NCBI GenBank assembly: GCA_017463985.1
Contig: JAFUEH010000025.1
Span: 104,055 to 168,054, forward strand
Reading direction: 5' to 3'
Length of the DNA stretch: 64,000 nt
DNA from: Eubacterium sp.
GTDB lineage: Bacteria; Bacillota; Clostridia; Oscillospirales; Acutalibacteraceae
Part shown: piece after piece, positions 1 to 64,000 of the stretch
How the letters are laid out: each line of letters starts with the position of its first letter
How positions within the stretch are numbered: position 1 is the first letter of the stretch
The notes under the pieces: model-generated
Told to the model about the DNA's origin: nothing
What the model saw: only the letters and a program-made list of their open reading frames with translations
Databases searched by the model: none
Position numbers and translations under genes: made by a program

Positions 1-844
1 GACCGAGCTGCAGAACGCCTTTGCCTGTGCCGCGAGGCTGTTTACATTGCTGGAGGAAGCGGAGGTGCCGCCGGATCCGGAAGGCGCGTTAGCGCTGAAA
101 GAGGTGGACGGCGCCCTGCAGCTGGAGCACGTGTATTTTTCCTATACCGAGCAGCAACGGCTGATCGAGGACTTTAATCTGTCGGTCAAGCCCGGTCAAC
201 GTGTTGCCATTGTCGGGCCGACAGGCTGCGGCAAGACCACGCTGATCAACCTGCTGATGCGCTTTTATGACATCCGCAGCGGCAGCATCACGCTGGACGG
301 ACACCCCTATGACCGTATCACCGCCCGTTCGCTGCGCGAAAGCTACGGTATGGTACTGCAGGAGACTTGGCTGCAAGCCGGTACCGTGCGTGATAATATT
401 CGGCTCGGCAATCCGGATGCCAGCGAGGAGGAGGTCATTGACGCTGCCAAGCGTGCGCACGCTCACTCCTTTATCCGGCGTTTGCCGGAGGGCTATGATA
501 CCGTGCTCGGTGAGGACGGCAGCGCTTTGTCGCAGGGACAGCGGCAGCTGCTGTGCATCGCCCGTCTGATGCTGTGCCGTCCGCAGATGCTGATTTTAGA
601 CGAGGCAACCTCATCGATCGATACACGAACGGAAATACGGATTCAAAAGGCGTTTGCTGCGCTGATGGAGGGCAAAACGACCTTCATCGTAGCGCACCGG
701 CTCGCGACAATCAAGGAGGCGGACGTCATTCTGGTGATGAAGGACGGCCGGATCATCGAGCAGGGAACGCATCAAGAGCTGCTCCGTCGGCAGGGCTTTT
801 ATTACGAATTATATCATTCCCAATTCCCGACAGGTGTGCGGTGA
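1..844 (+). CDS. ABC exporter permease/ATPase, C-terminal part (5' end outside window)
   Basis: The reading frame is open from base 2, so this is the 3' end (about 280 residues) of a fused permease-ATPase exporter half-transporter. Only the end of the linker and the nucleotide-binding domain are visible. Seen: Walker A GPTGCGKTT near bases 215-241, a Q-loop (MVLQETW), the ABC signature LSQGQRQ near base 525, Walker B MLILDEATSS, and the switch His in IVAHRL. Such proteins drive ATP-dependent efflux of drugs, lipids or peptides across the membrane, usually as heterodimers with an adjacent half-transporter upstream. The substrate cannot be told. It ends just before a strong terminator, so it is the last gene of its operon. 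The Met at base 47 is internal, not the true start. Confidence 0.9.
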   Translation, partial: TELQNAFACAARLFTLLEEAEVPPDPEGALALKEVDGALQLEHVYFSYTEQQRLIEDFNLSVKPGQRVAIVGPTGCGKTTLINLLMRFYDIRSGSITLDGHPYDRITARSLRESYGMVLQETWLQAGTVRDNIRLGNPDASEEEVIDAAKRAHAHSFIRRLPEGYDTVLGEDGSALSQGQRQLLCIARLMLCRPQMLILDEATSSIDTRTEIRIQKAFAALMEGKTTFIVAHRLATIKEADVILVMKDGRIIEQGTHQELLRRQGFYYELYHSQFPTGVR

Positions 845-857
845 TTTTGGAAATTGT

Positions 858-890
858 AAAAAAGTATGCTGTCAGCATACTTTTTTCTTT
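858..890 (+). terminator. Rho-independent terminator after ABC exporter
   Basis: A 12-bp stem (AAAAAGTATGCT, 859-870, with AGCATACTTTTT, 874-885) has a 3-nt loop and leads into a T-rich run. It ends the ABC operon and sits directly before the promoter of the next gene. Confidence 0.85.
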
Positions 891-897
891 TTGACAC

Positions 898-926
898 TTG
901 TATAATTTTTTTGAATGTGTTATAAT
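898..926 (+). promoter_or_regulatory. Sigma-A type promoter of TetR-family gene
   Basis: A -35-like TTGTAT (898-903) lies 17 bp before a perfect -10 TATAAT (921-926), 25 bp upstream of the start codon at 952. A TTGACA also occurs at 891-896, but its spacing to the -10 is too long. Confidence 0.55.
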
Positions 927-951
927 ACCGAAAAATGAAGGGGTGATTAAT

Positions 952-1524
952 ATGGCTAAGGAGTCGGCTTGCACCGTCAAAACGAAAAAGAAAATGGCCG
1001 CGGCATTAAAACGGCTGATGGTGGATAATGCTTTTGAAAAAATAACGGTTTCCGAGATCACCGATGCCTGTCAGCTGCATCGCCAGACATTTTATTACCA
1101 TTTTCAAGATCGCTATGAGCTGTTGGACTGGCTGCTGTATAATGAGCTGATCGAGCCGTTCGTCACGGATATCAGCCTGGATAATATCTATAGCCATTTT
1201 TATCAGCTTTTGGATACCATGTATCGTGATAAGCAGTTTTATCAGAATGCACTGAAAATCAATATGAGCGATCTGATCAATTATATCAGCGGCGTTTCCA
1301 AAACGCAGTTTACCCTCGTGATCTCACAGCTGCGCCAAGAGCATGACCTGTTATCCAGCAGCGAGGCGGATATGGTGTTTGGTGAGTTCTTCGGCTATGG
1401 TCTTGCCGGCGTTGTGCTGAACTGGGTGCAGGGCGGTATGGAGGAAACACCTGACAAGATGGCGATGAAGGTCAGAATGATCTCCGAAATGTGTAAGGAG
1501 ATTGAAGCCCGCCGCGATAAATAA
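952..1524 (+). CDS. TetR/AcrR-family transcriptional regulator (DhaS-like)
   Basis: 190-residue DNA-binding regulator. The N-terminal helix-turn-helix (about residues 28-50) contains KITVSEITDACQLHRQTFYYHF, with the TetR pattern of F/Y-rich residues at the end of the recognition helix. The rest is helical and fits the TetR_C_8 ligand domain of DhaS-like regulators. The ATG at 952 is chosen over an upstream in-frame ATG at 898 because AAGGGG sits 9-15 bases before it and the promoter overlaps the longer version. It is monocistronic, with a terminator on each side. The target could be the upstream exporter or itself; no operator was identified. Confidence 0.85.
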   Translation: MAKESACTVKTKKKMAAALKRLMVDNAFEKITVSEITDACQLHRQTFYYHFQDRYELLDWLLYNELIEPFVTDISLDNIYSHFYQLLDTMYRDKQFYQNALKINMSDLINYISGVSKTQFTLVISQLRQEHDLLSSSEADMVFGEFFGYGLAGVVLNWVQGGMEETPDKMAMKVRMISEMCKEIEARRDK

Positions 1525-1558
1525 CGGACGCGGTGCTTCCTTAGTGTATGAACAACGT

Positions 1559-1589
1559 GAGAGGTGAGCTTATTCACCTCTCTTTTTTT
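1559..1589 (+). terminator. Rho-independent terminator
   Basis: Perfect 9-bp stem (GAGAGGTGA / TCACCTCTC) with a 6-nt loop followed by seven T. It ends the TetR-family gene. Confidence 0.9.
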
Positions 1590-1598
1590 GCGGAATTA

Positions 1599-1626
1599 TG
1601 TGACCGTTTGGGTTCTTCAATCGTTT
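1599..1626 (+). promoter_or_regulatory. Possible ECF-type promoter, autoregulatory candidate
   Basis: TGTGACC (1599-1605) and CGTTT (1622-1626) are 16 bp apart, in the general style of ECF sigma promoters (AAC-type -35 and CGT-type -10). The pair lies just upstream of the sigma gene at 1649, and no good sigma-A promoter is present there. Autoregulation is inference. Confidence 0.3.
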
Positions 1627-1648
1627 AGTTAATGAAGGGAGGGAGACG

Positions 1649-2119
1649 ATGCATACCATAGAGGAAATCTATGACAGCTATGCGGCCATGCTATATAAAA
1701 TCGCCTTTACGTATTTCGCCAATGCGGATGACAGTGAGGACGCCGTGCAAGAGGTGTTTGTGAAGTACTTGAAAAAAGCGCCTTCATTTCAGGACGAGCA
1801 GCATGAGCGCGCCTGGCTGATCCGCGTAACGCAGCGCCAGTGTCTGGATATGCTGAAGGCTCCCTCGCGCCTTCATACCGCGCTCGACGACGAAACACTG
1901 TTGGCGCATGAGGAGGATCGGGAGCTGAAGCTGGCGGTGCTGCACCGGCTGAATGCTCTGCCGCCAAAATACAAGACCGCCGTCGTGCTGCATTATTATT
2001 ACGGCTATACGGTGCGTGAAATAGCGCAAATCCTGAAAATCAGTCAATCCGCAGTGAAAATGCGCCTAAAACGCAGCAGAGAGCAGCTACAATTAGAATG
2101 GGAGAGTGAAGAGCTGTGA
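1649..2119 (+). CDS. ECF-type RNA polymerase sigma factor (sigma-70 family)
   Basis: 156-residue protein directing RNA polymerase to a small regulon. Region 2 (about residues 8-45) carries the conserved DSEDAVQEVFVKYLKK helix for -10 recognition. Region 4 (about residues 100-150) carries the helix-turn-helix TVREIAQILKISQSAVKMRL for -35 recognition. There is no region 1 or 3, which is typical of ECF factors. A strong GGGAGGGAGA ribosome site precedes ATG 1649. The stop overlaps the GTG start of the next gene (GTGA), indicating translational coupling with the membrane partner. The activating signal is unknown. Confidence 0.9.
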   Translation: MHTIEEIYDSYAAMLYKIAFTYFANADDSEDAVQEVFVKYLKKAPSFQDEQHERAWLIRVTQRQCLDMLKAPSRLHTALDDETLLAHEEDRELKLAVLHRLNALPPKYKTAVVLHYYYGYTVREIAQILKISQSAVKMRLKRSREQLQLEWESEEL

Positions 2120-3339
2120 AGCAAAAGGAACTGAAGGCGGCGCTCGACGCCGTTACCCCTGACAACTATATGAAAACGAGAATCACCGCGCAGACCACGG
2201 AACGGACGCGTGGTGTAAAGCCAAAACGGCTGAGGGTAAAAGCCTTGGTGGCCGTCGCGCTGTGCTTGGTCTTGACGGTCGGCGTGATCGGTTATGACTT
2301 ATACGGACATCGCACCGTCGTACCGGAGGAAACGGTAGCGCCGTCGGGTATGCTTTTTGCTGACGGCAGAATACCGGGCGGTATGATTTATGCCTACGCA
2401 GAGGAAGGCGTAGAAAAGGAGACGGCACTGAATACAGACGGGATCAATATTCCGGGGAATTTTCATATCGCCTTCTTCCGTAAGGCGGGTCTTTCGGAAG
2501 AGGAAATTGAACGCGCTTCACAGGCGTTATATGACAGCATGGAGCTGACCGGACCGTCGGATGTCGATTTTCCGAACGGTGCCTTTATCGGTCATGACGA
2601 CAATGAAGCGATAGAGCGGCGTACCTTTATGGAGGGTTCCTTCCGATTGGATTTGACGGAGGAGGAGCTGGCGCACCTGGCTTCGATCCACTTCTACGGT
2701 GAAAACGAATGGATGCAATTCTTCTACGATTCACCGTCGGAGTTCTACGGTGACGCACTGCGCCTTGACGGAACGCCGCAAGAACCGGATTATGCCAACC
2801 AGACAGCTGACTTTGAAATGAGCGGTGAGCATTACCGCAGAAATGTGCAGTATTATTATCAACTGCTTCGCGAGGAGGGCTTTGAGGACGCCGATCGGAG
2901 GAGCGCCGTCAGATTTTTTTATCAAACCAAAGACTATCCGGCACCTTCGTTTAGCGATATGCTGGTCGAGAATCCTGATTTTGTGATCAGTGATTTAAAG
3001 GATGTACTGCATTTTGAGGTGTATTTTACGGACGGCAGCTATACAGAAACCGTGGTGCAGGTAACCTTCGATGAGAACGGCTATATGAATATTGCTCCTT
3101 CTTTGTGCCGCTATGTCACCGCAGAGGAACAAACGGAGGTCGCCACAGAAGCCTTGACCGAAGAGGTCACAGTATCTGAGACGGAAGCTGTGACAGAGGC
3201 AGTACCGCCCGAGGAGGCTGCCGCAGCAGAGGAACGTACGGAGGAGACCGCGGATAGCGAACCGACAGTTGCTGAGGAACCGCAGTTGCCTGCGCCGTCA
3301 GTTGACGATAGCGTCAATCAGACGCAGAAAGTGGGCTGA
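2116..3339 (+). CDS. Membrane-anchored putative anti-sigma factor with acidic extracytoplasmic tail
   Basis: 407 residues beginning with GTG, overlapping the sigma gene by 4 bases. Residues 1-42 are cytoplasmic and basic. A single transmembrane segment (VKALVAVALCLVLTVGVIGY) spans about residues 42-61. About 340 residues then lie outside the membrane, and the last 70 are a low-complexity Glu/Thr/Val/Ala-rich stretch. No zinc-binding HxxxCxxC motif is visible near the N-terminus, so it is not a classical ZAS anti-sigma. The role is inferred from the coupled position and topology. The extracytoplasmic part may sense the envelope signal. It is the last gene before a strong terminator. Confidence 0.6.
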   Translation: MKQKELKAALDAVTPDNYMKTRITAQTTERTRGVKPKRLRVKALVAVALCLVLTVGVIGYDLYGHRTVVPEETVAPSGMLFADGRIPGGMIYAYAEEGVEKETALNTDGINIPGNFHIAFFRKAGLSEEEIERASQALYDSMELTGPSDVDFPNGAFIGHDDNEAIERRTFMEGSFRLDLTEEELAHLASIHFYGENEWMQFFYDSPSEFYGDALRLDGTPQEPDYANQTADFEMSGEHYRRNVQYYYQLLREEGFEDADRRSAVRFFYQTKDYPAPSFSDMLVENPDFVISDLKDVLHFEVYFTDGSYTETVVQVTFDENGYMNIAPSLCRYVTAEEQTEVATEALTEEVTVSETEAVTEAVPPEEAAAAEERTEETADSEPTVAEEPQLPAPSVDDSVNQTQKVG

Positions 3340-3423
3340 AGCATCTGCTGAAACAGCAAAAAACAGCAAAAAAATATATGCAACGGTTGTTACCGATTTG
3401 TCATAAGATTACACAATATTTAG

Positions 3424-3460
3424 AACGGAAGGTGATGTTTTTTCACCTTCCGTTCTTGCT
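3424..3460 (+). terminator. Rho-independent terminator after sigma/anti-sigma operon
   Basis: 12-bp perfect stem AACGGAAGGTGA (3424-3435) with TCACCTTCCGTT (3443-3454), followed by a weak T-rich stretch. It lies just upstream of the next promoter. Confidence 0.8.
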
Positions 3461-3475
3461 TTCGGCATAATTTGT

Positions 3476-3504
3476 TTGACAAACGCATCTATTTGTGGTA
3501 TAGT
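3476..3504 (+). promoter_or_regulatory. Sigma-A promoter of CHAP-like protein gene
   Basis: TTGACA (3476-3481), 17-bp spacer, TATAGT (3499-3504). Transcription would start near 3511, leaving a leader of roughly 127 nt before the start codon at 3638. Confidence 0.85.
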
Positions 3505-3537
3505 TTTCGAGTTCGCGTCAAAAGGAATTAACCACGT

Positions 3538-3633
3538 AGGACATCAGACAAACGATTGGTTACAAGTTTGTAACCTGTTTTGCTTCCGGTTATTTTCGGT
3601 TTGTCATGTCCTCCTAATTAATGATTGGAGACA
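3538..3633 (+). promoter_or_regulatory. Structured 5' leader with mutually exclusive stems, riboswitch-like
   Basis: A long stem pairs AGGACAT (3538-3544) plus GACAAAC (3547-3553) with GTTTGTC (3599-3605) plus ATGTCCT (3606-3612). It encloses a second hairpin, GGTTACA (3558-3564) with TGTAACC (3569-3575). The 3' strand of the long stem can instead pair with the ribosome-binding site: TGTCCTCC (3607-3614) against GGAGACA (3627-3633) with one bulged C. This on/off arrangement is typical of translational riboswitches. I do not recognise the aptamer; it does not match the c-di-GMP or c-di-AMP (ydaO) consensus as I know them. Confidence 0.5.
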
Positions 3634-3637
3634 GAAA

Positions 3638-4444
3638 ATGAAAAAAATACTATCCTGCATGATGGCGGTGGTGATGCTGCTGACAGCGTCGTTCACCGGC
3701 ACGTATGCGTATGCTGCAGAAAAGCCGACGGCAGAGGAGGTACTGGCAGAAATCCAGACGCAGACGGGCTTTGTCAGCGGCGAGACCGCTTATATTACCG
3801 GTAACTGCTACGCCTTTGTAGCGGCGGTATGCGAGCGGCTTTACGGTGTAACCTATTACGGCGAGGGGCTGTATGACAGCTATAAATGCTATCATCGCTC
3901 CGGTAATTATTACACGGTGGCAGAAATGACGACCGGTAATTCGCTGAACAGTGAAACGGTCGAGGCTATGAAGGCCTTCTTTTTAGAAAACGCTTATCCC
4001 GGTGATGTTGTCCATTACGGCAGACCGGGTGGCGGTACGCACACCTTTATGGTGCAGAGCGTGGATGAAGAAAAGTTAACGGTGTTTCAGGCCAACTGGC
4101 CGCGCAAGGATATGCCTTATGCCGCGTGCCATATTGACGAAATTTATTGGGACAGCCTGGCAGAGAACGAAAAAAGCGTTTATAATGAGGACGGAAGCCT
4201 CTATTCCATGAACGAGATCTTTGCCAACAGAATGCGCGGCGGCGCGATCGGTATCTCAGTGAACCGCTTCGGCGGCTATGAGGAGCTGTACAGTCTGCCT
4301 GCTCCGACGCTGACGAAGGAACAGCAGCAGTGCCTCGAGGAGGCGGTTGCCGTGAAGGAAGAGCTGCAGCTGTCAGAGCTTCTTCCGTCAAAAAATGCGA
4401 ACAATGCTACGATGTATAATGAACGCGGACTGTTGGTTTCCTGA
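3638..4444 (+). CDS. Secreted CHAP/NlpC-like putative cell-wall amidase or peptidase
   Basis: 268 residues starting at ATG 3638, preceded by GGAG. A Sec signal peptide is clear (MKKILSCMMAVVMLL, likely cleaved after AYA near residue 26). The domain has a Cys-His-Asn pattern like CHAP or NlpC/P60 papain-fold enzymes: Cys in NCYAFVAAV, His in GGGTHTFMV, and polar Asn in FQANW. These enzymes cut peptidoglycan peptides or amides outside the cell. A longer in-frame start at 3476 overlaps the promoter and is rejected. The family assignment rests on the motif pattern only. Expression may be set by the structured leader. Confidence 0.6.
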   Translation: MKKILSCMMAVVMLLTASFTGTYAYAAEKPTAEEVLAEIQTQTGFVSGETAYITGNCYAFVAAVCERLYGVTYYGEGLYDSYKCYHRSGNYYTVAEMTTGNSLNSETVEAMKAFFLENAYPGDVVHYGRPGGGTHTFMVQSVDEEKLTVFQANWPRKDMPYAACHIDEIYWDSLAENEKSVYNEDGSLYSMNEIFANRMRGGAIGISVNRFGGYEELYSLPAPTLTKEQQQCLEEAVAVKEELQLSELLPSKNANNATMYNERGLLVS

Positions 4445-4460
4445 CAGTCCGTATTCATTT
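4426..4460 (+). terminator. Probable terminator of CHAP-like gene
   Basis: 8-bp stem CGGACTGT (4426-4433) with ACAGTCCG (4444-4451) spans the stop codon. It is followed only by a mixed T-rich stretch, so its strength is uncertain. Confidence 0.45.
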
Positions 4461-4544
4461 TGCACAAGTGAAATGCGCCAAAGTGGACAAAAAAGGACAA
4501 TTTCGACAGGAAAAAAGTTTTTTCATATTAATTTGATAAAATGC

Positions 4545-4573
4545 TTGACATTGAATGGTCAATTGTTTATAAT
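4545..4573 (+). promoter_or_regulatory. Perfect consensus sigma-A promoter of rpsU
   Basis: TTGACA (4545-4550), 17 bp, TATAAT (4568-4573): both hexamers are perfect, as fits a highly expressed ribosomal protein gene. Confidence 0.9.
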
Positions 4574-4622
4574 CTATGCGAAAAATAAATAAACCCCCGA
4601 CGGTTCGGAGGGAGGGAAATAA

Positions 4623-4799
4623 ATGAGTCAGGTAAAAGTAAAAGAAAATGAGTCTCTTGACAGCGCTCTCAGAAGATTTAAGCGCCAGACCTCTCGCGAT
4701 GGTATCATCCAGGAGGTAAGAAAAAGAGAACATTACGAAAAGCCGTCCGTCGCTCGCAAAAAGAAGAGCGAGGCTGCTCGTAAAAGAAAGTATAAGTAA
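4623..4799 (+). CDS. rpsU: 30S ribosomal protein bS21
   Basis: 58-residue, very basic protein. Its features ([17 protein letters not shown] near the N-terminus, [12 protein letters not shown] in the middle, and a Lys/Arg-rich C-terminus ending KRKYK) are those of bS21, which sits on the small subunit near the anti-Shine-Dalgarno end of 16S rRNA and helps initiation. GGAGGGAGG lies just upstream of the ATG. It has its own perfect promoter and a strong terminator. The length is normal for Firmicutes. Confidence 0.95.
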
Positions 4800-4805
4800 A
4801 AAGAT

Positions 4806-4828
4806 GGGCGACTTTTGTCGCCCTTTTT
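4806..4828 (+). terminator. Rho-independent terminator after rpsU
   Basis: Stem GGGCGAC / GTCGCCC with loop TTTT, followed by five T. No separate promoter is evident before aroQ 22 bases later, so partial read-through is possible. Confidence 0.9.
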
Positions 4829-4850
4829 ACCTGTTTAGAGGAATGATAGT

Positions 4851-5285
4851 ATGAAAATATTAGTCTTAAACGGCCCTAATCTCAACATGACCGGTATCCG
4901 CAAAAAGGATATTTACGGTGCGGAAACGTTGGAGGATATTAACCGCGAGCTGCAGGCCTACGGCGCGGCGAAGGGAGTGGAGCTGGCTTTTTTTCAGTCT
5001 AATCACGAGGGCGCGATCATTGACGCCATTCAGGAAAGCCGTAACCTGTACGACGGCGTGGTGATCAACGCCGGCGCCTATACGCATTATAGCTATGCGA
5101 TCCGTGACGCGATCGAAGCGGTGGCCGATTATCTGCCGTTTGTGGAGGTACATATCAGCGACATCCATCAGCGCGAGGATTTCAGAAAGAACTCGGTGAT
5201 CACCGATGTCTGTGTGCGCCAAATTTCAGGCTACGGCAAAGATAGTTATAAAATGGGTATTGATTTATTAACAGAAATACTGTAA
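4851..5285 (+). CDS. aroQ: Type II 3-dehydroquinate dehydratase
   Basis: 144 residues, the standard size of the dodecameric type II enzyme. It removes water from 3-dehydroquinate to give 3-dehydroshikimate in the shikimate pathway in the cytoplasm. Seen: N-terminal [12 protein letters not shown], the catalytic Tyr in DIYG (about residue 24), [17 protein letters not shown], and the catalytic His region [14 protein letters not shown] (about residues 101-114). A GAGG site precedes the ATG. The other aro genes are not nearby; the gene sits between rpsU and efp. Confidence 0.95.
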
Positions 5286-5322
5286 AATAAGGTGTAATAA
5301 TTCACAATGGAGGTATAATGAT

Positions 5323-5880
5323 ATGATTTCTGCAGGTGATTTCAGAAACGGTGTAACTTTTGAAGAGGACGGCAACGTTTTGCAGGTTATTGAATTCCAG
5401 CACGTAAAGCCGGGTAAGGGCGCTGCTTTTGTCAGAACAAAGACAAAGAACGTGATTACCGGTTCTGTTGTTGAAAAGAGCTACAACCCGTCCGCGAAGT
5501 ACCCGACGGCTTATATTGAAAGAAAGGACATGGCTTATTCCTACAACGACGACGGTATGTACTATTTCATGGATAATGAAACTTATGACATGATCCCGGT
5601 TGCAGAGGCTGACCTGCCGGATAACTTCCGTTTTGTAAAGGAAAATGATATTTGTAAGATCCTGTCCTATAAGGGGAAGGTGTTTGGCGTAGAGCCGCCG
5701 ACCTTCGTGACCTTAGAGGTTACGCACACAGAGCCGGGTATGAAGGGCAATACAGCTACGAATACACTCAAGCCGGCGACGGTGGAAACCGGTGCAGAGA
5801 TCCGCGTACCGCTCTTCATCAACGAAGGCGATATGATCCGCATCGACACCAGAACCTGCGAGTATATGGAAAGAGCATAA
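5323..5880 (+). CDS. efp: Translation elongation factor P
   Basis: 185 residues, full length. EF-P binds ribosomes stalled at proline stretches and promotes peptide bond formation. Three beta-barrel domains fit: domain I with the conserved loop KPGKGAAF (about residues 29-36, Lys at the tip), then domains II and III, with the C-terminal signature [22 protein letters not shown] strong GGAGG lies before ATG 5323. The Lys at the loop tip could carry the family modification, but no modifying enzyme is nearby. Confidence 0.96.
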
Positions 5881-5914
5881 ACCGCTAACTGATTGAACAG
5901 GAAAGGATATTGTT

Positions 5915-6337
5915 ATGGAAACAAAAGAAAGCTTAGGATATCTGAAGGGTTTGGCAGAAGGGCTGGATATTGACGAAGCGTCAAAGGAAGGCAAGGTTCT
6001 GAAGGCGATCATCAAGGTGCTCGACGAGCTGGTGGAGGATATTGACACCATGACCGAGGGCTTAATGGAACTTGGCGACGATCTTGACGCAGTGGATGAG
6101 GATCTCGCTTCCCTTGAGGAGTTTGTCTATGACGAGGATGACTGCTGCTGTGACGATGACTACGACGAGGATGATGTTGAGTTTGAAGTAGAGTGCCCGA
6201 GCTGCGGTGCAGAAATCACCGTTGATGAGGAAACCGTACTGGAGGGCAAATTTGAGTGCCCTGAATGCGGTGAGGTGCTCGAATTTGAATTCGATGATTG
6301 CGACGACGAGGATTGCGACTGTCATCACCACGAATAA
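5915..6337 (+). CDS. Acidic CD1247-like protein with C-terminal zinc ribbon
   Basis: 140 residues, extremely acidic. Residues 1-70 are helical (ESLGYLKGLAEGLDIDEASKEGK) and match the N-terminal domain known from clostridial CD1247-type proteins. Residues about 90-125 hold two Cys pairs (CPSCGAE and CPECGEV) that would bind one zinc ion. A Cys/Asp-rich stretch and an HHH tail add further possible metal ligands. Its function is unknown; its position after efp suggests co-transcription. A terminator follows. Confidence 0.65.
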   Translation: METKESLGYLKGLAEGLDIDEASKEGKVLKAIIKVLDELVEDIDTMTEGLMELGDDLDAVDEDLASLEEFVYDEDDCCCDDDYDEDDVEFEVECPSCGAEITVDEETVLEGKFECPECGEVLEFEFDDCDDEDCDCHHHE

Positions 6338-6361
6338 ATCATTATTGATACAATAATAAAA

Positions 6362-6399
6362 ATCCGGAGGTCAACGGTTGGCCTCCGGATCGTTTTTTA
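6362..6399. terminator. Bidirectional terminator between convergent genes
   Basis: 9-bp stem ATCCGGAGG (6362-6370) with CCTCCGGAT (6382-6390) has T-runs on both strands. It serves both the CD1247-like gene and the HD hydrolase gene on the opposite strand. Confidence 0.85.
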
Positions 6400-7098
6400 T
6401 TCATAGCTTATTTGTGTGCTTGTTTCCAGACTCTTTTCCAGCAGCGCTTGACCCGTCGTGTAGGCGGCGCGTACCTCGCGCAGCATATCGTTGTAAAAGG
6501 AAACGGCCGTTTGGCGGCGCTCGGCGGCGATTATCTGTCCGCGCGCTGTGTAAAACCGTGCATAGAGCTTTTCCAGCTTGAATTTATATTCCTGAAAGAA
6601 GGAGGGCAGGGAATCTGACGTGCCGTCCGATACCTTGCCGGTGCTGTCGAGACGGTAGAGCGGTTCGCCCTCCTTACCGTTATATACCAGCGTGCGCGCA
6701 ATGCCCAGCGTGCCGGTAGCGTCGATCTTATCAGCGTCAAAGAGAATCTTTGCTTCGAGGCTTTCCGGCGGATTATTGCCGCGGAAGCGGTGTGTGCCGA
6801 TGCAATGCTTGACAGCGGCAGCGAACGGCTCTGAAAAGCTGTTTTCCGTCAGAAAGATGTATGCCTTTTCCGCACCGACCTGCGCATGGCAAAGCGCCGG
6901 GTTTTCAAATTGTTCCTTCCGGCCAATGTCGTGCAGCAGGCAGGCGGCGATCAAAACATCCCAATCGGCGGCAGGCTCAGTAGCGGCGATGTCCAGCGCC
7001 GTATACAGAACGCGGTATACGTGCTCGCGGTCGTGCGCGCTGTCCTGCATACACTGCTGCATATACTGCTCTAGCAGCTGATACGCTTCCTTATTCAT
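6397..7098 (-). CDS. HD-domain metal-dependent phosphohydrolase
   Basis: 233 residues. The HD-superfamily ligands are visible in order: HDREHVYRV (first His), then CLLHDIGRKE (the HD doublet, about residue 55), a middle His, and FDADKIDATG (distal Asp). This matches small soluble uncharacterised HD hydrolases (YedJ-like), which act on phosphorylated nucleotides or other phosphoesters; the substrate is unknown. The start lies one base after the stop of the upstream antiporter gene on the same strand, so the two are one operon. Confidence 0.8.
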   Translation of the reverse strand: MNKEAYQLLEQYMQQCMQDSAHDREHVYRVLYTALDIAATEPAADWDVLIAACLLHDIGRKEQFENPALCHAQVGAEKAYIFLTENSFSEPFAAAVKHCIGTHRFRGNNPPESLEAKILFDADKIDATGTLGIARTLVYNGKEGEPLYRLDSTGKVSDGTSDSLPSFFQEYKFKLEKLYARFYTARGQIIAAERRQTAVSFYNDMLREVRAAYTTGQALLEKSLETSTQISYE

Positions 7099-7099
7099 G

Positions 7100-8182
7100 T
7101 TATTTTAACACCACTGATACGACGTAGCCGATATAGCCTGCCAGCATAACAGCGCCCTGCCAGCGTCGGAATTTTTGTGAAATAATTGTCGGCAGCACGG
7201 CGATCACGATGGCGATCATGCATACCACCATGTCGATCGTAACAGAAGAAACGGATACGGCTAATGCACCGTTGCCCTTGCCCATCGAAATGAAGGAACA
7301 GATCGGCAGGATGAGCGTCAGGTCGATGATGTTGGCGCCGAGGATATTGCCGACGGAAAGCGCGCCTTCCTTTTTGCGCAGCGCAGTGATCGTGGTGACC
7401 AGCTCAGGCAGGGAGGTACCGATCGCAACGGCAATGACGCTGATCAAACGCTGCGGCACGTGCATCTGCAGCGCCAGTTCCGTTCCGGCATTCACCAGCA
7501 GCTCCGCGCCTACGACAGTACCGAGCGCACCGATGATGAATTTACCGACGTTCATGACCCAGTCCTTGCCGGTTACGTTATCCTTGGTAGGAACGATATC
7601 ATCCTCGTTCTGCAGGCCGATACCGCTCGGACTCGGTTCGATCTGCGTGTTCGCATTTTTCATGGAAATAAAGTTTTCAATAAAGAAAGCAATGAATATA
7701 ATGATAAGAGCTACCGTTCCGACGGTCGACAGGGAATAATAATCCTGCGTCTCGTTCTCGATGGTCAGCGTCGTTTTTGCCGTGAAGATAGAGCCGAGCA
7801 CCAGACCGGCGGAGGCAAGGAACATTAAAATCGCTTTCGGCGCAAATTCCTTGCGTTTAACGGCGAACGGCATACAGACGATGAACACGGCCATGATCAT
7901 TGCCGTGTTGGCGGTAACAGAGCCGATGGCATTGCCGGCAGCCATGTCTACGTTGCCTTTGACGGTGGCGGCAATGCTGACGATCATTTCCGGCAGCGTT
8001 GTGGCAATAGATACGATCGTAGCGCCGATCACAAACTTCGGTACGCCCAGTACCTCTGCGATCCAGCTGGCGCTGTCAACGAACCAGTCGCCCCCTTTGA
8101 TGATCAGTACAAGACCGATAATAAAAAAGATAGCCGTCGCCCAAATCGGCGTACTTGCAAAAAATGTCGCTAAAAATTCCAT
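7100..8182 (-). CDS. Ca2+/cation antiporter of the CaCA family (YrbG-like)
   Basis: 360-residue integral membrane exchanger. The two inverted alpha-repeats are clear: GATIVSIATTLPEMIVS (about residues 55-70) and AVAIGTSLPELVTT (about residue 255), each with the ion-binding acidic residue after the proline. About ten membrane segments surround a cytoplasmic loop (about residues 180-210). The family swaps Ca2+ for Na+ or H+. The ATG at 8182 is preceded by GAGGGTGAG; a longer in-frame start at 8212 lacks this. It is the first gene of a two-gene operon with the HD hydrolase. Confidence 0.88.
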   Translation of the reverse strand: MEFLATFFASTPIWATAIFFIIGLVLIIKGGDWFVDSASWIAEVLGVPKFVIGATIVSIATTLPEMIVSIAATVKGNVDMAAGNAIGSVTANTAMIMAVFIVCMPFAVKRKEFAPKAILMFLASAGLVLGSIFTAKTTLTIENETQDYYSLSTVGTVALIIIFIAFFIENFISMKNANTQIEPSPSGIGLQNEDDIVPTKDNVTGKDWVMNVGKFIIGALGTVVGAELLVNAGTELALQMHVPQRLISVIAVAIGTSLPELVTTITALRKKEGALSVGNILGANIIDLTLILPICSFISMGKGNGALAVSVSSVTIDMVVCMIAIVIAVLPTIISQKFRRWQGAVMLAGYIGYVVSVVLK

Positions 8183-8225
8183 TTTCTCACCCTCGTATTG
8201 CATAGTTAGCAATGATTACCAAAAT

Positions 8226-8255
8226 ACTATACCTTATTATTTTATGGTTTGTCAA
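8226..8255 (-). promoter_or_regulatory. Sigma-A promoter of the antiporter-HD operon
   Basis: On the minus strand: TTGACA (8255-8250), 18-bp spacer, TATAGT (8231-8226). It lies 44 bases upstream of the antiporter start. Confidence 0.75.
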
Positions 8256-8295
8256 GGCTAATTAAAACGGTGTAAGAAAGTATTAATAAATAGTG

Positions 8296-8334
8296 TTGAT
8301 TTTAAAATCACTTCTTGGTATAATAAAGTGATTT
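8296..8334 (+). promoter_or_regulatory. Promoter with dyad operator over the -10, upstream of capA-like gene
   Basis: TTGATT (8296-8301), 17 bp, TATAAT (8319-8324). A perfect 9-bp inverted repeat, AAATCACTT (8305-8313) and AAGTGATTT (8326-8334), brackets the -10, the usual place for a repressor operator. Confidence 0.6.
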
Positions 8335-8382
8335 ATTGGCGAAAGCAATATTCGCCGTGATACGAAAGAAGTGCTGTTTTCA

Positions 8383-9600
8383 ATGGCTGAACATAAAAAA
8401 ACATCCAAACTGAATATCCGGCGCTTACTGCCCTTCCTTGTACCGTTTTTGGTGGCAGCAATCGTGATCAGCTCGTTGGCGATCGCCGGCCATATCACGC
8501 GTTCGAGGACGAAACTCGCGCCTGCTGACCGGACGGAAGCAACGACTGCCGCGCCGACTGAGAATGATACAGAGGACGCAAAGGTCACCTTAGTCGCAGT
8601 AGGCGATAACCTAATTCATCTGCCGATCGTCACCTCCGGTGAACAGGAGGACGGATCGCTGCGCTATGATAGCCTGTATGAGGCGATCGCACCGTATATC
8701 CAAGCCGCGGACCTGGCGGTGATCAATCAAGAGACGCCGCTCGGTGGCGACAGCTTCGATTACAGCGGTTATCCTGTGTTTAATACACCGTGGGAGATCG
8801 GTGATGCCGCTGTGAACGCCGGCTTTGATGTGTTCACCTGCGCCACGAATCACGCGATGGATATGGGTACTGCCGGTGTGGAGAAGGAGCTGGAATTTTT
8901 CTCTAAGTATCCTGATGTGCTGCACCTGGGTACGCATCTGACAGAGGAGGATTACCGTACCGTTACTTATACAACGGTCAACGGAATCACCTTTGCACTG
9001 CTGAACTATACCTACGGTACGAACGGTATTGCGATTCCTGAGGATAAGCCGTATCTGATCGATATCCTCGAGGAGGAAAAGGTAAGTGCCGACGTGACAG
9101 AGGCACGCGAAAATGCAGATGTTGTGATCGTTTTTCCGCATTGGGGCACGTCTAACAGCCATGATATCAGTGAACAGCAGCAAAGCTATACGCAGCTGTT
9201 TTCCGAGCTGGGCGTGGATATTGTGATCGGTACGCATCCGCACGTGCTGCAAAAGGTCGAGTGGGTGACGAATGAGGATACCGGTAAGGAGATGCTGGTG
9301 TATTATTCCTTGGGTAACTTTATTTCCCATCAGGTCAATCTGGAACAGCTGTGCGGCGGTATGGCGGAAATTACTGTTGAACGCGTCGGCGGCGAAACCA
9401 AAGTAACGGATGCGAAGCTGGCACCGCTGGTGACCTTCTATGAGCGCACCGGTGATAATTACAGCTTTTGCGTTTACCGTTTAAGTGATTATACCGATGA
9501 TTTGGCGGCGCGCCAGTCACAGGACGGTGCTACCGTCAGCTATTTTACCGAACTCGCAAAGCAGAATGTCAGCGAAGAATTTTTAGATATGACTGCCTAA
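8383..9600 (+). CDS. CapA-family membrane-anchored putative metallophosphatase-like protein
   Basis: About 405 residues. A basic N-terminus is followed by one membrane anchor (about residues 17-38, LLPFLVPFLVAAIVIS) and a Thr/Ala-rich linker. The PGA_cap domain then starts with VTLVAVGDNLIH and contains INQETPLGG, TCATNHAMD, FPHWGTS, IGTHPHVLQ and YYSLGNFI, all conserved in CapA proteins of poly-gamma-glutamate capsule systems. No capB or capC is nearby, so a role in capsule making cannot be assumed. The start is uncertain: ATG 8383 or GTG 8371, in the same frame. Confidence 0.8.
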   Translation: MAEHKKTSKLNIRRLLPFLVPFLVAAIVISSLAIAGHITRSRTKLAPADRTEATTAAPTENDTEDAKVTLVAVGDNLIHLPIVTSGEQEDGSLRYDSLYEAIAPYIQAADLAVINQETPLGGDSFDYSGYPVFNTPWEIGDAAVNAGFDVFTCATNHAMDMGTAGVEKELEFFSKYPDVLHLGTHLTEEDYRTVTYTTVNGITFALLNYTYGTNGIAIPEDKPYLIDILEEEKVSADVTEARENADVVIVFPHWGTSNSHDISEQQQSYTQLFSELGVDIVIGTHPHVLQKVEWVTNEDTGKEMLVYYSLGNFISHQVNLEQLCGGMAEITVERVGGETKVTDAKLAPLVTFYERTGDNYSFCVYRLSDYTDDLAARQSQDGATVSYFTELAKQNVSEEFLDMTA

Positions 9601-9666
9601 CAGCGTCAATATTCTCCGATTGCGGAGCGTAACGATATATTCAGTTATTAGTTAAAGGAGAAAACT

Positions 9667-11010
9667 ATGGCTAAGTACACAAAGGAAGCAATTTTAAAAG
9701 AGGCAAAGGAAAACGACGTTGAATTTGTCAGGCTGCAGTTTACCGACCTTTTCGGTATCATGAAGAACGTGTCGATCACGACTTCACAGCTGGAAAAGGC
9801 GCTGGACAATCAATGTATGTTCGACGGCTCCTCTATTGACGGGTTTGTCAGAATTGACGAAAGCGATATGTATCTGCACCCTGATTTTGATACCTGGGCG
9901 CTGTTTCCGTGGCGTAAAAATTCTAATGCGCAGACAGGTCGTCTGATTTGCTCAGTTTATAAAGCGGATAATGTAACGCCGTTCGAAGGCGATCCCCGTA
10001 ACGTGCTGCAGCGCGTGATCGACAAGGCGGCCGCCATGGGCTTTGGCTTTAACTGCGGTCCGGAGTGCGAATTCTTTTTATTCCAGCTGGATGAGGAAGG
10101 ACGCCCCACGCTCGAGCCGGGCGACTATGCCGGCTATTTTGACCTGAATCCGATCGACCATGGCGAAAACTGCCGCCGTGATATTTGCTTAGCGTTGGAG
10201 GAAATGGGCTATACGATTGAGGCGGCCCATCATGAATGCGCTCACGGCCAGCACGAAATTGATTTCCAATTCGGTGAGGTAATGACCTCCGCTGACCGTG
10301 TAATGACCTTTAAGCACGTTGTAAAAACGTATGCTACAAAGCACGGCCTGCACGCTACCTTTATGCCCAAGCCGATTTACGGTATTGCCGGCAGCGGTAT
10401 GCATACCAATATGTCCCTTTATGACCTAAAAACCGGCAAGAATGTATTTGATGATCCTGACGGCGAGCTGGGTCTTTCTAAGGAGGCGCACGCCTTTATT
10501 GCCGGTATTTTGGCGCACGTCAAGGGTCTGACCGTTGTTGCCAATCCGACGGTGAATTCCTATAAGCGTTTGGTGCCGGGTTACGAAGCGCCTACGTATC
10601 TTTCCTGGTCTACCTCTAACCGTTCTGTGCTGGTGCGCGTACCGGCTTCCCGCGGCAAGGGAACGCGTGTAGAACTGCGTTCACCGGATCCGACCTGTAA
10701 TCCGTATCTCGAAATGGCGCTTTGCCTGGCAGCCGGTCTGGACGGTATTGAAAAGGGCATGACGCCGCCGGAGCCGATCGACTATAATGTGTTCGATATG
10801 TCCAATAAGGAGCTTGACAAGGCCAGCGTGGATTCACTGCCTGCTTCCTTAGAGGAGGCAATCCGCGAAGCAGAGGCGGATCCGCTGATCCGTGAAACGC
10901 TGGGCGATCACGTATATAAGAACTACATAGCGGGTAAAAAGCGCGAGTGGAAGGAATATTCCGTGCAGGTGACAAAGTGGGAAACCGACCGCTATATGAA
11001 GAATCACTGA
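9667..11010 (+). CDS. glnA: Glutamine synthetase type I
   Basis: 447 residues, the usual size of the short GSI-alpha form of Firmicutes. It makes glutamine from glutamate, ammonia and ATP in the cytoplasm. Seen: beta-grasp N-domain ([18 protein letters not shown]), the GSSIDGF motif, metal-ligand GPECEFFLF, the ATP-site [35 protein letters not shown] and [11 protein letters not shown]. The GSI-beta insertion and adenylylation Tyr are absent, so feedback control is expected instead. AAAGGAG lies before the ATG. No nifH-like or GlnR gene is adjacent. Confidence 0.97.
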
Positions 11011-11026
11011 TCCTATTTTCGCAATC

Positions 11027-12211
11027 ATGAAATATTTACTGGAATATATTGAAAAGTACGGCTCCTCCTATTTTATTGAGGAGCCGATCAACGAAATAGA
11101 CATTCTGATATTCTCACAGCTGATCTACAATAACTTCAAAGGGATCGTAGAAAGGAATCAGCCTATCTCTCTCCAGGAAGCAGCAGCAAAATTTTACGAA
11201 GAGTATACAAAAACGGATGTGGAGGCGTTGTTGGATGTGGCGAAAAGAGCGGCCGTGCTGCTGTCTGCCTGCGCCAATACAAAGCGCTTTGGCGAGGTAC
11301 AGCTGGCGCATTTCATCGATAATATCAATGACGAGCTGGACAAGCAGATCTGCGCGGTGAATTTTGTTTTGCCGGAGGGTACGCGCGTGGTGGCCTTCAG
11401 AGGCACGGACGCGACGGTGACCGGCTTTAAGGAATCCGCCATGCTGGCATATATGTTTCCGGTGCCGGCGCAGATTGAAGCGCTCCATTATTTTCAGGAA
11501 ACGGCAATGCTCAGCCACGGTAAGGTGTATACCTGCGGCCATTCCAAGGGCGGCAACCTGGCAATCTATGCAGCCGTCAGCTGTTCCAATTCGCTGCAGC
11601 GCAAGCTGACCGGCGTTTATGCGTTTGATGCGCCGGGCTTTCCTGACTGGTTTTTTGAGCGTTATGAATATCACCAAATTCGGGATAAAATCAACATTTA
11701 TACGCCACAATTGTCGATTATCGGCCGCGCGCTGGTGATGGAAAAGGAACCGATCATTGTCTCCAGCGACGCAAAGCTGGCGCACCAGCACAGCGTGGCT
11801 ACCTGGGTGATCGAGGATAAGGCTTTTCGCAGGATGGAGATGTACGGCGAGGAGTCGGACCGTATTGCCGCTTACCTGAACGAGCTAGTGGATTATATCG
11901 GAGAGGATGATTTAGAGGCGTTTTACGATGCCATGGAGGAAACGGCAACACGCCTTGGCATCAGCGATTTTTACGATTTGAAAACAGTGGACACCAATCT
12001 GCTCACGATCGTGATCGACTCGATTCAAACGCTGGATCCGGAGCAAAAGGAACGCTTCCGCTCCCTTGTGTTTAAGGTGGCGACAGATGCGGCAAAGGGC
12101 TATTTCTCCGACGCTAAGAATAAGGCGAAAACGGTGCTGAAAAATGTTACCGGCAAGCTGCCCTTTACCGGTAGAAAAAAGGCAGAGGGTACAGAATCGG
12201 ACAACAAATAA
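11027..12211 (+). CDS. Mbeg1-like (DUF2974) alpha/beta-hydrolase
   Basis: 394-residue cytoplasmic hydrolase, probably a lipase or esterase. The nucleophile elbow is visible as TCGHSKGGNLAIYA (about residues 165-178), and an upstream FRGTDATVTG fits the oxyanion region of this family. The C-terminal 60 residues are helical and Lys-rich. It starts 16 bases after glnA, so it may be read with it, though the two have no obvious functional link. The ribosome site is weak. A terminator follows. Confidence 0.75.
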   Translation: MKYLLEYIEKYGSSYFIEEPINEIDILIFSQLIYNNFKGIVERNQPISLQEAAAKFYEEYTKTDVEALLDVAKRAAVLLSACANTKRFGEVQLAHFIDNINDELDKQICAVNFVLPEGTRVVAFRGTDATVTGFKESAMLAYMFPVPAQIEALHYFQETAMLSHGKVYTCGHSKGGNLAIYAAVSCSNSLQRKLTGVYAFDAPGFPDWFFERYEYHQIRDKINIYTPQLSIIGRALVMEKEPIIVSSDAKLAHQHSVATWVIEDKAFRRMEMYGEESDRIAAYLNELVDYIGEDDLEAFYDAMEETATRLGISDFYDLKTVDTNLLTIVIDSIQTLDPEQKERFRSLVFKVATDAAKGYFSDAKNKAKTVLKNVTGKLPFTGRKKAEGTESDNK

Positions 12212-12227
12212 TACTATTTGTATAACG

Positions 12228-12262
12228 CAGGACTTTCGGTTGAAAAGTCCTGTGCTTTTTTT
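12228..12262 (+). terminator. Rho-independent terminator
   Basis: 9-bp stem CAGGACTTT (12228-12236) with AAAGTCCTG (12244-12252), then a run of T. It ends the glnA-hydrolase unit. Confidence 0.9.
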
Positions 12263-12309
12263 ACCAAAATCCGCTGAAAAATTTCTTTGATAATTGATAA
12301 AATTAGCTA

Positions 12310-12337
12310 TTGAAATTTAGTCAATATAATGTATAAT
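12310..12337 (+). promoter_or_regulatory. Sigma-A promoter of the SpoU-dprA-topA run
   Basis: TTGAAA (12310-12315), 16 bp, TATAAT (12332-12337), in a very AT-rich stretch 79 bases upstream of the methylase start. It probably drives the long tight run of genes that follows. Confidence 0.65.
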
Positions 12338-12415
12338 ATTTATTATTATAGACAAGTGATTGTTTTAAACGTAACGGAGCGCATGGCTCAACGAATTAGC
12401 ACAACGGAGATGTGT

Positions 12416-13186
12416 ATGGAAAGAATCACAAGCAGAAATAATAGTATTGTTAAGGACACCAAAAGGCTGATGGCCTCCTCCTCCGAACGGGCAAAACAAG
12501 CGCTGTTTGTGCTGGAAGGGGCAAGGCTTTGCTTTGATGTCCTTAATTCTGTTTATGAGCCGGCTTATGTGATGATGACGCAGGAGGCTTACGATCGGTA
12601 CGGCGATACGGCTAAGGCGTTGATACAGCGCAGTGAACGTGCCTATCTGATCAGCCGCGAGGTGGCGGATAAGCTAGGCGATACCGGCAGTACACAAGGC
12701 ATTTTTGCGGTATGTCATCAACCGGCGCCTGCCGTTCCAACCGGTGGCCGGCTGCTGGTGCTGGACCGTCTGCAGGATCCGGCGAACGTCGGTACGGTCT
12801 TGCGAACGGCGGAAGCGCTCGGGATTGACGGGATCATTACGTACCGGTGCTGCGATGTATATAACCCAAAGGTGCTGCGGGCTACGATGGGCGGCGTGCT
12901 GCGCATGACTCCTTATGATGCAGAGGACCTGACGGCGTTGCTGCAGCAGCTGAAAAAAACGCATCGGCTGGTTGCGACAGTGCCGGACGCTGCTGCCTGC
13001 AGCATTACCGAGGCGGACTTATCCGTGCCGTGCGCCTGTGTGATCGGCAATGAGGCGAACGGCGTCTCCGAAGCGGTGTTGGCACTGGCCGATGAACGGG
13101 TGACAATTCCGATGCAGGGCAAGGCGGAAAGCCTGAATGCCGGTGCTGCGGCCGCCATCGCAATGTGGGAAATGGTGAGGGCTTGA
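12416..13186 (+). CDS. TrmH/SpoU-family RNA 2'-O-methyltransferase
   Basis: 256 residues. N-terminal substrate-binding domain (ITSRNNSIVKDTKRLMASSSERAK, in two parts) followed by the knotted SPOUT domain. Its three motifs are clear: LDRLQDPANVGTVLRTAEA, ACVIGNEANGVSE and VTIPMQGKAESLNAGAAAAI. It uses S-adenosylmethionine to methylate a ribose in rRNA or tRNA; the exact nucleotide is unknown. ATG 12416 is preceded by ACGGAGA. The longer frame back to 12329 runs into the promoter and is rejected. Confidence 0.88.
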   Translation: MERITSRNNSIVKDTKRLMASSSERAKQALFVLEGARLCFDVLNSVYEPAYVMMTQEAYDRYGDTAKALIQRSERAYLISREVADKLGDTGSTQGIFAVCHQPAPAVPTGGRLLVLDRLQDPANVGTVLRTAEALGIDGIITYRCCDVYNPKVLRATMGGVLRMTPYDAEDLTALLQQLKKTHRLVATVPDAAACSITEADLSVPCACVIGNEANGVSEAVLALADERVTIPMQGKAESLNAGAAAAIAMWEMVRA

Positions 13187-13187
13187 T

Positions 13188-14399
13188 ATGCAGGTTCAGA
13201 CGATCCATTATTGGCTTTGGCTGCAAAAGGCGCTCGGCGTCGGTGCTTCGATCAAAAAGCTGCTGGCGCATTTCGGTACAGCCGGCGCACTTTATCACAG
13301 CAGTATCATTGATTGGAAAACCAGCTGCTGCCTGACAGAAAAGCAAATTGAAAAGCTCGCCGCGACGGAACTTGCTTCGGTACAGCGTACGGTGGATATT
13401 TGTGAGCGTAACGGCTGGGAAATCATCTCTTATGAAGATGTGCGCTATCCGGATTGCCTCAGAAATATCAAAAATCCGCCTGCGGTGCTGTTCGTCAGAG
13501 GGTATCTGCCTGCGTTTGACCGAACGCTATCGATCAGTGTAGTCGGTACGCGCGAGGCGTCGCCTTACGGACTGAAGAGTGCGCGGCTGTTATCAAAGGG
13601 CTTGGCAAAAGGCGGCGCGGTGATCGTCAGCGGCGGTGCGCTCGGTATTGATTCAGAAGCGCATAAGGGCGCTTTAGAGGCCGGCGGCGTTACCTGTGTG
13701 GTGCTGGGCAGTCCGCTGGACAGCAGCTATTTGAAAACCAATGCTGCCCTGCGTGAAAAAATTGTGCAAAACGGCGGCGCGTTGGTGACGGAGTTTCCGC
13801 CCGGTGCTGCAGTAGGCAAGGGCAATTTCCCGATCCGTAACCGTATTATCAGCGGTCTGTCCGACGCCGTGCTGGTGATAGAGGCCGGTGTGAAGAGCGG
13901 CTCCGCTATCACTGCTAAAATCGCGATGGAGCAGGGACGCGATGTCTTTGCCGTGCCTTCCTCGATTTTGGATATCCACTTCTGTTCTACTAACGAACTG
14001 ATCGAGAACGGCGCGTTCGTAGCCACCTCACCGAAATCAGTGCTCCGGCATTATGCAGACTGTTATGTTGACGTTGAGCCGTCAAGAGCCGGAACGATGT
14101 ACCAGCTGCTGGCGGAGGAAAACGGCATGCCGGTTGCTGATGCGCCGCAACCAAAGCAATATACCTTTGAGGATATGGAACAGCAACGTGCGGCACAGAC
14201 GGTGCGCACGGAAGCATACCGTCATCTCAACGAAACGGAAACCGTCGTCTACGAAGCGATCTGCGACGGCGTCACAGCGATCTACGAGCTGTCAGAAAAA
14301 ACAAATTTATCGGAACAACGCTTGCTGTCTACCTTGACAGTGCTGGAGATCAAGGGCTTGATCACAAAGCTTTCCGGCAGCCGATACCAAGCGAAATAG
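13188..14399 (+). CDS. dprA: DNA-processing protein DprA
   Basis: 403 residues. DprA protects incoming single-stranded DNA and loads RecA during natural transformation. Seen: N-terminal SAM-like helices, the Rossmann-type core with SVVGTREASPYG, VIVSGGALGIDSEAHKGAL and FPIRNRIISGLSDAVLVIEA, and a C-terminal winged helix (about residues 345-403, ending ITKLSGSRYQ). It starts one base after the methylase stop and precedes topA, a common Firmicutes order. No other competence gene is in the window. Confidence 0.93.
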   Translation: MQVQTIHYWLWLQKALGVGASIKKLLAHFGTAGALYHSSIIDWKTSCCLTEKQIEKLAATELASVQRTVDICERNGWEIISYEDVRYPDCLRNIKNPPAVLFVRGYLPAFDRTLSISVVGTREASPYGLKSARLLSKGLAKGGAVIVSGGALGIDSEAHKGALEAGGVTCVVLGSPLDSSYLKTNAALREKIVQNGGALVTEFPPGAAVGKGNFPIRNRIISGLSDAVLVIEAGVKSGSAITAKIAMEQGRDVFAVPSSILDIHFCSTNELIENGAFVATSPKSVLRHYADCYVDVEPSRAGTMYQLLAEENGMPVADAPQPKQYTFEDMEQQRAAQTVRTEAYRHLNETETVVYEAICDGVTAIYELSEKTNLSEQRLLSTLTVLEIKGLITKLSGSRYQAK

Positions 14400-14424
14400 G
14401 ACCGATCGAAAGGATATATAAGGA

Positions 14425-16530
14425 ATGTCAAAATTAGTAATTGTGGAGTCGCCTGCCAAGGCAAAAAATATCAAGGGCTATCTCGGTGCAGGCTATGATG
14501 TGGTCGCCTCTATGGGCCATGTCCGTGACCTGCCGGCGGCACGGTTATCCGTCGATGTGGAGCACAACTTTGAGCCGAAGTATGCCATTATCAAGGGCAA
14601 GGAAAACTTTGTCAGGGATCTGAAAAAGAAGGCGGACAAGGCGGACTATGTATACCTTGCTACCGACCCTGACCGCGAGGGCGAGGCCATCTCCTGGCAT
14701 CTTGCCAATTTGCTGGATCTGAATCTAAGCGATAAGAATCGTGTTACCTTTAATGAGATCACCAAGACCGGTGTCAAAAAAGGAATGTCGGCACCGCGTG
14801 CGATCGATATTGATTTGGTGAACGCGCAGCAGGCAAGGCGTATTTTAGATAGGCTGATCGGCTATAAGCTGTCGCCGTTTGTATCGCAAAAGATCCGCCG
14901 CGGCCTGTCCGCAGGTCGCGTGCAGTCAGTGGCGCTGCGCTTGGTCGTTGACCGTGAGAATGAAATCAGAGCCTTTGTACCGGAGGAGTATTGGTCGATC
15001 GACGCTAAGCTGACAAATCCACCTGACAGAAAAGCTTTCAGTGCCGTGCTGGTGGAGGATCCGGAGGGCAACAACCTCAAGCCGGAAAAGAAATATGTGC
15101 AGTCAAAAGAGGACGCCGATTACATCCTGGCACAGCTGGACGGTGCGGAATACGTTGTAAAAAGCGTCAAAAAGGGAACCAGAAAAAAGAGCCCGACACC
15201 GCCGTTCATTACCTCTACGCTGCAACAGGAGGCTTCGCGCCGTCTCTCCTTCCAAGCGAAGCGCACCATGAAGGCTGCGCAGGAGCTGTACGAGGGCGTT
15301 GATGTACAGGGCATGGGAACGGTCGGTCTGATCACGTATATGAGAACTGACTCCCTGCGTATTTCTGAGGAGGCTCGCGCCGCCGGTAACGCTTATATTC
15401 TGAAAACGTACGGCGAAAAATACCTGCCGGCTAAGCCGCGTTATTTCAAAACGCGCGGTAATGCCCAGGACGGCCATGAGGCAATCAGACCTTCCATGCC
15501 GAATGTAACGCCGGACAGCGTCAAGGCCTCGCTTACCTCGGATCAGTATAAGATCTATAAGCTTGTATGGGAACGCTTTATCGCTTCGTTGATGGAGGCA
15601 TGCCAGCAGGAAACGCTGAAGGTAGAAATCGAAGCCAACGGCTTTTTGTTCAATGCTACGGGCTATTCTGTGAAGTTCGACGGTTTTACGGCGCTGTATG
15701 AGGAAAAATCGGACGATACCGCTAAAGCAGCGGAAGCGCCGCTGCCGCCGATGAAGGTAGGCGATGTGCTCAAGCTGCGCTCCCTGCAGGGCAATCAGCA
15801 TTTTACCCAGCCGCCGGCACGCTATACGGAGGCCTCGCTGACAAAAGCGTTGGAGGAAAACGGTGTCGGAAGACCGTCAACCTATGTGACCATCACCTCG
15901 ACGATCCTGAGCAAGGAGTATGTCGTTCGTGACGGTAAGCAATTCGTCCCGACCGAGCTTGGTGAGGCGGTGACGAATCTGCTCAAGGATAAGCTGCCGA
16001 ACATCGTTAACGTCAAATATACCTCTAAAATGGAGGATGATCTGGATAAAATCGATTCCGGTGCGAAGGATTATATCGATATGATCCGCCTCTATTATGA
16101 CGATTTTGAAGCACCGCTCGAAAAAGCGAAACGTGAAATGCAGGGCGTTAAAATCAAGCTGAAGGAAGAGGAAACAGACGAGATCTGCGAAAAATGCGGC
16201 CGTAAGATGGTGATCAAGGTTGGCCGGTTCGGCAAATTCTTGGCTTGTCCCGGTTATCCTGAATGTAAAAATACCAAGCCGCTGGTGACGAAAACCAAGG
16301 CAAAATGCCCTGAGTGCGGCGGCGATATTATTGAAAAGAAAACGAAAAAGGGAACCTCCTTCTACGGCTGCTCAAACTATCCGAACTGTCATTTTATGAC
16401 GTGGGATATGCCGAGCGACGACGTTTGTCCGAAGTGCGGCAAGTCGCTGTTCCGTCGCAAGGGCAACGTGCTCTACTGCCCGGATAAGGAGGGCTGCGGC
16501 TTTACAAAGCCCGTTCCCAGAAAAAAATAG
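14425..16530 (+). CDS. topA: DNA topoisomerase I (type IA)
   Basis: 701 residues. It relaxes negative supercoils by cutting one strand. Seen: TOPRIM domain with LVIVESPAKAKNI (residue 5 on) and the acidic triad ATDPDREGEAISW; the catalytic Tyr in GLITYMRTDS (about residue 300); ARYTEASLTKALEENGVGRPSTY; and a C-terminal region with three Cys4 zinc ribbons (CEKCG/CPGYPEC, CPECGG/CSNYPNC, CPKCGK/CPDKEGC). All expected domains are present. It forms a tight run with dprA and trmFO. Confidence 0.97.
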   Translation: MSKLVIVESPAKAKNIKGYLGAGYDVVASMGHVRDLPAARLSVDVEHNFEPKYAIIKGKENFVRDLKKKADKADYVYLATDPDREGEAISWHLANLLDLNLSDKNRVTFNEITKTGVKKGMSAPRAIDIDLVNAQQARRILDRLIGYKLSPFVSQKIRRGLSAGRVQSVALRLVVDRENEIRAFVPEEYWSIDAKLTNPPDRKAFSAVLVEDPEGNNLKPEKKYVQSKEDADYILAQLDGAEYVVKSVKKGTRKKSPTPPFITSTLQQEASRRLSFQAKRTMKAAQELYEGVDVQGMGTVGLITYMRTDSLRISEEARAAGNAYILKTYGEKYLPAKPRYFKTRGNAQDGHEAIRPSMPNVTPDSVKASLTSDQYKIYKLVWERFIASLMEACQQETLKVEIEANGFLFNATGYSVKFDGFTALYEEKSDDTAKAAEAPLPPMKVGDVLKLRSLQGNQHFTQPPARYTEASLTKALEENGVGRPSTYVTITSTILSKEYVVRDGKQFVPTELGEAVTNLLKDKLPNIVNVKYTSKMEDDLDKIDSGAKDYIDMIRLYYDDFEAPLEKAKREMQGVKIKLKEEETDEICEKCGRKMVIKVGRFGKFLACPGYPECKNTKPLVTKTKAKCPECGGDIIEKKTKKGTSFYGCSNYPNCHFMTWDMPSDDVCPKCGKSLFRRKGNVLYCPDKEGCGFTKPVPRKK

Positions 16531-16534
16531 TACT

Positions 16535-17833
16535 ATGAAAAAATTCACAGTTGTCGGCGCCGGCCTTGCTGGCGTAGAGGCGGCGTGGCAGATCGCGGAA
16601 AGCGGCTATCCTGTGACGCTGATCGAAATGAAGCCGCTGGCGTATAGCCCGGCACATAAAAGTGAATATTTTGCGGAGCTTGTCTGCTCCAATTCCTTGA
16701 AGGCGGCGCGCGTGGAGAGCGCGGCGGGGCTGCTCAAGGAGGAAATGTGCCGTCTCGGTTCGTTGACGGTGCCGGTTGCGCGGCGTTGCGCCGTGCCGGC
16801 AGGCGGCGCGTTAGCTGTGGACCGCCATGCTTTCTCCGCTGCCGTGACAGAAAAAATTAAAGGGCATCCGAATATCACGGTACAGACCGGCGTGTTTGAA
16901 ACGATTGCGCCGGCGGACGACGAGCTGCTGATCATTGCTACCGGTCCGCTTACCGCAGGCAGGCTGAGCGAGGAGATCGGACGTATCTGCGGCGAAACGC
17001 TTTCCTTTTACGATGCGGCGGCGCCGATCGTGACGGCAGAAAGCGTTGATTTTGAAAAGGCGTTCGGCGCCTCACGCTATGACCGCGGCGGTGAGGATGA
17101 CTATATCAACTGTCCTTTTAATCGGGCGGAATACGAGGCGTTTATTGACGAACTGGTTCACGCTGAAGGCGCTGTTGTTCATGATTTTGACGTGTATGAA
17201 GGGTGTATGCCGATTGAAAAGCTCGCTAAGCGTGGCTTGGACGCGCCGCGCTTCGGTCCGATGAAGCCAGTAGGACTGACGGATCCGCGAACGGGTCACC
17301 GCCCATGGGCGTGCGTACAGCTTCGACGGGAGAATGCCGCAGGTACCCTATTTAATTTGGTTGGTTTTCAGACGAATCTGAAATTTGGTGAACAAAAGCG
17401 CGTATTTTCCATGATTCCCGGACTGGAACGGGCTGAGTTTGTGCGCTATGGCGTTATGCACCGCAATTCCTTTATTTGTTCGCCGCAGCTGCTGAACCGT
17501 GATTATAGCCTGCGCAGCCGGCCGAACATCTTTTTCGCCGGCCAGATCACCGGCGTTGAGGGATATATGGAATCCGCAGCCTCCGGCGTGATGGCAGGCA
17601 TCAATGCGGTGCTGCGTGCCGAGAATTTATCGCCCTTCGTTCTGCCGGATACCACGATGATCGGAGCACTGACTGCCTATATCAGTGATGAAACGGTGGT
17701 CAATTTTCAGCCAATGGGGGCTAATTTCGGCATTCTGCCGCCGATCGAACCGAAAATAAGAGATAAAAAAGAACGCTATAAGGCCTTGGCTCAGCGAGCC
17801 TTGGAGGCCCTGGAAAAGAGTAAAAATGGCTGA
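16535..17833 (+). CDS. trmFO: tRNA uracil-54 C5-methyltransferase, folate/FAD-dependent
   Basis: 432 residues. It makes ribothymidine at position 54 of the tRNA T-loop using methylenetetrahydrofolate and FADH2. Seen: N-terminal FAD site VVGAGLAGVEAAWQIA, the conserved AELVCSNSLK with its Cys near residue 53, KPVGLTDPRTG, FNLVGFQTNLK, and the C-terminal FAGQITGVEGYMESAASG. Starts 4 bases after topA; its end overlaps rnc by 8 bases, so translation of the two is coupled. Confidence 0.96.
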   Translation: MKKFTVVGAGLAGVEAAWQIAESGYPVTLIEMKPLAYSPAHKSEYFAELVCSNSLKAARVESAAGLLKEEMCRLGSLTVPVARRCAVPAGGALAVDRHAFSAAVTEKIKGHPNITVQTGVFETIAPADDELLIIATGPLTAGRLSEEIGRICGETLSFYDAAAPIVTAESVDFEKAFGASRYDRGGEDDYINCPFNRAEYEAFIDELVHAEGAVVHDFDVYEGCMPIEKLAKRGLDAPRFGPMKPVGLTDPRTGHRPWACVQLRRENAAGTLFNLVGFQTNLKFGEQKRVFSMIPGLERAEFVRYGVMHRNSFICSPQLLNRDYSLRSRPNIFFAGQITGVEGYMESAASGVMAGINAVLRAENLSPFVLPDTTMIGALTAYISDETVVNFQPMGANFGILPPIEPKIRDKKERYKALAQRALEALEKSKNG

Positions 17834-18515
17834 TTTGTTTGCATTTGAAAAGAAAATAAACTACACCTTTCGGGATAAATCCCTGCTGGTGGAGGCGTTG
17901 ACGCATTCCAGCTATGTGCATGAAAACGGCCGGAAGAAACGGAAATGTAACGAGCGCATGGAATTTTTGGGAGACGCGGTGCTGTCCATTATTTCTGCAG
18001 AATATCTGTATGAGAAATATCCGAACGAAAACGAGGGTACGCTGACAAAGCGCCGTTCAGCGTTGGTGTGTACCGAGTCACTGTCAGAATTTGCCCGCCT
18101 GATCGATTTGAGCGATTACCTGATCCTCGGCAAAGGCGCGGCGCTTTCCGGTGATGAAAAGCGGAAAACCGTGCTGGAAAATGCCTTTGAAGCAGTGATC
18201 GCAGCGATCTATCTTGACGGCGGTATGGACGCGGCGATGGCCTTTGTGCTGCCGTTTTTGAAGATGGAACTCAAAATGCCGCAGTCACAGTTTAAGGATT
18301 ATAAGAGTCAGTTCCAAATCATTATTCAGCAAAATCCCGATGAGATCTTTCAGTATAAGCTGGTGGATGAATACGGTCCTGACCATGATAAGCGCTATGT
18401 TGTGGAGCTGTATGTGAACTCCAATGTCGTCGGCAAGGGAGAAGGTACCAGTAAAAAGAACGCGGAGCAGGAGGCGGCGCGTCAGGCGCTGGAGCTGATG
18501 GGGGTTGCGCTGTGA
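17826..18515 (+). CDS. rnc: Ribonuclease III
   Basis: 229 residues. It cuts double-stranded RNA in rRNA and mRNA processing. The RNase III signature NERMEFLGDAVLSII is at about residues 40-54, with a second acidic site in LENAFEAVIAAIYLDGG. The C-terminal double-stranded RNA-binding domain (about residues 155-227) ends KKNAEQEAARQALELM. It overlaps both neighbours, trmFO by 8 bases and the radical SAM gene by 4, and lies ahead of smc as in many Firmicutes. Confidence 0.96.
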   Translation: MADLFAFEKKINYTFRDKSLLVEALTHSSYVHENGRKKRKCNERMEFLGDAVLSIISAEYLYEKYPNENEGTLTKRRSALVCTESLSEFARLIDLSDYLILGKGAALSGDEKRKTVLENAFEAVIAAIYLDGGMDAAMAFVLPFLKMELKMPQSQFKDYKSQFQIIIQQNPDEIFQYKLVDEYGPDHDKRYVVELYVNSNVVGKGEGTSKKNAEQEAARQALELMGVAL

Positions 18516-19483
18516 AGAAAGGCAATATCAGTATTTTTGTACCGCACAACGGTTGTCCGCAGCAATGCGCGTTCTGTAATCAAAAGACCATCACGGGGCA
18601 GCAGCAACAACCGACGCCGGACGATGTGGTAAAGGCGGTTGAGACGGCGCTGCGGCATAAAGGCTATGAATACGAGATCGCCTTTTTCGGCGGTTCCTTT
18701 ACCGCCATCGACCGTGACTACATGAACGAGCTGCTGGACGCGGCGGCGCCTTATGTTAAAAACGGCAGCGTCAAAGGAATCCGCATCTCCACGAGACCTG
18801 ACTGTATTGACAGCGAGGTGCTGACCTTGCTGAAGGAAAAGGGCGTGACGGCGATCGAGCTCGGTGCGCAGAGCATGGATGACGCGGTTCTGGAAGCCAA
18901 TCGCAGAGGTCACACGGCACAGGACGTGGTGCAGGCGGCACAGCTCGTAAAGGCCTTTGGCTTTGAGCTGGGACTGCAGATGATGACCGGCTTGTATCTT
19001 GATACTGACGATAAGGCGATAGCAACGGCTGAAAAAATTATCGCCCTGCAGCCGGATACGGTGCGGATCTACCCGACCGTCGTACTGAAGGGAACTTACT
19101 TAGAGGAGCTATATGATGGGAAAATATATCGACCGCCTACTGTGGATGACGCTGCGGCGCTGTGCACACGGCTTGTTCCACTGTTTGAAAAAGCGCAAAT
19201 CAAAATCATAAGGCTGGGTCTGCATGCCAGCGAAGAACTGAAAAAAAATATGGTTGCCGGCGCGTATCACGAAGCGTTTGGCGAAATCGTACAGTCTCGC
19301 TTTTTGCTGAACAGAGTGTTGGCCTATCCGCCCGGCAATTATGAGATACTGGTGAATCCGCGGCTGGTCTCCCGTTTAAAGGGACAGCAAAAGCGTAACG
19401 TTTACTTCCTGATGGAGCAGGGTTATAACATTAAATACACCGTCACCGATAAGGTGGACGAGCTGAGAATTATCAGAAAATAG
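18512..19483 (+). CDS. Radical SAM protein, Elp3-like
   Basis: 323 residues. The [4Fe-4S]-SAM motif is present as HNGCPQQCAFCNQ (Cys about residues 14, 18 and 21). FFGGSFTAID and ISTRPDCID follow, with TAIELGAQSMDD further on, all typical of the Elp3 radical SAM core. The C-terminal acetyltransferase domain of full Elp3 is missing, so this is the short clostridial type found between rnc and smc. A role in tRNA wobble-base modification is plausible but not shown. It overlaps rnc by 4 bases (GTGA). Confidence 0.85.
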   Translation: MKKGNISIFVPHNGCPQQCAFCNQKTITGQQQQPTPDDVVKAVETALRHKGYEYEIAFFGGSFTAIDRDYMNELLDAAAPYVKNGSVKGIRISTRPDCIDSEVLTLLKEKGVTAIELGAQSMDDAVLEANRRGHTAQDVVQAAQLVKAFGFELGLQMMTGLYLDTDDKAIATAEKIIALQPDTVRIYPTVVLKGTYLEELYDGKIYRPPTVDDAAALCTRLVPLFEKAQIKIIRLGLHASEELKKNMVAGAYHEAFGEIVQSRFLLNRVLAYPPGNYEILVNPRLVSRLKGQQKRNVYFLMEQGYNIKYTVTDKVDELRIIRK

Positions 19484-19492
19484 GAAATTATT

Positions 19493-22400
19493 ATGGTATT
19501 ACGTACATTGGAAATGCAGGGCTTTAAGTCCTTCCCAGACAAAACAGAATTGAATTTCGGCAAGGGTATTACGGCGGTAGTCGGCCCTAACGGCTCCGGC
19601 AAGAGCAATATTTCCGACGCCGTACGCTGGGTGCTGGGTGAAACCAGCATGAAGTCTTTGCGTGGTTCTAAAACAGAGGACGTCATTTTTGGCGGTACCT
19701 CACAGCGTAAGCCGCTTGGCTTTGCACAGGTGACGCTGACGCTGGACAATGCTGACGGCACGCTGAAGGACAAGGGCGAAATCGTTACCGTGTCACGGCG
19801 GTATTACCGTTCCGGCGAAAGCGAATATAAAATTGACGGAGAGCAGGTCCGGAGAAAGGACATCCACGAGCTGTTTATGGATACCGGACTCGGCGCAGAC
19901 GGCTATTCTATGGTCGGTCAAGGAAAGATCGATTCGATCATTTCTGCCAAAAATGAGGACCGACGCGAGCTGTTTGAGGAGGCGGCAGGCATTTCACGCT
20001 TCCGTCATAAACGGCGTGACGCAGAGCGGCGTCTCGATCAGGCACAGGAAAATTTGGTCAGGCTCCTGGATATCCTCGGTGAGCTGGAGAGCCGTGTCGG
20101 ACCGCTGAAAAGGCAAAGTGAAAAGGCAAAGCAGTTTTTAGCCCTTTCCGATGAAAAAAAGACGCTGGAGATCGGCGTGTGGCTGAATAAAATCAACCGT
20201 TTTACCAAGGATCTGCGTGAGCAGGCGCATAAAATTGAAGCCGCCGAAGCGTCTTACGAAATCTGTAAAAATGAGATGATAGCGCTGGACGCTCAGCTGG
20301 AGCAGGTCAGCGACAGCATTACGGAAACCAATATTAAAATAGAAGAGCTGCGCGGCACGATCGCCGGCTATGAACGCCAGGCGATGGAGCAGGAGACGGA
20401 GCTGAGCGTGTTGGCAGAAAAACAGTCGAACCACAGTGCGACGATTGAAAGACTGCAAAACGAGATCGCCTCCGCCGATTCCTCCGGTGTCGATATTGAA
20501 CAGCAGATCGCCCAGCGGCAGCAAGCCATTGCCGACAGCGAGACGGCGCTTTCCGCTAAAAAAGCTGAACTGGAAAGCACGGTGGCGAGTCTGGAGACGC
20601 TTCGCGCTGCCGATAGCGAAAACGCTAAGAAAAGCGCTGAGCTGTCCCGACTGGTGACAGAGCTGACGCTGCAGTTGACCGATTGCAAGGTGAAGGTATC
20701 ACAGGCGATCACCTCGGTGGAGGAGATCCGTTCCCGTCAGTCGGCGGTGGATGGCTTAGTGGCACAGTGCGAGGAAGAACTGGCCGACGTTGCCCGCCAG
20801 CGCACAGAACAGGACGAGCGTATCGCCGGTATTCAGGCGGATATTGCGGCTTATGAGAATGCCATGGAGGGCTACCGCCTGAAGGCGCAGAGCAAGCAAG
20901 CAGCCGCTGAAAAACAGCGAGATACCGTAGAGAGTCTGTCCCGTCAATTGGAGGAAAAACGGTCACGCGCCCGTATGCTGACGGAATTGGAAAAAAGCAT
21001 GGAAGGCTTTTCCGGTGCGGTGAAAGCCGTCATGAAGCAGAAAGAGGCAAAGGCGCTGTCGGGTATTCACGGAACGCTGTCGCAGCTGATCACTGTGGAT
21101 AATGAATATTCGCTTGCTGTGGAGGTAGCGCTCGGTGCTGCTATGCAAAATATCGTGGTCAGCAGCGAAAGCGATGCCAAAAGAGCCATCAACTTCCTGA
21201 AGCAGCAAAATAACGGCCGGGCGACCTTCCTGCCGCTGACGGCTATCAAGCCGCGCACGATGGAGGAGCGGGATTTAGAGGATAACTTCGGCTTTATTGA
21301 CATTGCCGCCAACCTCGTTACCTGTGACGCACAGTACCGCGACGTGATCGCTAATCTGCTCGGCAGGGTTATGATCGTTGAGGATCTGGATTGTGCGATC
21401 GGTATTTCTAAGCGTTATAAGAACCGTTATAAAATCGTGACGCTGGACGGTCAGGTCATGAATCCCGGCGGGTCTATGACGGGCGGTTCACGCGCTAAGG
21501 GCGCCGGTATTCTGTCCCGTGCGAATATGATAGAGGAGCTGCAGACGGAGGCCGGCAAGCTGGAGACGCAGCTGACGGTAGCGCAGCAGCAGTATAAACA
21601 GGCCGTAGCGGATGCCAACATGGCGGCGGCTGACTTGCAGGGCGCTGACGCTGAGCTGCGTAAAGCGGAGGAGGCGTTGATTCACGCTGAAAGTGACGGA
21701 CGCATTATTGACGACAAGCTGCAGATGCTCCGCGAGCAGAAGCGTTCGCTGCTCAGTGAAAAGGAAAATGCGGACGGACGTATCCTGCTGTTCACAGAGG
21801 CGCAGCAGCAGGCACAGAAAAAGTCGGATGAAATCCAGCTGAAAATCGATGAAACGGAGCTTGAATTGAGTGCGCTTTCCTTAGATTCCGAGGAAGTAAC
21901 GGCGCAGCGAGAGGCAATCCGTCAGCAGAATGAAGCCATTAATCTGGCCTTGGTGACTTATACAAAGGATATTGAGGCAGCTCGCCACGCGATTGCGGAG
22001 CTGGAGCTTCGGCGCGGTGCACAGACGTACCGTGCGCAGACGATCGCAGAGGAGATCGCCTTGATCGAGGAACAAAAAAAGATGCTCGAGGCGTCTGCAG
22101 AACAAATCAAGGCAAAAGCCGCGGCATTTCAACAGCAGGCAGCCGATGCCGGTACGATGCTGCAGTCACTGATCGACGTGCGTAATCAGCTGGAAAAAAG
22201 TGTGAATGAGATGAACGCCGCTGAAAAGGAGAAGGCAGAGGACCGTGAAAAGCTCTCTACCGAGCTGGTAAGGTTGGAGGAACGCCGCGACAATATGCAG
22301 CGTGAGTATGATAACCTGATCAACCTACTGTTTGAACAGTATGAACTGACGAAAGCCCAGGCTGAGGAGCTTGGCATTGTGATCGAGGATATGACGGCGG

Positions 22401-23062
22401 CCAAGCACCGGCTGGCTGAAATCAAACAGACCATCAAAAAGCTCGGCTCTATCAATGTCAGCGCGATCGAAGAATATAAAGAGGTGGCCGAGCGTTACGA
22501 GTTCCTTAAGGAGCAAATTGGGGATATTGAATCGGCACGTGCTGAGCTGAACAATATTATAGCCGATCTGACAGCCTCTATGAGCGAGCGCTTTCTGGAG
22601 CAGTTTAAGAAGATCAACGAGCAGTTCAAGCTGTGCTTTGCCGATTTCTTCGGCGGCGGCAAGGGCGAAATCCTATTGGAGAATTCGGACGACTGTTTGG
22701 AATCCCCGATAGAAATTAAGATCCAACCGCCCGGTAAGGCGGTGCAAAATATCAGCCTGTTTTCCGGCGGTGAAAAATCGTTAGCGGCCATGGCGCTGCT
22801 GTTCAGTGTACTGAAGGTTACACCGGCACCGTTCTGTATCTATGACGAGGTAGAGGCGGCGCTGGACGACGTGAACGTGGAGCGCTTTGCCAAGTATATG
22901 CGTAAGATGACGGATAAGACCCAATTCATTTCTATTACGCACCGGCGCGGAACGATGGAGGAAGCGGATATCCTTTACGGTGTAACGATGCAGGAAAAGG
23001 GTGTTTCCAAGCTGCTGGAGCTGCAAAGCGCTGAGCTGGCTGAGCAGATGGGACTGGAATAA
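19493..23062 (+). CDS. smc: Chromosome segregation ATPase SMC
   Basis: 1189 residues, full length. It compacts and separates chromosomes with ScpA and ScpB, which are not in this window. Seen: N-terminal head with Walker A VVGPNGSGKSNISDAVRW and the Q-loop region; a long coiled coil; a hinge (about residues 500-660) with the Gly-rich MNPGGSMTGGS; a second coiled coil; and the C-terminal head with signature LFSGGEKSLAAMALL and Walker B FCIYDEVEAALDD. The stop codon overlaps the ATG of a 21-codon frame (TAATG). Confidence 0.97.
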   Translation: MVLRTLEMQGFKSFPDKTELNFGKGITAVVGPNGSGKSNISDAVRWVLGETSMKSLRGSKTEDVIFGGTSQRKPLGFAQVTLTLDNADGTLKDKGEIVTVSRRYYRSGESEYKIDGEQVRRKDIHELFMDTGLGADGYSMVGQGKIDSIISAKNEDRRELFEEAAGISRFRHKRRDAERRLDQAQENLVRLLDILGELESRVGPLKRQSEKAKQFLALSDEKKTLEIGVWLNKINRFTKDLREQAHKIEAAEASYEICKNEMIALDAQLEQVSDSITETNIKIEELRGTIAGYERQAMEQETELSVLAEKQSNHSATIERLQNEIASADSSGVDIEQQIAQRQQAIADSETALSAKKAELESTVASLETLRAADSENAKKSAELSRLVTELTLQLTDCKVKVSQAITSVEEIRSRQSAVDGLVAQCEEELADVARQRTEQDERIAGIQADIAAYENAMEGYRLKAQSKQAAAEKQRDTVESLSRQLEEKRSRARMLTELEKSMEGFSGAVKAVMKQKEAKALSGIHGTLSQLITVDNEYSLAVEVALGAAMQNIVVSSESDAKRAINFLKQQNNGRATFLPLTAIKPRTMEERDLEDNFGFIDIAANLVTCDAQYRDVIANLLGRVMIVEDLDCAIGISKRYKNRYKIVTLDGQVMNPGGSMTGGSRAKGAGILSRANMIEELQTEAGKLETQLTVAQQQYKQAVADANMAAADLQGADAELRKAEEALIHAESDGRIIDDKLQMLREQKRSLLSEKENADGRILLFTEAQQQAQKKSDEIQLKIDETELELSALSLDSEEVTAQREAIRQQNEAINLALVTYTKDIEAARHAIAELELRRGAQTYRAQTIAEEIALIEEQKKMLEASAEQIKAKAAAFQQQAADAGTMLQSLIDVRNQLEKSVNEMNAAEKEKAEDREKLSTELVRLEERRDNMQREYDNLINLLFEQYELTKAQAEELGIVIEDMTAAKHRLAEIKQTIKKLGSINVSAIEEYKEVAERYEFLKEQIGDIESARAELNNIIADLTASMSERFLEQFKKINEQFKLCFADFFGGGKGEILLENSDDCLESPIEIKIQPPGKAVQNISLFSGGEKSLAAMALLFSVLKVTPAPFCIYDEVEAALDDVNVERFAKYMRKMTDKTQFISITHRRGTMEEADILYGVTMQEKGVSKLLELQSAELAEQMGLE

Positions 23063-23127
23063 TGGGTATCGCCAAACGCAGCAAAGCGGTATGGTCGCTT
23101 GTGAGGCGGTATCTGGTCAACAAATAG
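23062..23127 (+). CDS. Possible 21-residue basic micropeptide between smc and ftsY
   Basis: An ATG sharing bases with the smc stop (TAATG) opens a 21-codon frame with the sequence MGIAKRSKAVWSLVRRYLVN and a final Lys. It is cationic, could form an amphipathic helix, and fills almost all of the smc-ftsY gap. TGGGACTGGA upstream is only a weak ribosome site. It may be chance, or a coupling peptide that keeps ribosomes on the message. Confidence 0.25.
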   Translation: MGIAKRSKAVWSLVRRYLVNK

Positions 23128-23137
23128 GGAGAACAAA

Positions 23138-24106
23138 ATGGGATTATTTTCAAAATTCAGAAAAGGCTTAAAGAAAACACGCGACGAAGGTATTACCGCG
23201 CAGATGGACGAGGTTATCGAAACTTATGATGAAATCTGCGACGAGCTCTTTGAGGAGCTGGAAGAGGTGCTGATTATGGGCGATGTCGGTATGACGACCG
23301 CTGAGCGTATTATCGGTGACCTGAAGCTGAAGATCGAGAACGATAAAATCAGCGATGTCCGTGCTGTCAGAGAAACCCTCAAGGATATTGTTGCCGGTGT
23401 CGTTTGGGGCGGTTCCTATCTTAAAATTAGAACAAAGCCGTCGGTTATCTTGGTGATCGGCGTGAACGGCGTCGGCAAAACGACGACGATCGGCAAGCTT
23501 GCCCTGCGCCTGAAGAATATGGGCAGAAGTGTGATCTTAGGTGCTGCCGATACGTTCCGTGCCGCTGCGATTGAACAGCTGCAGGTATGGGCGGAACGGG
23601 CAGATGTGCCGATCATTAAGCACGCGGAGGGTAGTGATCCTGCCGCCGTGGTGTATGATACGATCCAGGCAGGCAAGGCGCGCGGCAGCGATGTGATCAT
23701 TATCGATACTGCCGGCAGATTGCATAATAAGAAAAACCTGATGGATGAGCTGAATAAAATCAGCCGTGTGATCGACAGAGAGCTGCCCGGCGCTTCCAGA
23801 GAAACCCTGCTGGTGTTGGATGCGACCACCGGTCAGAACGCTGTTAATCAGGCCAAGGACTTTAAAGAGGCTGCCGGTATCACCGGTATCATCCTGACGA
23901 AGCTGGACGGTACGGCCCGCGGCGGTGTGGTGCTGGCGATCAATAACGAGCTGGATGTGCCGGTTAAGTTTGTTGGCGTCGGTGAGCAGATTGACGACCT
24001 GCAGCCGTTTGACGCTGACGCCTTTGCCTCGGCACTGTTCGACATTAAGCCGACGCACGACGATGACGAGAACATTGCCGAATTTATCACCGGCGTTGAG
24101 GAGTAG
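23138..24106 (+). CDS. ftsY: Signal recognition particle receptor FtsY
   Basis: 322 residues. This membrane-associated GTPase receives ribosome-SRP complexes and hands them to the Sec translocon. N-terminal helical domain (about residues 1-95), then the G domain: G1 [52 protein letters not shown] and the final [14 protein letters not shown]. The long acidic A-domain of some bacteria is absent, as usual in Firmicutes. A GGGAG site lies before the ATG. Confidence 0.97.
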
Positions 24107-24107
24107 T

Positions 24108-24695
24108 ATGGACTTTATTTTAGCATCCAATAATCAAAAAAAGCTGGGCGAAATGCAGCGCATTTTGGCGCCGCTCGGCATTCAGGTCGTCACGGCAAAA
24201 ATGCTGGGTAAAACACTCGAGGATGTGGTCGAGGACGGCGACACGTTTGAGGCAAACGCAAGAATTAAGGCAATGCACGCCTGCCGTGTGATGAATATGC
24301 CAGCCATTGCGGACGACAGCGGTCTGTGCGTGGACTATCTGGACGGCGCGCCGGGGATCTATTCTGCGCGTTTTTCAGGCGGACACGGTGACGACGAGGC
24401 CAATAACGACCTGCTGCTGGAGAAGCTGGCAGGCGTACCGATGGAACAGCGAACCGCGTATTATGTCTGCGCGATCTGCTGCGTATTTCCTGACGGCAGG
24501 GAAATCACCGTGCGCGGTGAATGCCATGGGCATATCGGCTTTGAGCGCGACGGTAGCGAGGGCTTTGGCTACGACCCGTTATTTATTGTAGACGGCAGGG
24601 CCTTCGGCCGGTACACGGCGGAGGAAAAGGACAAAATATCGCATCGCGGCAACGCGCTCAGAAAACTGACAGAGGAGTTGGAGAAAATAGTATGA
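24108..24695 (+). CDS. rdgB: Non-canonical purine NTP pyrophosphatase (RdgB/HAM1)
   Basis: 195 residues. It hydrolyses ITP, dITP and XTP to monophosphates, keeping damaged purines out of DNA and RNA. Seen: N-terminal [18 protein letters not shown], the acidic [42 protein letters not shown] and the closing [12 protein letters not shown]. The ATG is one base after the ftsY stop; an overlapping longer frame upstream lies inside ftsY and is not used. Its end overlaps yhbY by 4 bases (ATGA). Confidence 0.96.
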
Positions 24696-25144
24696 CATCA
24701 AAGGAACGTGCAAAACTGAGAGCCCAGGCAAATCCGCTGGAGCCAATCATTCAGATCGGCAAGGAGGGCATCAGCGACAACCTGATCGCGCAGATCGACG
24801 ACACACTGGACACCCGTGAGCTGATCAAAATCAGAGTGCATCTTGAAACGGCACCGTCCACACCGCGTGAATTTGCTGACGAGCTGGCGAAGCGCCTTGA
24901 TGCTGAGGTGATTCAGGTGATCGGCGGCGTGATCGTGATCTATCGACAGGCTGACGAAACGCGTATAGCCGAAAAAAAGAAAAAGCGCGGTGCCGGCACA
25001 GCGAAAGCGACTGCTAAGAAAAAAGTGAAAATTAAGGGACTGCGCCAGCGTCAGCGTGAAAAGGAAATGAAAAATCCTTATGCCAAGTTCGATCGGCCGC
25101 GCTATCGCAACGACAGAGAGAAAAAGCAGGGAAGAAACGCATGA
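24692..25144 (+). CDS. yhbY: YhbY-type CRM-domain RNA-binding protein
   Basis: 150 residues. The CRM domain occupies about residues 1-97: KERAKLRAQANPLEPIIQIG, the GxxG-type IGKEG loop, LIKIRVHLE and IGGVIVIYR. YhbY binds pre-50S ribosomal particles. Here it carries a C-terminal tail of about 50 residues that is highly basic (KKKKRGAGTAKATAKKK and following), which is longer than the classical ~97-residue form and probably adds RNA affinity. It overlaps rdgB and nadD by 4 bases each. Confidence 0.9.
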   Translation: MTSKERAKLRAQANPLEPIIQIGKEGISDNLIAQIDDTLDTRELIKIRVHLETAPSTPREFADELAKRLDAEVIQVIGGVIVIYRQADETRIAEKKKKRGAGTAKATAKKKVKIKGLRQRQREKEMKNPYAKFDRPRYRNDREKKQGRNA

Positions 25145-25734
25145 AAACAGGGATATTCGGCGGTGCCTTCAATCCGTTCCACAACGGACATCTGCACCTG
25201 ATGCTGTGCTATTTAGACGCGCTGCAGCTGGATCGGATCTTATTGATCCCTACCTCGGTGCCGCCACATAAAACCGGCGCATACCTGGCTTCCGGTCAAG
25301 ACAGGCTGGCGATGCTGTCCTTAGTAGCAAAGGAATATCCGCAGCTGACGGTCAGCGATATGGAGCTGCGTCGCAGCGGTAAAAGCTATACTTATGATAC
25401 AGTCTGCGCCTTACGTGAGCAGTATCCGGAGGATGATTTTTATCTGATTATCGGATCGGATCAATTTTTCAGTTTCCGTTCGTGGTACAAGGCGACAGCG
25501 CTGCTGCAGCTGGTAACCGTCTGTACGGCGGCACGTAATCAAGGCGAGTATGACCGCCTGACGGCGTTCCGGCGGCAATATGACGATATGGTGCGCTGTG
25601 TGGTGTCAGATTTTGAGGTGCTGCCGCTGTCCTCGACGGAAATCAGAAATAAAATTAAGAACGGCGAAGCCGTAACGGATTGTGTGCCGCCTGCGGTGGC
25701 AAACTATATAAAGGAGCACGGGCTCTATGTTTGA
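25141..25734 (+). CDS. nadD: Nicotinate-nucleotide adenylyltransferase
   Basis: 197 residues. It joins nicotinate mononucleotide and ATP to form deamido-NAD. Seen: nucleotidyltransferase start GIFGGAFNPFHNGHLHL, LIPTSVPPHK, DDFYLIIGSDQFFSF and the C-terminal LSSTEIRNKIKNGE. It overlaps both yhbY and yqeK, part of the usual yhbY-nadD-yqeK-rsfS order of Firmicutes. Confidence 0.97.
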   Translation: MKTGIFGGAFNPFHNGHLHLMLCYLDALQLDRILLIPTSVPPHKTGAYLASGQDRLAMLSLVAKEYPQLTVSDMELRRSGKSYTYDTVCALREQYPEDDFYLIIGSDQFFSFRSWYKATALLQLVTVCTAARNQGEYDRLTAFRRQYDDMVRCVVSDFEVLPLSSTEIRNKIKNGEAVTDCVPPAVANYIKEHGLYV

Positions 25735-26314
25735 GGAATATATTGCTATTATTCAAAAGCAGCTGTCTGAATACCGCTTTCACCACAGCCTTTGCGTAGC
25801 GGAACGCGCACGGCAGCTGGCGGAAAAATACGGCGTTGACAGTGATAAGGCTTACCTGGCCGGTATCCTGCACGATATTACGAAGGAAATGCCAAACGAC
25901 GAACAGGTGCGGCTGATTGAACAGTATGACCATCCGCTGACTTATGTGGAAAAGGGAAATCACCGTATTTTTCATCAGATGAGCGGCGCGGTCTATGTGA
26001 AGCAGTTTTTGAAAATAGAGGATGAAGAGCTGCTGGGCGGGATTCGTTATCATTCCACCGGCAGAGAAAATATGACGCTCTTTGAAATGATCATTTACCT
26101 TGCTGATTATACTTCACAGGACAGGCACTATCCGGACGTGGATGTGATGCGTGCGAAAACGGATGAGAACCTATTCGAGGCTATGCTGTATTCGCTGCAA
26201 TATACGATCCGGTCTGTTGTGGGGGAAGGCAGGTTTTTACATCCGGATACGCTCAGCTGTTATAATTGGGTGCTGCGGATGATACAGGAAGAAAAGCAAA
26301 TTGCCAAAATATGA
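25727..26314 (+). CDS. yqeK: HD-domain Ap4A hydrolase-type protein YqeK
   Basis: 195 residues. The YqeK family splits diadenosine tetraphosphate symmetrically to two ADP. The HD ligands are seen in order: FHHSLCVAERA (first His), LAGILHDITKEM (His-Asp pair), HQMSGAVYVK, RYHSTGRENM and the distal Asp in IIYLADYTSQDR. It follows nadD with an 8-base overlap. Confidence 0.92.
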   Translation: MFEEYIAIIQKQLSEYRFHHSLCVAERARQLAEKYGVDSDKAYLAGILHDITKEMPNDEQVRLIEQYDHPLTYVEKGNHRIFHQMSGAVYVKQFLKIEDEELLGGIRYHSTGRENMTLFEMIIYLADYTSQDRHYPDVDVMRAKTDENLFEAMLYSLQYTIRSVVGEGRFLHPDTLSCYNWVLRMIQEEKQIAKI

Positions 26315-26324
26315 AAGGATGCTT

Positions 26325-26684
26325 ATGAACAACTATTTTGAAATTGTAAAGACGGCTGTCAAAGCGATCGACAGCAAAAGAGGCACGGATATTGAAGTGA
26401 TCAAGGTGGGTGAAATCTCCGTACTCACAGATTATTTTGTGATCGCCACGGCGAACTCTAATACCCAGCTGAAGGCGATCGCTGATGAGGTGGAATATAA
26501 GCTTTCGGAGCAGGGCATTGAGCCGCATCACATAGAGGGCAGGACCAGCGAGTGGATCTGTCTGGATTATATCGGTGTGGTGGTGCACGTGCTGTATAAC
26601 AAACAGCGCGATTTTTACCAGCTGGAGCGTCTGTGGGAGGACGGCGAAAAAATAGATATTGACGAATTTCTTGTCAAGGAATAA
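26325..26684 (+). CDS. rsfS: Ribosomal silencing factor RsfS
   Basis: 119 residues. RsfS binds uL14 on the 50S subunit and blocks subunit joining when nutrients are low. Seen: VIKVGEISVLTDYFVIATANS, KLSEQGIEPHHIEG, WICLDYIGVVVHVL and LERLWEDGEKID. ATG 26325 follows GAAAGGATG. A longer in-frame start at 26301 would overlap the end of yqeK and has a poorer ribosome site. Confidence 0.94.
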   Translation: MNNYFEIVKTAVKAIDSKRGTDIEVIKVGEISVLTDYFVIATANSNTQLKAIADEVEYKLSEQGIEPHHIEGRTSEWICLDYIGVVVHVLYNKQRDFYQLERLWEDGEKIDIDEFLVKE

Positions 26685-26719
26685 AATAGTACACGGATTA
26701 TCTTTTGGAGGATCAACTT

Positions 26720-29125
26720 ATGGGCTACAATTTTAAAGAAATCGAAAGTAAATGGCAGAAAATTTGGGAGGAAAAGGGAACCTTTCATGCCGTAGACAAT
26801 GCGGATAAGAAAAAGTTCTATGCATTGGTGGAATTTCCGTATCCGTCAGGCGCCGGTATGCACGTCGGTCATATTAAGGCGTATTCCGGACTGGAGGTCG
26901 TTTCCAGAAAAAGACGGCTGCAGGGTTACAATGTGCTGTTCCCGATCGGCTTTGACGCCTACGGCTTGCCGACTGAAAACTATGCGATCAAAACCGGTAT
27001 TCATCCCCGCAAGGTAACCGATATGAATATCGCAAAATTCACGTCGCAGCTGAAAAGAGTCGGCTTCTCCTTTGACTGGAACCGCGTGATCGATACCACG
27101 GATGAAAACTATTATAAGTGGACGCAGTGGATCTTCCTGAAAATGTTTGAAAACGGTTTGGCGTTCCGTGACAAGACCCTCGTGAACTATTGTCCTTCCT
27201 GTAAGGTCGTGCTTTCCAACGAGGATTCGCAGGGCGGCAAGTGCGACATCTGCCACAGCGACGTGGTGCAGAAGTCAAAGGACGTATGGTATCTGCGTAT
27301 TACCGAATATGCCGATAAGCTGTTGGAGGGCTTGGAGGAGGTCGATTATCTTCCGAATGTCAAGCTCCAGCAGGTGAACTGGATCGGTAAGTCGCGCGGC
27401 GCTTTCGTTAACTTTACGGTGAACGAAATTCCGGAGGCACTGCGCATTTATACCACCCGTCCCGACACGCTGTTCGGCGTGACCTTTATGGTTATTGCGC
27501 CGGAGCATCCGCTGATCGATCAGTACAGCGATAAAATTGCGAATATGGACGCTATTGAGGATTACCGTAAGGAATGTGCGAAAAAGACGGAATTTGAGCG
27601 TACACAGCTCGTGAAGGATAAGACCGGCGTCAGGATCGACGGCATCACTGCCAAGAATCCTGTGAATGGCAAGGATATTCCAATTTACATTTCTGACTAT
27701 GTTATGATGGGCTATGGTACCGGCGCCATTATGGCAGTACCGGCGCATGACCAGCGCGACTATGAATTCGCCAAAAAATTCGGTATCGATATTATCGAGG
27801 TCATCAAAGGCGGAGACATCAGTGTGGAGGCCTATACCGGCGACGGAGAAATGATCAATTCCGGTTTCCTGAACGGTATGGATAATAAGAAAGACTCCAT
27901 CGCTAAGATGATCGACTTCCTGCAGGAAAAAGGCATCGGTGAAGGCGGCGTTCAGTATAAGATGAAGGACTGGGCCTTTAATCGCCAGCGTTACTGGGGC
28001 GAGCCGATTCCGATTGTGCATTGCCCGAACTGCGGCCTGGTCGCTGTGCCGTATGACGAGCTGCCGCTCCGCCTGCCGGAGGTAGAAAACTTTGAACCCG
28101 GTCAGGACGGCGAAAGTCCGCTTGCCAAGATCGATTCCTTCGTGAATTGCCAGTGCCCGAAGTGTGGCGGTAATGCGAAGCGCGAGACCGATACCATGCC
28201 CCAGTGGGCAGGCTCAAGCTGGTATTTCCTGCGCTATATCGATCCGCATAACGACCGTTGCCTTGCCGATATGGATAAGCTGAAATACTGGGGACCGGTC
28301 GACTGGTATAACGGCGGTATGGAGCACGTCACCCGTCATTTGATCTATTCGCGCTTTTGGCACCGTTTCCTGTACGACATCGGCGCAGTGCCGTTCAAGG
28401 AGCCTTATCTTAAGCGAACAGCGCAGGGCCTGATCCTTGGTCCTGACGGCGTGAAGATGAGTAAATCAAGAGGCAATGTTATTGACCCGAACGAGGTGGT
28501 CGATGTTTACGGTGCGGATGTACTGCGTACTTATGTTCTGTTTATGGGCGACTATGAGCAGGCAGCACCGTGGAGCGAATCCAGCGTAAAGGGCTGTAAG
28601 CGCTTTGTTGACAGACTTTGGAAGCTGCAGGATATGGTGACTGACGGAGAAGAATATTCTGCCGCACTGATGAGCAGTATGCATAAGACCATTAAGAAGG
28701 TGTCAGAGGATATTGAGGCAATGAAGTTTAATACGGCGATTGCCGCGGTCATGACCCTTTTGAATACCATTTACGATAACGGTACGATCAACCGCGCCGA
28801 GCTGCGTGACCTGCTGCTGATCGTGAATCCGTTTGCACCTCATGTAACGGAGGAAATCTGGCAGAATATGGCCTTTGGCGGTATGCTCAATGAGGCTTCC
28901 TGGCCGAGCTTTGACGAGGCAAAGACGGTTGACAATACGGTGGAGATCGTTCTGCAGGTCATGGGCAAGGTGCGTTCGCGTATGACGATTGCCGTGGATA
29001 TGCCAAAGGACGAGGTACTTGCCGCTGCGAAGGCCGATCCTAAAATCGCTGAGCTGATTGACGGAAAGACAGTCAAGAAAGAGATCTATGTTCCCGGCAA
29101 GCTCGTGAATATTGTGGCACTGTAA
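26720..29125 (+). CDS. leuS: Leucyl-tRNA synthetase
   Basis: 801 residues, class Ia. It charges tRNA-Leu. Seen: Rossmann core with FPYPSGAGMHVGHIKAYSG (HIGH-type motif), a zinc-binding insert (CPSC/CDICH), the editing domain with TRPDTLFGVTFMV and AVPAHDQRDYEFA, a second Cys cluster (CPNCG/CPKCGG), KMSKSRGNVIDP and an anticodon-binding region. ATG 26720 is chosen, preceded by TTGGAGGATC. The gap to rsfS is only 35 bases, so no T-box leader fits. Confidence 0.97.
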   Translation: MGYNFKEIESKWQKIWEEKGTFHAVDNADKKKFYALVEFPYPSGAGMHVGHIKAYSGLEVVSRKRRLQGYNVLFPIGFDAYGLPTENYAIKTGIHPRKVTDMNIAKFTSQLKRVGFSFDWNRVIDTTDENYYKWTQWIFLKMFENGLAFRDKTLVNYCPSCKVVLSNEDSQGGKCDICHSDVVQKSKDVWYLRITEYADKLLEGLEEVDYLPNVKLQQVNWIGKSRGAFVNFTVNEIPEALRIYTTRPDTLFGVTFMVIAPEHPLIDQYSDKIANMDAIEDYRKECAKKTEFERTQLVKDKTGVRIDGITAKNPVNGKDIPIYISDYVMMGYGTGAIMAVPAHDQRDYEFAKKFGIDIIEVIKGGDISVEAYTGDGEMINSGFLNGMDNKKDSIAKMIDFLQEKGIGEGGVQYKMKDWAFNRQRYWGEPIPIVHCPNCGLVAVPYDELPLRLPEVENFEPGQDGESPLAKIDSFVNCQCPKCGGNAKRETDTMPQWAGSSWYFLRYIDPHNDRCLADMDKLKYWGPVDWYNGGMEHVTRHLIYSRFWHRFLYDIGAVPFKEPYLKRTAQGLILGPDGVKMSKSRGNVIDPNEVVDVYGADVLRTYVLFMGDYEQAAPWSESSVKGCKRFVDRLWKLQDMVTDGEEYSAALMSSMHKTIKKVSEDIEAMKFNTAIAAVMTLLNTIYDNGTINRAELRDLLLIVNPFAPHVTEEIWQNMAFGGMLNEASWPSFDEAKTVDNTVEIVLQVMGKVRSRMTIAVDMPKDEVLAAAKADPKIAELIDGKTVKKEIYVPGKLVNIVAL

Positions 29126-29134
29126 AATAGAAAG

Positions 29135-29168
29135 TCCCGTCTGCGTGTCAGACGGGATTGATTTCTTT
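29135..29168 (+). terminator. Rho-independent terminator after leuS
   Basis: 9-bp stem TCCCGTCTG (29135-29143) with CAGACGGGA (29149-29157), then a T-rich run. The next promoter overlaps its 3' side. Confidence 0.8.
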
Positions 29169-29186
29169 TTGGACAGATGGTATAAT
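29158..29186 (+). promoter_or_regulatory. Sigma-A promoter of choline-binding-repeat gene
   Basis: TTGATT (29158-29163), 17 bp, TATAAT (29181-29186), 30 bases before the ATG at 29217. Confidence 0.65.
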
Positions 29187-29216
29187 AAGTATACCAATAT
29201 CGGAAAGGGTGGTATT

Positions 29217-30137
29217 ATGAAAAAAACCGTTAGTATGCTGTTGACGCTGTTGATGCTGCTGACCGCTGTAACCGGCGTAGATCTTGCGGCGCTGGCGGAG
29301 GGCGGTGCGGACTATGCTACCTATACCGTCTCCGGCGGTATTTGTTACAGTGCCGCTGACTATTCTCATGATAACGATACGGTGTATATCGAATTTTGGT
29401 CGGATGATCCAAATGCCGCAGCGATTGAAAAAAGCGTTAAAATGGTAAGCAAGCAAGAGCTCTGCGGTTATGATTATACCTGGACCATCAGCACCTATTA
29501 CCAGATTCGCAGGCTCTATGTGGATATTATCTATAACGGTGAAACGGTGAAAGAGATCGTTTATGATTATCCTGATACCAGCGTGCGTTTTGACAGAGTG
29601 TATGTGGTCAAGGCGACGGAGCCGGCGAAACCGGCTGATCCGGATACCGGCTGGAGAAAGGTGAATAATAAGTGGTATTTTTACAATAAAAATGTACTGC
29701 TAAAGGGCTGGTGGCGCATCAATGACCAATGGTACCTGCTGGATAAAAAGGACGGCCACCGTCTTACCGGTTGGCAAAAGGACGGCGGCAAGTGGTATTA
29801 CCTCAATACCTCCGGCGTGATGGCAACCGGCTGGGCAAAGGTCAGCGGTAAGTGGTATTATTTTAATAAGAGCGGCGCTATGCAAACAGGCTGGCAATAT
29901 ATCAGCGGCAAGTGGTATTACTTTATCGGTAGCGGTGCAATGAAAACAGGTTGGATGAAATCCGGCAGTAAGTGGTACTATTTTGAGAGCAGCGGCGCGA
30001 TGAAGATCGGCTGGCTGAAGTCAGGCGGAAAATGGTATTTCTTCCGGAATGACGGCTCTATGGTCGCCAGTGCTTATGTTAAAACCAGTGCAAAATCCTA
30101 TCGCTTCGACGCCTCCGGTGTATGCCTGAATCCGTGA
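29217..30137 (+). CDS. Secreted choline/glucan-binding-repeat protein
   Basis: 306 residues with a signal peptide (MKKTVSMLLTLLMLLTAV, cleaved near residue 26). A beta-rich domain of about 100 residues of unknown function follows, with no catalytic motif recognised. From about residue 140 to the end there are seven tandem CW_binding_1-type repeats of roughly 20 residues (GWxKxxGKWYYFNxSGxMxT). These bind choline-decorated teichoic acids or glucans and hold proteins at the cell surface. Start chosen for AAAGGGTGG; monocistronic between a terminator and a promoter. Confidence 0.85.
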   Translation: MKKTVSMLLTLLMLLTAVTGVDLAALAEGGADYATYTVSGGICYSAADYSHDNDTVYIEFWSDDPNAAAIEKSVKMVSKQELCGYDYTWTISTYYQIRRLYVDIIYNGETVKEIVYDYPDTSVRFDRVYVVKATEPAKPADPDTGWRKVNNKWYFYNKNVLLKGWWRINDQWYLLDKKDGHRLTGWQKDGGKWYYLNTSGVMATGWAKVSGKWYYFNKSGAMQTGWQYISGKWYYFIGSGAMKTGWMKSGSKWYYFESSGAMKIGWLKSGGKWYFFRNDGSMVASAYVKTSAKSYRFDASGVCLNP

Positions 30138-30149
30138 TAAAATGAAGAA

Positions 30150-30184
30150 GAGACTGTCTCTGAGGAATGAGACAGTCTCATTTT
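30150..30184. terminator. Bidirectional terminator
   Basis: 11-bp perfect stem GAGACTGTCTC (30150-30160) with GAGACAGTCTC (30169-30179), lying between convergent genes. Confidence 0.9.
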
Positions 30185-30187
30185 GTA

Positions 30188-30652
30188 TTATATGTTTAAA
30201 TGATACATCAGTATGCCGGTCGGCTCGATATCGACAATGCCGTAGCTGCCGCTGCAGACAGCACCGGGATTCATATAATGGATACCGTCCACCGTTTCAA
30301 TATACGGCGTATGCGTGTGACCGAACAAAACAATATCGGCCTGCTCCTGCTTTGCAAATTCCTGCAGCTTTTGATAGCCATGCTTCACGTAAAATCGGTG
30401 ACCGTGGGTGATCAATACCCGTTTGCCTCCGGCTTTGAACAGTTGATAGACCGGATAGCCTCCGTTCCAGTCGCAGTTGCCGATGACGTTTTCAAGCCGT
30501 AGGGTGGGGTAGTACATTTTCATTTCCTCGACTTCGCCCTCGCTGTCGCCCAGGTTGACGAAGATCGTGTCCGGATTATCCATGTGCCGTTCAATGATCC
30601 TGAGAAAGTCGCGCTTTGCGCGGTGTGTGTCAGAGGTAACTACTAATCTCAT
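30188..30652 (-). CDS. YfcE/MJ0936-type metal-dependent phosphodiesterase
   Basis: 154-residue calcineurin-like phosphoesterase. The metal ligands are seen in order: VTSDTHR, NLGDSEGEVEE, VIGNCDW, ITHGHRFYVKHG, and VLFGHTHTPYIE with the GHTH motif. The short single-domain form hydrolyses phosphodiesters such as bis-pNPP in vitro; the cell substrate is unknown. It converges with the choline-binding gene across a shared terminator. Confidence 0.9.
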   Translation of the reverse strand: MRLVVTSDTHRAKRDFLRIIERHMDNPDTIFVNLGDSEGEVEEMKMYYPTLRLENVIGNCDWNGGYPVYQLFKAGGKRVLITHGHRFYVKHGYQKLQEFAKQEQADIVLFGHTHTPYIETVDGIHYMNPGAVCSGSYGIVDIEPTGILMYHLNI

Positions 30653-30728
30653 TCATATTCTCCTTTGTATTGCGTAATTATTATTATACATTATTTTCAT
30701 GCTGTATTCAATAAAGGAGCGAGGAAAA

Positions 30729-30989
30729 TTGACAAATTTATCCGGTAATGAAATCGCAGATGCAAAGCGCAGAGTGGAGGAAATGCGCCGCCGTGCGCAG
30801 CATTATGAAGAACCGGCGTCAGCACCGTCGCTGTCGAGCCGGACGGAAAATATTTTAGAGCTGTATGACGCGCTGAACCGCCTTTTACAGCAGGATCGCC
30901 GTGACCTGCTGACAGCCGTGCTGTTGCAGCTTGCTGCGGAACGCGAGGAGGATGTGGTCCTGTTGACGCTGCTCGGAATTTTATTATAA
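30729..30989 (+). CDS. Small hypothetical protein, helical
   Basis: 86 residues if started at TTG 30729, which has AGGAGCGAGG at the right distance; an in-frame ATG at 30699 has no ribosome site. Residues 5-30 are a charged helix (ADAKRRVEEMRRRAQ), a Pro/Ser linker follows, and the C-terminal half is a leucine-rich helix ending LLTLLGILL. I do not recognise the family. It may dimerise through the leucine-rich part. It stands 70 bases before lgt on the same strand. Confidence 0.55.
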   Translation: MTNLSGNEIADAKRRVEEMRRRAQHYEEPASAPSLSSRTENILELYDALNRLLQQDRRDLLTAVLLQLAAEREEDVVLLTLLGILL

Positions 30990-31058
30990 CAAAAGGTGGA
31001 AATTGTTGGGAGAATATGGTATAGTAGAGAAAATTATTAAAAAAATGGAAGTGAAACA

Positions 31059-32018
31059 ATGGACAGTATCACACACGTGTATTTTGACGGACTGGGAATT
31101 GATTTCGATTTACCCAGCGTTGCCTTCAGCCTGTTTGGCTACGAGATCAAGTGGTATGGTATCATTATCGCCTTTGGCTTTGGACTGGCTGTTTTATACG
31201 GCGGACGGATGGCGTATAAGTGGAAAATGAGCTTGGACGGCATGACCGATGTACTGATTTGGGGTACGCTGTTTGGCATTGTCGGCGCAAGACTGTATTA
31301 TGTCGCCTTTGAATGGGACTACTATGCAGAGCACCTGAGCGAAATACCACTGATTCACAACGGCGGCATGGCGATCTATGGCGGCATTATCGGTGCGCTG
31401 ATCGGCACCGCTATCGGCTGTAAGATCGGAAAAATCAATTTTTTGAACTTGCTCGACCTTGGCGCGCTGGGATTACTGATCGGTCAGGGTATCGGCCGAT
31501 GGGGGAATTTTTTCAATCAAGAGGCGTTCGGTACGAATACGACGACGGCGCTGTTCAGAATGTGGTCTCCTAAAATCCAGCAAACGCTGCAGCTGTCTGC
31601 AGCAACGCTGGCGGATAAGGGGATGGAAGTGGATCCCGCTTTACCGGTACATCCCACCTTCCTCTATGAAAGCGTCTGGTGCCTGTTATCCTTTGTCATT
31701 TTGCATCTGATCGTAACGCGCAAAAGAGAATTTAAAGGTGAAATCTTTATGCTGTACGGTGTGCTGTACGGAGTGGAGCGCATGATCGTGGAGGGTATGC
31801 GTACGGACTCGCTGTACATTGCCAATACGACGATCCGCGTGTCACAGGCTCTGTCTGCGGTGATTGCAGCGGTAGCGCTCGTGTTCTTTATCGTTTACTT
31901 TATTAAGGCAAAGAACAATAAGCTGCCGGAGGGGATGCTCCCGATTATTCCGGAAGCGCCGCCGAAAAAAGAAAAGAAGTCAAAAGAAAAGAAATCAAAG
32001 AAAACCGAAGGGGATTAA
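31059..32018 (+). CDS. lgt: Prolipoprotein diacylglyceryl transferase
   Basis: 319-residue membrane enzyme that transfers diacylglycerol from phosphatidylglycerol to the lipobox Cys of prelipoproteins. Seen: [46 protein letters not shown] (the Lgt signature) and [17 protein letters not shown]. The C-terminus has an added Lys/Glu-rich tail of about 25 residues. It would process the lipoproteins encoded in the element at 41.3-43.9 and 56.0 kb. Confidence 0.95.
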
Positions 32019-32022
32019 CATA

Positions 32023-32874
32023 ATGCAGATTATTGACGGAAAAGCCGTTTCACAGGCGGTGAAGGAACAGGTAAAAAACGAGTGCGAGCAGCTGAAGCAG
32101 CAGGGCGTTACGCCCGGGCTGGCTGTGATTATTGTCGGTGAGGATCCGGCTTCGCAGGTGTATGTACGCAATAAAGAGCGAGCTTGTGAGCAGTGCGGCT
32201 TTTATAGCAAAAAATATGCCCTGCCGGAAAGCACTACGCAGGAGGAACTGAATGCGCTCGTTCGTCAGCTGAATGAGGACGAAAACATTAACGGTATTTT
32301 GTGCCAGCTGCCGCTCCCAAAGCATCTGAACGATAAGGAGGTTATCAACTTGATTGATCCCCGTAAGGATGTGGATGCTTTTCATCCGGAAAATGTTGGC
32401 GCTATCATGATCGGTGATTATCATTATTTGCCCTGTACGCCTGCCGGTGTCATGGAGCTGATTCATTCAACGGGCGTTGAGATCACCGGTAAAAAGGCCG
32501 TGGTGATCGGCAGAAGTAATATTGTCGGTAAGCCGATGGCGATGCTGCTGCTGCATGAAAATGCAACCGTGGAGATCACCCATTCCAGAACGGTCGATCT
32601 GCCGGCGGTGACAAGGACGGCCGATATTCTGGTAGCAGCGATCGGTAAAGCTAAATTTGTAACGGCAGATATGGTGAAGGACGGCGCCGTCGTGATCGAT
32701 GTCGGTATGGACAGGGATGAAAACGGCAAGCTGTGCGGTGATGTCGATTTTGAAAATGTTAAGGAAAAATGCGCCTATATTACGCCGGTGCCCGGCGGTG
32801 TCGGACCGATGACGATTGCTATGCTGATGAAAAATACGCTGACAGCTGCTAAATTGCAAAATAATATCGAATAG
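32023..32874 (+). CDS. folD: Methylenetetrahydrofolate dehydrogenase/cyclohydrolase
   Basis: 283 residues, full length. This bifunctional enzyme interconverts methylene-, methenyl- and formyl-tetrahydrofolate. Seen: [19 protein letters not shown] with the catalytic Lys and Tyr, [12 protein letters not shown], the Rossmann fold [28 protein letters not shown] and [15 protein letters not shown]. It starts 4 bases after lgt. Confidence 0.97.
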
Positions 32875-32920
32875 TTCTCTTGATCGGACGAATACTAATT
32901 AAAAAACAAGGGATGATACG

Positions 32921-33400
32921 ATGACACCGGAAGAACAGGTAGTCGAGCTGTTGATGAATAAAGGGTTACACATTGCGTTTGCAGAATCTTGTACAGCGGG
33001 GCTCTGCTGCGCGACGCTGGTGAACGTATGCAATGCGTCTGCAGTGTTGGATGTTTCCTTTACCACTTATGCTAACGAAGCTAAAATGGAATTCCTTGGC
33101 GTTAAGGCCGATACGATCCTTGCTAACGGTGTAGTCAGCGAGGCGGTAGCGCACGAAATGGCGACAGGCGTTGCCAAAGCCGCGAAGGCAGAGGTCGGCG
33201 TCGGCATCACAGGCGTTGCCGGACCCGGCGGCGGAACAGCCAAAAAGCCGGTAGGTATGGTTTGCTTCGGCTTTGCCGTTAACGGTGCCTGTACTACCGT
33301 CACTAAGCAGTTCGGTGATATCGGCAGACAGCAGGTGAGGCAGTCCGCTGTGGCGTTTGTTTTTGAAACTTTAACAGAAATCTTGAAAAATATAAATTAA
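32921..33400 (+). CDS. pncC: CinA C-terminal-type nicotinamide-nucleotide amidohydrolase
   Basis: 159 residues. It deamidates nicotinamide mononucleotide to nicotinate mononucleotide in NAD recycling. Seen: FAESCTAGLCCATLVN with the catalytic Ser, SFTTYANEAKMEFLGV, NGVVSEAVAHEMA and GITGVAGPGGGTAKKPVG. The N-terminal competence-damage domain of full CinA is missing, so this is the stand-alone form. It is the last host gene before the tRNA-Thr insertion site. Confidence 0.93.
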   Translation: MTPEEQVVELLMNKGLHIAFAESCTAGLCCATLVNVCNASAVLDVSFTTYANEAKMEFLGVKADTILANGVVSEAVAHEMATGVAKAAKAEVGVGITGVAGPGGGTAKKPVGMVCFGFAVNGACTTVTKQFGDIGRQQVRQSAVAFVFETLTEILKNIN

Positions 33401-33403
33401 CAC

Positions 33404-33432
33404 TTGATTTTTTCGTCATAATCAAATATAAT
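33404..33432 (+). promoter_or_regulatory. Host promoter of the split tRNA-Thr locus
   Basis: TTGATT (33404-33409), 17 bp, TATAAT (33427-33432). It lies 29 bases before the tRNA 5' half and would now drive the 5' half followed by the intact tRNA-Thr at 33540. Confidence 0.8.
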
Positions 33433-33460
33433 AGATAAGCAATCAGCTAATGCTGGTAAT

Positions 33461-33498
33461 GCTGGTGTGGCTCAGTTGGTAGAGCAGCGCATTCGTAA
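33461..33498 (+). pseudogene. tRNA-Thr(CGU) 5' half, interrupted in the anticodon loop
   Basis: Acceptor strand GCTGGTG, D-arm GCTC/GAGC, 5' anticodon stem GCGCA and the whole 7-nt loop TTCGTAA, then unrelated sequence from 33499. The missing partner strands (TGCGC, T-arm, CACCAGC, T, CCA) are at 63768-63805 and pair perfectly with it. Confidence 0.93.
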
Positions 33499-33539
33499 AC
33501 GGAAGGTCATAGCGGCGAAAAGGTAAAATTAAATAAAAT

Positions 33540-33615
33540 GCTACTGTGGCTCAGTTGGTAGAGCAGCGCATTCGTAATGCGCAGGTCGTCGGTTCGAGTC
33601 CGACCAGTAGCTCCA
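33540..33615 (+). tRNA. tRNA-Thr(CGU), complete, inside the element
   Basis: 76 nt with CCA encoded. All stems pair: acceptor GCTACTG/CAGTAGC, D-stem GCTC/GAGC, anticodon stem GCGCA/TGCGC, T-stem GTCGG/CCGAC. The anticodon loop TTCGTAA gives CGU, reading ACG (Thr). The acceptor and T-stems differ from the split host copy by compensated changes, so this is a different gene, not a duplicate. It has no promoter of its own in the 41 bases upstream and probably uses the host one at 33404-33432. Confidence 0.95.
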
Positions 33616-33641
33616 AGGCTTTCGCTTGCGAAAGCCTTTAT
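33615..33641 (+). terminator. Terminator of the element's tRNA-Thr
   Basis: 11-bp stem AAGGCTTTCGC (33615-33625) with GCGAAAGCCTT (33628-33638), then T-rich sequence. Confidence 0.88.
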
Positions 33642-33736
33642 TTATGCCGTTTTCGGGCGTTTTTGTTAAGCAAAATTCAAGCAAAAATGAAACCGAAAAA
33701 GCAAATATTTTCAGCCGAATTCAGCAACCAAAAAAT

Positions 33737-33770
33737 AATCTCATCCCGATTTTTTCAGGATGAGATTTTT
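33737..33770. terminator. Hairpin with T-run inside left end
   Basis: 10-bp stem AATCTCATCC (33737-33746) with GGATGAGATT (33758-33767), then T. The 325 bases between the tRNA and the first SDR gene hold only this hairpin and the arm-type repeats. Confidence 0.65.
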
Positions 33771-33784
33771 CAAATTTATGCCAA

Positions 33785-33806
33785 TGACCATCTATTGACC
33801 ATCTAT
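33785..33806 (+). repeat. Left tandem 11-bp repeats, putative integrase arm sites
   Basis: TGACCATCTAT occurs twice without a gap (33785-33795, 33796-33806). A diverged pair with the same 11-bp spacing is at the right end (63626-63647). Over 27 bp the two ends match at 22 positions. Confidence 0.65.
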
Positions 33807-33940
33807 GAATTTTTAGGTTATTTTAACTGATTTAAATACGCCGCTAAATCAAAATTTGTCAATCTGTATATTTTTCTATGCTTTCCCATTTAGTATATTT
33901 CTACTGGAACTTTTAATCACTTTATATTTATATCAATATT

Positions 33941-34717
33941 TTAGTCGTTCATTTTTGCTGCGTATTTTCTCGCCACCGACCTCGGCACAAGTCTGCATAG
34001 GAAACTCATGCACTTTGTATATCTTCCGTAATAGTACAGAGCCTTGCCCTTCTTTAATGCACGGATACCGCCCTTTGCAACATCTGAAGCACTCGCGGCT
34101 TTCCGGAACATTGTGGAATCTTTCTCCATTGCCGCAGCTGCTTCAAACCCTGTTTTAGTCGGTCCCGGACAAAAAGCTGTCACAGTAACACCGGTTCCTT
34201 TTACCTCCTCAGAAACCGCTTCGGAAAAGCTCCGGACAAAGTCCTTTGTAGCGTAATAGATACTCATATTCGGCCCTGCACAGAAAGCAGCAACCGAAGA
34301 TATATTTAATATCTTACCGTGCCCTTGCTCTATCATCGGCTTTATGAAGCAATGCGTCAGCTGCATCAGCGCAATCACATTCAGCTGTACCATCTCATAT
34401 TGCTTTTTCCAGTCACTATCTGCAAAGCTGCCGGAATCACCAAATCCGGCATTATTGATCAGGATGTCAATCTTAATATCATGTTCAAGTGTAAAATCAA
34501 ATACATCAAGTGCGGCATCTACTACCGAAAGATCAGCGGCACGTACATATACCGTTATTCCATACTCAGTTTCAAGTTCATTTTTAAGCGCAAATAATTT
34601 TCCTTCATTCCGTGCCACCAGCACAAGGTCATATTTCTTTTTGGCGAGAAGTTTTGCAAATTCAAGCCCAAGACCTCCCGATGCACCGGTGATTAAAGCT
34701 GTTTTATGTTTTCTCAT
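33941..34717 (-). CDS. Short-chain dehydrogenase/reductase (classical SDR)
   Basis: 258 residues. NAD(P)-dependent oxidoreductase with TGASGGLGLEFAKLLA (cofactor site), INNAGFG, the catalytic Ser in LNISSVAAF and YYATKDFVRSF (YxxxK), then CPGPTKTGF. The ATG at 34717 is preceded by GGAGAG; a GTG two codons earlier is the alternative. It is the last gene of the TetR operon (37268 to 33941) and overlaps the preceding gene by about 14 bases. The substrate is unknown. Confidence 0.9.
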   Translation of the reverse strand: MRKHKTALITGASGGLGLEFAKLLAKKKYDLVLVARNEGKLFALKNELETEYGITVYVRAADLSVVDAALDVFDFTLEHDIKIDILINNAGFGDSGSFADSDWKKQYEMVQLNVIALMQLTHCFIKPMIEQGHGKILNISSVAAFCAGPNMSIYYATKDFVRSFSEAVSEEVKGTGVTVTAFCPGPTKTGFEAAAAMEKDSTMFRKAASASDVAKGGIRALKKGKALYYYGRYTKCMSFLCRLVPRSVARKYAAKMND

Positions 34718-35201
34718 GCTCACTCTCCATATATCGTATTTCCGTATCCGCCAGCACCCTTAAAATCCTGTCTGTCTTTCTCAGATCCGGCAGCACTTCG
34801 ATCCATACAGCGGATGCCTCCCAGACAGAAAATGAAGCGACCGTTGAAATGATTGCTGTCAGAACATCATTTATATGTGAAGCAGAAGCAATCCCAAGCA
34901 GAACGAACAGGATGCCTATCATAAGCAGTCTTATGGCATTAGCCTTCTTAAGACGAATTTCTTTTCTGTTCCTTGCAGACAGCTTATCTATGTACTTCCG
35001 AAAAGCATTCTGAAATCTCGAAGCATCAATCGCCTTCTCGGATTTTATTTCTATGCATACTTTTTCTCCGAGTTTCCGATCTGCTATATAGTCACCCAGA
35101 TAATCCGTCAAATCACTGCTAAAGGAAGTGCCGGAGGGATCATACTCGTTATAAAGGCTGCTTTCTTCCCTCACATATAAAGGAATGCTAAACTCTCCCA
35201 A
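34704..35201 (-). CDS. Two-helix membrane protein of unknown function
   Basis: 165 residues from a TTG start at 35201, which has GGAGGG eight bases upstream; a nearby ATG is out of frame. Residues 1-85 are soluble. Two membrane segments follow (AIRLLMIGILFVLLGIASA and a second beginning VLTAIISTVASFSVW), with a charged C-terminal tail. I do not recognise the family. Overlap with the SDR and closeness to the HdeD-like gene place it in the same operon. Confidence 0.65.
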   Translation of the reverse strand: MGEFSIPLYVREESSLYNEYDPSGTSFSSDLTDYLGDYIADRKLGEKVCIEIKSEKAIDASRFQNAFRKYIDKLSARNRKEIRLKKANAIRLLMIGILFVLLGIASASHINDVLTAIISTVASFSVWEASAVWIEVLPDLRKTDRILRVLADTEIRYMESEHEKT

Positions 35202-35225
35202 TTCATGATCCCTCCGTCCTTTTGT

Positions 35226-35765
35226 TTATGCCGAAACAGCAATCATATTCGCCCCGGCAATAATAATGTTCAATCCAAAATTGATTCCGATAGCAACAAT
35301 GAGTCCCGCTGGATTAAACATGCTGAACACTCCGCAGACAATGAGCAGGATTCCTGCAATAAGGATAAGCCACCAGCGTCTTCCAAGGATCTCCGCATCG
35401 AGAGCCTTCCTTACTTTGTGAATACGAAGTGCCACCACGATTCGGATCACACCTACTACGCTCAGCCAGATTGCTGCAAGATAAACAACTGTCATATCTA
35501 CGATCAGCTGCATAGCCGTACTTCCAATCAGGATGATGCCAAATACGAGAGAGGCAATCGCTCCGGCAAGCGCCCAACCGGAGGACATTCCCGCCTTCTT
35601 TCTTTCATGCCAGAGTATGATGCCGCCTACTGAGTCTATGATCATATTGACACCGACTACATATCCGAGCGTCATATATGTCATAGCCGGATTCATAAGG
35701 CAGTACACACCTGTAATGATCATTATGATTCCAAGGATAAAGGTTACGATTCTGCTTGTTCTCAT
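35226..35765 (-). CDS. HdeD/DUF308-family membrane protein
   Basis: 179 residues with six predicted membrane helices in three pairs, beginning VTFILGIIMIITGVYCLMNP. The repeated G-xx-NP-type helix pairs fit the HdeD (DUF308) family, linked in enterobacteria to acid resistance. The ATG at 35765 has GGTGGAG in front. It sits in the TetR-controlled operon between the metallo-beta-lactamase and the two-helix protein. A stress role is inference. Confidence 0.8.
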   Translation of the reverse strand: MRTSRIVTFILGIIMIITGVYCLMNPAMTYMTLGYVVGVNMIIDSVGGIILWHERKKAGMSSGWALAGAIASLVFGIILIGSTAMQLIVDMTVVYLAAIWLSVVGVIRIVVALRIHKVRKALDAEILGRRWWLILIAGILLIVCGVFSMFNPAGLIVAIGINFGLNIIIAGANMIAVSA

Positions 35766-35775
35766 AATCTCCACC

Positions 35776-36624
35776 TCACAGTTCTATAACATGCGGAGCA
35801 ATGTCCGGATCATGGTTTGCAAGGGACTCCACGCAATTTTCATCAAGGCTCTGTTCTCTGATCCACGCAAGGGACTGCTTCTGAAGCTCTTTGTCCGCCG
35901 CAATGCCGGATGTGATCATTTCTTCCCAGCTCTTTCTTGCGTAGCCGCCGTCCGAGAAAAGCAGCACAAACTTTCCTTCCTCATTCTTCACCTTAACAGC
36001 AAACAGGCCATCAGCATGTCCGGGGATGTTGATAAGCTCAATGGAACCGTCACCGAGCAGATCATAAGACTTTCCGACCGGCCCCTGTGCATCATTCCAC
36101 TCGAATTCAGTCAGGTCGATGCCTTCCCACCAGCCCTTGTAGTAGCGCACCTTATTTGTGACCTTGCATGCGAATTTCACTTCGTCAGCTGCCACCATAA
36201 ACTTTTTTGCGCCCTTGACCTGCTTCAAGCCGTTGGCATGGTCGCAGTCGAGATGTGTCAAAAGCACCATATCTATATCCGTATCCTTGATTCCCATCTT
36301 AAGAAGCTGCTCATCGATGCACTGTCCAAGGCCTATTCTGCCCTGATTCACCTCATACAGAAGAATGGAACCGAGAGATTTGACCTGTGCCTTCTTATCA
36401 AACTCTCCCTTTGGACTGATGTCTCTTGCCCAGCCGGTATCTACGAGGAATTTTCCCTGCGGATGCTCGATCAGATATGCGGAGACCGGCAGCCAGATAC
36501 GCTCATCCTTATCTCCAAAAATGCCTGATGCCTTTACTGCGTTACTGTTATCTCCTCCAAACGGGAGATCCGGTGCCACGCAGACCTCACCGGTGTAAAA
36601 CACGTGAATTTTGATATTGCCCAT
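35776..36624 (-). CDS. Metallo-beta-lactamase-fold hydrolase, AHL-lactonase-like
   Basis: 282 residues resembling N-acyl-homoserine lactonase-type proteins: LVDTGWARD, LLTHLDCDHANGLKQV, and a later GHADGLFAV. The usual HxHxDH metal motif reads HLDCDH here, so the second His is Asp, and metal binding may differ. GGAGGG precedes ATG 36624; a longer frame back to 36705 crosses the promoter. The substrate is unknown; lactonase activity should not be assumed. Confidence 0.78.
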   Translation of the reverse strand: MGNIKIHVFYTGEVCVAPDLPFGGDNSNAVKASGIFGDKDERIWLPVSAYLIEHPQGKFLVDTGWARDISPKGEFDKKAQVKSLGSILLYEVNQGRIGLGQCIDEQLLKMGIKDTDIDMVLLTHLDCDHANGLKQVKGAKKFMVAADEVKFACKVTNKVRYYKGWWEGIDLTEFEWNDAQGPVGKSYDLLGDGSIELINIPGHADGLFAVKVKNEEGKFVLLFSDGGYARKSWEEMITSGIAADKELQKQSLAWIREQSLDENCVESLANHDPDIAPHVIEL

Positions 36625-36640
36625 AATAAAAACCCTCCTT

Positions 36641-36681
36641 ATAATGGTTGAACGGCTTCTATCGCCGTTATATCCATTATA
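36641..36681 (-). promoter_or_regulatory. Promoter with nested inverted repeats upstream of the MBL gene
   Basis: ATAATGG (36641-36647) pairs with CCATTAT (36674-36680), and AACGGC (36651-36656) with GCCGTT (36664-36669). A minus-strand -10 TATAAT (36681-36676) overlaps the outer arm. This is a good candidate operator for the adjacent TetR-type regulator, although it could also act as a leader hairpin. Confidence 0.5.
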
Positions 36682-36731
36682 GGAGAGCCGGTTTCTAAAG
36701 AACACTACACAAATCGGAAATGTGTTCGGAC

Positions 36732-37268
36732 TTACATGAGGGGCATCACAGCTTCCAATATTTCAGTGATCAGAGTCTTTATTTCCTTTGTCTGCACCGT
36801 TTCAGGATTCTTAATCCAGTGGACATAAGCACCGATAACCGCAGAGGCGATCATCTCAGCAATCAGGTCATAATTTTTAATTCCTATCTTGTCCGGGTAG
36901 CGCTTTCCGAAATTTCCTTTGATTGCATTTTTCCATTTTTCGACAAAGGAATGGTTCGGCTGGCATATCAGGAATGCATAAAAGAAGCTCCAATGCTCCT
37001 TCATGTAATCCTCAATCCCGTTCAGGAAATCAGGAAATTCCATGTTTGGATAGTTTCCATCAGCGGTTTTATCCGCCACGGCCTGAAGGCCTCCAATCAG
37101 TTCATTCTCTATCTCTTCCTTTACACTCGCTGTGTTATCGTAATAAGAGTAAAAAGTCGTTCTCGCAACTGGTGTAGCTGCGCAAAGCGCCTTGACTGTG
37201 ATGAGGGCAAAATCCTTCTTTTTATATTCTCTGATAAACTGCTCTTTGATAGCAGTCCTCGTATCCAT
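36732..37268 (-). CDS. TetR/AcrR-family transcriptional regulator
   Basis: 178 residues. N-terminal helix-turn-helix at about residues 20-45 (ITVKALCAATPVARTTFYSYY), then a helical ligand domain. GGAGGTGG precedes the ATG. It is the first gene in a same-strand run with the MBL, HdeD-like, two-helix and SDR genes and most likely controls them through the dyad at 36641-36681. Confidence 0.87.
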   Translation of the reverse strand: MDTRTAIKEQFIREYKKKDFALITVKALCAATPVARTTFYSYYDNTASVKEEIENELIGGLQAVADKTADGNYPNMEFPDFLNGIEDYMKEHWSFFYAFLICQPNHSFVEKWKNAIKGNFGKRYPDKIGIKNYDLIAEMIASAVIGAYVHWIKNPETVQTKEIKTLITEILEAVMPLM

Positions 37269-37389
37269 CGTAATCCACCTCCGGTATTAACTTCATAAGT
37301 ACAAACGTGTCATTTCAACCATCTATCTTGGTAACTCAACTTTGCTCTGACATCTACTGACGAATTTACCGGTAGTGAGGAGGATTTTT

Positions 37390-37527
37390 ATGTCTCAGGC
37401 AAATCCGATTTATTATTCTCATTATACCATGTCCCATACAAAAAGTACAGCCGTATATTTTTGCTCGTACAGCTGTATTTTTGGTTATGCAGGGAACTTG
37501 ATTTTTATTGTGTCTGCGTCTGAATAA
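37390..37527 (+). pseudogene. Possible truncated gene start running into the integrase scar
   Basis: GAGGAGG eight bases before ATG 37390 is an excellent start site, and it opens a 45-codon frame (MSQANPIYYSHYTMSHTKS and on). The last 26 or so codons are antisense to the integrase remnant, so the frame looks like a gene beginning cut off by a rearrangement. The rest of the 37269-37569 gap holds nothing else recognised. It may be untranslated. Confidence 0.3.
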
Positions 37528-37530
37528 ACA
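37450..37530 (-). pseudogene. Remnant of a second integrase gene: last codons and downstream hairpin
   Basis: Read on the minus strand, the sequence ends DADTIKIKFPA-stop, against DTKKIKFPA-stop at the end of the intact integrase (47084). The match continues past the stop into the downstream hairpin, so about 80 bp is shared between 37450-37530 and 47048-47130. Only the 3' tip is left. It marks a junction between parts of the composite element. Confidence 0.75.
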
Positions 37531-37569
37531 CCATTAAATCGGAATATATATCACTGTTATCCATTTAAT

Positions 37570-38151
37570 TTATCCCATTAGTTCCTTGGAGGACTCTTTA
37601 AGGATTTTTGCAACATCAAGTGATATATCGTTAAGCTCACTTTGAATATCGCCCATCAGCCAATTTTTATATAACGACAGTATTCCTCCTGCAAAGAAAT
37701 GAATACGGATTTCAAACATTGCGGAGCTTTTGAATTCTTCGGGAATATCCGAGGAGTTTCTCATATATTCAATAAATGTGTTATGCAGTTTCCTGAACAC
37801 CGAGTCTGCTCCGTTTTGTTTGATGAGGGTTTGATACAATTCTAAATTCTCATCAATATAACGGTTTATTCTTAAGAGCAGAGGAAGTGGATTACTGAAA
37901 AAGTTTTTATAGTCAAAGTCTGTAAGTATGCTCATTAACTTATCAACCGTATCGTCCTCGAAGGCTTCAAGCACACCGTAAACATCGGGGTAATGCGCAT
38001 AGAAGGTGGAACGGTTAATATCGGCAAGCCTAATAATTTCAGTAACGGTAATTTTTGAAACAGGCTTTTCCTGTATCAACTCCAAAAACGCTTCTTTAAT
38101 CAGGCGTTTTGAGCGAAGGGCGTTGCGATTTTCCTTTCTTTCCTGTGCCAT
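37570..38151 (-). CDS. TetR/AcrR-family regulator, divergent from oleate hydratase
   Basis: 193 residues. Helix-turn-helix at about residues 27-52 (KITVTEIIRLADINRSTFYAHY) and a DhaS-like C-terminal helical domain. ATG 38151 has GGAG before it. It is transcribed away from the oleate hydratase gene across a 158-bp gap with an imperfect dyad, GTTGACTtcaaaAGTcCAAC (38252-38271 region), near a TATACT -10. It likely represses the hydratase gene in response to fatty acids; this is inference. Confidence 0.87.
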   Translation of the reverse strand: MAQERKENRNALRSKRLIKEAFLELIQEKPVSKITVTEIIRLADINRSTFYAHYPDVYGVLEAFEDDTVDKLMSILTDFDYKNFFSNPLPLLLRINRYIDENLELYQTLIKQNGADSVFRKLHNTFIEYMRNSSDIPEEFKSSAMFEIRIHFFAGGILSLYKNWLMGDIQSELNDISLDVAKILKESSKELMG

Positions 38152-38309
38152 AGTTACTCCTTTCTCCGACAATTTCATTCTGTTTGTCGGTTTTCATATA
38201 AACACAAACGGATTAATGGTTGTTGATATTCCTTATCTCAATTATACTATAGTTGACTTCAAAAGTCCAACACTTATCGGAAATTTATTAATTGAGAAAG
38301 GAAATCAAT

Positions 38310-40067
38310 ATGAGAAATTATGACAGAGTAAATCCAAGAAAGCCCGAAGGCATTGAAAAGAAAAAGGCATATATCGTTGGCGGCGGCATTGCAGGCTTGT
38401 CCGCTGCTGCGTTCCTTGTAAGAGATGCGCATATGCCCGGCGAAAACATCACGGTTTATGACCAGCTTCCCGTGTTCGGCGGCTCAATGGACGCTTGCGG
38501 AAATGCTGAAACAGGCTATATTTCCCGTGGCGAAAGAGAGCTTGAGCCGTATATGGAATGTCTTTGGGATTTGTTTTCAACAATTCCGTCAATCTATGAA
38601 GAAGGACGTACTGTCCTTGACGAAACAAGAGAAAGTAATCAGCAGCTTGAAATCAATTCGGCTCACCGTCTTTGGGAAAAGGATTTTGTTCCGCACGATG
38701 AAACCGATATGGGTATCACTCCGAAGGTACAGAGCCAAATGCTCAAAATGCTGATGATTTCAGAAGAAGAAATTGAGGATGTTACGATTGACGAATGGTT
38801 TGATAAGAGCTTCTTTGAAAGCAATCTTTGGTATTACTGGGCAGCTATGCTCGCTTTCCAGCCTTATCAAAGCCTCATTGAAATGAAGCGTTATGCCATC
38901 CGCTTTATGCATCAACTTCACCTCATTAAATCCCTTAAACAGATTTTAAGAACGAAGTATGACCAGTATCATAGCCTTATTCTTCCACTTCAAAAATATC
39001 TTGCTGATAACGGCGTTCAGTTTGTTGCAGATACAACCGTTACCGATATGGATATTGAAATTGACGGAAAGAATAAGACGGTTAAAGCGCTTATGCTCCT
39101 TCACAACGGCGAGGAGAGCGTGCAGAAGGTTGGTGAGGAGGATATGGTATTCTTCACTAACGGCTCTATGACGCAAAATTCCACAAGAGGCTCAATGACA
39201 GAGGCTCCCGTTATGAATATGAATCAGGAAAACAAGGGCTGCTTCACACTTTGGGAAAAGCTTGCTGCAAAGAGCGAGGATTTCGGTCATCCTGAAAAGT
39301 TTGCTTTTGACCCGATGAAAACAAACTTTGTCAGCACAACGATTACCATTAAAGATTATCCATTCTTAATGAAGTATCTTTCGGAAAAGGACGGCAATGT
39401 TACAGGTTCAGGCGGTGTAAAGACCTTTGTGCATTCTCCTTGGTATATCTCCTACAATGCTCCGATTCAGCCTGTTGACCCGAATCAGCCTGAGAATGTT
39501 CAAGTTTTATGGCTTTACGGACTTCATTCAAACGAAATCGGCGAATGTGTTAAGAAGCCGATGACAGAATGCTCGGGTGAGGAAGTTCTTAAGGAATTCT
39601 GCTACTGGTGCGGTCTTGAGGATAAGTATGAAGAAATCAAGGAGCACTGCATTGCTATTCCTACGGTTATGCCGTATATTACCAGCCAGTTTATGCCAAG
39701 AGGCTTGAAGGACAGACCGCTTATTATTCCTGAAGGCTCCAAAAACCTTGCTTTCATCGGTCAGTTCGTTGAGTTGCCGGGCGATGTTGTATTCACAGTT
39801 GAAACCTCTGTTCGTACTGCAATGACCGCCGTTTACCGTATGACTCATCTTGACAGACCCGTTGACCCGCTGTTCCAAGGTCAGTATGACATCCGTATGC
39901 TCAAAGCAGGCGTACTGACAATGACAGGCAAGGAAAGCCTTGAACTCAAAGATTTCCCGAAAATCAATCCGCTTGAAATCAAGTCAACCCTTCAGAGTAT
40001 TAAGAAGTTATTTGATGATATTCCGGATGTACCGGCAGCATATTCAGAGCGCTGGGAAAACCAGTAA
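38310..40067 (+). CDS. ohyA: Oleate hydratase
   Basis: 585 residues. This FAD enzyme adds water to the cis-9 double bond of oleate and similar fatty acids to give 10-hydroxy acids. Seen: FAD-binding AYIVGGGIAGLSAAAFLVRD (residues 18-37), GGSMDACGN, YISRGERELEPYMECLWDLF, FQPYQSLIEMKRYAIRF, and near the C-terminus FIGQFVELPGDVVFTVE. The length is normal. AAAGGA precedes ATG 38310. It is known in gut and skin bacteria as a fatty-acid detoxifying and virulence-related enzyme; here it rides on a mobile element beside its own TetR. Confidence 0.95.
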   Translation: MRNYDRVNPRKPEGIEKKKAYIVGGGIAGLSAAAFLVRDAHMPGENITVYDQLPVFGGSMDACGNAETGYISRGERELEPYMECLWDLFSTIPSIYEEGRTVLDETRESNQQLEINSAHRLWEKDFVPHDETDMGITPKVQSQMLKMLMISEEEIEDVTIDEWFDKSFFESNLWYYWAAMLAFQPYQSLIEMKRYAIRFMHQLHLIKSLKQILRTKYDQYHSLILPLQKYLADNGVQFVADTTVTDMDIEIDGKNKTVKALMLLHNGEESVQKVGEEDMVFFTNGSMTQNSTRGSMTEAPVMNMNQENKGCFTLWEKLAAKSEDFGHPEKFAFDPMKTNFVSTTITIKDYPFLMKYLSEKDGNVTGSGGVKTFVHSPWYISYNAPIQPVDPNQPENVQVLWLYGLHSNEIGECVKKPMTECSGEEVLKEFCYWCGLEDKYEEIKEHCIAIPTVMPYITSQFMPRGLKDRPLIIPEGSKNLAFIGQFVELPGDVVFTVETSVRTAMTAVYRMTHLDRPVDPLFQGQYDIRMLKAGVLTMTGKESLELKDFPKINPLEIKSTLQSIKKLFDDIPDVPAAYSERWENQ

Positions 40068-40083
40068 TTATATATAAAAAAAT

Positions 40084-40116
40084 ACAGCCGCAGGTTTTCG
40101 CCTGGGGCTGTGTTTA
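40084..40116. terminator. Terminator between convergent oleate hydratase and Fe-ADH genes
   Basis: ACAGCC (40084-40089) with GGCTGT (40106-40111) plus an inner AGG/CCT. Seven T follow on the minus strand, so it mainly ends the Fe-ADH operon. Confidence 0.75.
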
Positions 40117-41277
40117 CATACATTCCTTTAAAATATCAAATATTTCCTCACGGGATAATTTTTTGCAGCAGCCTGCGGTTAAAATACAGGTGTCAGCAGC
40201 TTTTTTCATAACCTCTAAATCGGTGATTCCCATCTCCGAAAATTTGGTTGGCATACCGATTTCTTTAATATACGACGCCAATGCGTTAATGCCTTCAAGC
40301 GCTGTTTCCTTCTCGGTTTTACCGTCTGGATTTACGCCGAATATCGTTGTTGCAAGCCTTGCAAATTTCCACGGAGCAGCCTTATAAATATGCTTGTAAA
40401 GCGTTGGATGAATAACCGCCAATCCCATTCCGTGATTGCAGTTAGTGTAAGCACCGACCTGATGCTCTATCATATGTGCCTGAAAGTCTGTGATTTTACC
40501 GATTTTGAGAATACCGTTTTCCGCCATAGAGGAAGCCCAAGCAAGCTCGCTTCTCGCATTGCTGTCATCAGGATTCACAAGAATTTTTCTTGTATTTTCA
40601 ATAACGCATCTCATTACTGCTTCATTGATATCATCGGATAAATTATTCTTATCCTGTGGCGTGCCGAGATAGGTTTCCATACAGTGCGACAGCGTATCAA
40701 AGCAACCGCTGATATACTGTTTGGTGGGAACGGATTTTGTATATTCGCTGTCTATGATAACGAAATCCGCAAAGGCGCCCCAAAGCGGAGACTTCTGCTG
40801 CAATTCCTCGTTGGTAATGACTGCGCCATTATTCATTTCGGCGCCTGTTCCCGTTACCGTAACGATTGCCGCCATCGGGATAAATTCAAAAGGCTTTCCG
40901 CCCTTGCTGTATTCAAGCTCCCAAATATCCTCGTGAAGCTTTGCTTGAGCGGAAACAATTTTACAGCAGTCAATGACCGAGCCTCCGCCGACTGCAAGAA
41001 TAAAATCAATGTTGTTCTCATTGGCAAGCCTTGAGCCCTCCTGCACCTTAGCGTAGGTAGGGTTTGGCATAATTCCGAAAAAGTCTGTTATTTCTTTTCC
41101 TGCTTCTTTTAGAATAGTGCATATCTCATCATACACACCCGTCTTTTTCACAGAGCCTCCACCGTAGGCGAGCATTACTCTTTTGCCGTAGGGCTTTACC
41201 GCCTCGGCTAAATATTCCTTAACGGCATTTGCACCGAAATATGTTTTTATCGGATATTCATAAATGAATTTTTCCAT
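40114..41277 (-). CDS. Iron-containing alcohol dehydrogenase (BdhA/YqhD-like)
   Basis: 387 residues. NAD(P)H-dependent reduction of aldehydes to alcohols. Seen: N-terminal YEYPIKTYFGANAVKEYL, the cofactor motif AVGGGSVIDCCKIVSA, and the metal-binding Asp/His set in FDTLSHCMETYLG, FQAHMIEHQVG and NCNHGMGLAVIHP. The size and motifs match BdhA/YugJ enzymes. It is the last gene of a seven-gene operon starting at 46103; in Enterobacteria YqhD is paired with an aldo/keto reductase against reactive aldehydes, as here. Confidence 0.93.
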   Translation of the reverse strand: MEKFIYEYPIKTYFGANAVKEYLAEAVKPYGKRVMLAYGGGSVKKTGVYDEICTILKEAGKEITDFFGIMPNPTYAKVQEGSRLANENNIDFILAVGGGSVIDCCKIVSAQAKLHEDIWELEYSKGGKPFEFIPMAAIVTVTGTGAEMNNGAVITNEELQQKSPLWGAFADFVIIDSEYTKSVPTKQYISGCFDTLSHCMETYLGTPQDKNNLSDDINEAVMRCVIENTRKILVNPDDSNARSELAWASSMAENGILKIGKITDFQAHMIEHQVGAYTNCNHGMGLAVIHPTLYKHIYKAAPWKFARLATTIFGVNPDGKTEKETALEGINALASYIKEIGMPTKFSEMGITDLEVMKKAADTCILTAGCCKKLSREEIFDILKECM

Positions 41278-41286
41278 TGTATTACC

Positions 41287-42405
41287 TCAATTCCAAATGT
41301 TTTCAAGCCATTCGGCATAGCGTTCAACCCAGCCTCCGTCACCGCCGAAGCCGTGGGGCCAGCCGTTTAATACAAGTTTCTTTGTACCAATTCCCATTTC
41401 CTTTAAAACGGCATATTGTTTTTCAAACTGATGATAAAACGGGTCCTCTGTTCCGTAGATATAATAGGTTGGCGGAAGGTCGCCTTGCTTCAACCAATTC
41501 TTATCCATATTACCGACGCTGAGCCTGCCGTAAAAGCCGTAAATCATACCGCATGCAGTGGCGTGTGCCGAAACCTTGTCTAATTCATCAGGGATATAAG
41601 AGTTGTCAAGTGAAGAGGGCAGCACATCTTCATCATAGTGCATAAAAAATTCGCCTGCCTGAATGGCTCCTGCTGAATATCCCATTACGGCAATATTGTC
41701 GGGATTGATGCCGTATATATCAGCATTTTTGCGGATAAACCTGACGGCTCTTGCCACATCCAGCGCGCCCTCCTCCTGCGAATAGGGCTGCAGTCTGTAA
41801 TCCACAATAAAGGTTAAAAAGCCAAGCTCTCTTAAATGAGCCGCTGTCGGTAGGGTATCGGTATAATTGCCTCTAAACTGATAGGCGCCGCCTGCCAGCA
41901 GTACCACAGCACCCTTCGGCGTTACACCCTTCTTAACGGGAATAGCGGTTACATACGGTCTAAAATCGTAATCGTCAAAATAGCCCGTCATATTTCTTGT
42001 GAATTTTGTTTTGGCAGGAGCGTTGTTTCCCTCCCAAAGATACAGCGCCTGAAATGAACTTGTATCAGGAGGGGTATTCAGCACGGTTTCGTTTGCTTTT
42101 GGCTTTGGCATTTTTTTGAGCATATAATACCGGGACCAGTCTGCCATCGTACCGCTGCCGTAATCGTATTCGCTCGGAAAATCCGATGGTGTTGCGAGCG
42201 TGTTATTACTTGTTCCATTTATCATAGCTTCATCTTCATTTTCTGATGTTATATCGGTAGTACTGACCTCACTTGTTGTGCTCTCTGCGTTTTCACTGAC
42301 CGCATTTAGAACGCCTACGTTTTTTGAGCAGGCGGCAAATGCTGACACCATTACCGTTATCAGAATAATTGCAATAAAAATTTTAGTTATAATGTATTTA
42401 TCCAT
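41287..42405 (-). CDS. Exported lipoprotein alpha/beta-hydrolase (acetylesterase-like)
   Basis: 372 residues. Lipoprotein-type signal peptide with FAAC lipobox (Cys about residue 26), a Ser/Thr-rich linker, then an alpha/beta-hydrolase domain: VVLLAGGAYQFRG (oxyanion region), GYSAGAIQAGEFF (nucleophile Ser) and NGWPHGFGG (catalytic His). This architecture fits BD-FAE or acetylxylan-type esterases anchored outside the cell. It overlaps the preceding flavodoxin gene by 19 bases. Confidence 0.85.
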   Translation of the reverse strand: MDKYIITKIFIAIILITVMVSAFAACSKNVGVLNAVSENAESTTSEVSTTDITSENEDEAMINGTSNNTLATPSDFPSEYDYGSGTMADWSRYYMLKKMPKPKANETVLNTPPDTSSFQALYLWEGNNAPAKTKFTRNMTGYFDDYDFRPYVTAIPVKKGVTPKGAVVLLAGGAYQFRGNYTDTLPTAAHLRELGFLTFIVDYRLQPYSQEEGALDVARAVRFIRKNADIYGINPDNIAVMGYSAGAIQAGEFFMHYDEDVLPSSLDNSYIPDELDKVSAHATACGMIYGFYGRLSVGNMDKNWLKQGDLPPTYYIYGTEDPFYHQFEKQYAVLKEMGIGTKKLVLNGWPHGFGGDGGWVERYAEWLENIWN

Positions 42406-42869
42406 TTTTCTATTTTACTCGGGGCGGTAATCAATTCATTGCCACCGTCGGAATCAAATTGAACGGAAAAGGAGCTTTGAATTTCGGCACCGTCACATAG
42501 CGCTTCCATATCCTCCAGCGTATGTCCGGGCCAACCGCCGTGTGTGTGAAAAAGAACAACGGTTTTGCCGCTAAAATTTGTTTGCTTCATAAAGGTAAAA
42601 ACGGCAGGTGCCATGGTGTACCACCAAGTCGGTGTACCGACAATCACTCTGTTATACTCAGCAATATCAAGGCGCAGCGTCTTAATTTCAGGCATAAAGC
42701 CTGCCTCCACCTCTCTTTTACCTTGACTGACAATTTCCTCGTGCGTGCCTGTATAGTCCTTCACAAGTTCAATGCGTGCCATATCGCATTTTGTTTTGTT
42801 CTGTATCATTTCGGCAATTCGTTTTGTGTTGCCGTTCACTGCCGAATAATATACGATTAAAGTTTTCAT
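42387..42869 (-). CDS. Flavodoxin
   Basis: 160 residues. FMN-binding electron carrier: phosphate loop LIVYYSAVNGNTKRIAEMI at the N-terminus, GTPTWWYTMAPAVFTFM (stacking aromatic residues), and LFHTHGGWPGHTLEDM. It belongs to the long family of flavodoxin-like proteins without the classical partner genes. It lies between two esterase genes in the operon and overlaps both by a few bases. Confidence 0.88.
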   Translation of the reverse strand: MKTLIVYYSAVNGNTKRIAEMIQNKTKCDMARIELVKDYTGTHEEIVSQGKREVEAGFMPEIKTLRLDIAEYNRVIVGTPTWWYTMAPAVFTFMKQTNFSGKTVVLFHTHGGWPGHTLEDMEALCDGAEIQSSFSVQFDSDGGNELITAPSKIEKWINTL

Positions 42870-43888
42870 TGACTGTTATCCTCCCAAAAGTTGACAGCGT
42901 CCTTCATCCAGCCGTCTGCAACTGTATCTGTGCCAAGTCCAAAGCCGTGATATAGGCCTTTGTATGTATGAAATTCCGCCGGAATTCCATAGCTTTCGAG
43001 CATATTCAAACGGCTTTGCATGGTTCTCCAATTCGCAATTCCGTCGTTTGTGCCAACGCAAGCATAGGTAGGGGCGTCATTTTTAGATGCGTAGTTATAC
43101 CCTGTATATTGCATAATAACAGCGCTTGCCTGCGGTATATCCGTGTTGCCTGTAAAGCGGTAAAGATAATCCGCATTACCAAGCACTGCCGCCATTCTTG
43201 CGCCTGCAGATCCGCCCCAAAGCGAATAATTGTTTTTATCAACGCCGAGTATTGAGGCGTTATCCTCAATAAATTCAATAGCTTTAGCTAAATCCTCATA
43301 AGCGTTATCCACACGGTAAATCAGTGCAAAGGCATTGTAGCCCATTTTGCTGAGCTCCAGTGCTTGCGGAAAGCTGTCATGCATAGCGCCAACATACATA
43401 AATCCGCCGCCAGCGTTGACAACGGCAAATTTTTCATCAGCATTACCCTTAAAGAAAAACAATCCTGTGTCGGCTTTCGTTTTGTCCGCTTTTATCTCTG
43501 CGCCTGAATAAATCGGATAATAAATCTGTTCACCGCTATTTACTTGCTTTTTCAGATAATTGACAATTTCCACCGTCTTGTCTGCTTTGATTTCGGAATA
43601 CCAAACATAAACCGAAGAACTGCTGACTTCCTTCAAAGTCATATCCTCGCTGACTGCTCTGTCAACAGGAAACAGCAGCCGCCCGAAATCACCAAAGGCA
43701 GCGTCACTAATCACATCGCCGACGGTTGAATTTTCGTCAAAATAGTTCAAATCTGTCACCGCCTGTTCGGTTTTCGTTGCCTGCTCTGTATGCATAAATG
43801 CTTTTGTGCCTGGCGTAGCGGCTCTTTGACAGGCACACAATCCAAGCCACAAAAGCAAGAACAGAGCGGTAAAAAATCCTTTTCTCAT
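42866..43888 (-). CDS. Exported lipoprotein alpha/beta-hydrolase, second copy
   Basis: 340 residues from ATG 43888. Signal peptide MRKGFFTALFLLLWLGLCAC with the lipobox Cys at about residue 20. Hydrolase motifs: AVVNAGGGFMYVG, LWGGSAGARMAAVLG (nucleophile Ser) and TYKGLYHGFGLG (His). It resembles the esterase at 41287 but is only distantly similar by eye. The ATG lies one base past the SDR stop, so translation is tightly coupled; longer frames inside the SDR gene are rejected. Confidence 0.82.
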   Translation of the reverse strand: MRKGFFTALFLLLWLGLCACQRAATPGTKAFMHTEQATKTEQAVTDLNYFDENSTVGDVISDAAFGDFGRLLFPVDRAVSEDMTLKEVSSSSVYVWYSEIKADKTVEIVNYLKKQVNSGEQIYYPIYSGAEIKADKTKADTGLFFFKGNADEKFAVVNAGGGFMYVGAMHDSFPQALELSKMGYNAFALIYRVDNAYEDLAKAIEFIEDNASILGVDKNNYSLWGGSAGARMAAVLGNADYLYRFTGNTDIPQASAVIMQYTGYNYASKNDAPTYACVGTNDGIANWRTMQSRLNMLESYGIPAEFHTYKGLYHGFGLGTDTVADGWMKDAVNFWEDNSQ

Positions 43889-43889
43889 T

Positions 43890-44735
43890 TTAAAATGCTT
43901 CGCCCGTCCAGTTATCAAAATCCGTCTTTGAGGAAGCGTCATAGTAGCTGTTAATCTCTGCGATAGATTTTTCCAGATTGCTTTTAATGGTATCACAGCA
44001 GATTTTGCCGATAGCGATATGAACGGGGATTTTATCCAGCTTTACGATATGGTAAATAAACGCTGCCGCTTTATCGGGATCGCCCTGTTGCTTGTGGTTG
44101 TTTTCAGCAAGAAACTGCACAACCTTGTGCGCCTGCAAGCCGTCATATTCCGGCATAGGGTTCTTCACCTTTTTCATAGAAGTCGGGTCCCTAAAGTCCG
44201 TTTTGAATGAGCCGGGGCAAACGGCTGCCACCTGAATGTTAAACGGGGATAATTCTTCATTCAGTCCCTCGCTCATACCGACAATGGCAAACTTGGCGGC
44301 ATTATATGCTGTACAACCTGCGGCACCTGCCATACCTGCCTGCGAGGATATGTTTAAAATTTTGCCGCTTTTTTGCGCTCTCATATACGGCAGAACGGCT
44401 TTTATCACATTGACTGTACCAAAATAATCCGTTTCAAAAAGTGTGCGCAGCTCTTCATCGCCTGTTTCCTCAAAGGCGCCGTTCATACCGAAGCCGGCAT
44501 TATTTACGAGAATATCAATTCTGTCGAATTTAGCAAGGCCTTCTTTGACGGCTTTCTCCACCTGCGCTTTGTCTGTTACATCCATCACAACGGGGAAGAC
44601 ATTTTCATTTTGATAAAACGCATCCGCTTCATCAAATTTTCTCGTACCTGCAATCACGCAGTCGCCATGTTTAATGGCTTCCTTTGCAAAGGCTCTGCCG
44701 AGCCCTCTGTTAGAGCCTGTAATGAACCAAACCAT
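43890..44735 (-). CDS. Short-chain dehydrogenase/reductase
   Basis: 281 residues. Classical SDR: WFITGSNRGLGRAFAKEA (NADP-type site with Arg after the Gly motif), VNNAGFGMNG, LNISSQAGMAG, CTAYNAAKFAI (YxxxK) and VCPGSFKTDF. NADP preference is inferred from AGTRKFDEADAF after strand 2. It lies in the operon between a flavodoxin and a lipoprotein esterase. Confidence 0.9.
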   Translation of the reverse strand: MVWFITGSNRGLGRAFAKEAIKHGDCVIAGTRKFDEADAFYQNENVFPVVMDVTDKAQVEKAVKEGLAKFDRIDILVNNAGFGMNGAFEETGDEELRTLFETDYFGTVNVIKAVLPYMRAQKSGKILNISSQAGMAGAAGCTAYNAAKFAIVGMSEGLNEELSPFNIQVAAVCPGSFKTDFRDPTSMKKVKNPMPEYDGLQAHKVVQFLAENNHKQQGDPDKAAAFIYHIVKLDKIPVHIAIGKICCDTIKSNLEKSIAEINSYYDASSKTDFDNWTGEAF

Positions 44736-44765
44736 TGTATCACCTCAAAATTCGATATTGCTTAG

Positions 44766-45251
44766 TCAAAAGCCGATATTACTCAGCCATTTTTCTATTT
44801 TTTGCGGATTACCTCTTTCGGCATCGCTCATTTCCATTGGCAGCCCTTCGAGCACGGTTGCCTTGGGGGCAAGCTCACGGATGGTTCGGTAAGTACCGCC
44901 ATCGCCTGAACCCATATGCGTATTGAACGGAATAATCGTCTTGCCGCTGAAATCATATTTATCAAATAAGGTATAAATAATCATCGGAAAAGTGTACCAC
45001 CACATCGGATAGCCGATAAAAATATTATCGTATTCCGCAATGCTTATCTCGTTTTTGATTTCAGGGCGCATATTCTCATCATGCTCCTTTTTTGCATAAG
45101 CCGCAAGTGCATTATAATTATCTCTATTGCTGTCATAGGGAATAACCGGCTCAATTTCTACCAAATCTGCGCCTGTTTGCCTTGCAATTTCCTCGGCAGT
45201 TTTCTTTGCTGTGCCGTAAACGGAAAAATATAAAACTAAATTTTTTGCCAT
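44766..45251 (-). CDS. Flavodoxin
   Basis: 161 residues: LVLYFSVYGTAKKTAEEIA (FMN phosphate loop), FIGYPMWWYTFPMIIYTLF, FNTHMGSGDGGTYRTI. It is similar in plan to the flavodoxins at 42387, 56046 and 61643. It is the second gene in the operon, 9 bases after the aldo/keto reductase. Confidence 0.88.
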   Translation of the reverse strand: MAKNLVLYFSVYGTAKKTAEEIARQTGADLVEIEPVIPYDSNRDNYNALAAYAKKEHDENMRPEIKNEISIAEYDNIFIGYPMWWYTFPMIIYTLFDKYDFSGKTIIPFNTHMGSGDGGTYRTIRELAPKATVLEGLPMEMSDAERGNPQKIEKWLSNIGF

Positions 45252-45260
45252 TTTATCACC

Positions 45261-46103
45261 TTAGTCCTGTTTATCAAAATTCGGTCTGTACGCAAGGTAG
45301 CCGAGAAGTGCGGCCTTTGTTGCTTTGTAGTATGCATTGCCGTTGTTCAACTTGGCGATTTCGTTTAATTCCTCGTCAGTCAAGGTAATATCAAAGATGT
45401 CGATATTGTCCTTGATGTGCGCAGGGTTCTTGGAGCCGGGGATAACAATGTTGCCGACCTGCGTATGCCAACGGAGAATAATTTGCGCCGTGCTCTTGTT
45501 GTATTTTTCTGCAAGTGTGGCAAAAATCGCTTCTTCCTGCAACGCCTTATCGCCGTGACCGAGCGGATACCACGCCATCAGGTGAATGTCAGGGAAAGCC
45601 TCCTTCAATTCATTCTGAGGATAATAAGGATGTGCCTCAACCTGCAAAACAGCAGGACGGATTTCGCACTTTTCAATGATTTCCTCCACCTGCTCCTTGC
45701 TGAAGTTGGAAAGTCCGAGGCTTTTTACCTTGCCGTCTTTGACTGCCTGTTCCATAGCCATGTAAGCGCCAACATAATCGCCTACGGGCTGGTGCAAAAA
45801 CAGAAGGTCAATATAATCCGTATCAAGTCTTGCAAGCGTGGAGTCAATCGCTTTGGTTGCGGTCTTGTAAACAGATGGCCAGAGTTTTGTGGAAATATAT
45901 AATTCCTCTCTTGCCTTGCCGCTTGCTTTTACCGCTCTGCCGACTGCCTTTTCGTTCATATAGGCGTTAGCCGTGTCAATCATTTCATACCCCTGCTGTA
46001 TAGCGGAAAAGGATGCCGCCTCAGCGTCAGCAGGCTCCATCATAAAGGTGCCGATACCTGCTGCGGGAATTTTTGTGCCGTTATTGAGTGTAATGTAATT
46101 CAT
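45261..46103 (-). CDS. Aldo/keto reductase (2,5-diketogluconate reductase type)
   Basis: 280 residues, NADPH-dependent. AKR signatures: MIDTANAYMNEKAVGRAVK with the catalytic Asp and Tyr, ISTKLW (Lys), LFLHQPVGDY (His), SLGLSNFSKEQVEEI, and the C-terminal VIPGSKNPAHIKDN. These enzymes reduce aldehydes and dicarbonyls, including methylglyoxal. It is the first gene of the seven-gene operon, divergent from the LysR gene at 46216. Confidence 0.93.
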   Translation of the reverse strand: MNYITLNNGTKIPAAGIGTFMMEPADAEAASFSAIQQGYEMIDTANAYMNEKAVGRAVKASGKAREELYISTKLWPSVYKTATKAIDSTLARLDTDYIDLLFLHQPVGDYVGAYMAMEQAVKDGKVKSLGLSNFSKEQVEEIIEKCEIRPAVLQVEAHPYYPQNELKEAFPDIHLMAWYPLGHGDKALQEEAIFATLAEKYNKSTAQIILRWHTQVGNIVIPGSKNPAHIKDNIDIFDITLTDEELNEIAKLNNGNAYYKATKAALLGYLAYRPNFDKQD

Positions 46104-46187
46104 AATATCATACCTCCGAAATATTTTTTACATTTACAGTTTACACCAAAGCGAAAATAATGTACAATATCAATATCGAATAGCAGT

Positions 46188-46202
46188 ATGCGTTTTACGC
46201 AT
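46188..46202. promoter_or_regulatory. Perfect LysR-type dyad in divergent region
   Basis: ATGCGT-TTT-ACGCAT, a perfect 15-bp palindrome containing T-N11-A, lies just upstream of the LysR start at 46216 and 85 bases from the aldo/keto reductase start. It is the expected recognition site for autoregulation and operon control. Confidence 0.6.
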
Positions 46203-46215
46203 AGTGGGAGGGCTT

Positions 46216-47049
46216 ATGATAGAGATGTATTTATTAGAACAATTATGCGCTTTTAAGGAATACGGAACGCTGTCGGAGGCAGCCGAGCATTTAAATATTG
46301 CCCAGCCATCCGTTTCAAGAGCAATGAAAAAATTAGAGGACGAGCTCGGCGTAGCGCTCTTTGAAAGGCAGAAAAATAAAATTGTACTCAACCAAACAGG
46401 CTTGCTGGCGGCGGAATACGCCAAAAGAATACTTGACGAGGAGCGCAATATGGAAGCGCAAATCAAAGCCTTTGACCGCAGCCTGCACACCGTTAATATC
46501 GGCAGCATTGCGCCCGGTCCGCTGATGGTGTTACTGCCAAGACTGACGGCATTGTTTGCCGACAAGGTGGTGTCCTCTGATATTGAAACAGAGGAAGCGT
46601 TGCTTCAAAAGCTCAATCGTAATGATTATCGTTTTATCATTCTTAACCGTCCGCTTGATGATGAAAAGTATATCTGTAAGGAGTATATAACAGAGCAGCT
46701 TTACATATCCGTGAATCATTTTCACCCGATTGCCACACAAAAGTCCGTCACCTTTGCGGAGGCGGACGGACAGCATTTCATTATGTATTCACGGGTCGGC
46801 TTTTGGGAAAATATCGTTAAAGAGAAAATGCCTTCCGCCAATTTTTATAAGCAAGAAAATTTAGAAGCCGTAGGTGAAATTGCGGCCAATTCTGACCTTC
46901 CCTCATTTTCCACCAATATTACGCAGAAAATACTGCCCTCCAGACAGAACGGCAGAATCAATGTTCCCTTCTCTAACCCGGAGGCTAAGGCAAACTATTA
47001 TCTCATTTGCCTTTCGGAAAACAAGCGGATGATAAAGGATTTGTTATAG
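46216..47049 (+). CDS. LysR-family transcriptional regulator
   Basis: 277 residues. N-terminal winged helix (LEQLCAFKEYGTLSEAAEHL and QPSVSRAMKKLEDELG), then a periplasmic-binding-like effector domain. GGGAGGG precedes ATG 46216; a start at 46204 is possible. Divergent from the redox operon 46103-40114 and most likely its regulator. Its stop codon lies in the terminator hairpin. Confidence 0.9.
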   Translation: MIEMYLLEQLCAFKEYGTLSEAAEHLNIAQPSVSRAMKKLEDELGVALFERQKNKIVLNQTGLLAAEYAKRILDEERNMEAQIKAFDRSLHTVNIGSIAPGPLMVLLPRLTALFADKVVSSDIETEEALLQKLNRNDYRFIILNRPLDDEKYICKEYITEQLYISVNHFHPIATQKSVTFAEADGQHFIMYSRVGFWENIVKEKMPSANFYKQENLEAVGEIAANSDLPSFSTNITQKILPSRQNGRINVPFSNPEAKANYYLICLSENKRMIKDLL

Positions 47050-47081
47050 CCGTATGATTTCATTCATACGGCTATATTTTT
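47048..47081 (+). terminator. Terminator of LysR gene
   Basis: Perfect 10-bp stem AGCCGTATGA (47048-47057) with TCATACGGCT (47064-47073), then T-rich sequence. A degraded copy accompanies the integrase remnant at 37450. Confidence 0.88.
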
Positions 47082-47083
47082 TG

Positions 47084-48277
47084 CTATGCAGGGAACTTGA
47101 TTTTCTTTGTGTCTTTGCCTGAGTTTTCAATGAGGTTTTTCATTTTGTCCGCTGCATTCTTTTGCATATCATCGGTGACATGCATGTAGGTATTCATTGT
47201 AAAGCCCGCGTCGGTGTGTCCAAGCATGTGCGATACCGTTTTCACATCCACGCCTGCCTCCAGCGTCAGCGTTGCGAATGTGTGCCGTAAATCGTGGAAG
47301 CGGATTTTCGGTAAGCCTGCCCGTTCTTGTATGCGGTGCAAGCGCCTGGTGACTGCCGAGGTATCTCTGATTTCTCCTGTTTCGGGAGAAGGGAAGATAT
47401 ACTTTGATTTTATTTGCCTCTCTTTCATAGCAAGCAGTAAGTCCACCAGCTCGTCTGCTATGCGAATGGTGCGTATGGAACTTTTTGTTTTCGGCGTTGT
47501 AATTATCAACTTGCCGTCAAGTTTCCTGACGCTCTTGTTGACGCTGATTGTTTTGTTTACCGTATCAAGGTCTGTCCATTCAAGCGCGCAGATTTCACCA
47601 AGCCGCATGCCCGTTGTCAGTTCCAGGTAGTAGAACTCATAACAGCCGGAGCGTTTTGTTTCCTCAAGGAAGGCACTTAGTTCTTCCTTTTTCAGCGTTT
47701 TCATTTCGGGCTTGTTCGTAATCGGTAGCTTTACCTTTGAGCAGGGATTTTTAACAATCAGTCCTTCGTCAACGGCTTTTTCAAGGCAGACATTGAGCGT
47801 TCTCTGTACGCCTTTAACCGTGTAGATGGATAAGGCGCCGCCCTTTGTATCTCTGCTTCTGATTCTACCGTTGTTCAGCAGATCTACAAGGAATTGCTGA
47901 CAGGCAACGGTTGATATTTCGCTGAGTTTCATTTTGCCGAATTCAGGCAGAATGTAAAGTTCAAAGCGTGAAGCATAGCCGTGTACTGTGTATTCTTTAA
48001 TGACGCCTTTGCAGAAGGTGTTAAGCCATATTTCGTACCACCGTTCAAGTGTCGGGTCCGACTCGGTAAGGTAATTGTGCGAGGATAATATTTTTTGTTC
48101 TTCCTCATATTTCGCCTGTGCCTGTTTTAATTTTTCCTGACATTCGGTTTTGGTTTTGGCGGTAACGCTGATTCGTTTTGTCTTGCCGGTTTCATCCTTG
48201 CCGATGTTAAACCAGCCTTCCCATCGTCCATCTTTGCGCTTACGAAGTGTGCCTTCGCCTTTTGCTCTGCGAGCCAT
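47084..48277 (-). CDS. int: Tyrosine recombinase/integrase, Tn916 type
   Basis: 397 residues. N-terminal arm-binding region (MARRAKGEGTLRKRKDGRWEG), SAM-like core-binding domain (about residues 75-165), then the catalytic domain: Arg in TTGMRLGEICALEW, HDLRHTFATL, GHTDAGFTMNTYMHV with the nucleophile Tyr. It likely integrates and excises the element at the tRNA anticodon loop using the end repeats as arm sites. Unusually it sits in the middle of the element, more than 13 kb from either end. Confidence 0.94.
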   Translation of the reverse strand: MARRAKGEGTLRKRKDGRWEGWFNIGKDETGKTKRISVTAKTKTECQEKLKQAQAKYEEEQKILSSHNYLTESDPTLERWYEIWLNTFCKGVIKEYTVHGYASRFELYILPEFGKMKLSEISTVACQQFLVDLLNNGRIRSRDTKGGALSIYTVKGVQRTLNVCLEKAVDEGLIVKNPCSKVKLPITNKPEMKTLKKEELSAFLEETKRSGCYEFYYLELTTGMRLGEICALEWTDLDTVNKTISVNKSVRKLDGKLIITTPKTKSSIRTIRIADELVDLLLAMKERQIKSKYIFPSPETGEIRDTSAVTRRLHRIQERAGLPKIRFHDLRHTFATLTLEAGVDVKTVSHMLGHTDAGFTMNTYMHVTDDMQKNAADKMKNLIENSGKDTKKIKFPA

Positions 48278-48340
48278 TTTATCACCTCCGATTTTTGTTC
48301 AAACAAAACATATCACAAAGTGTTTCTAATATCCAGACAA

Positions 48341-48535
48341 TTATGAATTTACTTTTTTGTCAATCCACTTTTTCAGATTTTCTTTCGGTATGACAATGCG
48401 CCTTCCCATTTTGATAGCAGGGAAGGTGCTGTCTTTCTTTATGATTTTGTATAGGCTCACGGCAGAAATTGACAGTGCCTCTGCCGCCTGCTCAACCGAA
48501 AGTGTAATCGGCATTTCATCAAAATTTGTATACAT
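48341..48535 (-). CDS. xis: Excisionase-family helix-turn-helix protein
   Basis: 64 residues. MerR-like DNA-binding helix-turn-helix: TLSVEQAAEALSISAVSLYKII, then FPAIKMGRRIVIPKENLKKW. This is the small DNA-bending partner that directs integrase toward excision. TTGGAGG precedes ATG 48535, nine codons inside the longest frame. It lies 63 bases before int on the same strand. Confidence 0.85.
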   Translation of the reverse strand: MYTNFDEMPITLSVEQAAEALSISAVSLYKIIKKDSTFPAIKMGRRIVIPKENLKKWIDKKVNS

Positions 48536-48571
48536 ATTTTTCCTCCAATGTTTATTCAAGGTATCTCTATA

Positions 48572-48609
48572 TTGTTCTGTGTAAAGGATTTAAACAAGGG
48601 GTGGTATAA
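48572..48609. promoter_or_regulatory. Element-specific repeated motif upstream of xis
   Basis: TTCTGTGTAAAG-ATTTAAACAAGGGG-type sequence, nearly identical to 52178-52204 upstream of the LexA-like repressor and related to 63557-63582 near the right end. On the minus strand it contains -35/-10-like boxes ahead of xis. It is a candidate operator for the element's repressor. Confidence 0.45.
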
Positions 48610-48612
48610 TTA

Positions 48613-50121
48613 TTACATAGTCATACCGAAGCCTTCATCCTCGTTTTCATCATAATCATCAGCATCATAATTCTGCCGTTGCAATTCGGCTTCACGCAAT
48701 AATTTTTCTTGCTGCTCACGCTTGGATTTTGCGGATTCGTACATAGCATTGACTGCGGCTGCACCGAGGTCAACAACAGCAGTAATGTTGTCTGCCGCTC
48801 TCTGTGATTCGCTTTCATCTTTTTCTTTCTTGGTGTCCTCAGCAATGCCTTTCTGTCCGTGAGCAAGTTTCTTTTTCATTAACTTGCTGCGCTCTTTTTC
48901 ATCAAGCTGGGAATGTAAGTTATCCAGCCGCTTGCTGTTTGCCGTGTTGATAAAGAAGCCGACCATATACGCAATGTCATCGAGTATCGCTTGGTTGGTA
49001 GCCTCCTGACTACTGCTCTGACTCATATCCATCTGAAGAACATAATTGATGATTTTGTTTTTCAGGACTTTGAATTCTTTGTTGTCCTCCAACGGAATAT
49101 CCGGCTTGTTATCACTGTTACAGTAGACGGATAACTTCTCTCGGTTTAGCCTGTTCCATTCAGCGTATAACTCTTTTATGCCTTCTTCCTGTAAAAGCAT
49201 TTTCAGTATATCATCCACCGTTTTCTTGATATCCTTAGGCAGATAACCGTATTGCTTTTTACCGCTTACCGTTTGCAACTGCATAGCAAGTTCAAGGCAT
49301 TTTTGTAGGATGTTTTCGCTCGTATTTCCTCTGCCGATACGGTAAAGGATTTCATCATACTTGTCTTTTAACTCTTCACGGATATCCGTTTGCAGTTTGA
49401 ATAACTTGTACTGCTCGTTACGGAAAATATCGTTAGCAAAGGCGCTTTTTAATTTTTCATAACCCTTTTTGGTTATGTATCCTTTTCCGCTTGTTGAGTA
49501 AACCATAAGGTGAATATGCGGATGGTGCGCCGTGTTATGAAACGCTGCATACCATTTTAATTCGCTGATAGGAATCTTATGTGCCTCTGCAATTTCATTA
49601 AGATTTCTGCGTACACAATTCTTCCAAGCCTCAGCATTATCATAGCCAAGTCTTGATGCGTCCTCTCTGCGAAGGCTGATGACATTAGCAAAAACAATTC
49701 CGTTAACAGCGGCAACTTCATTTGCTGCTTTTTCCAAATCAATGTCGTCATCCGTATCTGAAAACAGTCCGTGCGAACCGATTTTTTCAACACCCGGTCG
49801 TTCTGCAACATAATGAACAAGCGTTTTCAAATCTGCCACCTGATCGGCGTTTCGTTCCACGATTGCATTTAACAATTCATTCGCATTTGCCTTCGTCATA
49901 CTTTTCATATATGTATCAAATTCAGGATACATACAGATGTCAGGGCAGTGACGAAACGCACGGTAAATTAAATTATCCTGTTGCTTTGTGCTGGGCGTTC
50001 TGTCAGAATTAATATCTAATTTTTCAACGCCTTCACGGGTTGCCATATACTTTAACAGTTCGCCTGTGCCTTTGATTTTTGCACCTTTGAAGTATCTTGT
50101 TGTGACAATTATTTTAGCCAT
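48613..50121 (-). CDS. MobP-type relaxase
   Basis: 502 residues. DNA strand transferase that nicks the element at its oriT and leads it into a recipient. Seen: N-terminal TTRYFKGAKIKGTGELLKYM, and the metal-binding three-His motif FHNTAHHPHIHLMVYS at about residues 192-207. The C-terminal third is charged and coiled. The family resembles the MobP3 relaxases of Firmicutes elements. It overlaps its accessory gene by 8 bases. No coupling protein or secretion genes are present. Confidence 0.85.
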   Translation of the reverse strand: MAKIIVTTRYFKGAKIKGTGELLKYMATREGVEKLDINSDRTPSTKQQDNLIYRAFRHCPDICMYPEFDTYMKSMTKANANELLNAIVERNADQVADLKTLVHYVAERPGVEKIGSHGLFSDTDDDIDLEKAANEVAAVNGIVFANVISLRREDASRLGYDNAEAWKNCVRRNLNEIAEAHKIPISELKWYAAFHNTAHHPHIHLMVYSTSGKGYITKKGYEKLKSAFANDIFRNEQYKLFKLQTDIREELKDKYDEILYRIGRGNTSENILQKCLELAMQLQTVSGKKQYGYLPKDIKKTVDDILKMLLQEEGIKELYAEWNRLNREKLSVYCNSDNKPDIPLEDNKEFKVLKNKIINYVLQMDMSQSSSQEATNQAILDDIAYMVGFFINTANSKRLDNLHSQLDEKERSKLMKKKLAHGQKGIAEDTKKEKDESESQRAADNITAVVDLGAAAVNAMYESAKSKREQQEKLLREAELQRQNYDADDYDENEDEGFGMTM

Positions 50122-50512
50122 AATTTATTTCATCCCGTGCATTTTCAAGAGTAATAATGCCATTGTTTTCAGCGACCAGTTTTGAAATATATCCACGCAG
50201 TTCTTCAAGCAAATCATCGGTAATTTCAAACTCGCTGCCGATAATTCTTGTTGTCATACCAACCTCAACGGCAAGTTTAAAAAGCATATCACTGATATTT
50301 TTCTCTACACCGCCGATAACATTTTTAATACTGCGGTTAATAACAGGTGAGAGATAGTCCAAACTTTCCTGCTGAAAAAGATAACCGATATAGAAATCAA
50401 TAGCAGTACAAACGAAATCACTTTTGGATGTGCAGTTGGATAATTCCATTGCCACTTTCATTTTTTCTGCCTGTTTTGGCTCCTGATAATATACATGCTT
50501 TTCTTTACTCAT
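50114..50512 (-). CDS. Relaxase accessory protein (MobC-like)
   Basis: 132 residues, beginning YYQEPKQAEKMKVAMELS, a pattern compatible with a ribbon-helix-helix DNA-binding start, then helices. Its place directly before the relaxase gene, overlapping it, and the length suggest the small oriT-binding partner. The family match is by context more than by motif. Confidence 0.6.
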   Translation of the reverse strand: MSKEKHVYYQEPKQAEKMKVAMELSNCTSKSDFVCTAIDFYIGYLFQQESLDYLSPVINRSIKNVIGGVEKNISDMLFKLAVEVGMTTRIIGSEFEITDDLLEELRGYISKLVAENNGIITLENARDEINYG

Positions 50513-50673
50513 TCAAAATCCTCCTGAAAAATGTGACGCCTACTATGGCATACTTTTGCAACTGCAAAATCCCTTAGAAACAGTCGGCTCTGCCGGATGA
50601 TGTGCCTTGTGCGGCATACCTCAGGGACGCCGCGCTTAATCCTGTTTCCGATAATTTCTTTAAATTATCGGGT
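50513..50673. other. Candidate origin of transfer region
   Basis: 161 non-coding bases upstream of the mob genes hold two perfect hairpins: TTTTGCA-AC-TGCAAAA (50554-50569) and CCGATAATTT-CTTT-AAATTATCGG (50648-50671). Inverted repeats next to the relaxase accessory gene are where oriT is usually found. No nic consensus was recognised, and the second hairpin may only end the upstream gene. Confidence 0.35.
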
Positions 50674-51069
50674 TCAGTAGTACTCGTAGTAGTCCAGCGG
50701 CTCTCCGTTTTCTGCGTGGGTGTATTTTACGAGATGTTTCATCGCCTCTTTTTTATCCGTAAGGTCATAGAGCGTATAGAGGTTTGTAATCTGTTTGTTG
50801 TCCTTGTATCTGCGCTCAATTTCAATCATCTGTTTGTCCTCTAATTCCTTCAGCGCTTTGTCAACAACTGGGCGGCTCTTACCGCCGCAGTGCTTACCGA
50901 TTGTCATGCGAGAAGGAAAGCACTGACCTTTGTCATCGCTGAAGAAGGCAAGTGCAATGTAGACGGCGAACGCATTTGGTGAAAGTCCTTTTTCAAAAAT
51001 ATCTAAAGGGACAATAAAAAATGTTCCTGGTGGATATTCATATTCCGGTTTTTTCGGTGAATAATTCAT
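50674..51069 (-). CDS. Winged-helix DNA-binding protein (replication-initiator-like)
   Basis: 131 residues. FEKGLSPNAFAVYIALAFFSD, FPSRMTIGKHCGGKSRPVVDKALKELEDK and IEIERRYKDNKQITN form a helix_turn_helix_36-type winged helix seen in small plasmid and integrative-element proteins. It could regulate mobilization or help replication of the excised circle. The start at 51069 follows GGAAAAT; the longer frame enters the hairpin at 51108. Confidence 0.65.
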   Translation of the reverse strand: MNYSPKKPEYEYPPGTFFIVPLDIFEKGLSPNAFAVYIALAFFSDDKGQCFPSRMTIGKHCGGKSRPVVDKALKELEDKQMIEIERRYKDNKQITNLYTLYDLTDKKEAMKHLVKYTHAENGEPLDYYEYY

Positions 51070-51107
51070 AAATATTTTCCTTTCAAAATTTATTTTTAAA
51101 CAGAAAA

Positions 51108-51151
51108 CGGGTAGGTAAAATGTCAAGTTAGTCTGACACAATACCTACCCG
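51108..51151. repeat. Strong two-part inverted repeat
   Basis: Outer arms CGGGTAGGTA (51108-51117) and TACCTACCCG (51142-51151) are perfect. Inner arms TGTCA (51121-51125) and TGACA (51134-51138) are perfect too, with 3-base symmetric internal loops. No T-run follows on the minus strand. It may be a protein-binding or replication/transfer site. Confidence 0.7.
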
Positions 51152-51188
51152 TTACTCACATGTTCACAGATGTGCGGATGTTATTATA

Positions 51189-51425
51189 CTACGCAGATTT
51201 AATATCTGCGATTTCCGATTTTAACTTTTCATATTTCTTTCTGTCCGTGTAGAGCATAATGTCGTTTTTACAATGCTTGCAACGAATAATTAAGTCGCCG
51301 TAGGGAGTCGTTCTCTCTGTAATTAAGATAGCAGAGGTAGCGTTTTTAATTGCTCTGTTGTTTGCAAGTAAAAGCGTATTATCACATACGGGACAAGTTA
51401 TTTTAGGATTGTAATTCTTTTTCAT
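51189..51425 (-). CDS. Small zinc-ribbon protein
   Basis: 78 residues with two Cys pairs (CPVC near residue 11 and CKHC near residue 49) that would bind one zinc, then a short charged helix. The function is unknown. It overlaps the LexA-like gene by 4 bases, so the two are co-translated. Confidence 0.7.
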   Translation of the reverse strand: MKKNYNPKITCPVCDNTLLLANNRAIKNATSAILITERTTPYGDLIIRCKHCKNDIMLYTDRKKYEKLKSEIADIKSA

Positions 51426-52045
51426 CGTCTTTTCTTTATGCCCTCCACATCTTTAATCACAAATTTGAGAACTCCCTGAATCGTGCAGGAAGGATAGTGC
51501 ATATCCGACATGGATTTATTTTCAGGGTGAAGCACAACTTCATGATTCTCTTTATCAAAATATATGGTTTTTAATGTGTTTGTATTATCCGGTGTGAGCG
51601 CAACAACAATATCGCCGTCAACGGCAGTTGACTGTTTGCGTATGACAAGCAAATCACCATCACAGATTCCTACATCAATCATAGATTCGCCGCTGGCACG
51701 AAGCAGATAGAATTCACCTTTACCGAAAACAGAAACAGGCAGTTGCACGATTTCCTGTATCTCTTCAAATTCTTCCTCCGGCGTACCGCAGGGGATACTG
51801 CCAACTAATGCAGCACTTGAAAATTCAGCATTTACCTTATTCGTTTTTTCGGTATGAATACTGCCGTTCTCATAATCTATCATTCCTTTTTCACGCATCT
51901 CAACAAGATAGCGGTAAGCGGTATTTCGTGTGATACCAAACTCCTCGCCGATGCGAATACAGGAAGGCGACTGATTATGCAAGAGATAATATTCTTCACA
52001 AAAATCTTTTATCTTTTGCATCAGCCCTTGGTCTTTACTGCGCAT
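51422..52045 (-). CDS. LexA/S24-family self-cleaving repressor
   Basis: 207 residues. N-terminal winged helix (SPSCIRIGEEFGITRNTAYRYL); linker with a likely cleavage site SIPCG (Cys-Gly, as in UmuD); C-terminal S24 peptidase with nucleophile Ser in RASGESMIDVGICDGD and the general-base Lys in NTLKTIYFDK. Such repressors are inactivated with RecA after DNA damage. It probably controls the mobilization genes. ATG 52045 has GAGG upstream; the first in-frame ATG is 30 bases earlier. Confidence 0.88.
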   Translation of the reverse strand: MRSKDQGLMQKIKDFCEEYYLLHNQSPSCIRIGEEFGITRNTAYRYLVEMREKGMIDYENGSIHTEKTNKVNAEFSSAALVGSIPCGTPEEEFEEIQEIVQLPVSVFGKGEFYLLRASGESMIDVGICDGDLLVIRKQSTAVDGDIVVALTPDNTNTLKTIYFDKENHEVVLHPENKSMSDMHYPSCTIQGVLKFVIKDVEGIKKRR

Positions 52046-52174
52046 AAAATCAACCTCAATTCTTAACGAATACAAAGCGTATCAGATAGCAAATACAATA
52101 TATCATATCCCAAAACTTTTGTAAAGAATATTTTTCAAACAGTTGTTCTTATTTTTTTTCTGAAAGGGTTTTAA

Positions 52175-52230
52175 TAGTTCTGTGTAAAGTATTTGAACAA
52201 GGGGTTATATAAATTTTAAGGCGCTGCCTG
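52175..52230. repeat. Repeated motif and left copy of GH39-flanking direct repeat
   Basis: TTCTGTGTAAAG...TTTGAACAAGGGGT (52178-52204) recurs at 48577 and, diverged, at 63557. The following stretch, GGGGTTATATAAATTTTAAG then GCGCTGCC, recurs after the GH39 gene at 53815-53846. The first part also holds minus-strand promoter-like boxes for the LexA-like gene. Confidence 0.55.
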
Positions 52231-52239
52231 GTTTGTTTA

Positions 52240-52266
52240 GCGACATTTATATTTACTAAATGTCGC
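52240..52266. repeat. Perfect hairpin upstream of GH39 gene
   Basis: GCGACATTTA (52240-52249) with TAAATGTCGC (52257-52266) and a 7-nt loop. With no T-run it is more likely an operator or leader element than a terminator. The rest of 52046-52346 is AT-rich and holds no gene. Confidence 0.6.
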
Positions 52267-52346
52267 AGTTATGGTATATTAAATTTGATAATAATACGAT
52301 TCGTTTTATTTTTCTTTTTTTGCTATGATACGAGTGGAGGGGTAAG

Positions 52347-53795
52347 ATGAAAAATAATAAGTATTATCAAAAATGCATTACCTTTGGCAGAGCCGCGGAA
52401 GGACTTCGTGCTGATTTTCAAAAGCAGTTAATTGAAATGCAACATGACGTCGGCTTTGAATATGTGCGTTTTCATGGCATATTCCACGATGATATGGCGG
52501 TTTATAAAGAGGTTGATGGCAAGCCGCAGCTTTGGTTCGGCTACATAGATAAGCTTTTCGATTTTCTTCTTGAAAACGATTTGAAGCCTTTGCTTGAATT
52601 GGGTTTTGTGCCTACTGAACTGGCAACAGTACCAAATACGGTGTTCTGGTGGAAAGCCAACGGTTGTCCGCCGAACGATTATGACAAATGGCAATATCTT
52701 GTGAAAGGTACTGTGCAGCATTTCGTGGAAAGATATGGTCTTGATGAAGTAAAAGAGTGGTACTTTGAAGTTTGGAATGAGCCAAATTTAGGCTCTTTTT
52801 GGCGTGGCACACAGGAACAATATTTCAAATTATATGAGGTATCAGTTCATGCTGTTAAATCGGTTTGCAATGATTTTCGTGTAGGCGGTCCCTCAACAAG
52901 CGGTGCGGATTTCAGAGAAAATTTAGGCTATCTTAAAGCATTTATCAACTTTTGCGAAGGGAAAAATTTGCCCGTTGACTTTTTCTCTGCACATCCTTAT
53001 CCTACATATTGGCCTCTTGACACAGACGGCAATGAGCAAATGGGATATATGGGAAAGGATATTTGCGCAGAATTTATAACTTTCCTGAAAGATATTGTTG
53101 ACAACTCTGCTTATCATGACGCTGAAATTCATTTAACGGAATGGAATTCCTCACCCAGTCCGAGGGATTTTATTCACGATACACCTTTTGAAGCACCGTT
53201 TATTCTTTATAATATAACACAAAACTTTGGAAAAATTGATTCACTGGGTTATTGGGCATTTACTGATATATTTGAAGAAAACGGACCGGGTGAATATGAA
53301 TTTCACGGCGGTTTCGGACTTTTCACAAACAACGGAATTAAGAAGCCTTCCTATTGGGCATATTATTTTCTTTCAAAATTAGGTGATGAGGTAATTGAAA
53401 TTACCGATAATTACATAATCACAAAGCAAGGCAATAATTATCAGATAATCGTGTGGAACTATTGCTATTACACCGATGAATTTGCTGGGGGTGACAGAAA
53501 TAAACTGACGCTCACAAACCGTGATGATGTTTTTGAAAAGGAAGTGGAGCATATCAGCCTTTCACTAAATCTTAAAGGGCAATATGAGTTAATGGAATAT
53601 AAACTTGATGAAAGCACCTCTGCGCTACATAATTGGCTTAAAATCGGCGCACCTCAGTATCCGACAAGAGAAGAAATTATGCTATTAAAAGAACAAAGTA
53701 AACCGATTGCAACAAAATCGCGCGTATTAAACTTTAATATTGATCTAACCTTACAAGCGCATGAAGTAAGGATGTATTTGTTGTCAGAGGTATAA
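52347..53795 (+). CDS. GH39-family glycoside hydrolase (beta-xylosidase-like)
   Basis: 482 residues, cytoplasmic (no signal peptide). TIM-barrel start YVRFHGIFHDDMAVY, acid/base Glu in WYFEVWNEPNLGSFW (about residue 149), SAHPYPTYWP, and the nucleophile Glu in EIHLTEWNSSPSPRD (about residue 259). A C-terminal beta-sandwich domain follows. Retaining xylosidases of this family release xylose from short oligosaccharides. GTGGAGGGG precedes the ATG. It is the only gene here on the plus strand and is flanked by direct repeats, so it looks like an added cassette. Confidence 0.9.
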   Translation: MKNNKYYQKCITFGRAAEGLRADFQKQLIEMQHDVGFEYVRFHGIFHDDMAVYKEVDGKPQLWFGYIDKLFDFLLENDLKPLLELGFVPTELATVPNTVFWWKANGCPPNDYDKWQYLVKGTVQHFVERYGLDEVKEWYFEVWNEPNLGSFWRGTQEQYFKLYEVSVHAVKSVCNDFRVGGPSTSGADFRENLGYLKAFINFCEGKNLPVDFFSAHPYPTYWPLDTDGNEQMGYMGKDICAEFITFLKDIVDNSAYHDAEIHLTEWNSSPSPRDFIHDTPFEAPFILYNITQNFGKIDSLGYWAFTDIFEENGPGEYEFHGGFGLFTNNGIKKPSYWAYYFLSKLGDEVIEITDNYIITKQGNNYQIIVWNYCYYTDEFAGGDRNKLTLTNRDDVFEKEVEHISLSLNLKGQYELMEYKLDESTSALHNWLKIGAPQYPTREEIMLLKEQSKPIATKSRVLNFNIDLTLQAHEVRMYLLSEV

Positions 53796-53802
53796 CAAAT
53801 AT

Positions 53803-53850
53803 AACATAACTTTTGAATAAGGAGTTATATATTTTTAAGCGCTGCCAAAT
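53803..53850. repeat. Right copy of GH39-flanking direct repeat
   Basis: TTTGAATAAGGAGTTATATA (53812-53831), then TTTTTAAGCGCTGCC, against TTTGAACAAGGGGTTATATA at 52193-52212. The direct orientation, about 1.6 kb apart, encloses the GH39 gene and its hairpin. Confidence 0.6.
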
Positions 53851-53922
53851 GAGTAGCGCCTAAATATATTGTATTAAAGTTTTCAATTTTTCTATTTAAT
53901 TTGCACCGACGATTCTCTATAT

Positions 53923-54189
53923 TCATATTCCTTCAACCTCAATCATTATTTTGGTAGCAAGTGCATATCCGATTTTAAATATTTCCTCGTCTATGATAAC
54001 GGATAGTTCTTCGGCGTTAGTAAGGTAATTATCAAATAACCGTTTCTGTTCCTCGCTTAGCGTGGCTATTAGTTTGTCTTGTGCCTGCGCTACAAGCGAT
54101 AAGCCCTGATTGTATTTCGGATTGTTTTTCAGACTTTCTGATTCACACGGGTCGATATTGCCGTTGTATAAATTTTCAAGTGTTGTCAT
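53923..54189 (-). CDS. Small hypothetical protein (DUF6809-like)
   Basis: 88 residues: TTLENLYNGNIDPCESES, then QGLSLVAQAQDKLIATLSEEQ and a C-terminal helix. It resembles small helical proteins common on Firmicutes mobile elements; the family name is from memory and uncertain. AAGGAGTG precedes ATG 54189. The function is unknown. Confidence 0.6.
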   Translation of the reverse strand: MTTLENLYNGNIDPCESESLKNNPKYNQGLSLVAQAQDKLIATLSEEQKRLFDNYLTNAEELSVIIDEEIFKIGYALATKIMIEVEGI

Positions 54190-54568
54190 TTGTATCACTC
54201 CTTTGCAACACAAACAACTACCATAGTTCACGGCGAAAGTCCAGAGAATTATTATGTACCGTTTTTATTTGAATTACCTTGCTCATTACCCGTGAAATTT
54301 CGTTTTTATCGTTTTAAAATACAGCCCCATGGGCCCCTGTTCGAGAGGGGTAATTTCTATCGAATGATAGCAAAAATCCGCAAAATCGAAGTCCCAAAAC
54401 CATTGAAAACACTCAATTCTCAAAATCGAAAAATTTGCAAAAATTGCTAAAAAACGCTTGATATACTTTTTACGGATTTTTTCTGTAAAATGAACAATTC
54501 TCTGTATTCTTCTAAAAAGAACTTTTAATAGTTCTGTGAAAAAATTTTGTATATGGATAGAAAAAGCA
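54190..54568. other. Non-coding gap between mobilization part and second redox operon
   Basis: About 380 AT-rich bases without a supportable gene. It contains a short CCCCT/AGGGG hairpin near 54335-54352 and, near 54525, a further partial copy of the TTTTAATAGTTCTGTG motif found at 52169-52184. Nothing else was recognised. Confidence 0.5.
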
Positions 54569-54592
54569 ACGCCCTTGGATGACCAAGGGCGT
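54569..54592 (-). terminator. Terminator of the ten-gene redox operon
   Basis: 12-bp stem ACGCCCTTGG-type (54569-54578 with 54583-54592, loop 4 nt); on the minus strand it is followed by TGCTTTTTC. Confidence 0.85.
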
Positions 54593-54606
54593 AATTTATA
54601 CTTAAT

Positions 54607-55356
54607 TTACAGTCGGCAATACTCTTCGTCTGTTACAGCCTCGCACCACTCGGTCTTTGCGTTTTCGCCGGGAATTTCAAATGCCAGATGGCTCATCCAG
54701 GAATCCGACGCTGCTCCGTGCCAATGCTTAACGCCGACGGGGATATTAATTACCTTGCCCGGCGTAAGCTCAATTGCCGCTTTCCCTTCTTCCTGATACC
54801 AGCCTCTGCCGCCAATACAAATAAGCATTTGTCCTCCGCCGCTTTCAGCGTGGTGAATGTGCCAGAAATTATGGCAGCCGGGCTCAAAGGTAACGTTAAA
54901 CGCAGGCACCTGCTCTGTTGAAACAGGCGCAAGATAACTCTGCCCCGTAAAATAATTATTATACGGATTAGGCTCGCCTATCGGGAGGAATATTTCACTT
55001 TGAAATCTGTCTTTATCAGTAAGAGAAGTTTCGCTTTCCGTCCATACTTCCTTTGCCTGACGGAACGCCGCCCATGCCTTGGGCCAGCCTGCGTAAAAGC
55101 CGATGTGCGTAATAATTGCGGCAATTTCTTTTTTCGTTACACCGTTTATTTTTGCATTTTGCAGATGAAAGCCGAGCGAGCTGTCAGTCATTCCCGAAGC
55201 AATTAAGGCACTTACCGTAATGATACATCTTGTTTTAACGTCAATATCCTCATTGTTCCAGTTTTCATCAAAAAGCACGTCGTCGTTAAAATGTGCAAAC
55301 TCGGGTGCAAAATCGCCGAGTTGATCTCTTCCCGCAGTCTGAATAATTTTAGCCAT
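54607..55356 (-). CDS. Carboxymuconolactone decarboxylase-like domain fused to cupin
   Basis: 249 residues. Residues about 15-110 are a CMD/AhpD-like helical domain (KTRCIITVSALIASG, ITHIGFYAGWPKAWAA), but the CxxC redox pair of AhpD is absent. Residues about 135-240 are a cupin barrel with metal-ligand His: FWHIHHAESGGGQMLICIGG and VGVKHWHGA. The fusion is common beside flavodoxin/AKR clusters; the reaction is unknown. GAAAGGAAAT precedes ATG 55356. It is the last gene of the operon from 62155. Confidence 0.88.
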   Translation of the reverse strand: MAKIIQTAGRDQLGDFAPEFAHFNDDVLFDENWNNEDIDVKTRCIITVSALIASGMTDSSLGFHLQNAKINGVTKKEIAAIITHIGFYAGWPKAWAAFRQAKEVWTESETSLTDKDRFQSEIFLPIGEPNPYNNYFTGQSYLAPVSTEQVPAFNVTFEPGCHNFWHIHHAESGGGQMLICIGGRGWYQEEGKAAIELTPGKVINIPVGVKHWHGAASDSWMSHLAFEIPGENAKTEWCEAVTDEEYCRL

Positions 55357-55360
55357 AATT

Positions 55361-56056
55361 TTATTTCCTTTCTTTGTTGCTGAGCTTTTGTTTACTTTTT
55401 GAATATATATCAACTGCCTTCATCTGCAAAACGCCGAGAATCACAAACGCTGCAATAATTGCAAGGTAATCAAGGAAAAATATCGCCCTTGACTGTTCTG
55501 CATTAAAGAAGTGAAACTGATTTTGGAGAAACAGAAATCTCAATATTTCTCTCTTTACAAATACATATCCGCCATAGCAGAAAACTGCAAAAAGAATAAC
55601 GGTTGCGGTCCATTGCTTTGCTTTGGACTTTTTAATTTTATCAAGCGGTTTTTTCAGCATCATATTCATATGAAAGCCAAGATGAATACTCATCAGTACC
55701 AAACCCCAGTATGCGAAAAACGGATGTAACTGTCTGATAGTTGCATACCCACCGCTTGCCTGAATATCTGTCAGCACATATTTTGACATTAGTATTCCCG
55801 TAATCGGCAATGCCGGCATCACTGCAAGCAAAAGCAGGTTAACTACTGTTATCAATATTCTTTGCGGCGTATATTTGCCCCTCAAAATATTTTTGAACCA
55901 ACGGTAATTTATTATATGATGAAGCACAAAAAGTCCGAACATAACGATGCCGAGCCATTCGTGCGTTTCTTCTCCTATCAAGGAATAGGACATCAATAGG
56001 GGAAGAAGGATTAGCATTAGGGTATCAATGCTTCTTTTTATCGCTTTATTTTTCAT
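55361..56056 (-). CDS. DUF4405-type membrane protein, putative heme-b electron carrier
   Basis: 231 residues with about five to six membrane helices. His residues sit in pairs inside helices: His32 (EETHEWLG), His46/47 (VLHHIINY), His111 (RQLHPFFAYW) and His125/129 (SIHLGFHM). This is the layout of cytochrome b561 or ferric-reductase-like proteins with two hemes across the membrane. It overlaps the lipoprotein flavodoxin gene by 11 bases, which suggests electron flow between the membrane and an outer flavoprotein. Confidence 0.75.
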   Translation of the reverse strand: MKNKAIKRSIDTLMLILLPLLMSYSLIGEETHEWLGIVMFGLFVLHHIINYRWFKNILRGKYTPQRILITVVNLLLLAVMPALPITGILMSKYVLTDIQASGGYATIRQLHPFFAYWGLVLMSIHLGFHMNMMLKKPLDKIKKSKAKQWTATVILFAVFCYGGYVFVKREILRFLFLQNQFHFFNAEQSRAIFFLDYLAIIAAFVILGVLQMKAVDIYSKSKQKLSNKERK

Positions 56057-56720
56057 TAATCCAAGCCTTTAATTCATCAAGCGTACTGTTGCTTAATTCC
56101 TGAGCGTCACTGCCGTTGACCGCTAATATATCTTTCACAGTGCTATCAGGTAACAGCTTTTCGAGCGTTGCCTGTGTTCCTGCATTTCCGCTGCCCTCAT
56201 GCGTACAAAACGGAATGACAGTTTTTCCTGAAAAATCGTAGTTTTCAAGAAAAGTGTAAACAGGCATTGGAAGATCTCCCCACCAAATCGGATAGCCAAG
56301 ATAAATAGTATCATATTGATCAAAATTTTCAACGCTTCCCTTCAGTTTAGGGCGGGCGTTTTCATTTTGCTCTGCTTTAGCAATATCGGTCAGCTCATCA
56401 TAGGTATCGGGGTATTCTTCTTCTTTTTCAATATGGAATAGTGTACCGCCCGTTTCCTCTGCAATGGCTTCGGCGAGAATTTCGGTATTGCCCTTTTCAA
56501 CTACTCCGACCTTGTACTGCTCTCCTGCCTGCGAGAAATAAGCGATAAGTATTTTTCCGCTTGAAGCAATTGTTTCTCCTTCGGTTTCGCTTTTCTCCAT
56601 AGTTGTTTGAAACTCAGCATTTTCTATTGAAGTCACCTCGCCTCTATCCGCAAAATTACTGCACGCAGAAAATGCAAAAAGCATAATCACTATGCTAAAA
56701 ACTGAAATTACTTTCTTCAT
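56046..56720 (-). CDS. Exported lipoprotein flavodoxin
   Basis: 224 residues. Lipoprotein signal MKKVISVFSIVIMLFAFSAC (Cys20), an acidic linker, then a flavodoxin fold: ILIAYFSQAGEQYKVG, YLGYPIWWGDLPMPVYTFL and PFCTHEGSGNAGTQATL. An FMN carrier outside the membrane is unusual, since most flavodoxins are cytoplasmic. It is encoded between a heme-type membrane protein and an FMN reductase. Confidence 0.88.
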   Translation of the reverse strand: MKKVISVFSIVIMLFAFSACSNFADRGEVTSIENAEFQTTMEKSETEGETIASSGKILIAYFSQAGEQYKVGVVEKGNTEILAEAIAEETGGTLFHIEKEEEYPDTYDELTDIAKAEQNENARPKLKGSVENFDQYDTIYLGYPIWWGDLPMPVYTFLENYDFSGKTVIPFCTHEGSGNAGTQATLEKLLPDSTVKDILAVNGSDAQELSNSTLDELKAWINEK

Positions 56721-56729
56721 ATTATTTCC

Positions 56730-57365
56730 CTACCTTATAAAATTTGTAGCTATTCTATTTTCTTCCTGCGCAGGGAACGGTACTCCTGCGTTTTCACCGG
56801 CTTCCTTCAGTTTTAAAAACCAAGCCATATTGCGTGCAAGCACTCTCATTACCTGCAGTCCTTCCAAATCTTGCTTCACTTCATCGGGTGTATTGCCGTG
56901 TACCATATTCCAGTAACGCGAGGTGATAACAGGCATTTGCTGATGCATAAAATATTTGTTGATTTCATCAAGAGCTGCTGTTGTACCGGCTCTGCGTGCT
57001 GAAACAATAGCCGCCGCAGGCTTAAAACGAAACGGGTGCGGCTCCTGCTTTGAAGCGGAAAAGAATACGCGATCCATAAAGCTCATCAAGCTGCCGTTCA
57101 TACCCGAAAAATATACGGGTGAGCCAAAGATAAAGCCGTCATAATTCTGTGCAAGCGCCGTGAACTCATTAACATTATCGCTAAAAACGCAATGTCCGAG
57201 TGTTGCACATTTATAACAGGCAATACATCCTGAAATTGCCTTTTTGCCTATCCAATAAAAATCAGCGTCAACACCGTTTTCCTTCAATGTTTCTGCAATT
57301 TCAGATAATGCCGTATAGGTACAGCCGTGCCGGTTAGGGCTGCCGTTAACTAATAAAACTTTCAT
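56730..57365 (-). CDS. NADPH-dependent FMN reductase/iron-sulfur flavoprotein family
   Basis: 211 residues. LLVNGSPNRHGCTYTALSEI (FMN loop), then SGCIACYKCATLGHC with clustered Cys that may bind an Fe-S cluster or act in redox, and FIFGSPVYFSGMNGSLMSFMDRV. It reduces flavins or acts as a small electron-transfer flavoprotein. It lies 5 bases after the Fe-S aldo/keto reductase. Confidence 0.85.
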   Translation of the reverse strand: MKVLLVNGSPNRHGCTYTALSEIAETLKENGVDADFYWIGKKAISGCIACYKCATLGHCVFSDNVNEFTALAQNYDGFIFGSPVYFSGMNGSLMSFMDRVFFSASKQEPHPFRFKPAAAIVSARRAGTTAALDEINKYFMHQQMPVITSRYWNMVHGNTPDEVKQDLEGLQVMRVLARNMAWFLKLKEAGENAGVPFPAQEENRIATNFIR

Positions 57366-57369
57366 TTAC

Positions 57370-58488
57370 TTACCTCTCAAACAAATCTGCAACCTGAACG
57401 AGCAGTTCTCTTATAGGGAGATGCTGCGGACATTCGTGTTCGCATTTGCCGCATTTAATACATTCGCCCGCCTTGCCGTTATTAGCAGTGTATACCGTAT
57501 TATAATAGTAATCCTGATTCCAGTTATTAAACACGGTTTTCGCATTGTAGCAGGAAAACAAATCGGGAATTAAAATCTTTTTGGGGCAACCGTCTGTGCA
57601 GTAACGGCAGGAGGTGCAGGGAATCATATCCATATTTTTAAATATTTCACAAACCCTGTTCACGGCATTTTGCTCCGCATCGTTTAACGGAGTGAAATGC
57701 TTCATATAACTTACATTATCCTTCATCTGCGCCATATCGCTCATACCCGACAGCACCATTTTAACATTATCAAAGCCCGCTGCATAACGAATTGCATAGG
57801 AGGCATAGCTCATACTGCCGAGAGAATCATATATTTCTTTTGCTTCTTCAGGCAGATTGACGAGACTGCCGCCCTTAACAGGCTCCATAACGATAACCGG
57901 CTTGCCGTAGCTTTGGCAAAGTTCATAGCATTTTCTGCCCTGTACCGCTTTATCCTCATAATCCACATAGTTTAGCTGAATTTGAACAACCTCAATTTCG
58001 GGATAATCGTCAAGGATTTCCTTAAGCACGTCAACAGTATCGTGAAAAGAAATGCCAAAATGCTTAATTTTCCCCTCTTTCTTCAACTCCAACGCCGTTT
58101 CGTATGCCTTGCAACGCTTAAATTTAGGATAGTTTTCCGATCCCTGTGCGTGCATTAAATAGTAATCAAAATATTCAACACCGCACGCTTTTAACTGGCT
58201 TTCAAAAAACGGACGAATATCCTCCTGTTTATTAAAATACGGCGCTGTTAATTTATCGGTTAAGGTGTAGGCCTCCCTTGGATAACGCGAAGTAAGACAT
58301 TCCTTAATGGCAGTTTCACTTTGACCGCCAATATAGCCGTGCGCCGTATCAAAATAGGTAAACTCATTTTCTATAAAATAATCCACCATATCGGCAAACT
58401 GCGCTGTATCCACCTTGCCGTCAATCATTGGAAGACGCATACAGCCGAAGCCGAATTTTTTATTATTTTCTTCAAAGGGCTTCATCAT
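57370..58488 (-). CDS. Aldo/keto reductase with C-terminal 4Fe-4S ferredoxin domain
   Basis: 372 residues. AKR barrel: FGFGCMRLPMIDG, YFDTAHGYIGGQSE (Asp, Tyr), TDKLTAP (Lys), YYLMHAQG (His). The C-terminal 90 residues carry two Cys sets, PCTSCRYCTDGCPK and CIKCGKCEHECPQ, fit for two [4Fe-4S] clusters. Thus it could take electrons from flavodoxin or ferredoxin instead of NADPH only. The substrate is unknown. Confidence 0.92.
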   Translation of the reverse strand: MMKPFEENNKKFGFGCMRLPMIDGKVDTAQFADMVDYFIENEFTYFDTAHGYIGGQSETAIKECLTSRYPREAYTLTDKLTAPYFNKQEDIRPFFESQLKACGVEYFDYYLMHAQGSENYPKFKRCKAYETALELKKEGKIKHFGISFHDTVDVLKEILDDYPEIEVVQIQLNYVDYEDKAVQGRKCYELCQSYGKPVIVMEPVKGGSLVNLPEEAKEIYDSLGSMSYASYAIRYAAGFDNVKMVLSGMSDMAQMKDNVSYMKHFTPLNDAEQNAVNRVCEIFKNMDMIPCTSCRYCTDGCPKKILIPDLFSCYNAKTVFNNWNQDYYYNTVYTANNGKAGECIKCGKCEHECPQHLPIRELLVQVADLFER

Positions 58489-58503
58489 GTTCTCCTTGTG
58501 AAT

Positions 58504-58875
58504 TTAATAGGTTGAGGCGATGCTTTGAGTTATTTTCCAAACTCCGTCACATTCTACCATATTGCATTTCTGTTGTAAATGCCAATAGTGCTTACCACCG
58601 CCAAAAACAGCGGCAAGCACATATGATTGACCGATTATAACGGTGCAATTTTCATTTGTTTGAACCTCAAAATGCTCGTGCACTGCAGAATAATAATTCA
58701 GTGTTCCGTCTAAAACAGCATTTATAAACTCGTTTTTATTCTGCTTCATACCCGTCATATGATGAAGAACAAAGCTATCGTCCAACACAGCGTTTAAACC
58801 GGCCTTGTCCTTTTCAATCATAGCGCGGTGCATCTCCTGATAAGCGTTTATCGCTGAATTTTTATCAATTATCAT
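58504..58875 (-). CDS. SnoaL/NTF2-like protein
   Basis: 123 residues with the cone-shaped NTF2 pattern: INAYQEMHRAMIEKDKAGL, FVLHHMTGMKQNKNEFI, and paired C-terminal strands. Family members act as small isomerases, hydrolases or binding proteins. It is encoded between two aldo/keto reductases, one base from the upstream one. Confidence 0.78.
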   Translation of the reverse strand: MIIDKNSAINAYQEMHRAMIEKDKAGLNAVLDDSFVLHHMTGMKQNKNEFINAVLDGTLNYYSAVHEHFEVQTNENCTVIIGQSYVLAAVFGGGKHYWHLQQKCNMVECDGVWKITQSIASTY

Positions 58876-58876
58876 T

Positions 58877-59863
58877 TTACTTTTTTATAGGTGAACCGCC
58901 GAATACGGTAGACATTTTTATCGCATTAAGACGGTTGTCAATTTCTTCTGTTTCATCAGCTGTTAACTCAATATCTGCCGCAGCGCCGTTTTCAATAATT
59001 CTTTCGGCTTTTCTTGAGCCGGGAATTGGAACAATGTATGACTTTTTATTGAGCATCCATGCCAGTGAAATTTGAGCAGGTGTAGTATTCTTATCTCTTG
59101 CAAGTTCTCTTAAAAAATACAACAGTTCTTCGTTTTTCTTAAAGCCGTGCTTGGTGTATTGCGGCATGATATTTCTGAAATCGCCTTTTTCAAATTTGCT
59201 CTCCTTTGTAAAGCAGTCTGAAAGCACTCCGTTTGCAAGAGGACTAAAGGCAACATAACCGATATTAAGTTCTTCAAGCACGGGAAATAAATCCTCATAC
59301 CACCGTGCCATCATAGAATATCTATTTTGAATACAGGTAACCGGACAGACAGCGTGTGCACGCCTAATATATTTTTCGTTTGCTTCCGAAATACCCCAGT
59401 GAAGGATTTTGCCTTCCTTCATCAGCTCCTTCATAGTTTCAGCAACCTCTTCGGGAGAAACCTTAGGGTCAATACGGTGCTGATAAAATAAATCTACATA
59501 ATCCGTCTTTAACCTTAAAAGACTGGTGTCAATGGACTTTCTGATGGTTTCGGGCTTGGAGTTCATTACCAGCATACCCGCTCTATGACGAACGCCGCAT
59601 TTGGTAGCGATTTTAACCTTATCTCTGTATGGCTTTAACGCTTCTCCCACTAAATCCTCATTGTGCTCAACGACGCCATTCTTATTTTTGCCGATATAAC
59701 ACTCAGCAGTATCAAAAAATGTGTAGCCGTTTTCAAACGCCTGTTGAATGGCATAAAGGGATTCCCTTTTATCAGCAGGATATCCGTAGGCATGCGTAAA
59801 TCCCATGCAGCCGAGTCCTACTGCAGAAACCTCTAAATCTCTTCCGAGAATTCTTTGTTTCAT
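58877..59863 (-). CDS. Aldo/keto reductase (AKR11/13-like)
   Basis: 328 residues: VSAVGLGCMGFTHAYG, FFDTAECYIGKNKNG (Asp, Tyr), ATKCGV (Lys), YQHRIDPKVSPEEV (His), and C-terminal PIPGSRKAERIIENG for NADPH. It resembles the YajO/IolS-type soluble reductases. It lies 19 bases after the AKR at 59883. Confidence 0.92.
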   Translation of the reverse strand: MKQRILGRDLEVSAVGLGCMGFTHAYGYPADKRESLYAIQQAFENGYTFFDTAECYIGKNKNGVVEHNEDLVGEALKPYRDKVKIATKCGVRHRAGMLVMNSKPETIRKSIDTSLLRLKTDYVDLFYQHRIDPKVSPEEVAETMKELMKEGKILHWGISEANEKYIRRAHAVCPVTCIQNRYSMMARWYEDLFPVLEELNIGYVAFSPLANGVLSDCFTKESKFEKGDFRNIMPQYTKHGFKKNEELLYFLRELARDKNTTPAQISLAWMLNKKSYIVPIPGSRKAERIIENGAAADIELTADETEEIDNRLNAIKMSTVFGGSPIKK

Positions 59864-59882
59864 TGTACTTGCTCCTTTATGA

Positions 59883-60770
59883 TTACCATTCCTTTTTCTC
59901 TTTTTCGCTGCGATTATTTTTCTTGCGCTCTTCCACCATTTTTACAAACCACTCAACCATCTTCGGATCTTGGTGGGAGAAGAAAGAACTTGTTTTTTTA
60001 TCAAGTGCATTGATTTTTGACATATCTTCATCTGAAATTGAAAAATCAAACACATCAATATTTTCCTTCATTCTTTCAATATGTGTTGACTTAGGAATTA
60101 CAACAACGCCTCTCTGAATGTTCCAACGCAGCATAATTTGCGCAGGCGTTTTGCCGTATTTTTCCGCAAGGTAGGCGATGACCTCATTATTAAACGAGCC
60201 ATCCCTGCCCTCTGCGAAGGGTGCCCACGCTTCAAGCGCAATGCCGTATTTTTTTGCATATTCCATCAGCTCCTTTTGCTGATTGAATATATGCGTTTCC
60301 ATTTGTGTTATCATGGGCTTGATACGGTTAAAGCTTGCAAATTCAACCATTCTGTCCACATAAAAATTGGATATGCCGATTGCCCGAATAACGCCCTGCT
60401 CATAAAGTTCCTCAAGAGCACGCCAAGCACCGTAAGCGTCGCCGAAGGGTTGATGGAGTAGCATAAGGTCAATATAATCCGTCTGTAATTTTCTTAAAGA
60501 GTCAAGCACGGATTTTTTGCATTCCTCATAGCCGTAATGCTCAATCCATACCTTTGAGGTTAAAAAGATTTCCTCACGGGGAACGCCGGACTTTTTGATA
60601 GCAGCGCCTACCTCCTCCTCATTAAAATAGGATTGCGCCGTATCAATTAAGCGATAGCCGCTTTTCAAGGCGTCAAGAACGCAGCACTCGCATTCGTCCT
60701 TGGTTACCTGATATACGCCATAGCCGAGCATCGGCATTTTGACGCCGTTATATAAAGTGGTATATTCCAT
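59883..60770 (-). CDS. Aldo/keto reductase (DkgA/YvgN type)
   Basis: 295 residues: LIDTAQSYFNEEEVGAAIK (Asp, Tyr), LTSKVWIEHYG (Lys), LMLLHQPFGDAYG (His), AIGISNFYVDRMVEF, VVIPKSTHIERMKEN. It is close in plan to the AKR at 45261. Its first base is shared with the last base of the SDR stop. Confidence 0.93.
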   Translation of the reverse strand: MEYTTLYNGVKMPMLGYGVYQVTKDECECCVLDALKSGYRLIDTAQSYFNEEEVGAAIKKSGVPREEIFLTSKVWIEHYGYEECKKSVLDSLRKLQTDYIDLMLLHQPFGDAYGAWRALEELYEQGVIRAIGISNFYVDRMVEFASFNRIKPMITQMETHIFNQQKELMEYAKKYGIALEAWAPFAEGRDGSFNNEVIAYLAEKYGKTPAQIMLRWNIQRGVVVIPKSTHIERMKENIDVFDFSISDEDMSKINALDKKTSSFFSHQDPKMVEWFVKMVEERKKNNRSEKEKKEW

Positions 60771-61627
60771 TATTTATCTCCTTCTGCCATTCCGCTTTCA
60801 GCATTTGGCTGAAGCGGACCGTAGTAATAGCTTGCGGTGGCGCCGCCGTCCACAAGGAAGGTAGAGCCTGTAATAAACTGCGCTCTTTCGCTCATAATCA
60901 GTTCTGCTACATCCGCCACCTCATCCGCCGTACCCGGTCTGCCGGCAGGACATTTTTTGAACATATTTTTATAAAAATCACCGCGGATACCGTTGAACTC
61001 GTCAATTGCCAGCGGTGTGACAATGATGCCGGGTGCAATATCGTTAAGCCTTGCGCCGCGCTCGCCCCAACGCACCGCCTCATACATGGTGCGCTTTTCA
61101 TTACAGCGCTTTGCAAGTTGATAGGCGTGCAGCGTATTTTTAATATTTTTAGGCTGTAAAAAATCAAGAGACAAAAGTTCTTCCGTAGGAGTCATTGCAA
61201 GCGCTCTGTCCTGCTCGGGTGTGAGCTGAGGCATACGCCAGCCGCTTTGGCTTGAAATCGTAACGCCTGTTCCTCCCTTTGCTATCACCTTGCCAACCTC
61301 CTCTAAAAGAACTGCCGTTCCATAAAGATCAACCTTTAGTATTGTTTCAATCGGCGCCTGGCTTGGAGATACACCTGCTCCGTTAACAAGAGCAGTTATC
61401 TCGCCGTACTCCTGGCCCTTTGCAATCATTGCCTTGATTGAGTCTCGCGATGATAAATCCATTTCAAATGGCTCAACATCATAGCCTGCCTCGGTCATTA
61501 TTTTTGCAATAGTTTTAGCGTTTTCAATATTTTTATCGCCGAGAATAATCTTTTTTCCGTAACCAATTCTGCGTGCAATCGCCATACTGATTTGCCCTGC
61601 GCCGGTTACAAGCATAACATTTTTCAT
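60770..61627 (-). CDS. Short-chain dehydrogenase/reductase, atypical cofactor loop
   Basis: 285 residues. The cofactor loop reads VTGAGQISMAIARRIGYG rather than TGxxxGIG. ALVNGAGVSPSQ replaces NNAG, and the catalytic region is SSQSGWRM ... AYQLAKRCN (YxxxK) after a long insertion of about 30 residues. IAPGIIVTPLA and the C-terminal GSTFLVDGG are normal. Cofactor D-residue (ILGDKN) suggests NAD use. The substrate is unknown. Confidence 0.88.
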   Translation of the reverse strand: MKNVMLVTGAGQISMAIARRIGYGKKIILGDKNIENAKTIAKIMTEAGYDVEPFEMDLSSRDSIKAMIAKGQEYGEITALVNGAGVSPSQAPIETILKVDLYGTAVLLEEVGKVIAKGGTGVTISSQSGWRMPQLTPEQDRALAMTPTEELLSLDFLQPKNIKNTLHAYQLAKRCNEKRTMYEAVRWGERGARLNDIAPGIIVTPLAIDEFNGIRGDFYKNMFKKCPAGRPGTADEVADVAELIMSERAQFITGSTFLVDGGATASYYYGPLQPNAESGMAEGDK

Positions 61628-61642
61628 TCTGCTGCCCCCCGT

Positions 61643-62155
61643 TTATATGTTGCTCTTTGCCCATTTTGCAACGGCGTTTTCGCTTTTAGCCGCGTCCGCA
61701 CCGTGAACGGCGAGACCTTTTGAAAAATTCGCGCCCGTACAAATTTTCATTAAATCTCTTTCGCATACGCCGAGCCCGCTGCCTTCGTGCGTCATCAGTG
61801 GAAGCACCTTTTTACCTGTAAAATCAAGCCTTTCCAGTTGACTGAACACTGCCATCGGGAAGGTACCCCACCAGCACGGACCGCAAACAAAAATATTATC
61901 GTAATCCGAAATATCCTGAAGATAGTTTTTCAACTCGGGTCTTGCATTTTCACGAAGCTCTGCCTTTGCTTCCTCAATGCAGGTCATATAGGAAGCGGAA
62001 TAATCATTTACTGTTTCGATTTCAAACAAATCCGCGCCAACGGCGTTCTGAATAAACTCTGCAACGATTTCGGTATTGCCTTTTTTGAGCGGTACAATAC
62101 TGCCGTTTACATAATTTTCACCTTTTCTTGAATAATAGATAACTAAATTTTTCAT
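61643..62155 (-). CDS. Flavodoxin
   Basis: 170 residues: LVIYYSRKGENYVNG (FMN loop), FVCGPCWWGTFPMAVF, PLMTHEGSGLGVCERDL. The loop has the ENYVNG variant shared with many cluster-linked flavodoxins. It is the first gene of the ten-gene operon. GAAAGGAGCG precedes the ATG. Confidence 0.9.
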   Translation of the reverse strand: MKNLVIYYSRKGENYVNGSIVPLKKGNTEIVAEFIQNAVGADLFEIETVNDYSASYMTCIEEAKAELRENARPELKNYLQDISDYDNIFVCGPCWWGTFPMAVFSQLERLDFTGKKVLPLMTHEGSGLGVCERDLMKICTGANFSKGLAVHGADAAKSENAVAKWAKSNI

Positions 62156-62251
62156 TGAAAATCGCTCCTTTCTGATTTCAACTATATTATAAACTCAAAC
62201 AAAGCATAGAGCAATTTCAATATCAAATCGTTTTAATAAGTTTTTCTTATA

Positions 62252-62527
62252 TGCCATAGCACTCGTATTCTAACCCGCCTAAAACCGAGTATTTAAGCGA
62301 ATTTTAAAGTTTTCGTTCTTGCTTGGCGCCAGCCAAGCTGCGCCCTCAACGCTCCAAACTTCATCTTAACTCCTACGGCTTTAGGTGCTGCGCAGTTTAG
62401 AATGAGCAAATTGGGCTTAGTTCAAGGCAAAAAGCACAGTAATCCTTTTGGATTGCGAGCATTTTAAACGCAGAAATAAGTTCGATTTGCCATTCTAAAC
62501 CGTGGTTCGAATACGAGCTCTATGGCT
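62252..62527. repeat. 276-bp nested palindromic element, MITE-like
   Basis: Outer arms GCCATAGCACTCGTATTC (62253-62270, with TAACC to 62275) and their near-complement at 62504-62526 pair with few mismatches. Inner arms GTTTAGAATG and GCAAAT (62395-62411) pair perfectly with ATTTGC and CATTCTAAAC (62485-62500), apart from one extra base. Small hairpins CTTGGC/GCCAAG (62322-62337) and AATCC/GGATT (62441-62454) lie inside. No open frame fits. It separates the LysR gene from the redox operon. Confidence 0.65.
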
Positions 62528-62532
62528 AAAAA

Positions 62533-62556
62533 AACGGGCGGTAATAACCGTCCGTT
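62533..62556 (-). terminator. Terminator of right LysR gene
   Basis: AACGGGCGG (62533-62541) with CCGTCCGTT (62548-62556), one mismatch, overlapping the LysR stop; a T-run follows on the minus strand. Confidence 0.75.
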
Positions 62557-63433
62557 AAAATTTTTGCTGTAAGATTTTGATAAAAGCTTCAATATGCGGA
62601 TTTTTGTTTTGCTTATCCCAGAAGGCGCAGTAGTTTTTGCGCAGGGCTTCGCCGCGGAAGGTTAAAGGCACGCGCGTAACCGTTTCGGCATAATGCTTTG
62701 GTATGTCCTCGCTTTCAGCCGGGAAATATCCCCTGCCGCCTGCGACAAGCATCCTTGCTTCGTCAGTGGTTTCGGCAAAAACGAAATCGCTTTTTATTCC
62801 GATATAATCCCTGTAATAATCGCGCTCGTTTTCGCGTTCCTTTTCGCTTGCAACCAAAATGCAAGGCATATCCTTGAGCTGAAAAGGCTCCACGCTTTCA
62901 AGCTGGGCAATAGGGTGGCGTGAGGAGATTTCAATATTGCAGGCGGAGGTTCTTAAAATAAGATTGTTATAGGCTTTGTTAAAGGCTCTGCGCTGGTCGT
63001 TTAACACAATATCCGCCTTGTTTTCAATCAGAAGATGATACAGCTTTTCGTGGTTACCGCTCGTAATGCTGATGTTGACCTCGGGATACCTTTCGGCAAA
63101 TTCGGCAAACGCAAGCTGAATGGCAGTGGAATCATAGCTTTTAAGATAACCTACCGAAAGCGTATCGCTCCTGTCGTTTGCTATGCGCTTTGCTTCGCTG
63201 CAAATCAGTTCCAGCTCGTTGACAAGACCGAGCGTGCTTTTATAAAAGTATTCGCCTGCGGGAGTAAGGCTGAATTTGCGCCCGTTTCTCTGCAGCAGGG
63301 TAACGCCGAGCTCGTTTTCAAGCGCGCTGATTTGTTGCGAGATTGCTGATTGAGAAATATAACATTCCTCAGCTGCTTTTGTGAAGCTATTGTATTTTAT
63401 AACTGCCTGAAAATATTTAATCTGTTTAATCAT
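62555..63433 (-). CDS. LysR-family transcriptional regulator
   Basis: 292 residues. Winged helix: YFQAVIKYNSFTKAAEECY and QSAISQQISALENELGVTLL; then a substrate-binding domain (LSVGYLKSYDSTAIQLAF). It lies on the same strand upstream of the ten-gene redox operon, separated by the palindromic element, and is its likely regulator. Confidence 0.9.
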   Translation of the reverse strand: MIKQIKYFQAVIKYNSFTKAAEECYISQSAISQQISALENELGVTLLQRNGRKFSLTPAGEYFYKSTLGLVNELELICSEAKRIANDRSDTLSVGYLKSYDSTAIQLAFAEFAERYPEVNISITSGNHEKLYHLLIENKADIVLNDQRRAFNKAYNNLILRTSACNIEISSRHPIAQLESVEPFQLKDMPCILVASEKERENERDYYRDYIGIKSDFVFAETTDEARMLVAGGRGYFPAESEDIPKHYAETVTRVPLTFRGEALRKNYCAFWDKQNKNPHIEAFIKILQQKF

Positions 63434-63447
63434 AATTTCACCAAATT

Positions 63448-63480
63448 ATCAGTTTTTCTTATTGTATTAGAAAATCTGAT
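63448..63480. promoter_or_regulatory. Dyad upstream of right LysR gene
   Basis: ATCAG-TTTTTCT ... AGAAAAT-CTGAT forms an imperfect inverted repeat 15-50 bases upstream of the LysR start, a fitting place for an autoregulatory site. Confidence 0.4.
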
Positions 63481-63540
63481 ATTTGTCAATTTTGTAATTA
63501 TGTTTTTTTAACCAAGAGCGTCAATATAGGCAACTAAATG

Positions 63541-63600
63541 AGAACAGCTCTATTTCTTCTGCGTAAAGAATTCGAGTAAGAGCCTTAAACTGTTCTATTT
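63541..63600. promoter_or_regulatory. Inverted repeat containing diverged element motif
   Basis: AGAACAG (near 63541) and CTGTTCT (near 63592) bracket TTCTGCGTAAAGAATT (63557-63572), a diverged copy of the motif at 48577 and 52178. It may be a third site for the element repressor close to the right end. Confidence 0.35.
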
Positions 63601-63625
63601 TTATCTGCAAAAATGATTAACACAA

Positions 63626-63647
63626 TGACCACTTAACGACCATTTAT
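63626..63647 (+). repeat. Right tandem 11-bp repeats, putative integrase arm sites
   Basis: TGACCACTTAA and CGACCATTTAT, in the same orientation and spacing as the left pair, lie 114 bases inside the right junction. Confidence 0.6.
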
Positions 63648-63760
63648 GAAAGGAAAGCCGTAGTAAAAAAGAGCGCCAAATGAATAATTTAGCAATAAAA
63701 AGGATAATAAAAACGGCTCAAAATCGTTAAATGATACCACTTTAATAATTCCTGCGCTGT

Positions 63761-63805
63761 TTCGTAATGCGCAGGTCGCCGGTTCGAGTCCGGCCACCAG
63801 CTCCA
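63761..63805 (+). pseudogene. tRNA-Thr(CGU) 3' half with duplicated anticodon loop
   Basis: TTCGTAA (element-end copy of the core), then anticodon 3' strand TGCGC, variable AGGTC, T-arm GCCGG-TTCGAGT-CCGGC, acceptor CACCAGC, T and CCA. It completes the 5' half at 33461-33498 without mismatch. Confidence 0.93.
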
Positions 63806-63807
63806 AA

Positions 63808-63843
63808 AATCCCAAAGCAGAATTATCTGCTTTGGGATTTTTC
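63808..63843 (+). terminator. Original terminator of the split tRNA-Thr
   Basis: AAATCCCAAAGCAG with CTGCTTTGGGATTT, loop AATTAT, then T: a long perfect stem directly after the tRNA 3' half. Confidence 0.9.
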
Positions 63844-63853
63844 AATATGATTC

Positions 63854-64000
63854 GGACTCGAACCGGCGAAAAGCACACCGATTTCAGCAAAACACCTTAT
63901 AACAATATCTTAGACTTTTGCTGAAATCGGGAGCAAAGGTACAGTGTACCTTTGCGTTGTGCGTCGCGCAAATTTTTTTAAGTCCGGCCACCAGCTCCTC
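63854..64000. repeat. tRNA-Thr debris and hairpins beyond the right junction
   Basis: GGACTCGAACCGGCG (63854-63868) is the exact reverse complement of the tRNA T-arm (63777-63791). AGTCCGGCCACCAGCTCC (63981-63998) is an exact direct copy of the tRNA 3' end (63787-63804). Between them are hairpins CCGATTTCAGCAAAA/TTTTGCTGAAATCGG (63878-63930) and CAAAGGTAC/GTACCTTTG (63934-63954). No gene was found. Confidence 0.8.

Follow-up and report, generated by a model that had tools for sequence, protein, structure and literature searches.

A mobilizable element that splits a tRNA-Thr(CGU) gene in its anticodon loop appears to carry the replacement tRNA within its own attachment site

In the 64,000-nucleotide stretch of DNA analysed here (the window), a tRNA-Thr(CGU) gene is cut in its anticodon loop by a 30-kb element, 33499-63760, with 30,262 bp between the left and right TTCGTAA cores. 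We judge it highly probable (roughly 0.87) that this is an integrative mobilizable element whose own attachment site bears a complete replacement tRNA-Thr(CGU). That an element can bring a substitute tRNA is a principle already known from phages (tRNA-dependent lysogeny, PMC10865867); new are its occurrence in relaxase-bearing elements, the promoterless-looking tRNA cassette in the attachment site, the stacking of elements, and the presence of two isotypes in one integrase family.

An earlier note on this DNA had reported two tRNA halves 30 kb apart with TTCGTAA duplicated, and its coordinates were confirmed (Table 1): rejoined, the halves give a perfect tRNA-Thr(CGU), with 7/7 acceptor, 5/5 anticodon and 5/5 T stem pairs. 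In relative G025 the intact tRNA-Thr behind cinA is identical to the rejoined tRNA at 76 of 76 positions, with 0 differences. Full stems resulted from rejoining the halves of all four elements tested (G000, G065, G024 and G096, without the mixed-end stack of G061), the product in G000 and G065 being again the G025 tRNA. When the host 5′ half is read on into the element, merely 2/7 acceptor and 1/5 anticodon pairs form, so that no tRNA is rebuilt at the left junction; at that of G024 and G096 the anticodon stem is rebuilt (5/5), the acceptor at just 1-2/7. The right copy of the core, as had been claimed, restores no tRNA either: ARAGORN finds a single tRNA in the window, the carried tRNA-Thr(CGU), and neither junction restores a functional one. 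A pattern describing the double anticodon arm had a single match in the window and none in any of 100 shuffles. The window ends where contig C32 ends (168,054), leaving just 195 bp of right flank visible.

Table 1. Features of the split gene, the element ends and the element's genes (window positions)
Feature	Position	Strand	Remarks
Putative host tRNA promoter TTGATT-17-TATAAT	33404..33432	+	upstream of split gene
Host tRNA-Thr(CGU) 5′ half	33461..33498	+	ends in anticodon loop TTCGTAA
Left crossover core TTCGTAA	33492..33498	+	
Linker of element left end, 41 nt	33499..33539	+	no consensus promoter within
Complete carried tRNA-Thr(CGU)	33540..33615	+	ARAGORN; 41 bp inside element's left end
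Terminator-like hairpin after carried tRNA	33615..33638	+	
Arm-like direct repeats GACCATCTATTGACCATC	33786..33803	+	288 bp from left core
Left cargo: SDR, DUF308, MBL-fold, TetR, oleate hydratase, Fe-ADH, alpha/beta hydrolases, flavodoxin, aldo/keto reductase, LysR	33941..47049	.	
Tyrosine integrase, 397 aa	47084..48277	-	PF00589
MobP3/MobL relaxase	48613..50121	-	NF041499, 303.5 bits, cut-off 150
Small protein behind relaxase, MobC-like by position	50114..50512	-	35% identical to G096 counterpart; no Pfam match
HTH_36/DnaD-like protein, possibly replication	50674..51141	-	
LexA-like S24 repressor	51422..52075	-	
Right cargo: GH39, CMD/cupin, cytochrome b-like, flavodoxins, FMN reductase, aldo/keto reductases, SDR, LysR	52347..63433	.	
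Right arm-like repeats GACCACTTAACGACCATTT	63627..63645	+	134 bp from right core
Right core TTCGTAA and displaced host tRNA 3′ half	63761..63805	+	core 63761-63767, 3′ half 63768-63805

Where, then, does tRNA-Thr(CGU) come from? The intact gene noticed earlier just inside the left junction is called by ARAGORN at exactly that place, and no other CGU tRNA was found in the window's own assembly. Six positions set it apart from the rejoined host tRNA; in keeping with the compensated differences first remarked on, they can be read as three compensated pairs, two in the acceptor and one in the T stem. Since the carried tRNA lies between the crossover core and the arm-like GACCA repeats it belongs to the attachment site. 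Of 12 left ends 9 have such repeats beyond the tRNA, and all six right ends have them ahead of the core. Islands in tRNA genes as a rule restore the gene (PMC4383910), and a classical two-step history can be pictured in which an element bringing a 3′ half rebuilt the intact tRNA, the 5′ half upstream being left over from an older insertion that had nothing to do with it; the tRNA-Arg genes linked to related integrases but lacking a split half at three of eight loci (G072, G032 and G026) are as restoration would give. We nevertheless hold this history to be very improbable, and reject it for the window. In all four Thr elements tested, the split 5′ half is the full partner of the displaced 3′ half (7/7 and 5/5), while the 5′ half of the carried tRNA pairs with it less well (just 5-6/7 and 4-5/5, the contrast being least clear in G096 at 6/7 and 4/5), and the 155-bp left end is met again in other species, where the DNA upstream differs. 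With classical islands (Islander, PMC4383910) the element has in common a tyrosine integrase, an anticodon-loop crossover and a 3′ fragment displaced to the far end; there the attP tRNA fragment restores the gene, whereas the window element brings a full gene and no fragment of its own mends the target.

The left end, which the earlier note had suggested seeking in other hosts, is present at 92-100% identity in 8 of 80 genomes of the genus, the window's own included. Mean pairwise identity among the eight is 98.6% for the carried tRNA, 82% for the linker and, drawn from 15 of the 28 pairs, 76% for downstream DNA; for the 200 bp of host DNA upstream it is 37% (range 8-72%). That element DNA is common to these genomes and upstream host DNA is not upholds the proposal that a whole replacement tRNA is carried. 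Integrase and relaxase relatives were found behind the same left ends, and variant elements bear other tRNAs. A left-end pattern matched 12 stretches, all in Clostridia MAGs and three of them beyond the genomes already counted; an order-wide search for the arrangement matched 1 of 394 genomes, the window's own, a weak negative because just four of the 394 belong to the genus and one of these, G024, has a diverged element that escapes the pattern.

Carriage would be dispensed with altogether if a tandem duplication in the host had produced two adjacent tRNA-Thr genes, the first of which was then broken by insertion or decay. Genes of the carried type do occur with no split half in the adjoining 150 bp, identical to the carried tRNA in G029 and G032 and one base off in G026 and G071, from which it follows that donor genes exist; the origin suggested earlier, by integration and later imprecise excision, may or may not apply. 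Against duplication, the intact tRNA is part of the element, flanked by core and arm-like repeats, and of the 60 genomes (among the 80) whose fetched loci were scanned, 46 gave a complete CGU tRNA, one each and never two; for the window we reject it as exceedingly improbable. An intact GCTACTG-type tRNA in the same place without the element had been named earlier as evidence against carriage. G032 and G026, both other species, fit that description in form; the displaced halves show the original host tRNA of the window to have been of the GCTGGTG type.

Integrase and relaxase both lie within the defined element ends. A Pfam scan of 30 element ORFs (every listed ORF of at least 200 aa, and shorter ones in part) revealed no conjugation machinery and no phage structural families, so that the element is not to be classed as a temperate phage. 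By sequence the integrase matches Int chains 6en0 and 6emy (E 2.5e-16), which we take to be Tn1549 Int; of the 10 matches listed for each collection the best are 40% identical for plasmids and 39-45% for phages, and no named IME is among these matches. The relaxase is MobP3, in likeness to the IMEs with MobP relaxases of PMC5704250. From carried tRNA to integrase is 13.5 kb in the window, versus 73 bp to ~4.6 kb in G096, G068, G024 and G011. A second kind of ends (family B) occurs in 13 genomes, and a large serine recombinase was looked for in all of them but G077; PF07508 is present in 10 of these 12, in no case on the contigs bearing those ends.

We propose that the element integrates at the anticodon loop of tRNA-Thr(CGU). 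As its attachment site has only TTCGTAA and scattered bases in common with the target, the host gene stays split, and the complete tRNA-Thr(CGU), with the core on one side and the arm-type integrase sites on the other, would make the split tolerable. After integration the carried gene begins 79 bp downstream of the host gene start, so the host promoter would transcribe it, the predicted transcript consisting of broken 5′ half, linker and new tRNA, from which RNase P would release the last. The earlier suggestion of host-promoter drive is consistent with the layout, a candidate promoter being found upstream and none in the linker. There are three promoter-like sites in 33350-33750 (shuffle mean 0.7), all upstream of the split gene. 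None of 18 left ends has a consensus promoter in half or linker; since only 4 of the 18 have one within 100 bp upstream, a host promoter is assumed for the rest. Excision and transfer would presumably occur, the junction of the excised circle being predicted as the right end joined to ACGGAAGGTC.

The genome has a tRNA-Thr(UGU), and as this might read ACG the carried tRNA-Thr(CGU) may not be essential, a chance passenger. We think that unlikely: acceptor, anticodon and T stems (the three counted; the D stem was not) are all paired in 12 of 12 carried tRNAs while linkers drift, to as low as 69% identity among the left ends compared, and the same design is found at tRNA-Arg(ACG), a tRNA whose loss would be expected to be lethal. 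We infer that the carried tRNA functions and is needed.

In the window's line the new tRNA keeps the TTCGTAA loop, which leaves it open to splitting by a later element that supplies another. In G024 and G096 the carried loop is CTCGTAA, one base away from the core, and their carried tRNA may therefore be no new target. Stacks exist. G066 has two left ends in series. The series in G028 combines two kinds of left end, to which two kinds of right end correspond in nested order; as both displaced 3′ halves there are of one type, strict nesting is only one possible reading. Right-flank synteny gave no order for stacked elements.

Related integrases adjoin tRNA-Arg(ACG). In a survey of 15 loci the tRNA was found in eight, five of which have a split half upstream, and one locus has two split halves in series; in G012, the sole Arg element tested, the halves rejoin to tRNA-Arg(ACG) by ARAGORN. 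A wider reading, to which we would give even odds, is that in this element family a complete tRNA gene is a working part of the attachment site, that swaps of core plus tRNA cassette have produced specialists on Thr-CGU and Arg-ACG, that chromosomal tRNA genes are thereby replaced across species, and that the element's own target is renewed in most lines, leading to stacking. The host would be bound to its element, as loss other than by exact excision would lose the tRNA. If so, tRNA genes, often treated as vertically inherited, are exchangeable between species by site-specific recombination, and rows of 5′ halves record successive insertions. One genus offers related integrases, two target isotypes, sites that are split and others that may have been restored, and genomes that have the element beside others that lack it, and the order of events is therefore testable.

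The logic of tRNA-dependent lysogeny extends by these results from phages to relaxase-bearing Clostridia elements. Common to both are a tyrosine integrase (here PF00589), a short core (TTCGTAA) and an attB that lies within a host tRNA gene, with a functional tRNA rebuilt at neither junction. In the actinobacteriophage study (Guerrero-Bustamante and Hatfull 2024, PMC10865867) genetics shows the tRNA to be needed for lysogeny, a need that is putative here, and in Fionnbharth a reporter showed the phage tRNA's own promoter; the relation to canonical tRNA-restoring systems was left open by its authors. Those systems are phages, whereas here a relaxase-bearing element has the tRNA embedded in its attachment site, neither half nor linker holds a consensus promoter, and there are stacking and two isotypes. 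In Sinorhizobium, prophages that inactivate tRNA-Leu(UAG) bring a foreign one resembling another species' gene (PMC11476347), and Lactobacillus prophage Lj965 (as cited in PMC10865867) likewise combines a split host tRNA with an element-borne substitute, as does the window element. The available text of PMC11476347 concerns prophages of two strains and describes neither attachment-site embedding nor stacking, and phiLM21-like prophages of Sinorhizobium are reported not to work by tRNA substitution (PMC12429752). The open-licence literature searched (titles and abstract starts) yielded no relaxase-bearing element bringing a whole tRNA.

The window's genome has a second right end, at C7:21117, for which the assembly gave no matching left end; it lies between sugar-catabolism genes. 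Relatives of the host bacterium come from ruminant guts.

The two outer tRNA halves of the window, which forms the end of contig C32 of an assembly of 41 contigs (2.58 Mb), give on joining a tRNA-Thr(CGU) in which every stem counted is paired. The joined gene is identical to the native tRNA gene of a relative, G025, and there and in G030 (its contig stopping directly after the gene) it stands uninterrupted behind cinA. At six positions, by eye three compensated pairs, the complete tRNA carried at the left end of the element differs from this joined host tRNA. Beyond the displaced 3' half, the last stretch of the contig has an exact inverted copy of 17 nt of tRNA T-arm and, past it at the very terminus, 18 nt of the tRNA 3' end repeated in direct orientation; a stretch 76% identical to this DNA lies behind tRNA-Thr(GGU) on contig C23, and by eye several relatives have similar inverted T-arm pieces behind tRNA-Thr. 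Judged by sequence, this stretch and its likenesses are a small tRNA-derived repeat.

Coordinates of the features discussed (unprefixed, window; G, genomes of the genus, G000 being the present one; C, its contigs; L, fetched loci)
Feature	Position	Remark
cinA-like gene	32921-33400	upstream of the split tRNA-Thr
Promoter-like TTGATT-17-TATAAT		between cinA-like gene and tRNA-Thr 5' half
tRNA-Thr 5' half, 38 nt	33461-33498	stops in the anticodon loop
Linker, 41 nt		between 5' half and complete carried tRNA-Thr(CGU)
Complete tRNA-Thr(CGU) and terminator-like hairpin		past the linker
Oleate hydratase	38292-40067	NF010584, 660 bits
Integrase	47084-48277	
Second copy of loop TTCGTAA, then tRNA 3' half	from 63761	
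Stretch with T-arm and 3'-end copies	63853-64000	
Stretch behind tRNA-Thr(GGU)	G000:C23:80427-80735	
Second right end	G000:C7:21117-21164	L081:1117-1164
Arg-type right end	G000:C31:52320	L214, L187
Second integrase	G000:C31:58430-59599	L214, L187
Family B left end		GCAGGTC-TCGGGAAGTAGTTAAGG
Family B right end		CCTTAACTACAACCNGAGGTC; by eye nearly palindromic together with the left end
Family B loci	L156/L147; L151/L140; L155; L152; L154	G028; G061; G087; G036; G069

The 155-bp left end is present, at 92–100% identity over 154–155 bases, in eight of 80 genus members, the present one included. Mean pairwise identity among the eight is 37% (8–72%) in the upstream host DNA (200 bp), 82% (69–95%) in the linker, 98.6% in the carried tRNA and, from 15 of 28 pairs with the contig too short in two genomes, 76% over up to 200 bp downstream. 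By this sequence comparison the carried tRNA gene belongs to the element and not to the host flank. In named genomes the left-end pattern matches 12 stretches, every one from a Clostridia MAG (Eubacterium sp., Oscillospiraceae, Clostridiaceae and similar names), nine of them already within the genus set; the named source is a ruminant gut site in five and red deer in two more. G006 has an identical linker start with another tRNA carried. G024 and G096, their split host halves unlike each other, have one common carried tRNA, different from that of the window and identical to a tRNA without split half in G012 and G094.

A scan for CGU tRNAs covered fetched loci from 60 of the 80 genomes; 46 of the 60 have a complete one, with a split 5' half directly upstream in 15 (13 by script pattern; G006 and G062 read by eye) and no split half within 150 bp in 31. 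No complete CGU tRNA was found in the fetched loci of the other 14, among them G066, whose contig stops inside the next tRNA; the genomes are mostly fragmented, and contigs frequently stop at the repeats described here. A dispersed repeat (..ACGAGCAATGCGAAGCG..GCGACTATG..), MITE-like by eye, interrupts or adjoins tRNA-Thr 5' halves at L046:2144-2250 (G026), the tail of L109 (G066) and L154 (G069).

Paired, arm-like GACCA repeats are present at both element ends. Nine of 12 left ends show them, 48–181 bp beyond the tRNA (the contigs of G005 and G069 end too early, and none was seen in G006), and so do all six right ends measured, 122–134 bp before the right core. This places the carried tRNA between core and arm sites. 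The integrase, to which the Int chains of 6en0 and 6emy are the nearest solved structures by sequence, has relatives of 74% (G024, G096) and 88% (G068) identity behind like left ends, with a relaxase and a small protein beyond; the relaxase is MobP3 (NCBIfam). An oleate hydratase is found in the cargo among many small oxidoreductases. Elsewhere in the assembly, between sugar-catabolism genes on contig C7, is a second right end belonging to this element family, its tRNA 3' half lacking part of the CCA end; no left partner for it was found in the assembly.

Strand exchange within the 7-bp loop would leave the host tRNA gene broken, and the carried gene, 79 bp downstream, could be transcribed from the host promoter by read-through, with RNase P cleavage presumably releasing the carried tRNA. 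By consensus scan, none of 18 left ends has a promoter in the half or the linker, and four have one within 100 bp upstream, which fits read-through without proving that the host promoter is used. Acceptor, anticodon and T stems are kept in all 12 carried tRNAs, a sign of selection. We infer that the carried tRNA is functional, that the promoter is used and that the element can be excised and transferred. In the line of the window the new tRNA retains the loop TTCGTAA, and therefore the target is retained; the carried tRNA of G024 and G096, with loop CTCGTAA, may not be a target.

The arrangement recurs at tRNA-Arg(ACG). Integrase relatives (E <= 1e-60) occur in 18 of the 80 genomes, and one branch (93/99) of a 20-integrase tree parts seven Thr-labelled from ten Arg-labelled rows, with four labels unsure, three Arg rows without a split half and the root not settled. 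tRNA-Arg(ACG) adjoins the integrase in 8 of 15 loci inspected; in five (G012, G028, G093, G075, G020) the complete tRNA comes after a tRNA-Arg 5' half that breaks off in the anticodon loop and a linker of 53–54 nt, G020 having two split halves in series. In G012 the far 3' half and the split 5' half together make tRNA-Arg(ACG) by ARAGORN, and the repeats are GACG instead of GACC. At the remaining three (G072, G032, G026) no split half was seen; the gene may have been restored in the classical way, or recombination between the two 5' halves may have removed the broken one. Contig C31 of the present genome has an Arg-type right end, with the displaced 3' half of a tRNA-Arg, and a second integrase, 55% identical; the 36 tRNAs read in fetched stretches of the assembly and the one in the window include no tRNA-Arg(ACG).

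Such elements can also be stacked, for G066 has two left ends in series, the second splitting a carried tRNA of the window's type (GCTACTG). Extracts of two papers describe tRNA-dependent lysogeny, shown by genetics, in actinobacteriophages (PMC10865867) and a similar case in two Sinorhizobium prophages (PMC11476347). As far as those extracts go, the present elements have the same logic and integrase class (tyrosine) and, unlike those phages, bear a relaxase, hold the tRNA inside the attachment site, are stacked and involve two isotypes; no published case with this combination was found in the open-licence literature searched.

Some 5' halves in other genomes run into ends of another kind, here called family B. 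Its left motif occurs at eight places in 6 of the 80 genomes and its right motif at 11 places in nine, reversed-motif controls giving 0; a tRNA-Thr 3' half is directly behind nine of the 11 right motifs. In G061 and G087 family B ends are also found just before complete tRNAs. No family B recombinase was found, nor any PF07508 recombinase on the contigs of the family B loci tabulated. The DNA between the ends is metabolic; in G028 and G087 it has, by eye, genes for glutamine synthetase and ammonium transporter. A chloramphenicol-acetyltransferase-family protein (PF00302; L104:4729-5352) is encoded within the stacked region of G061.
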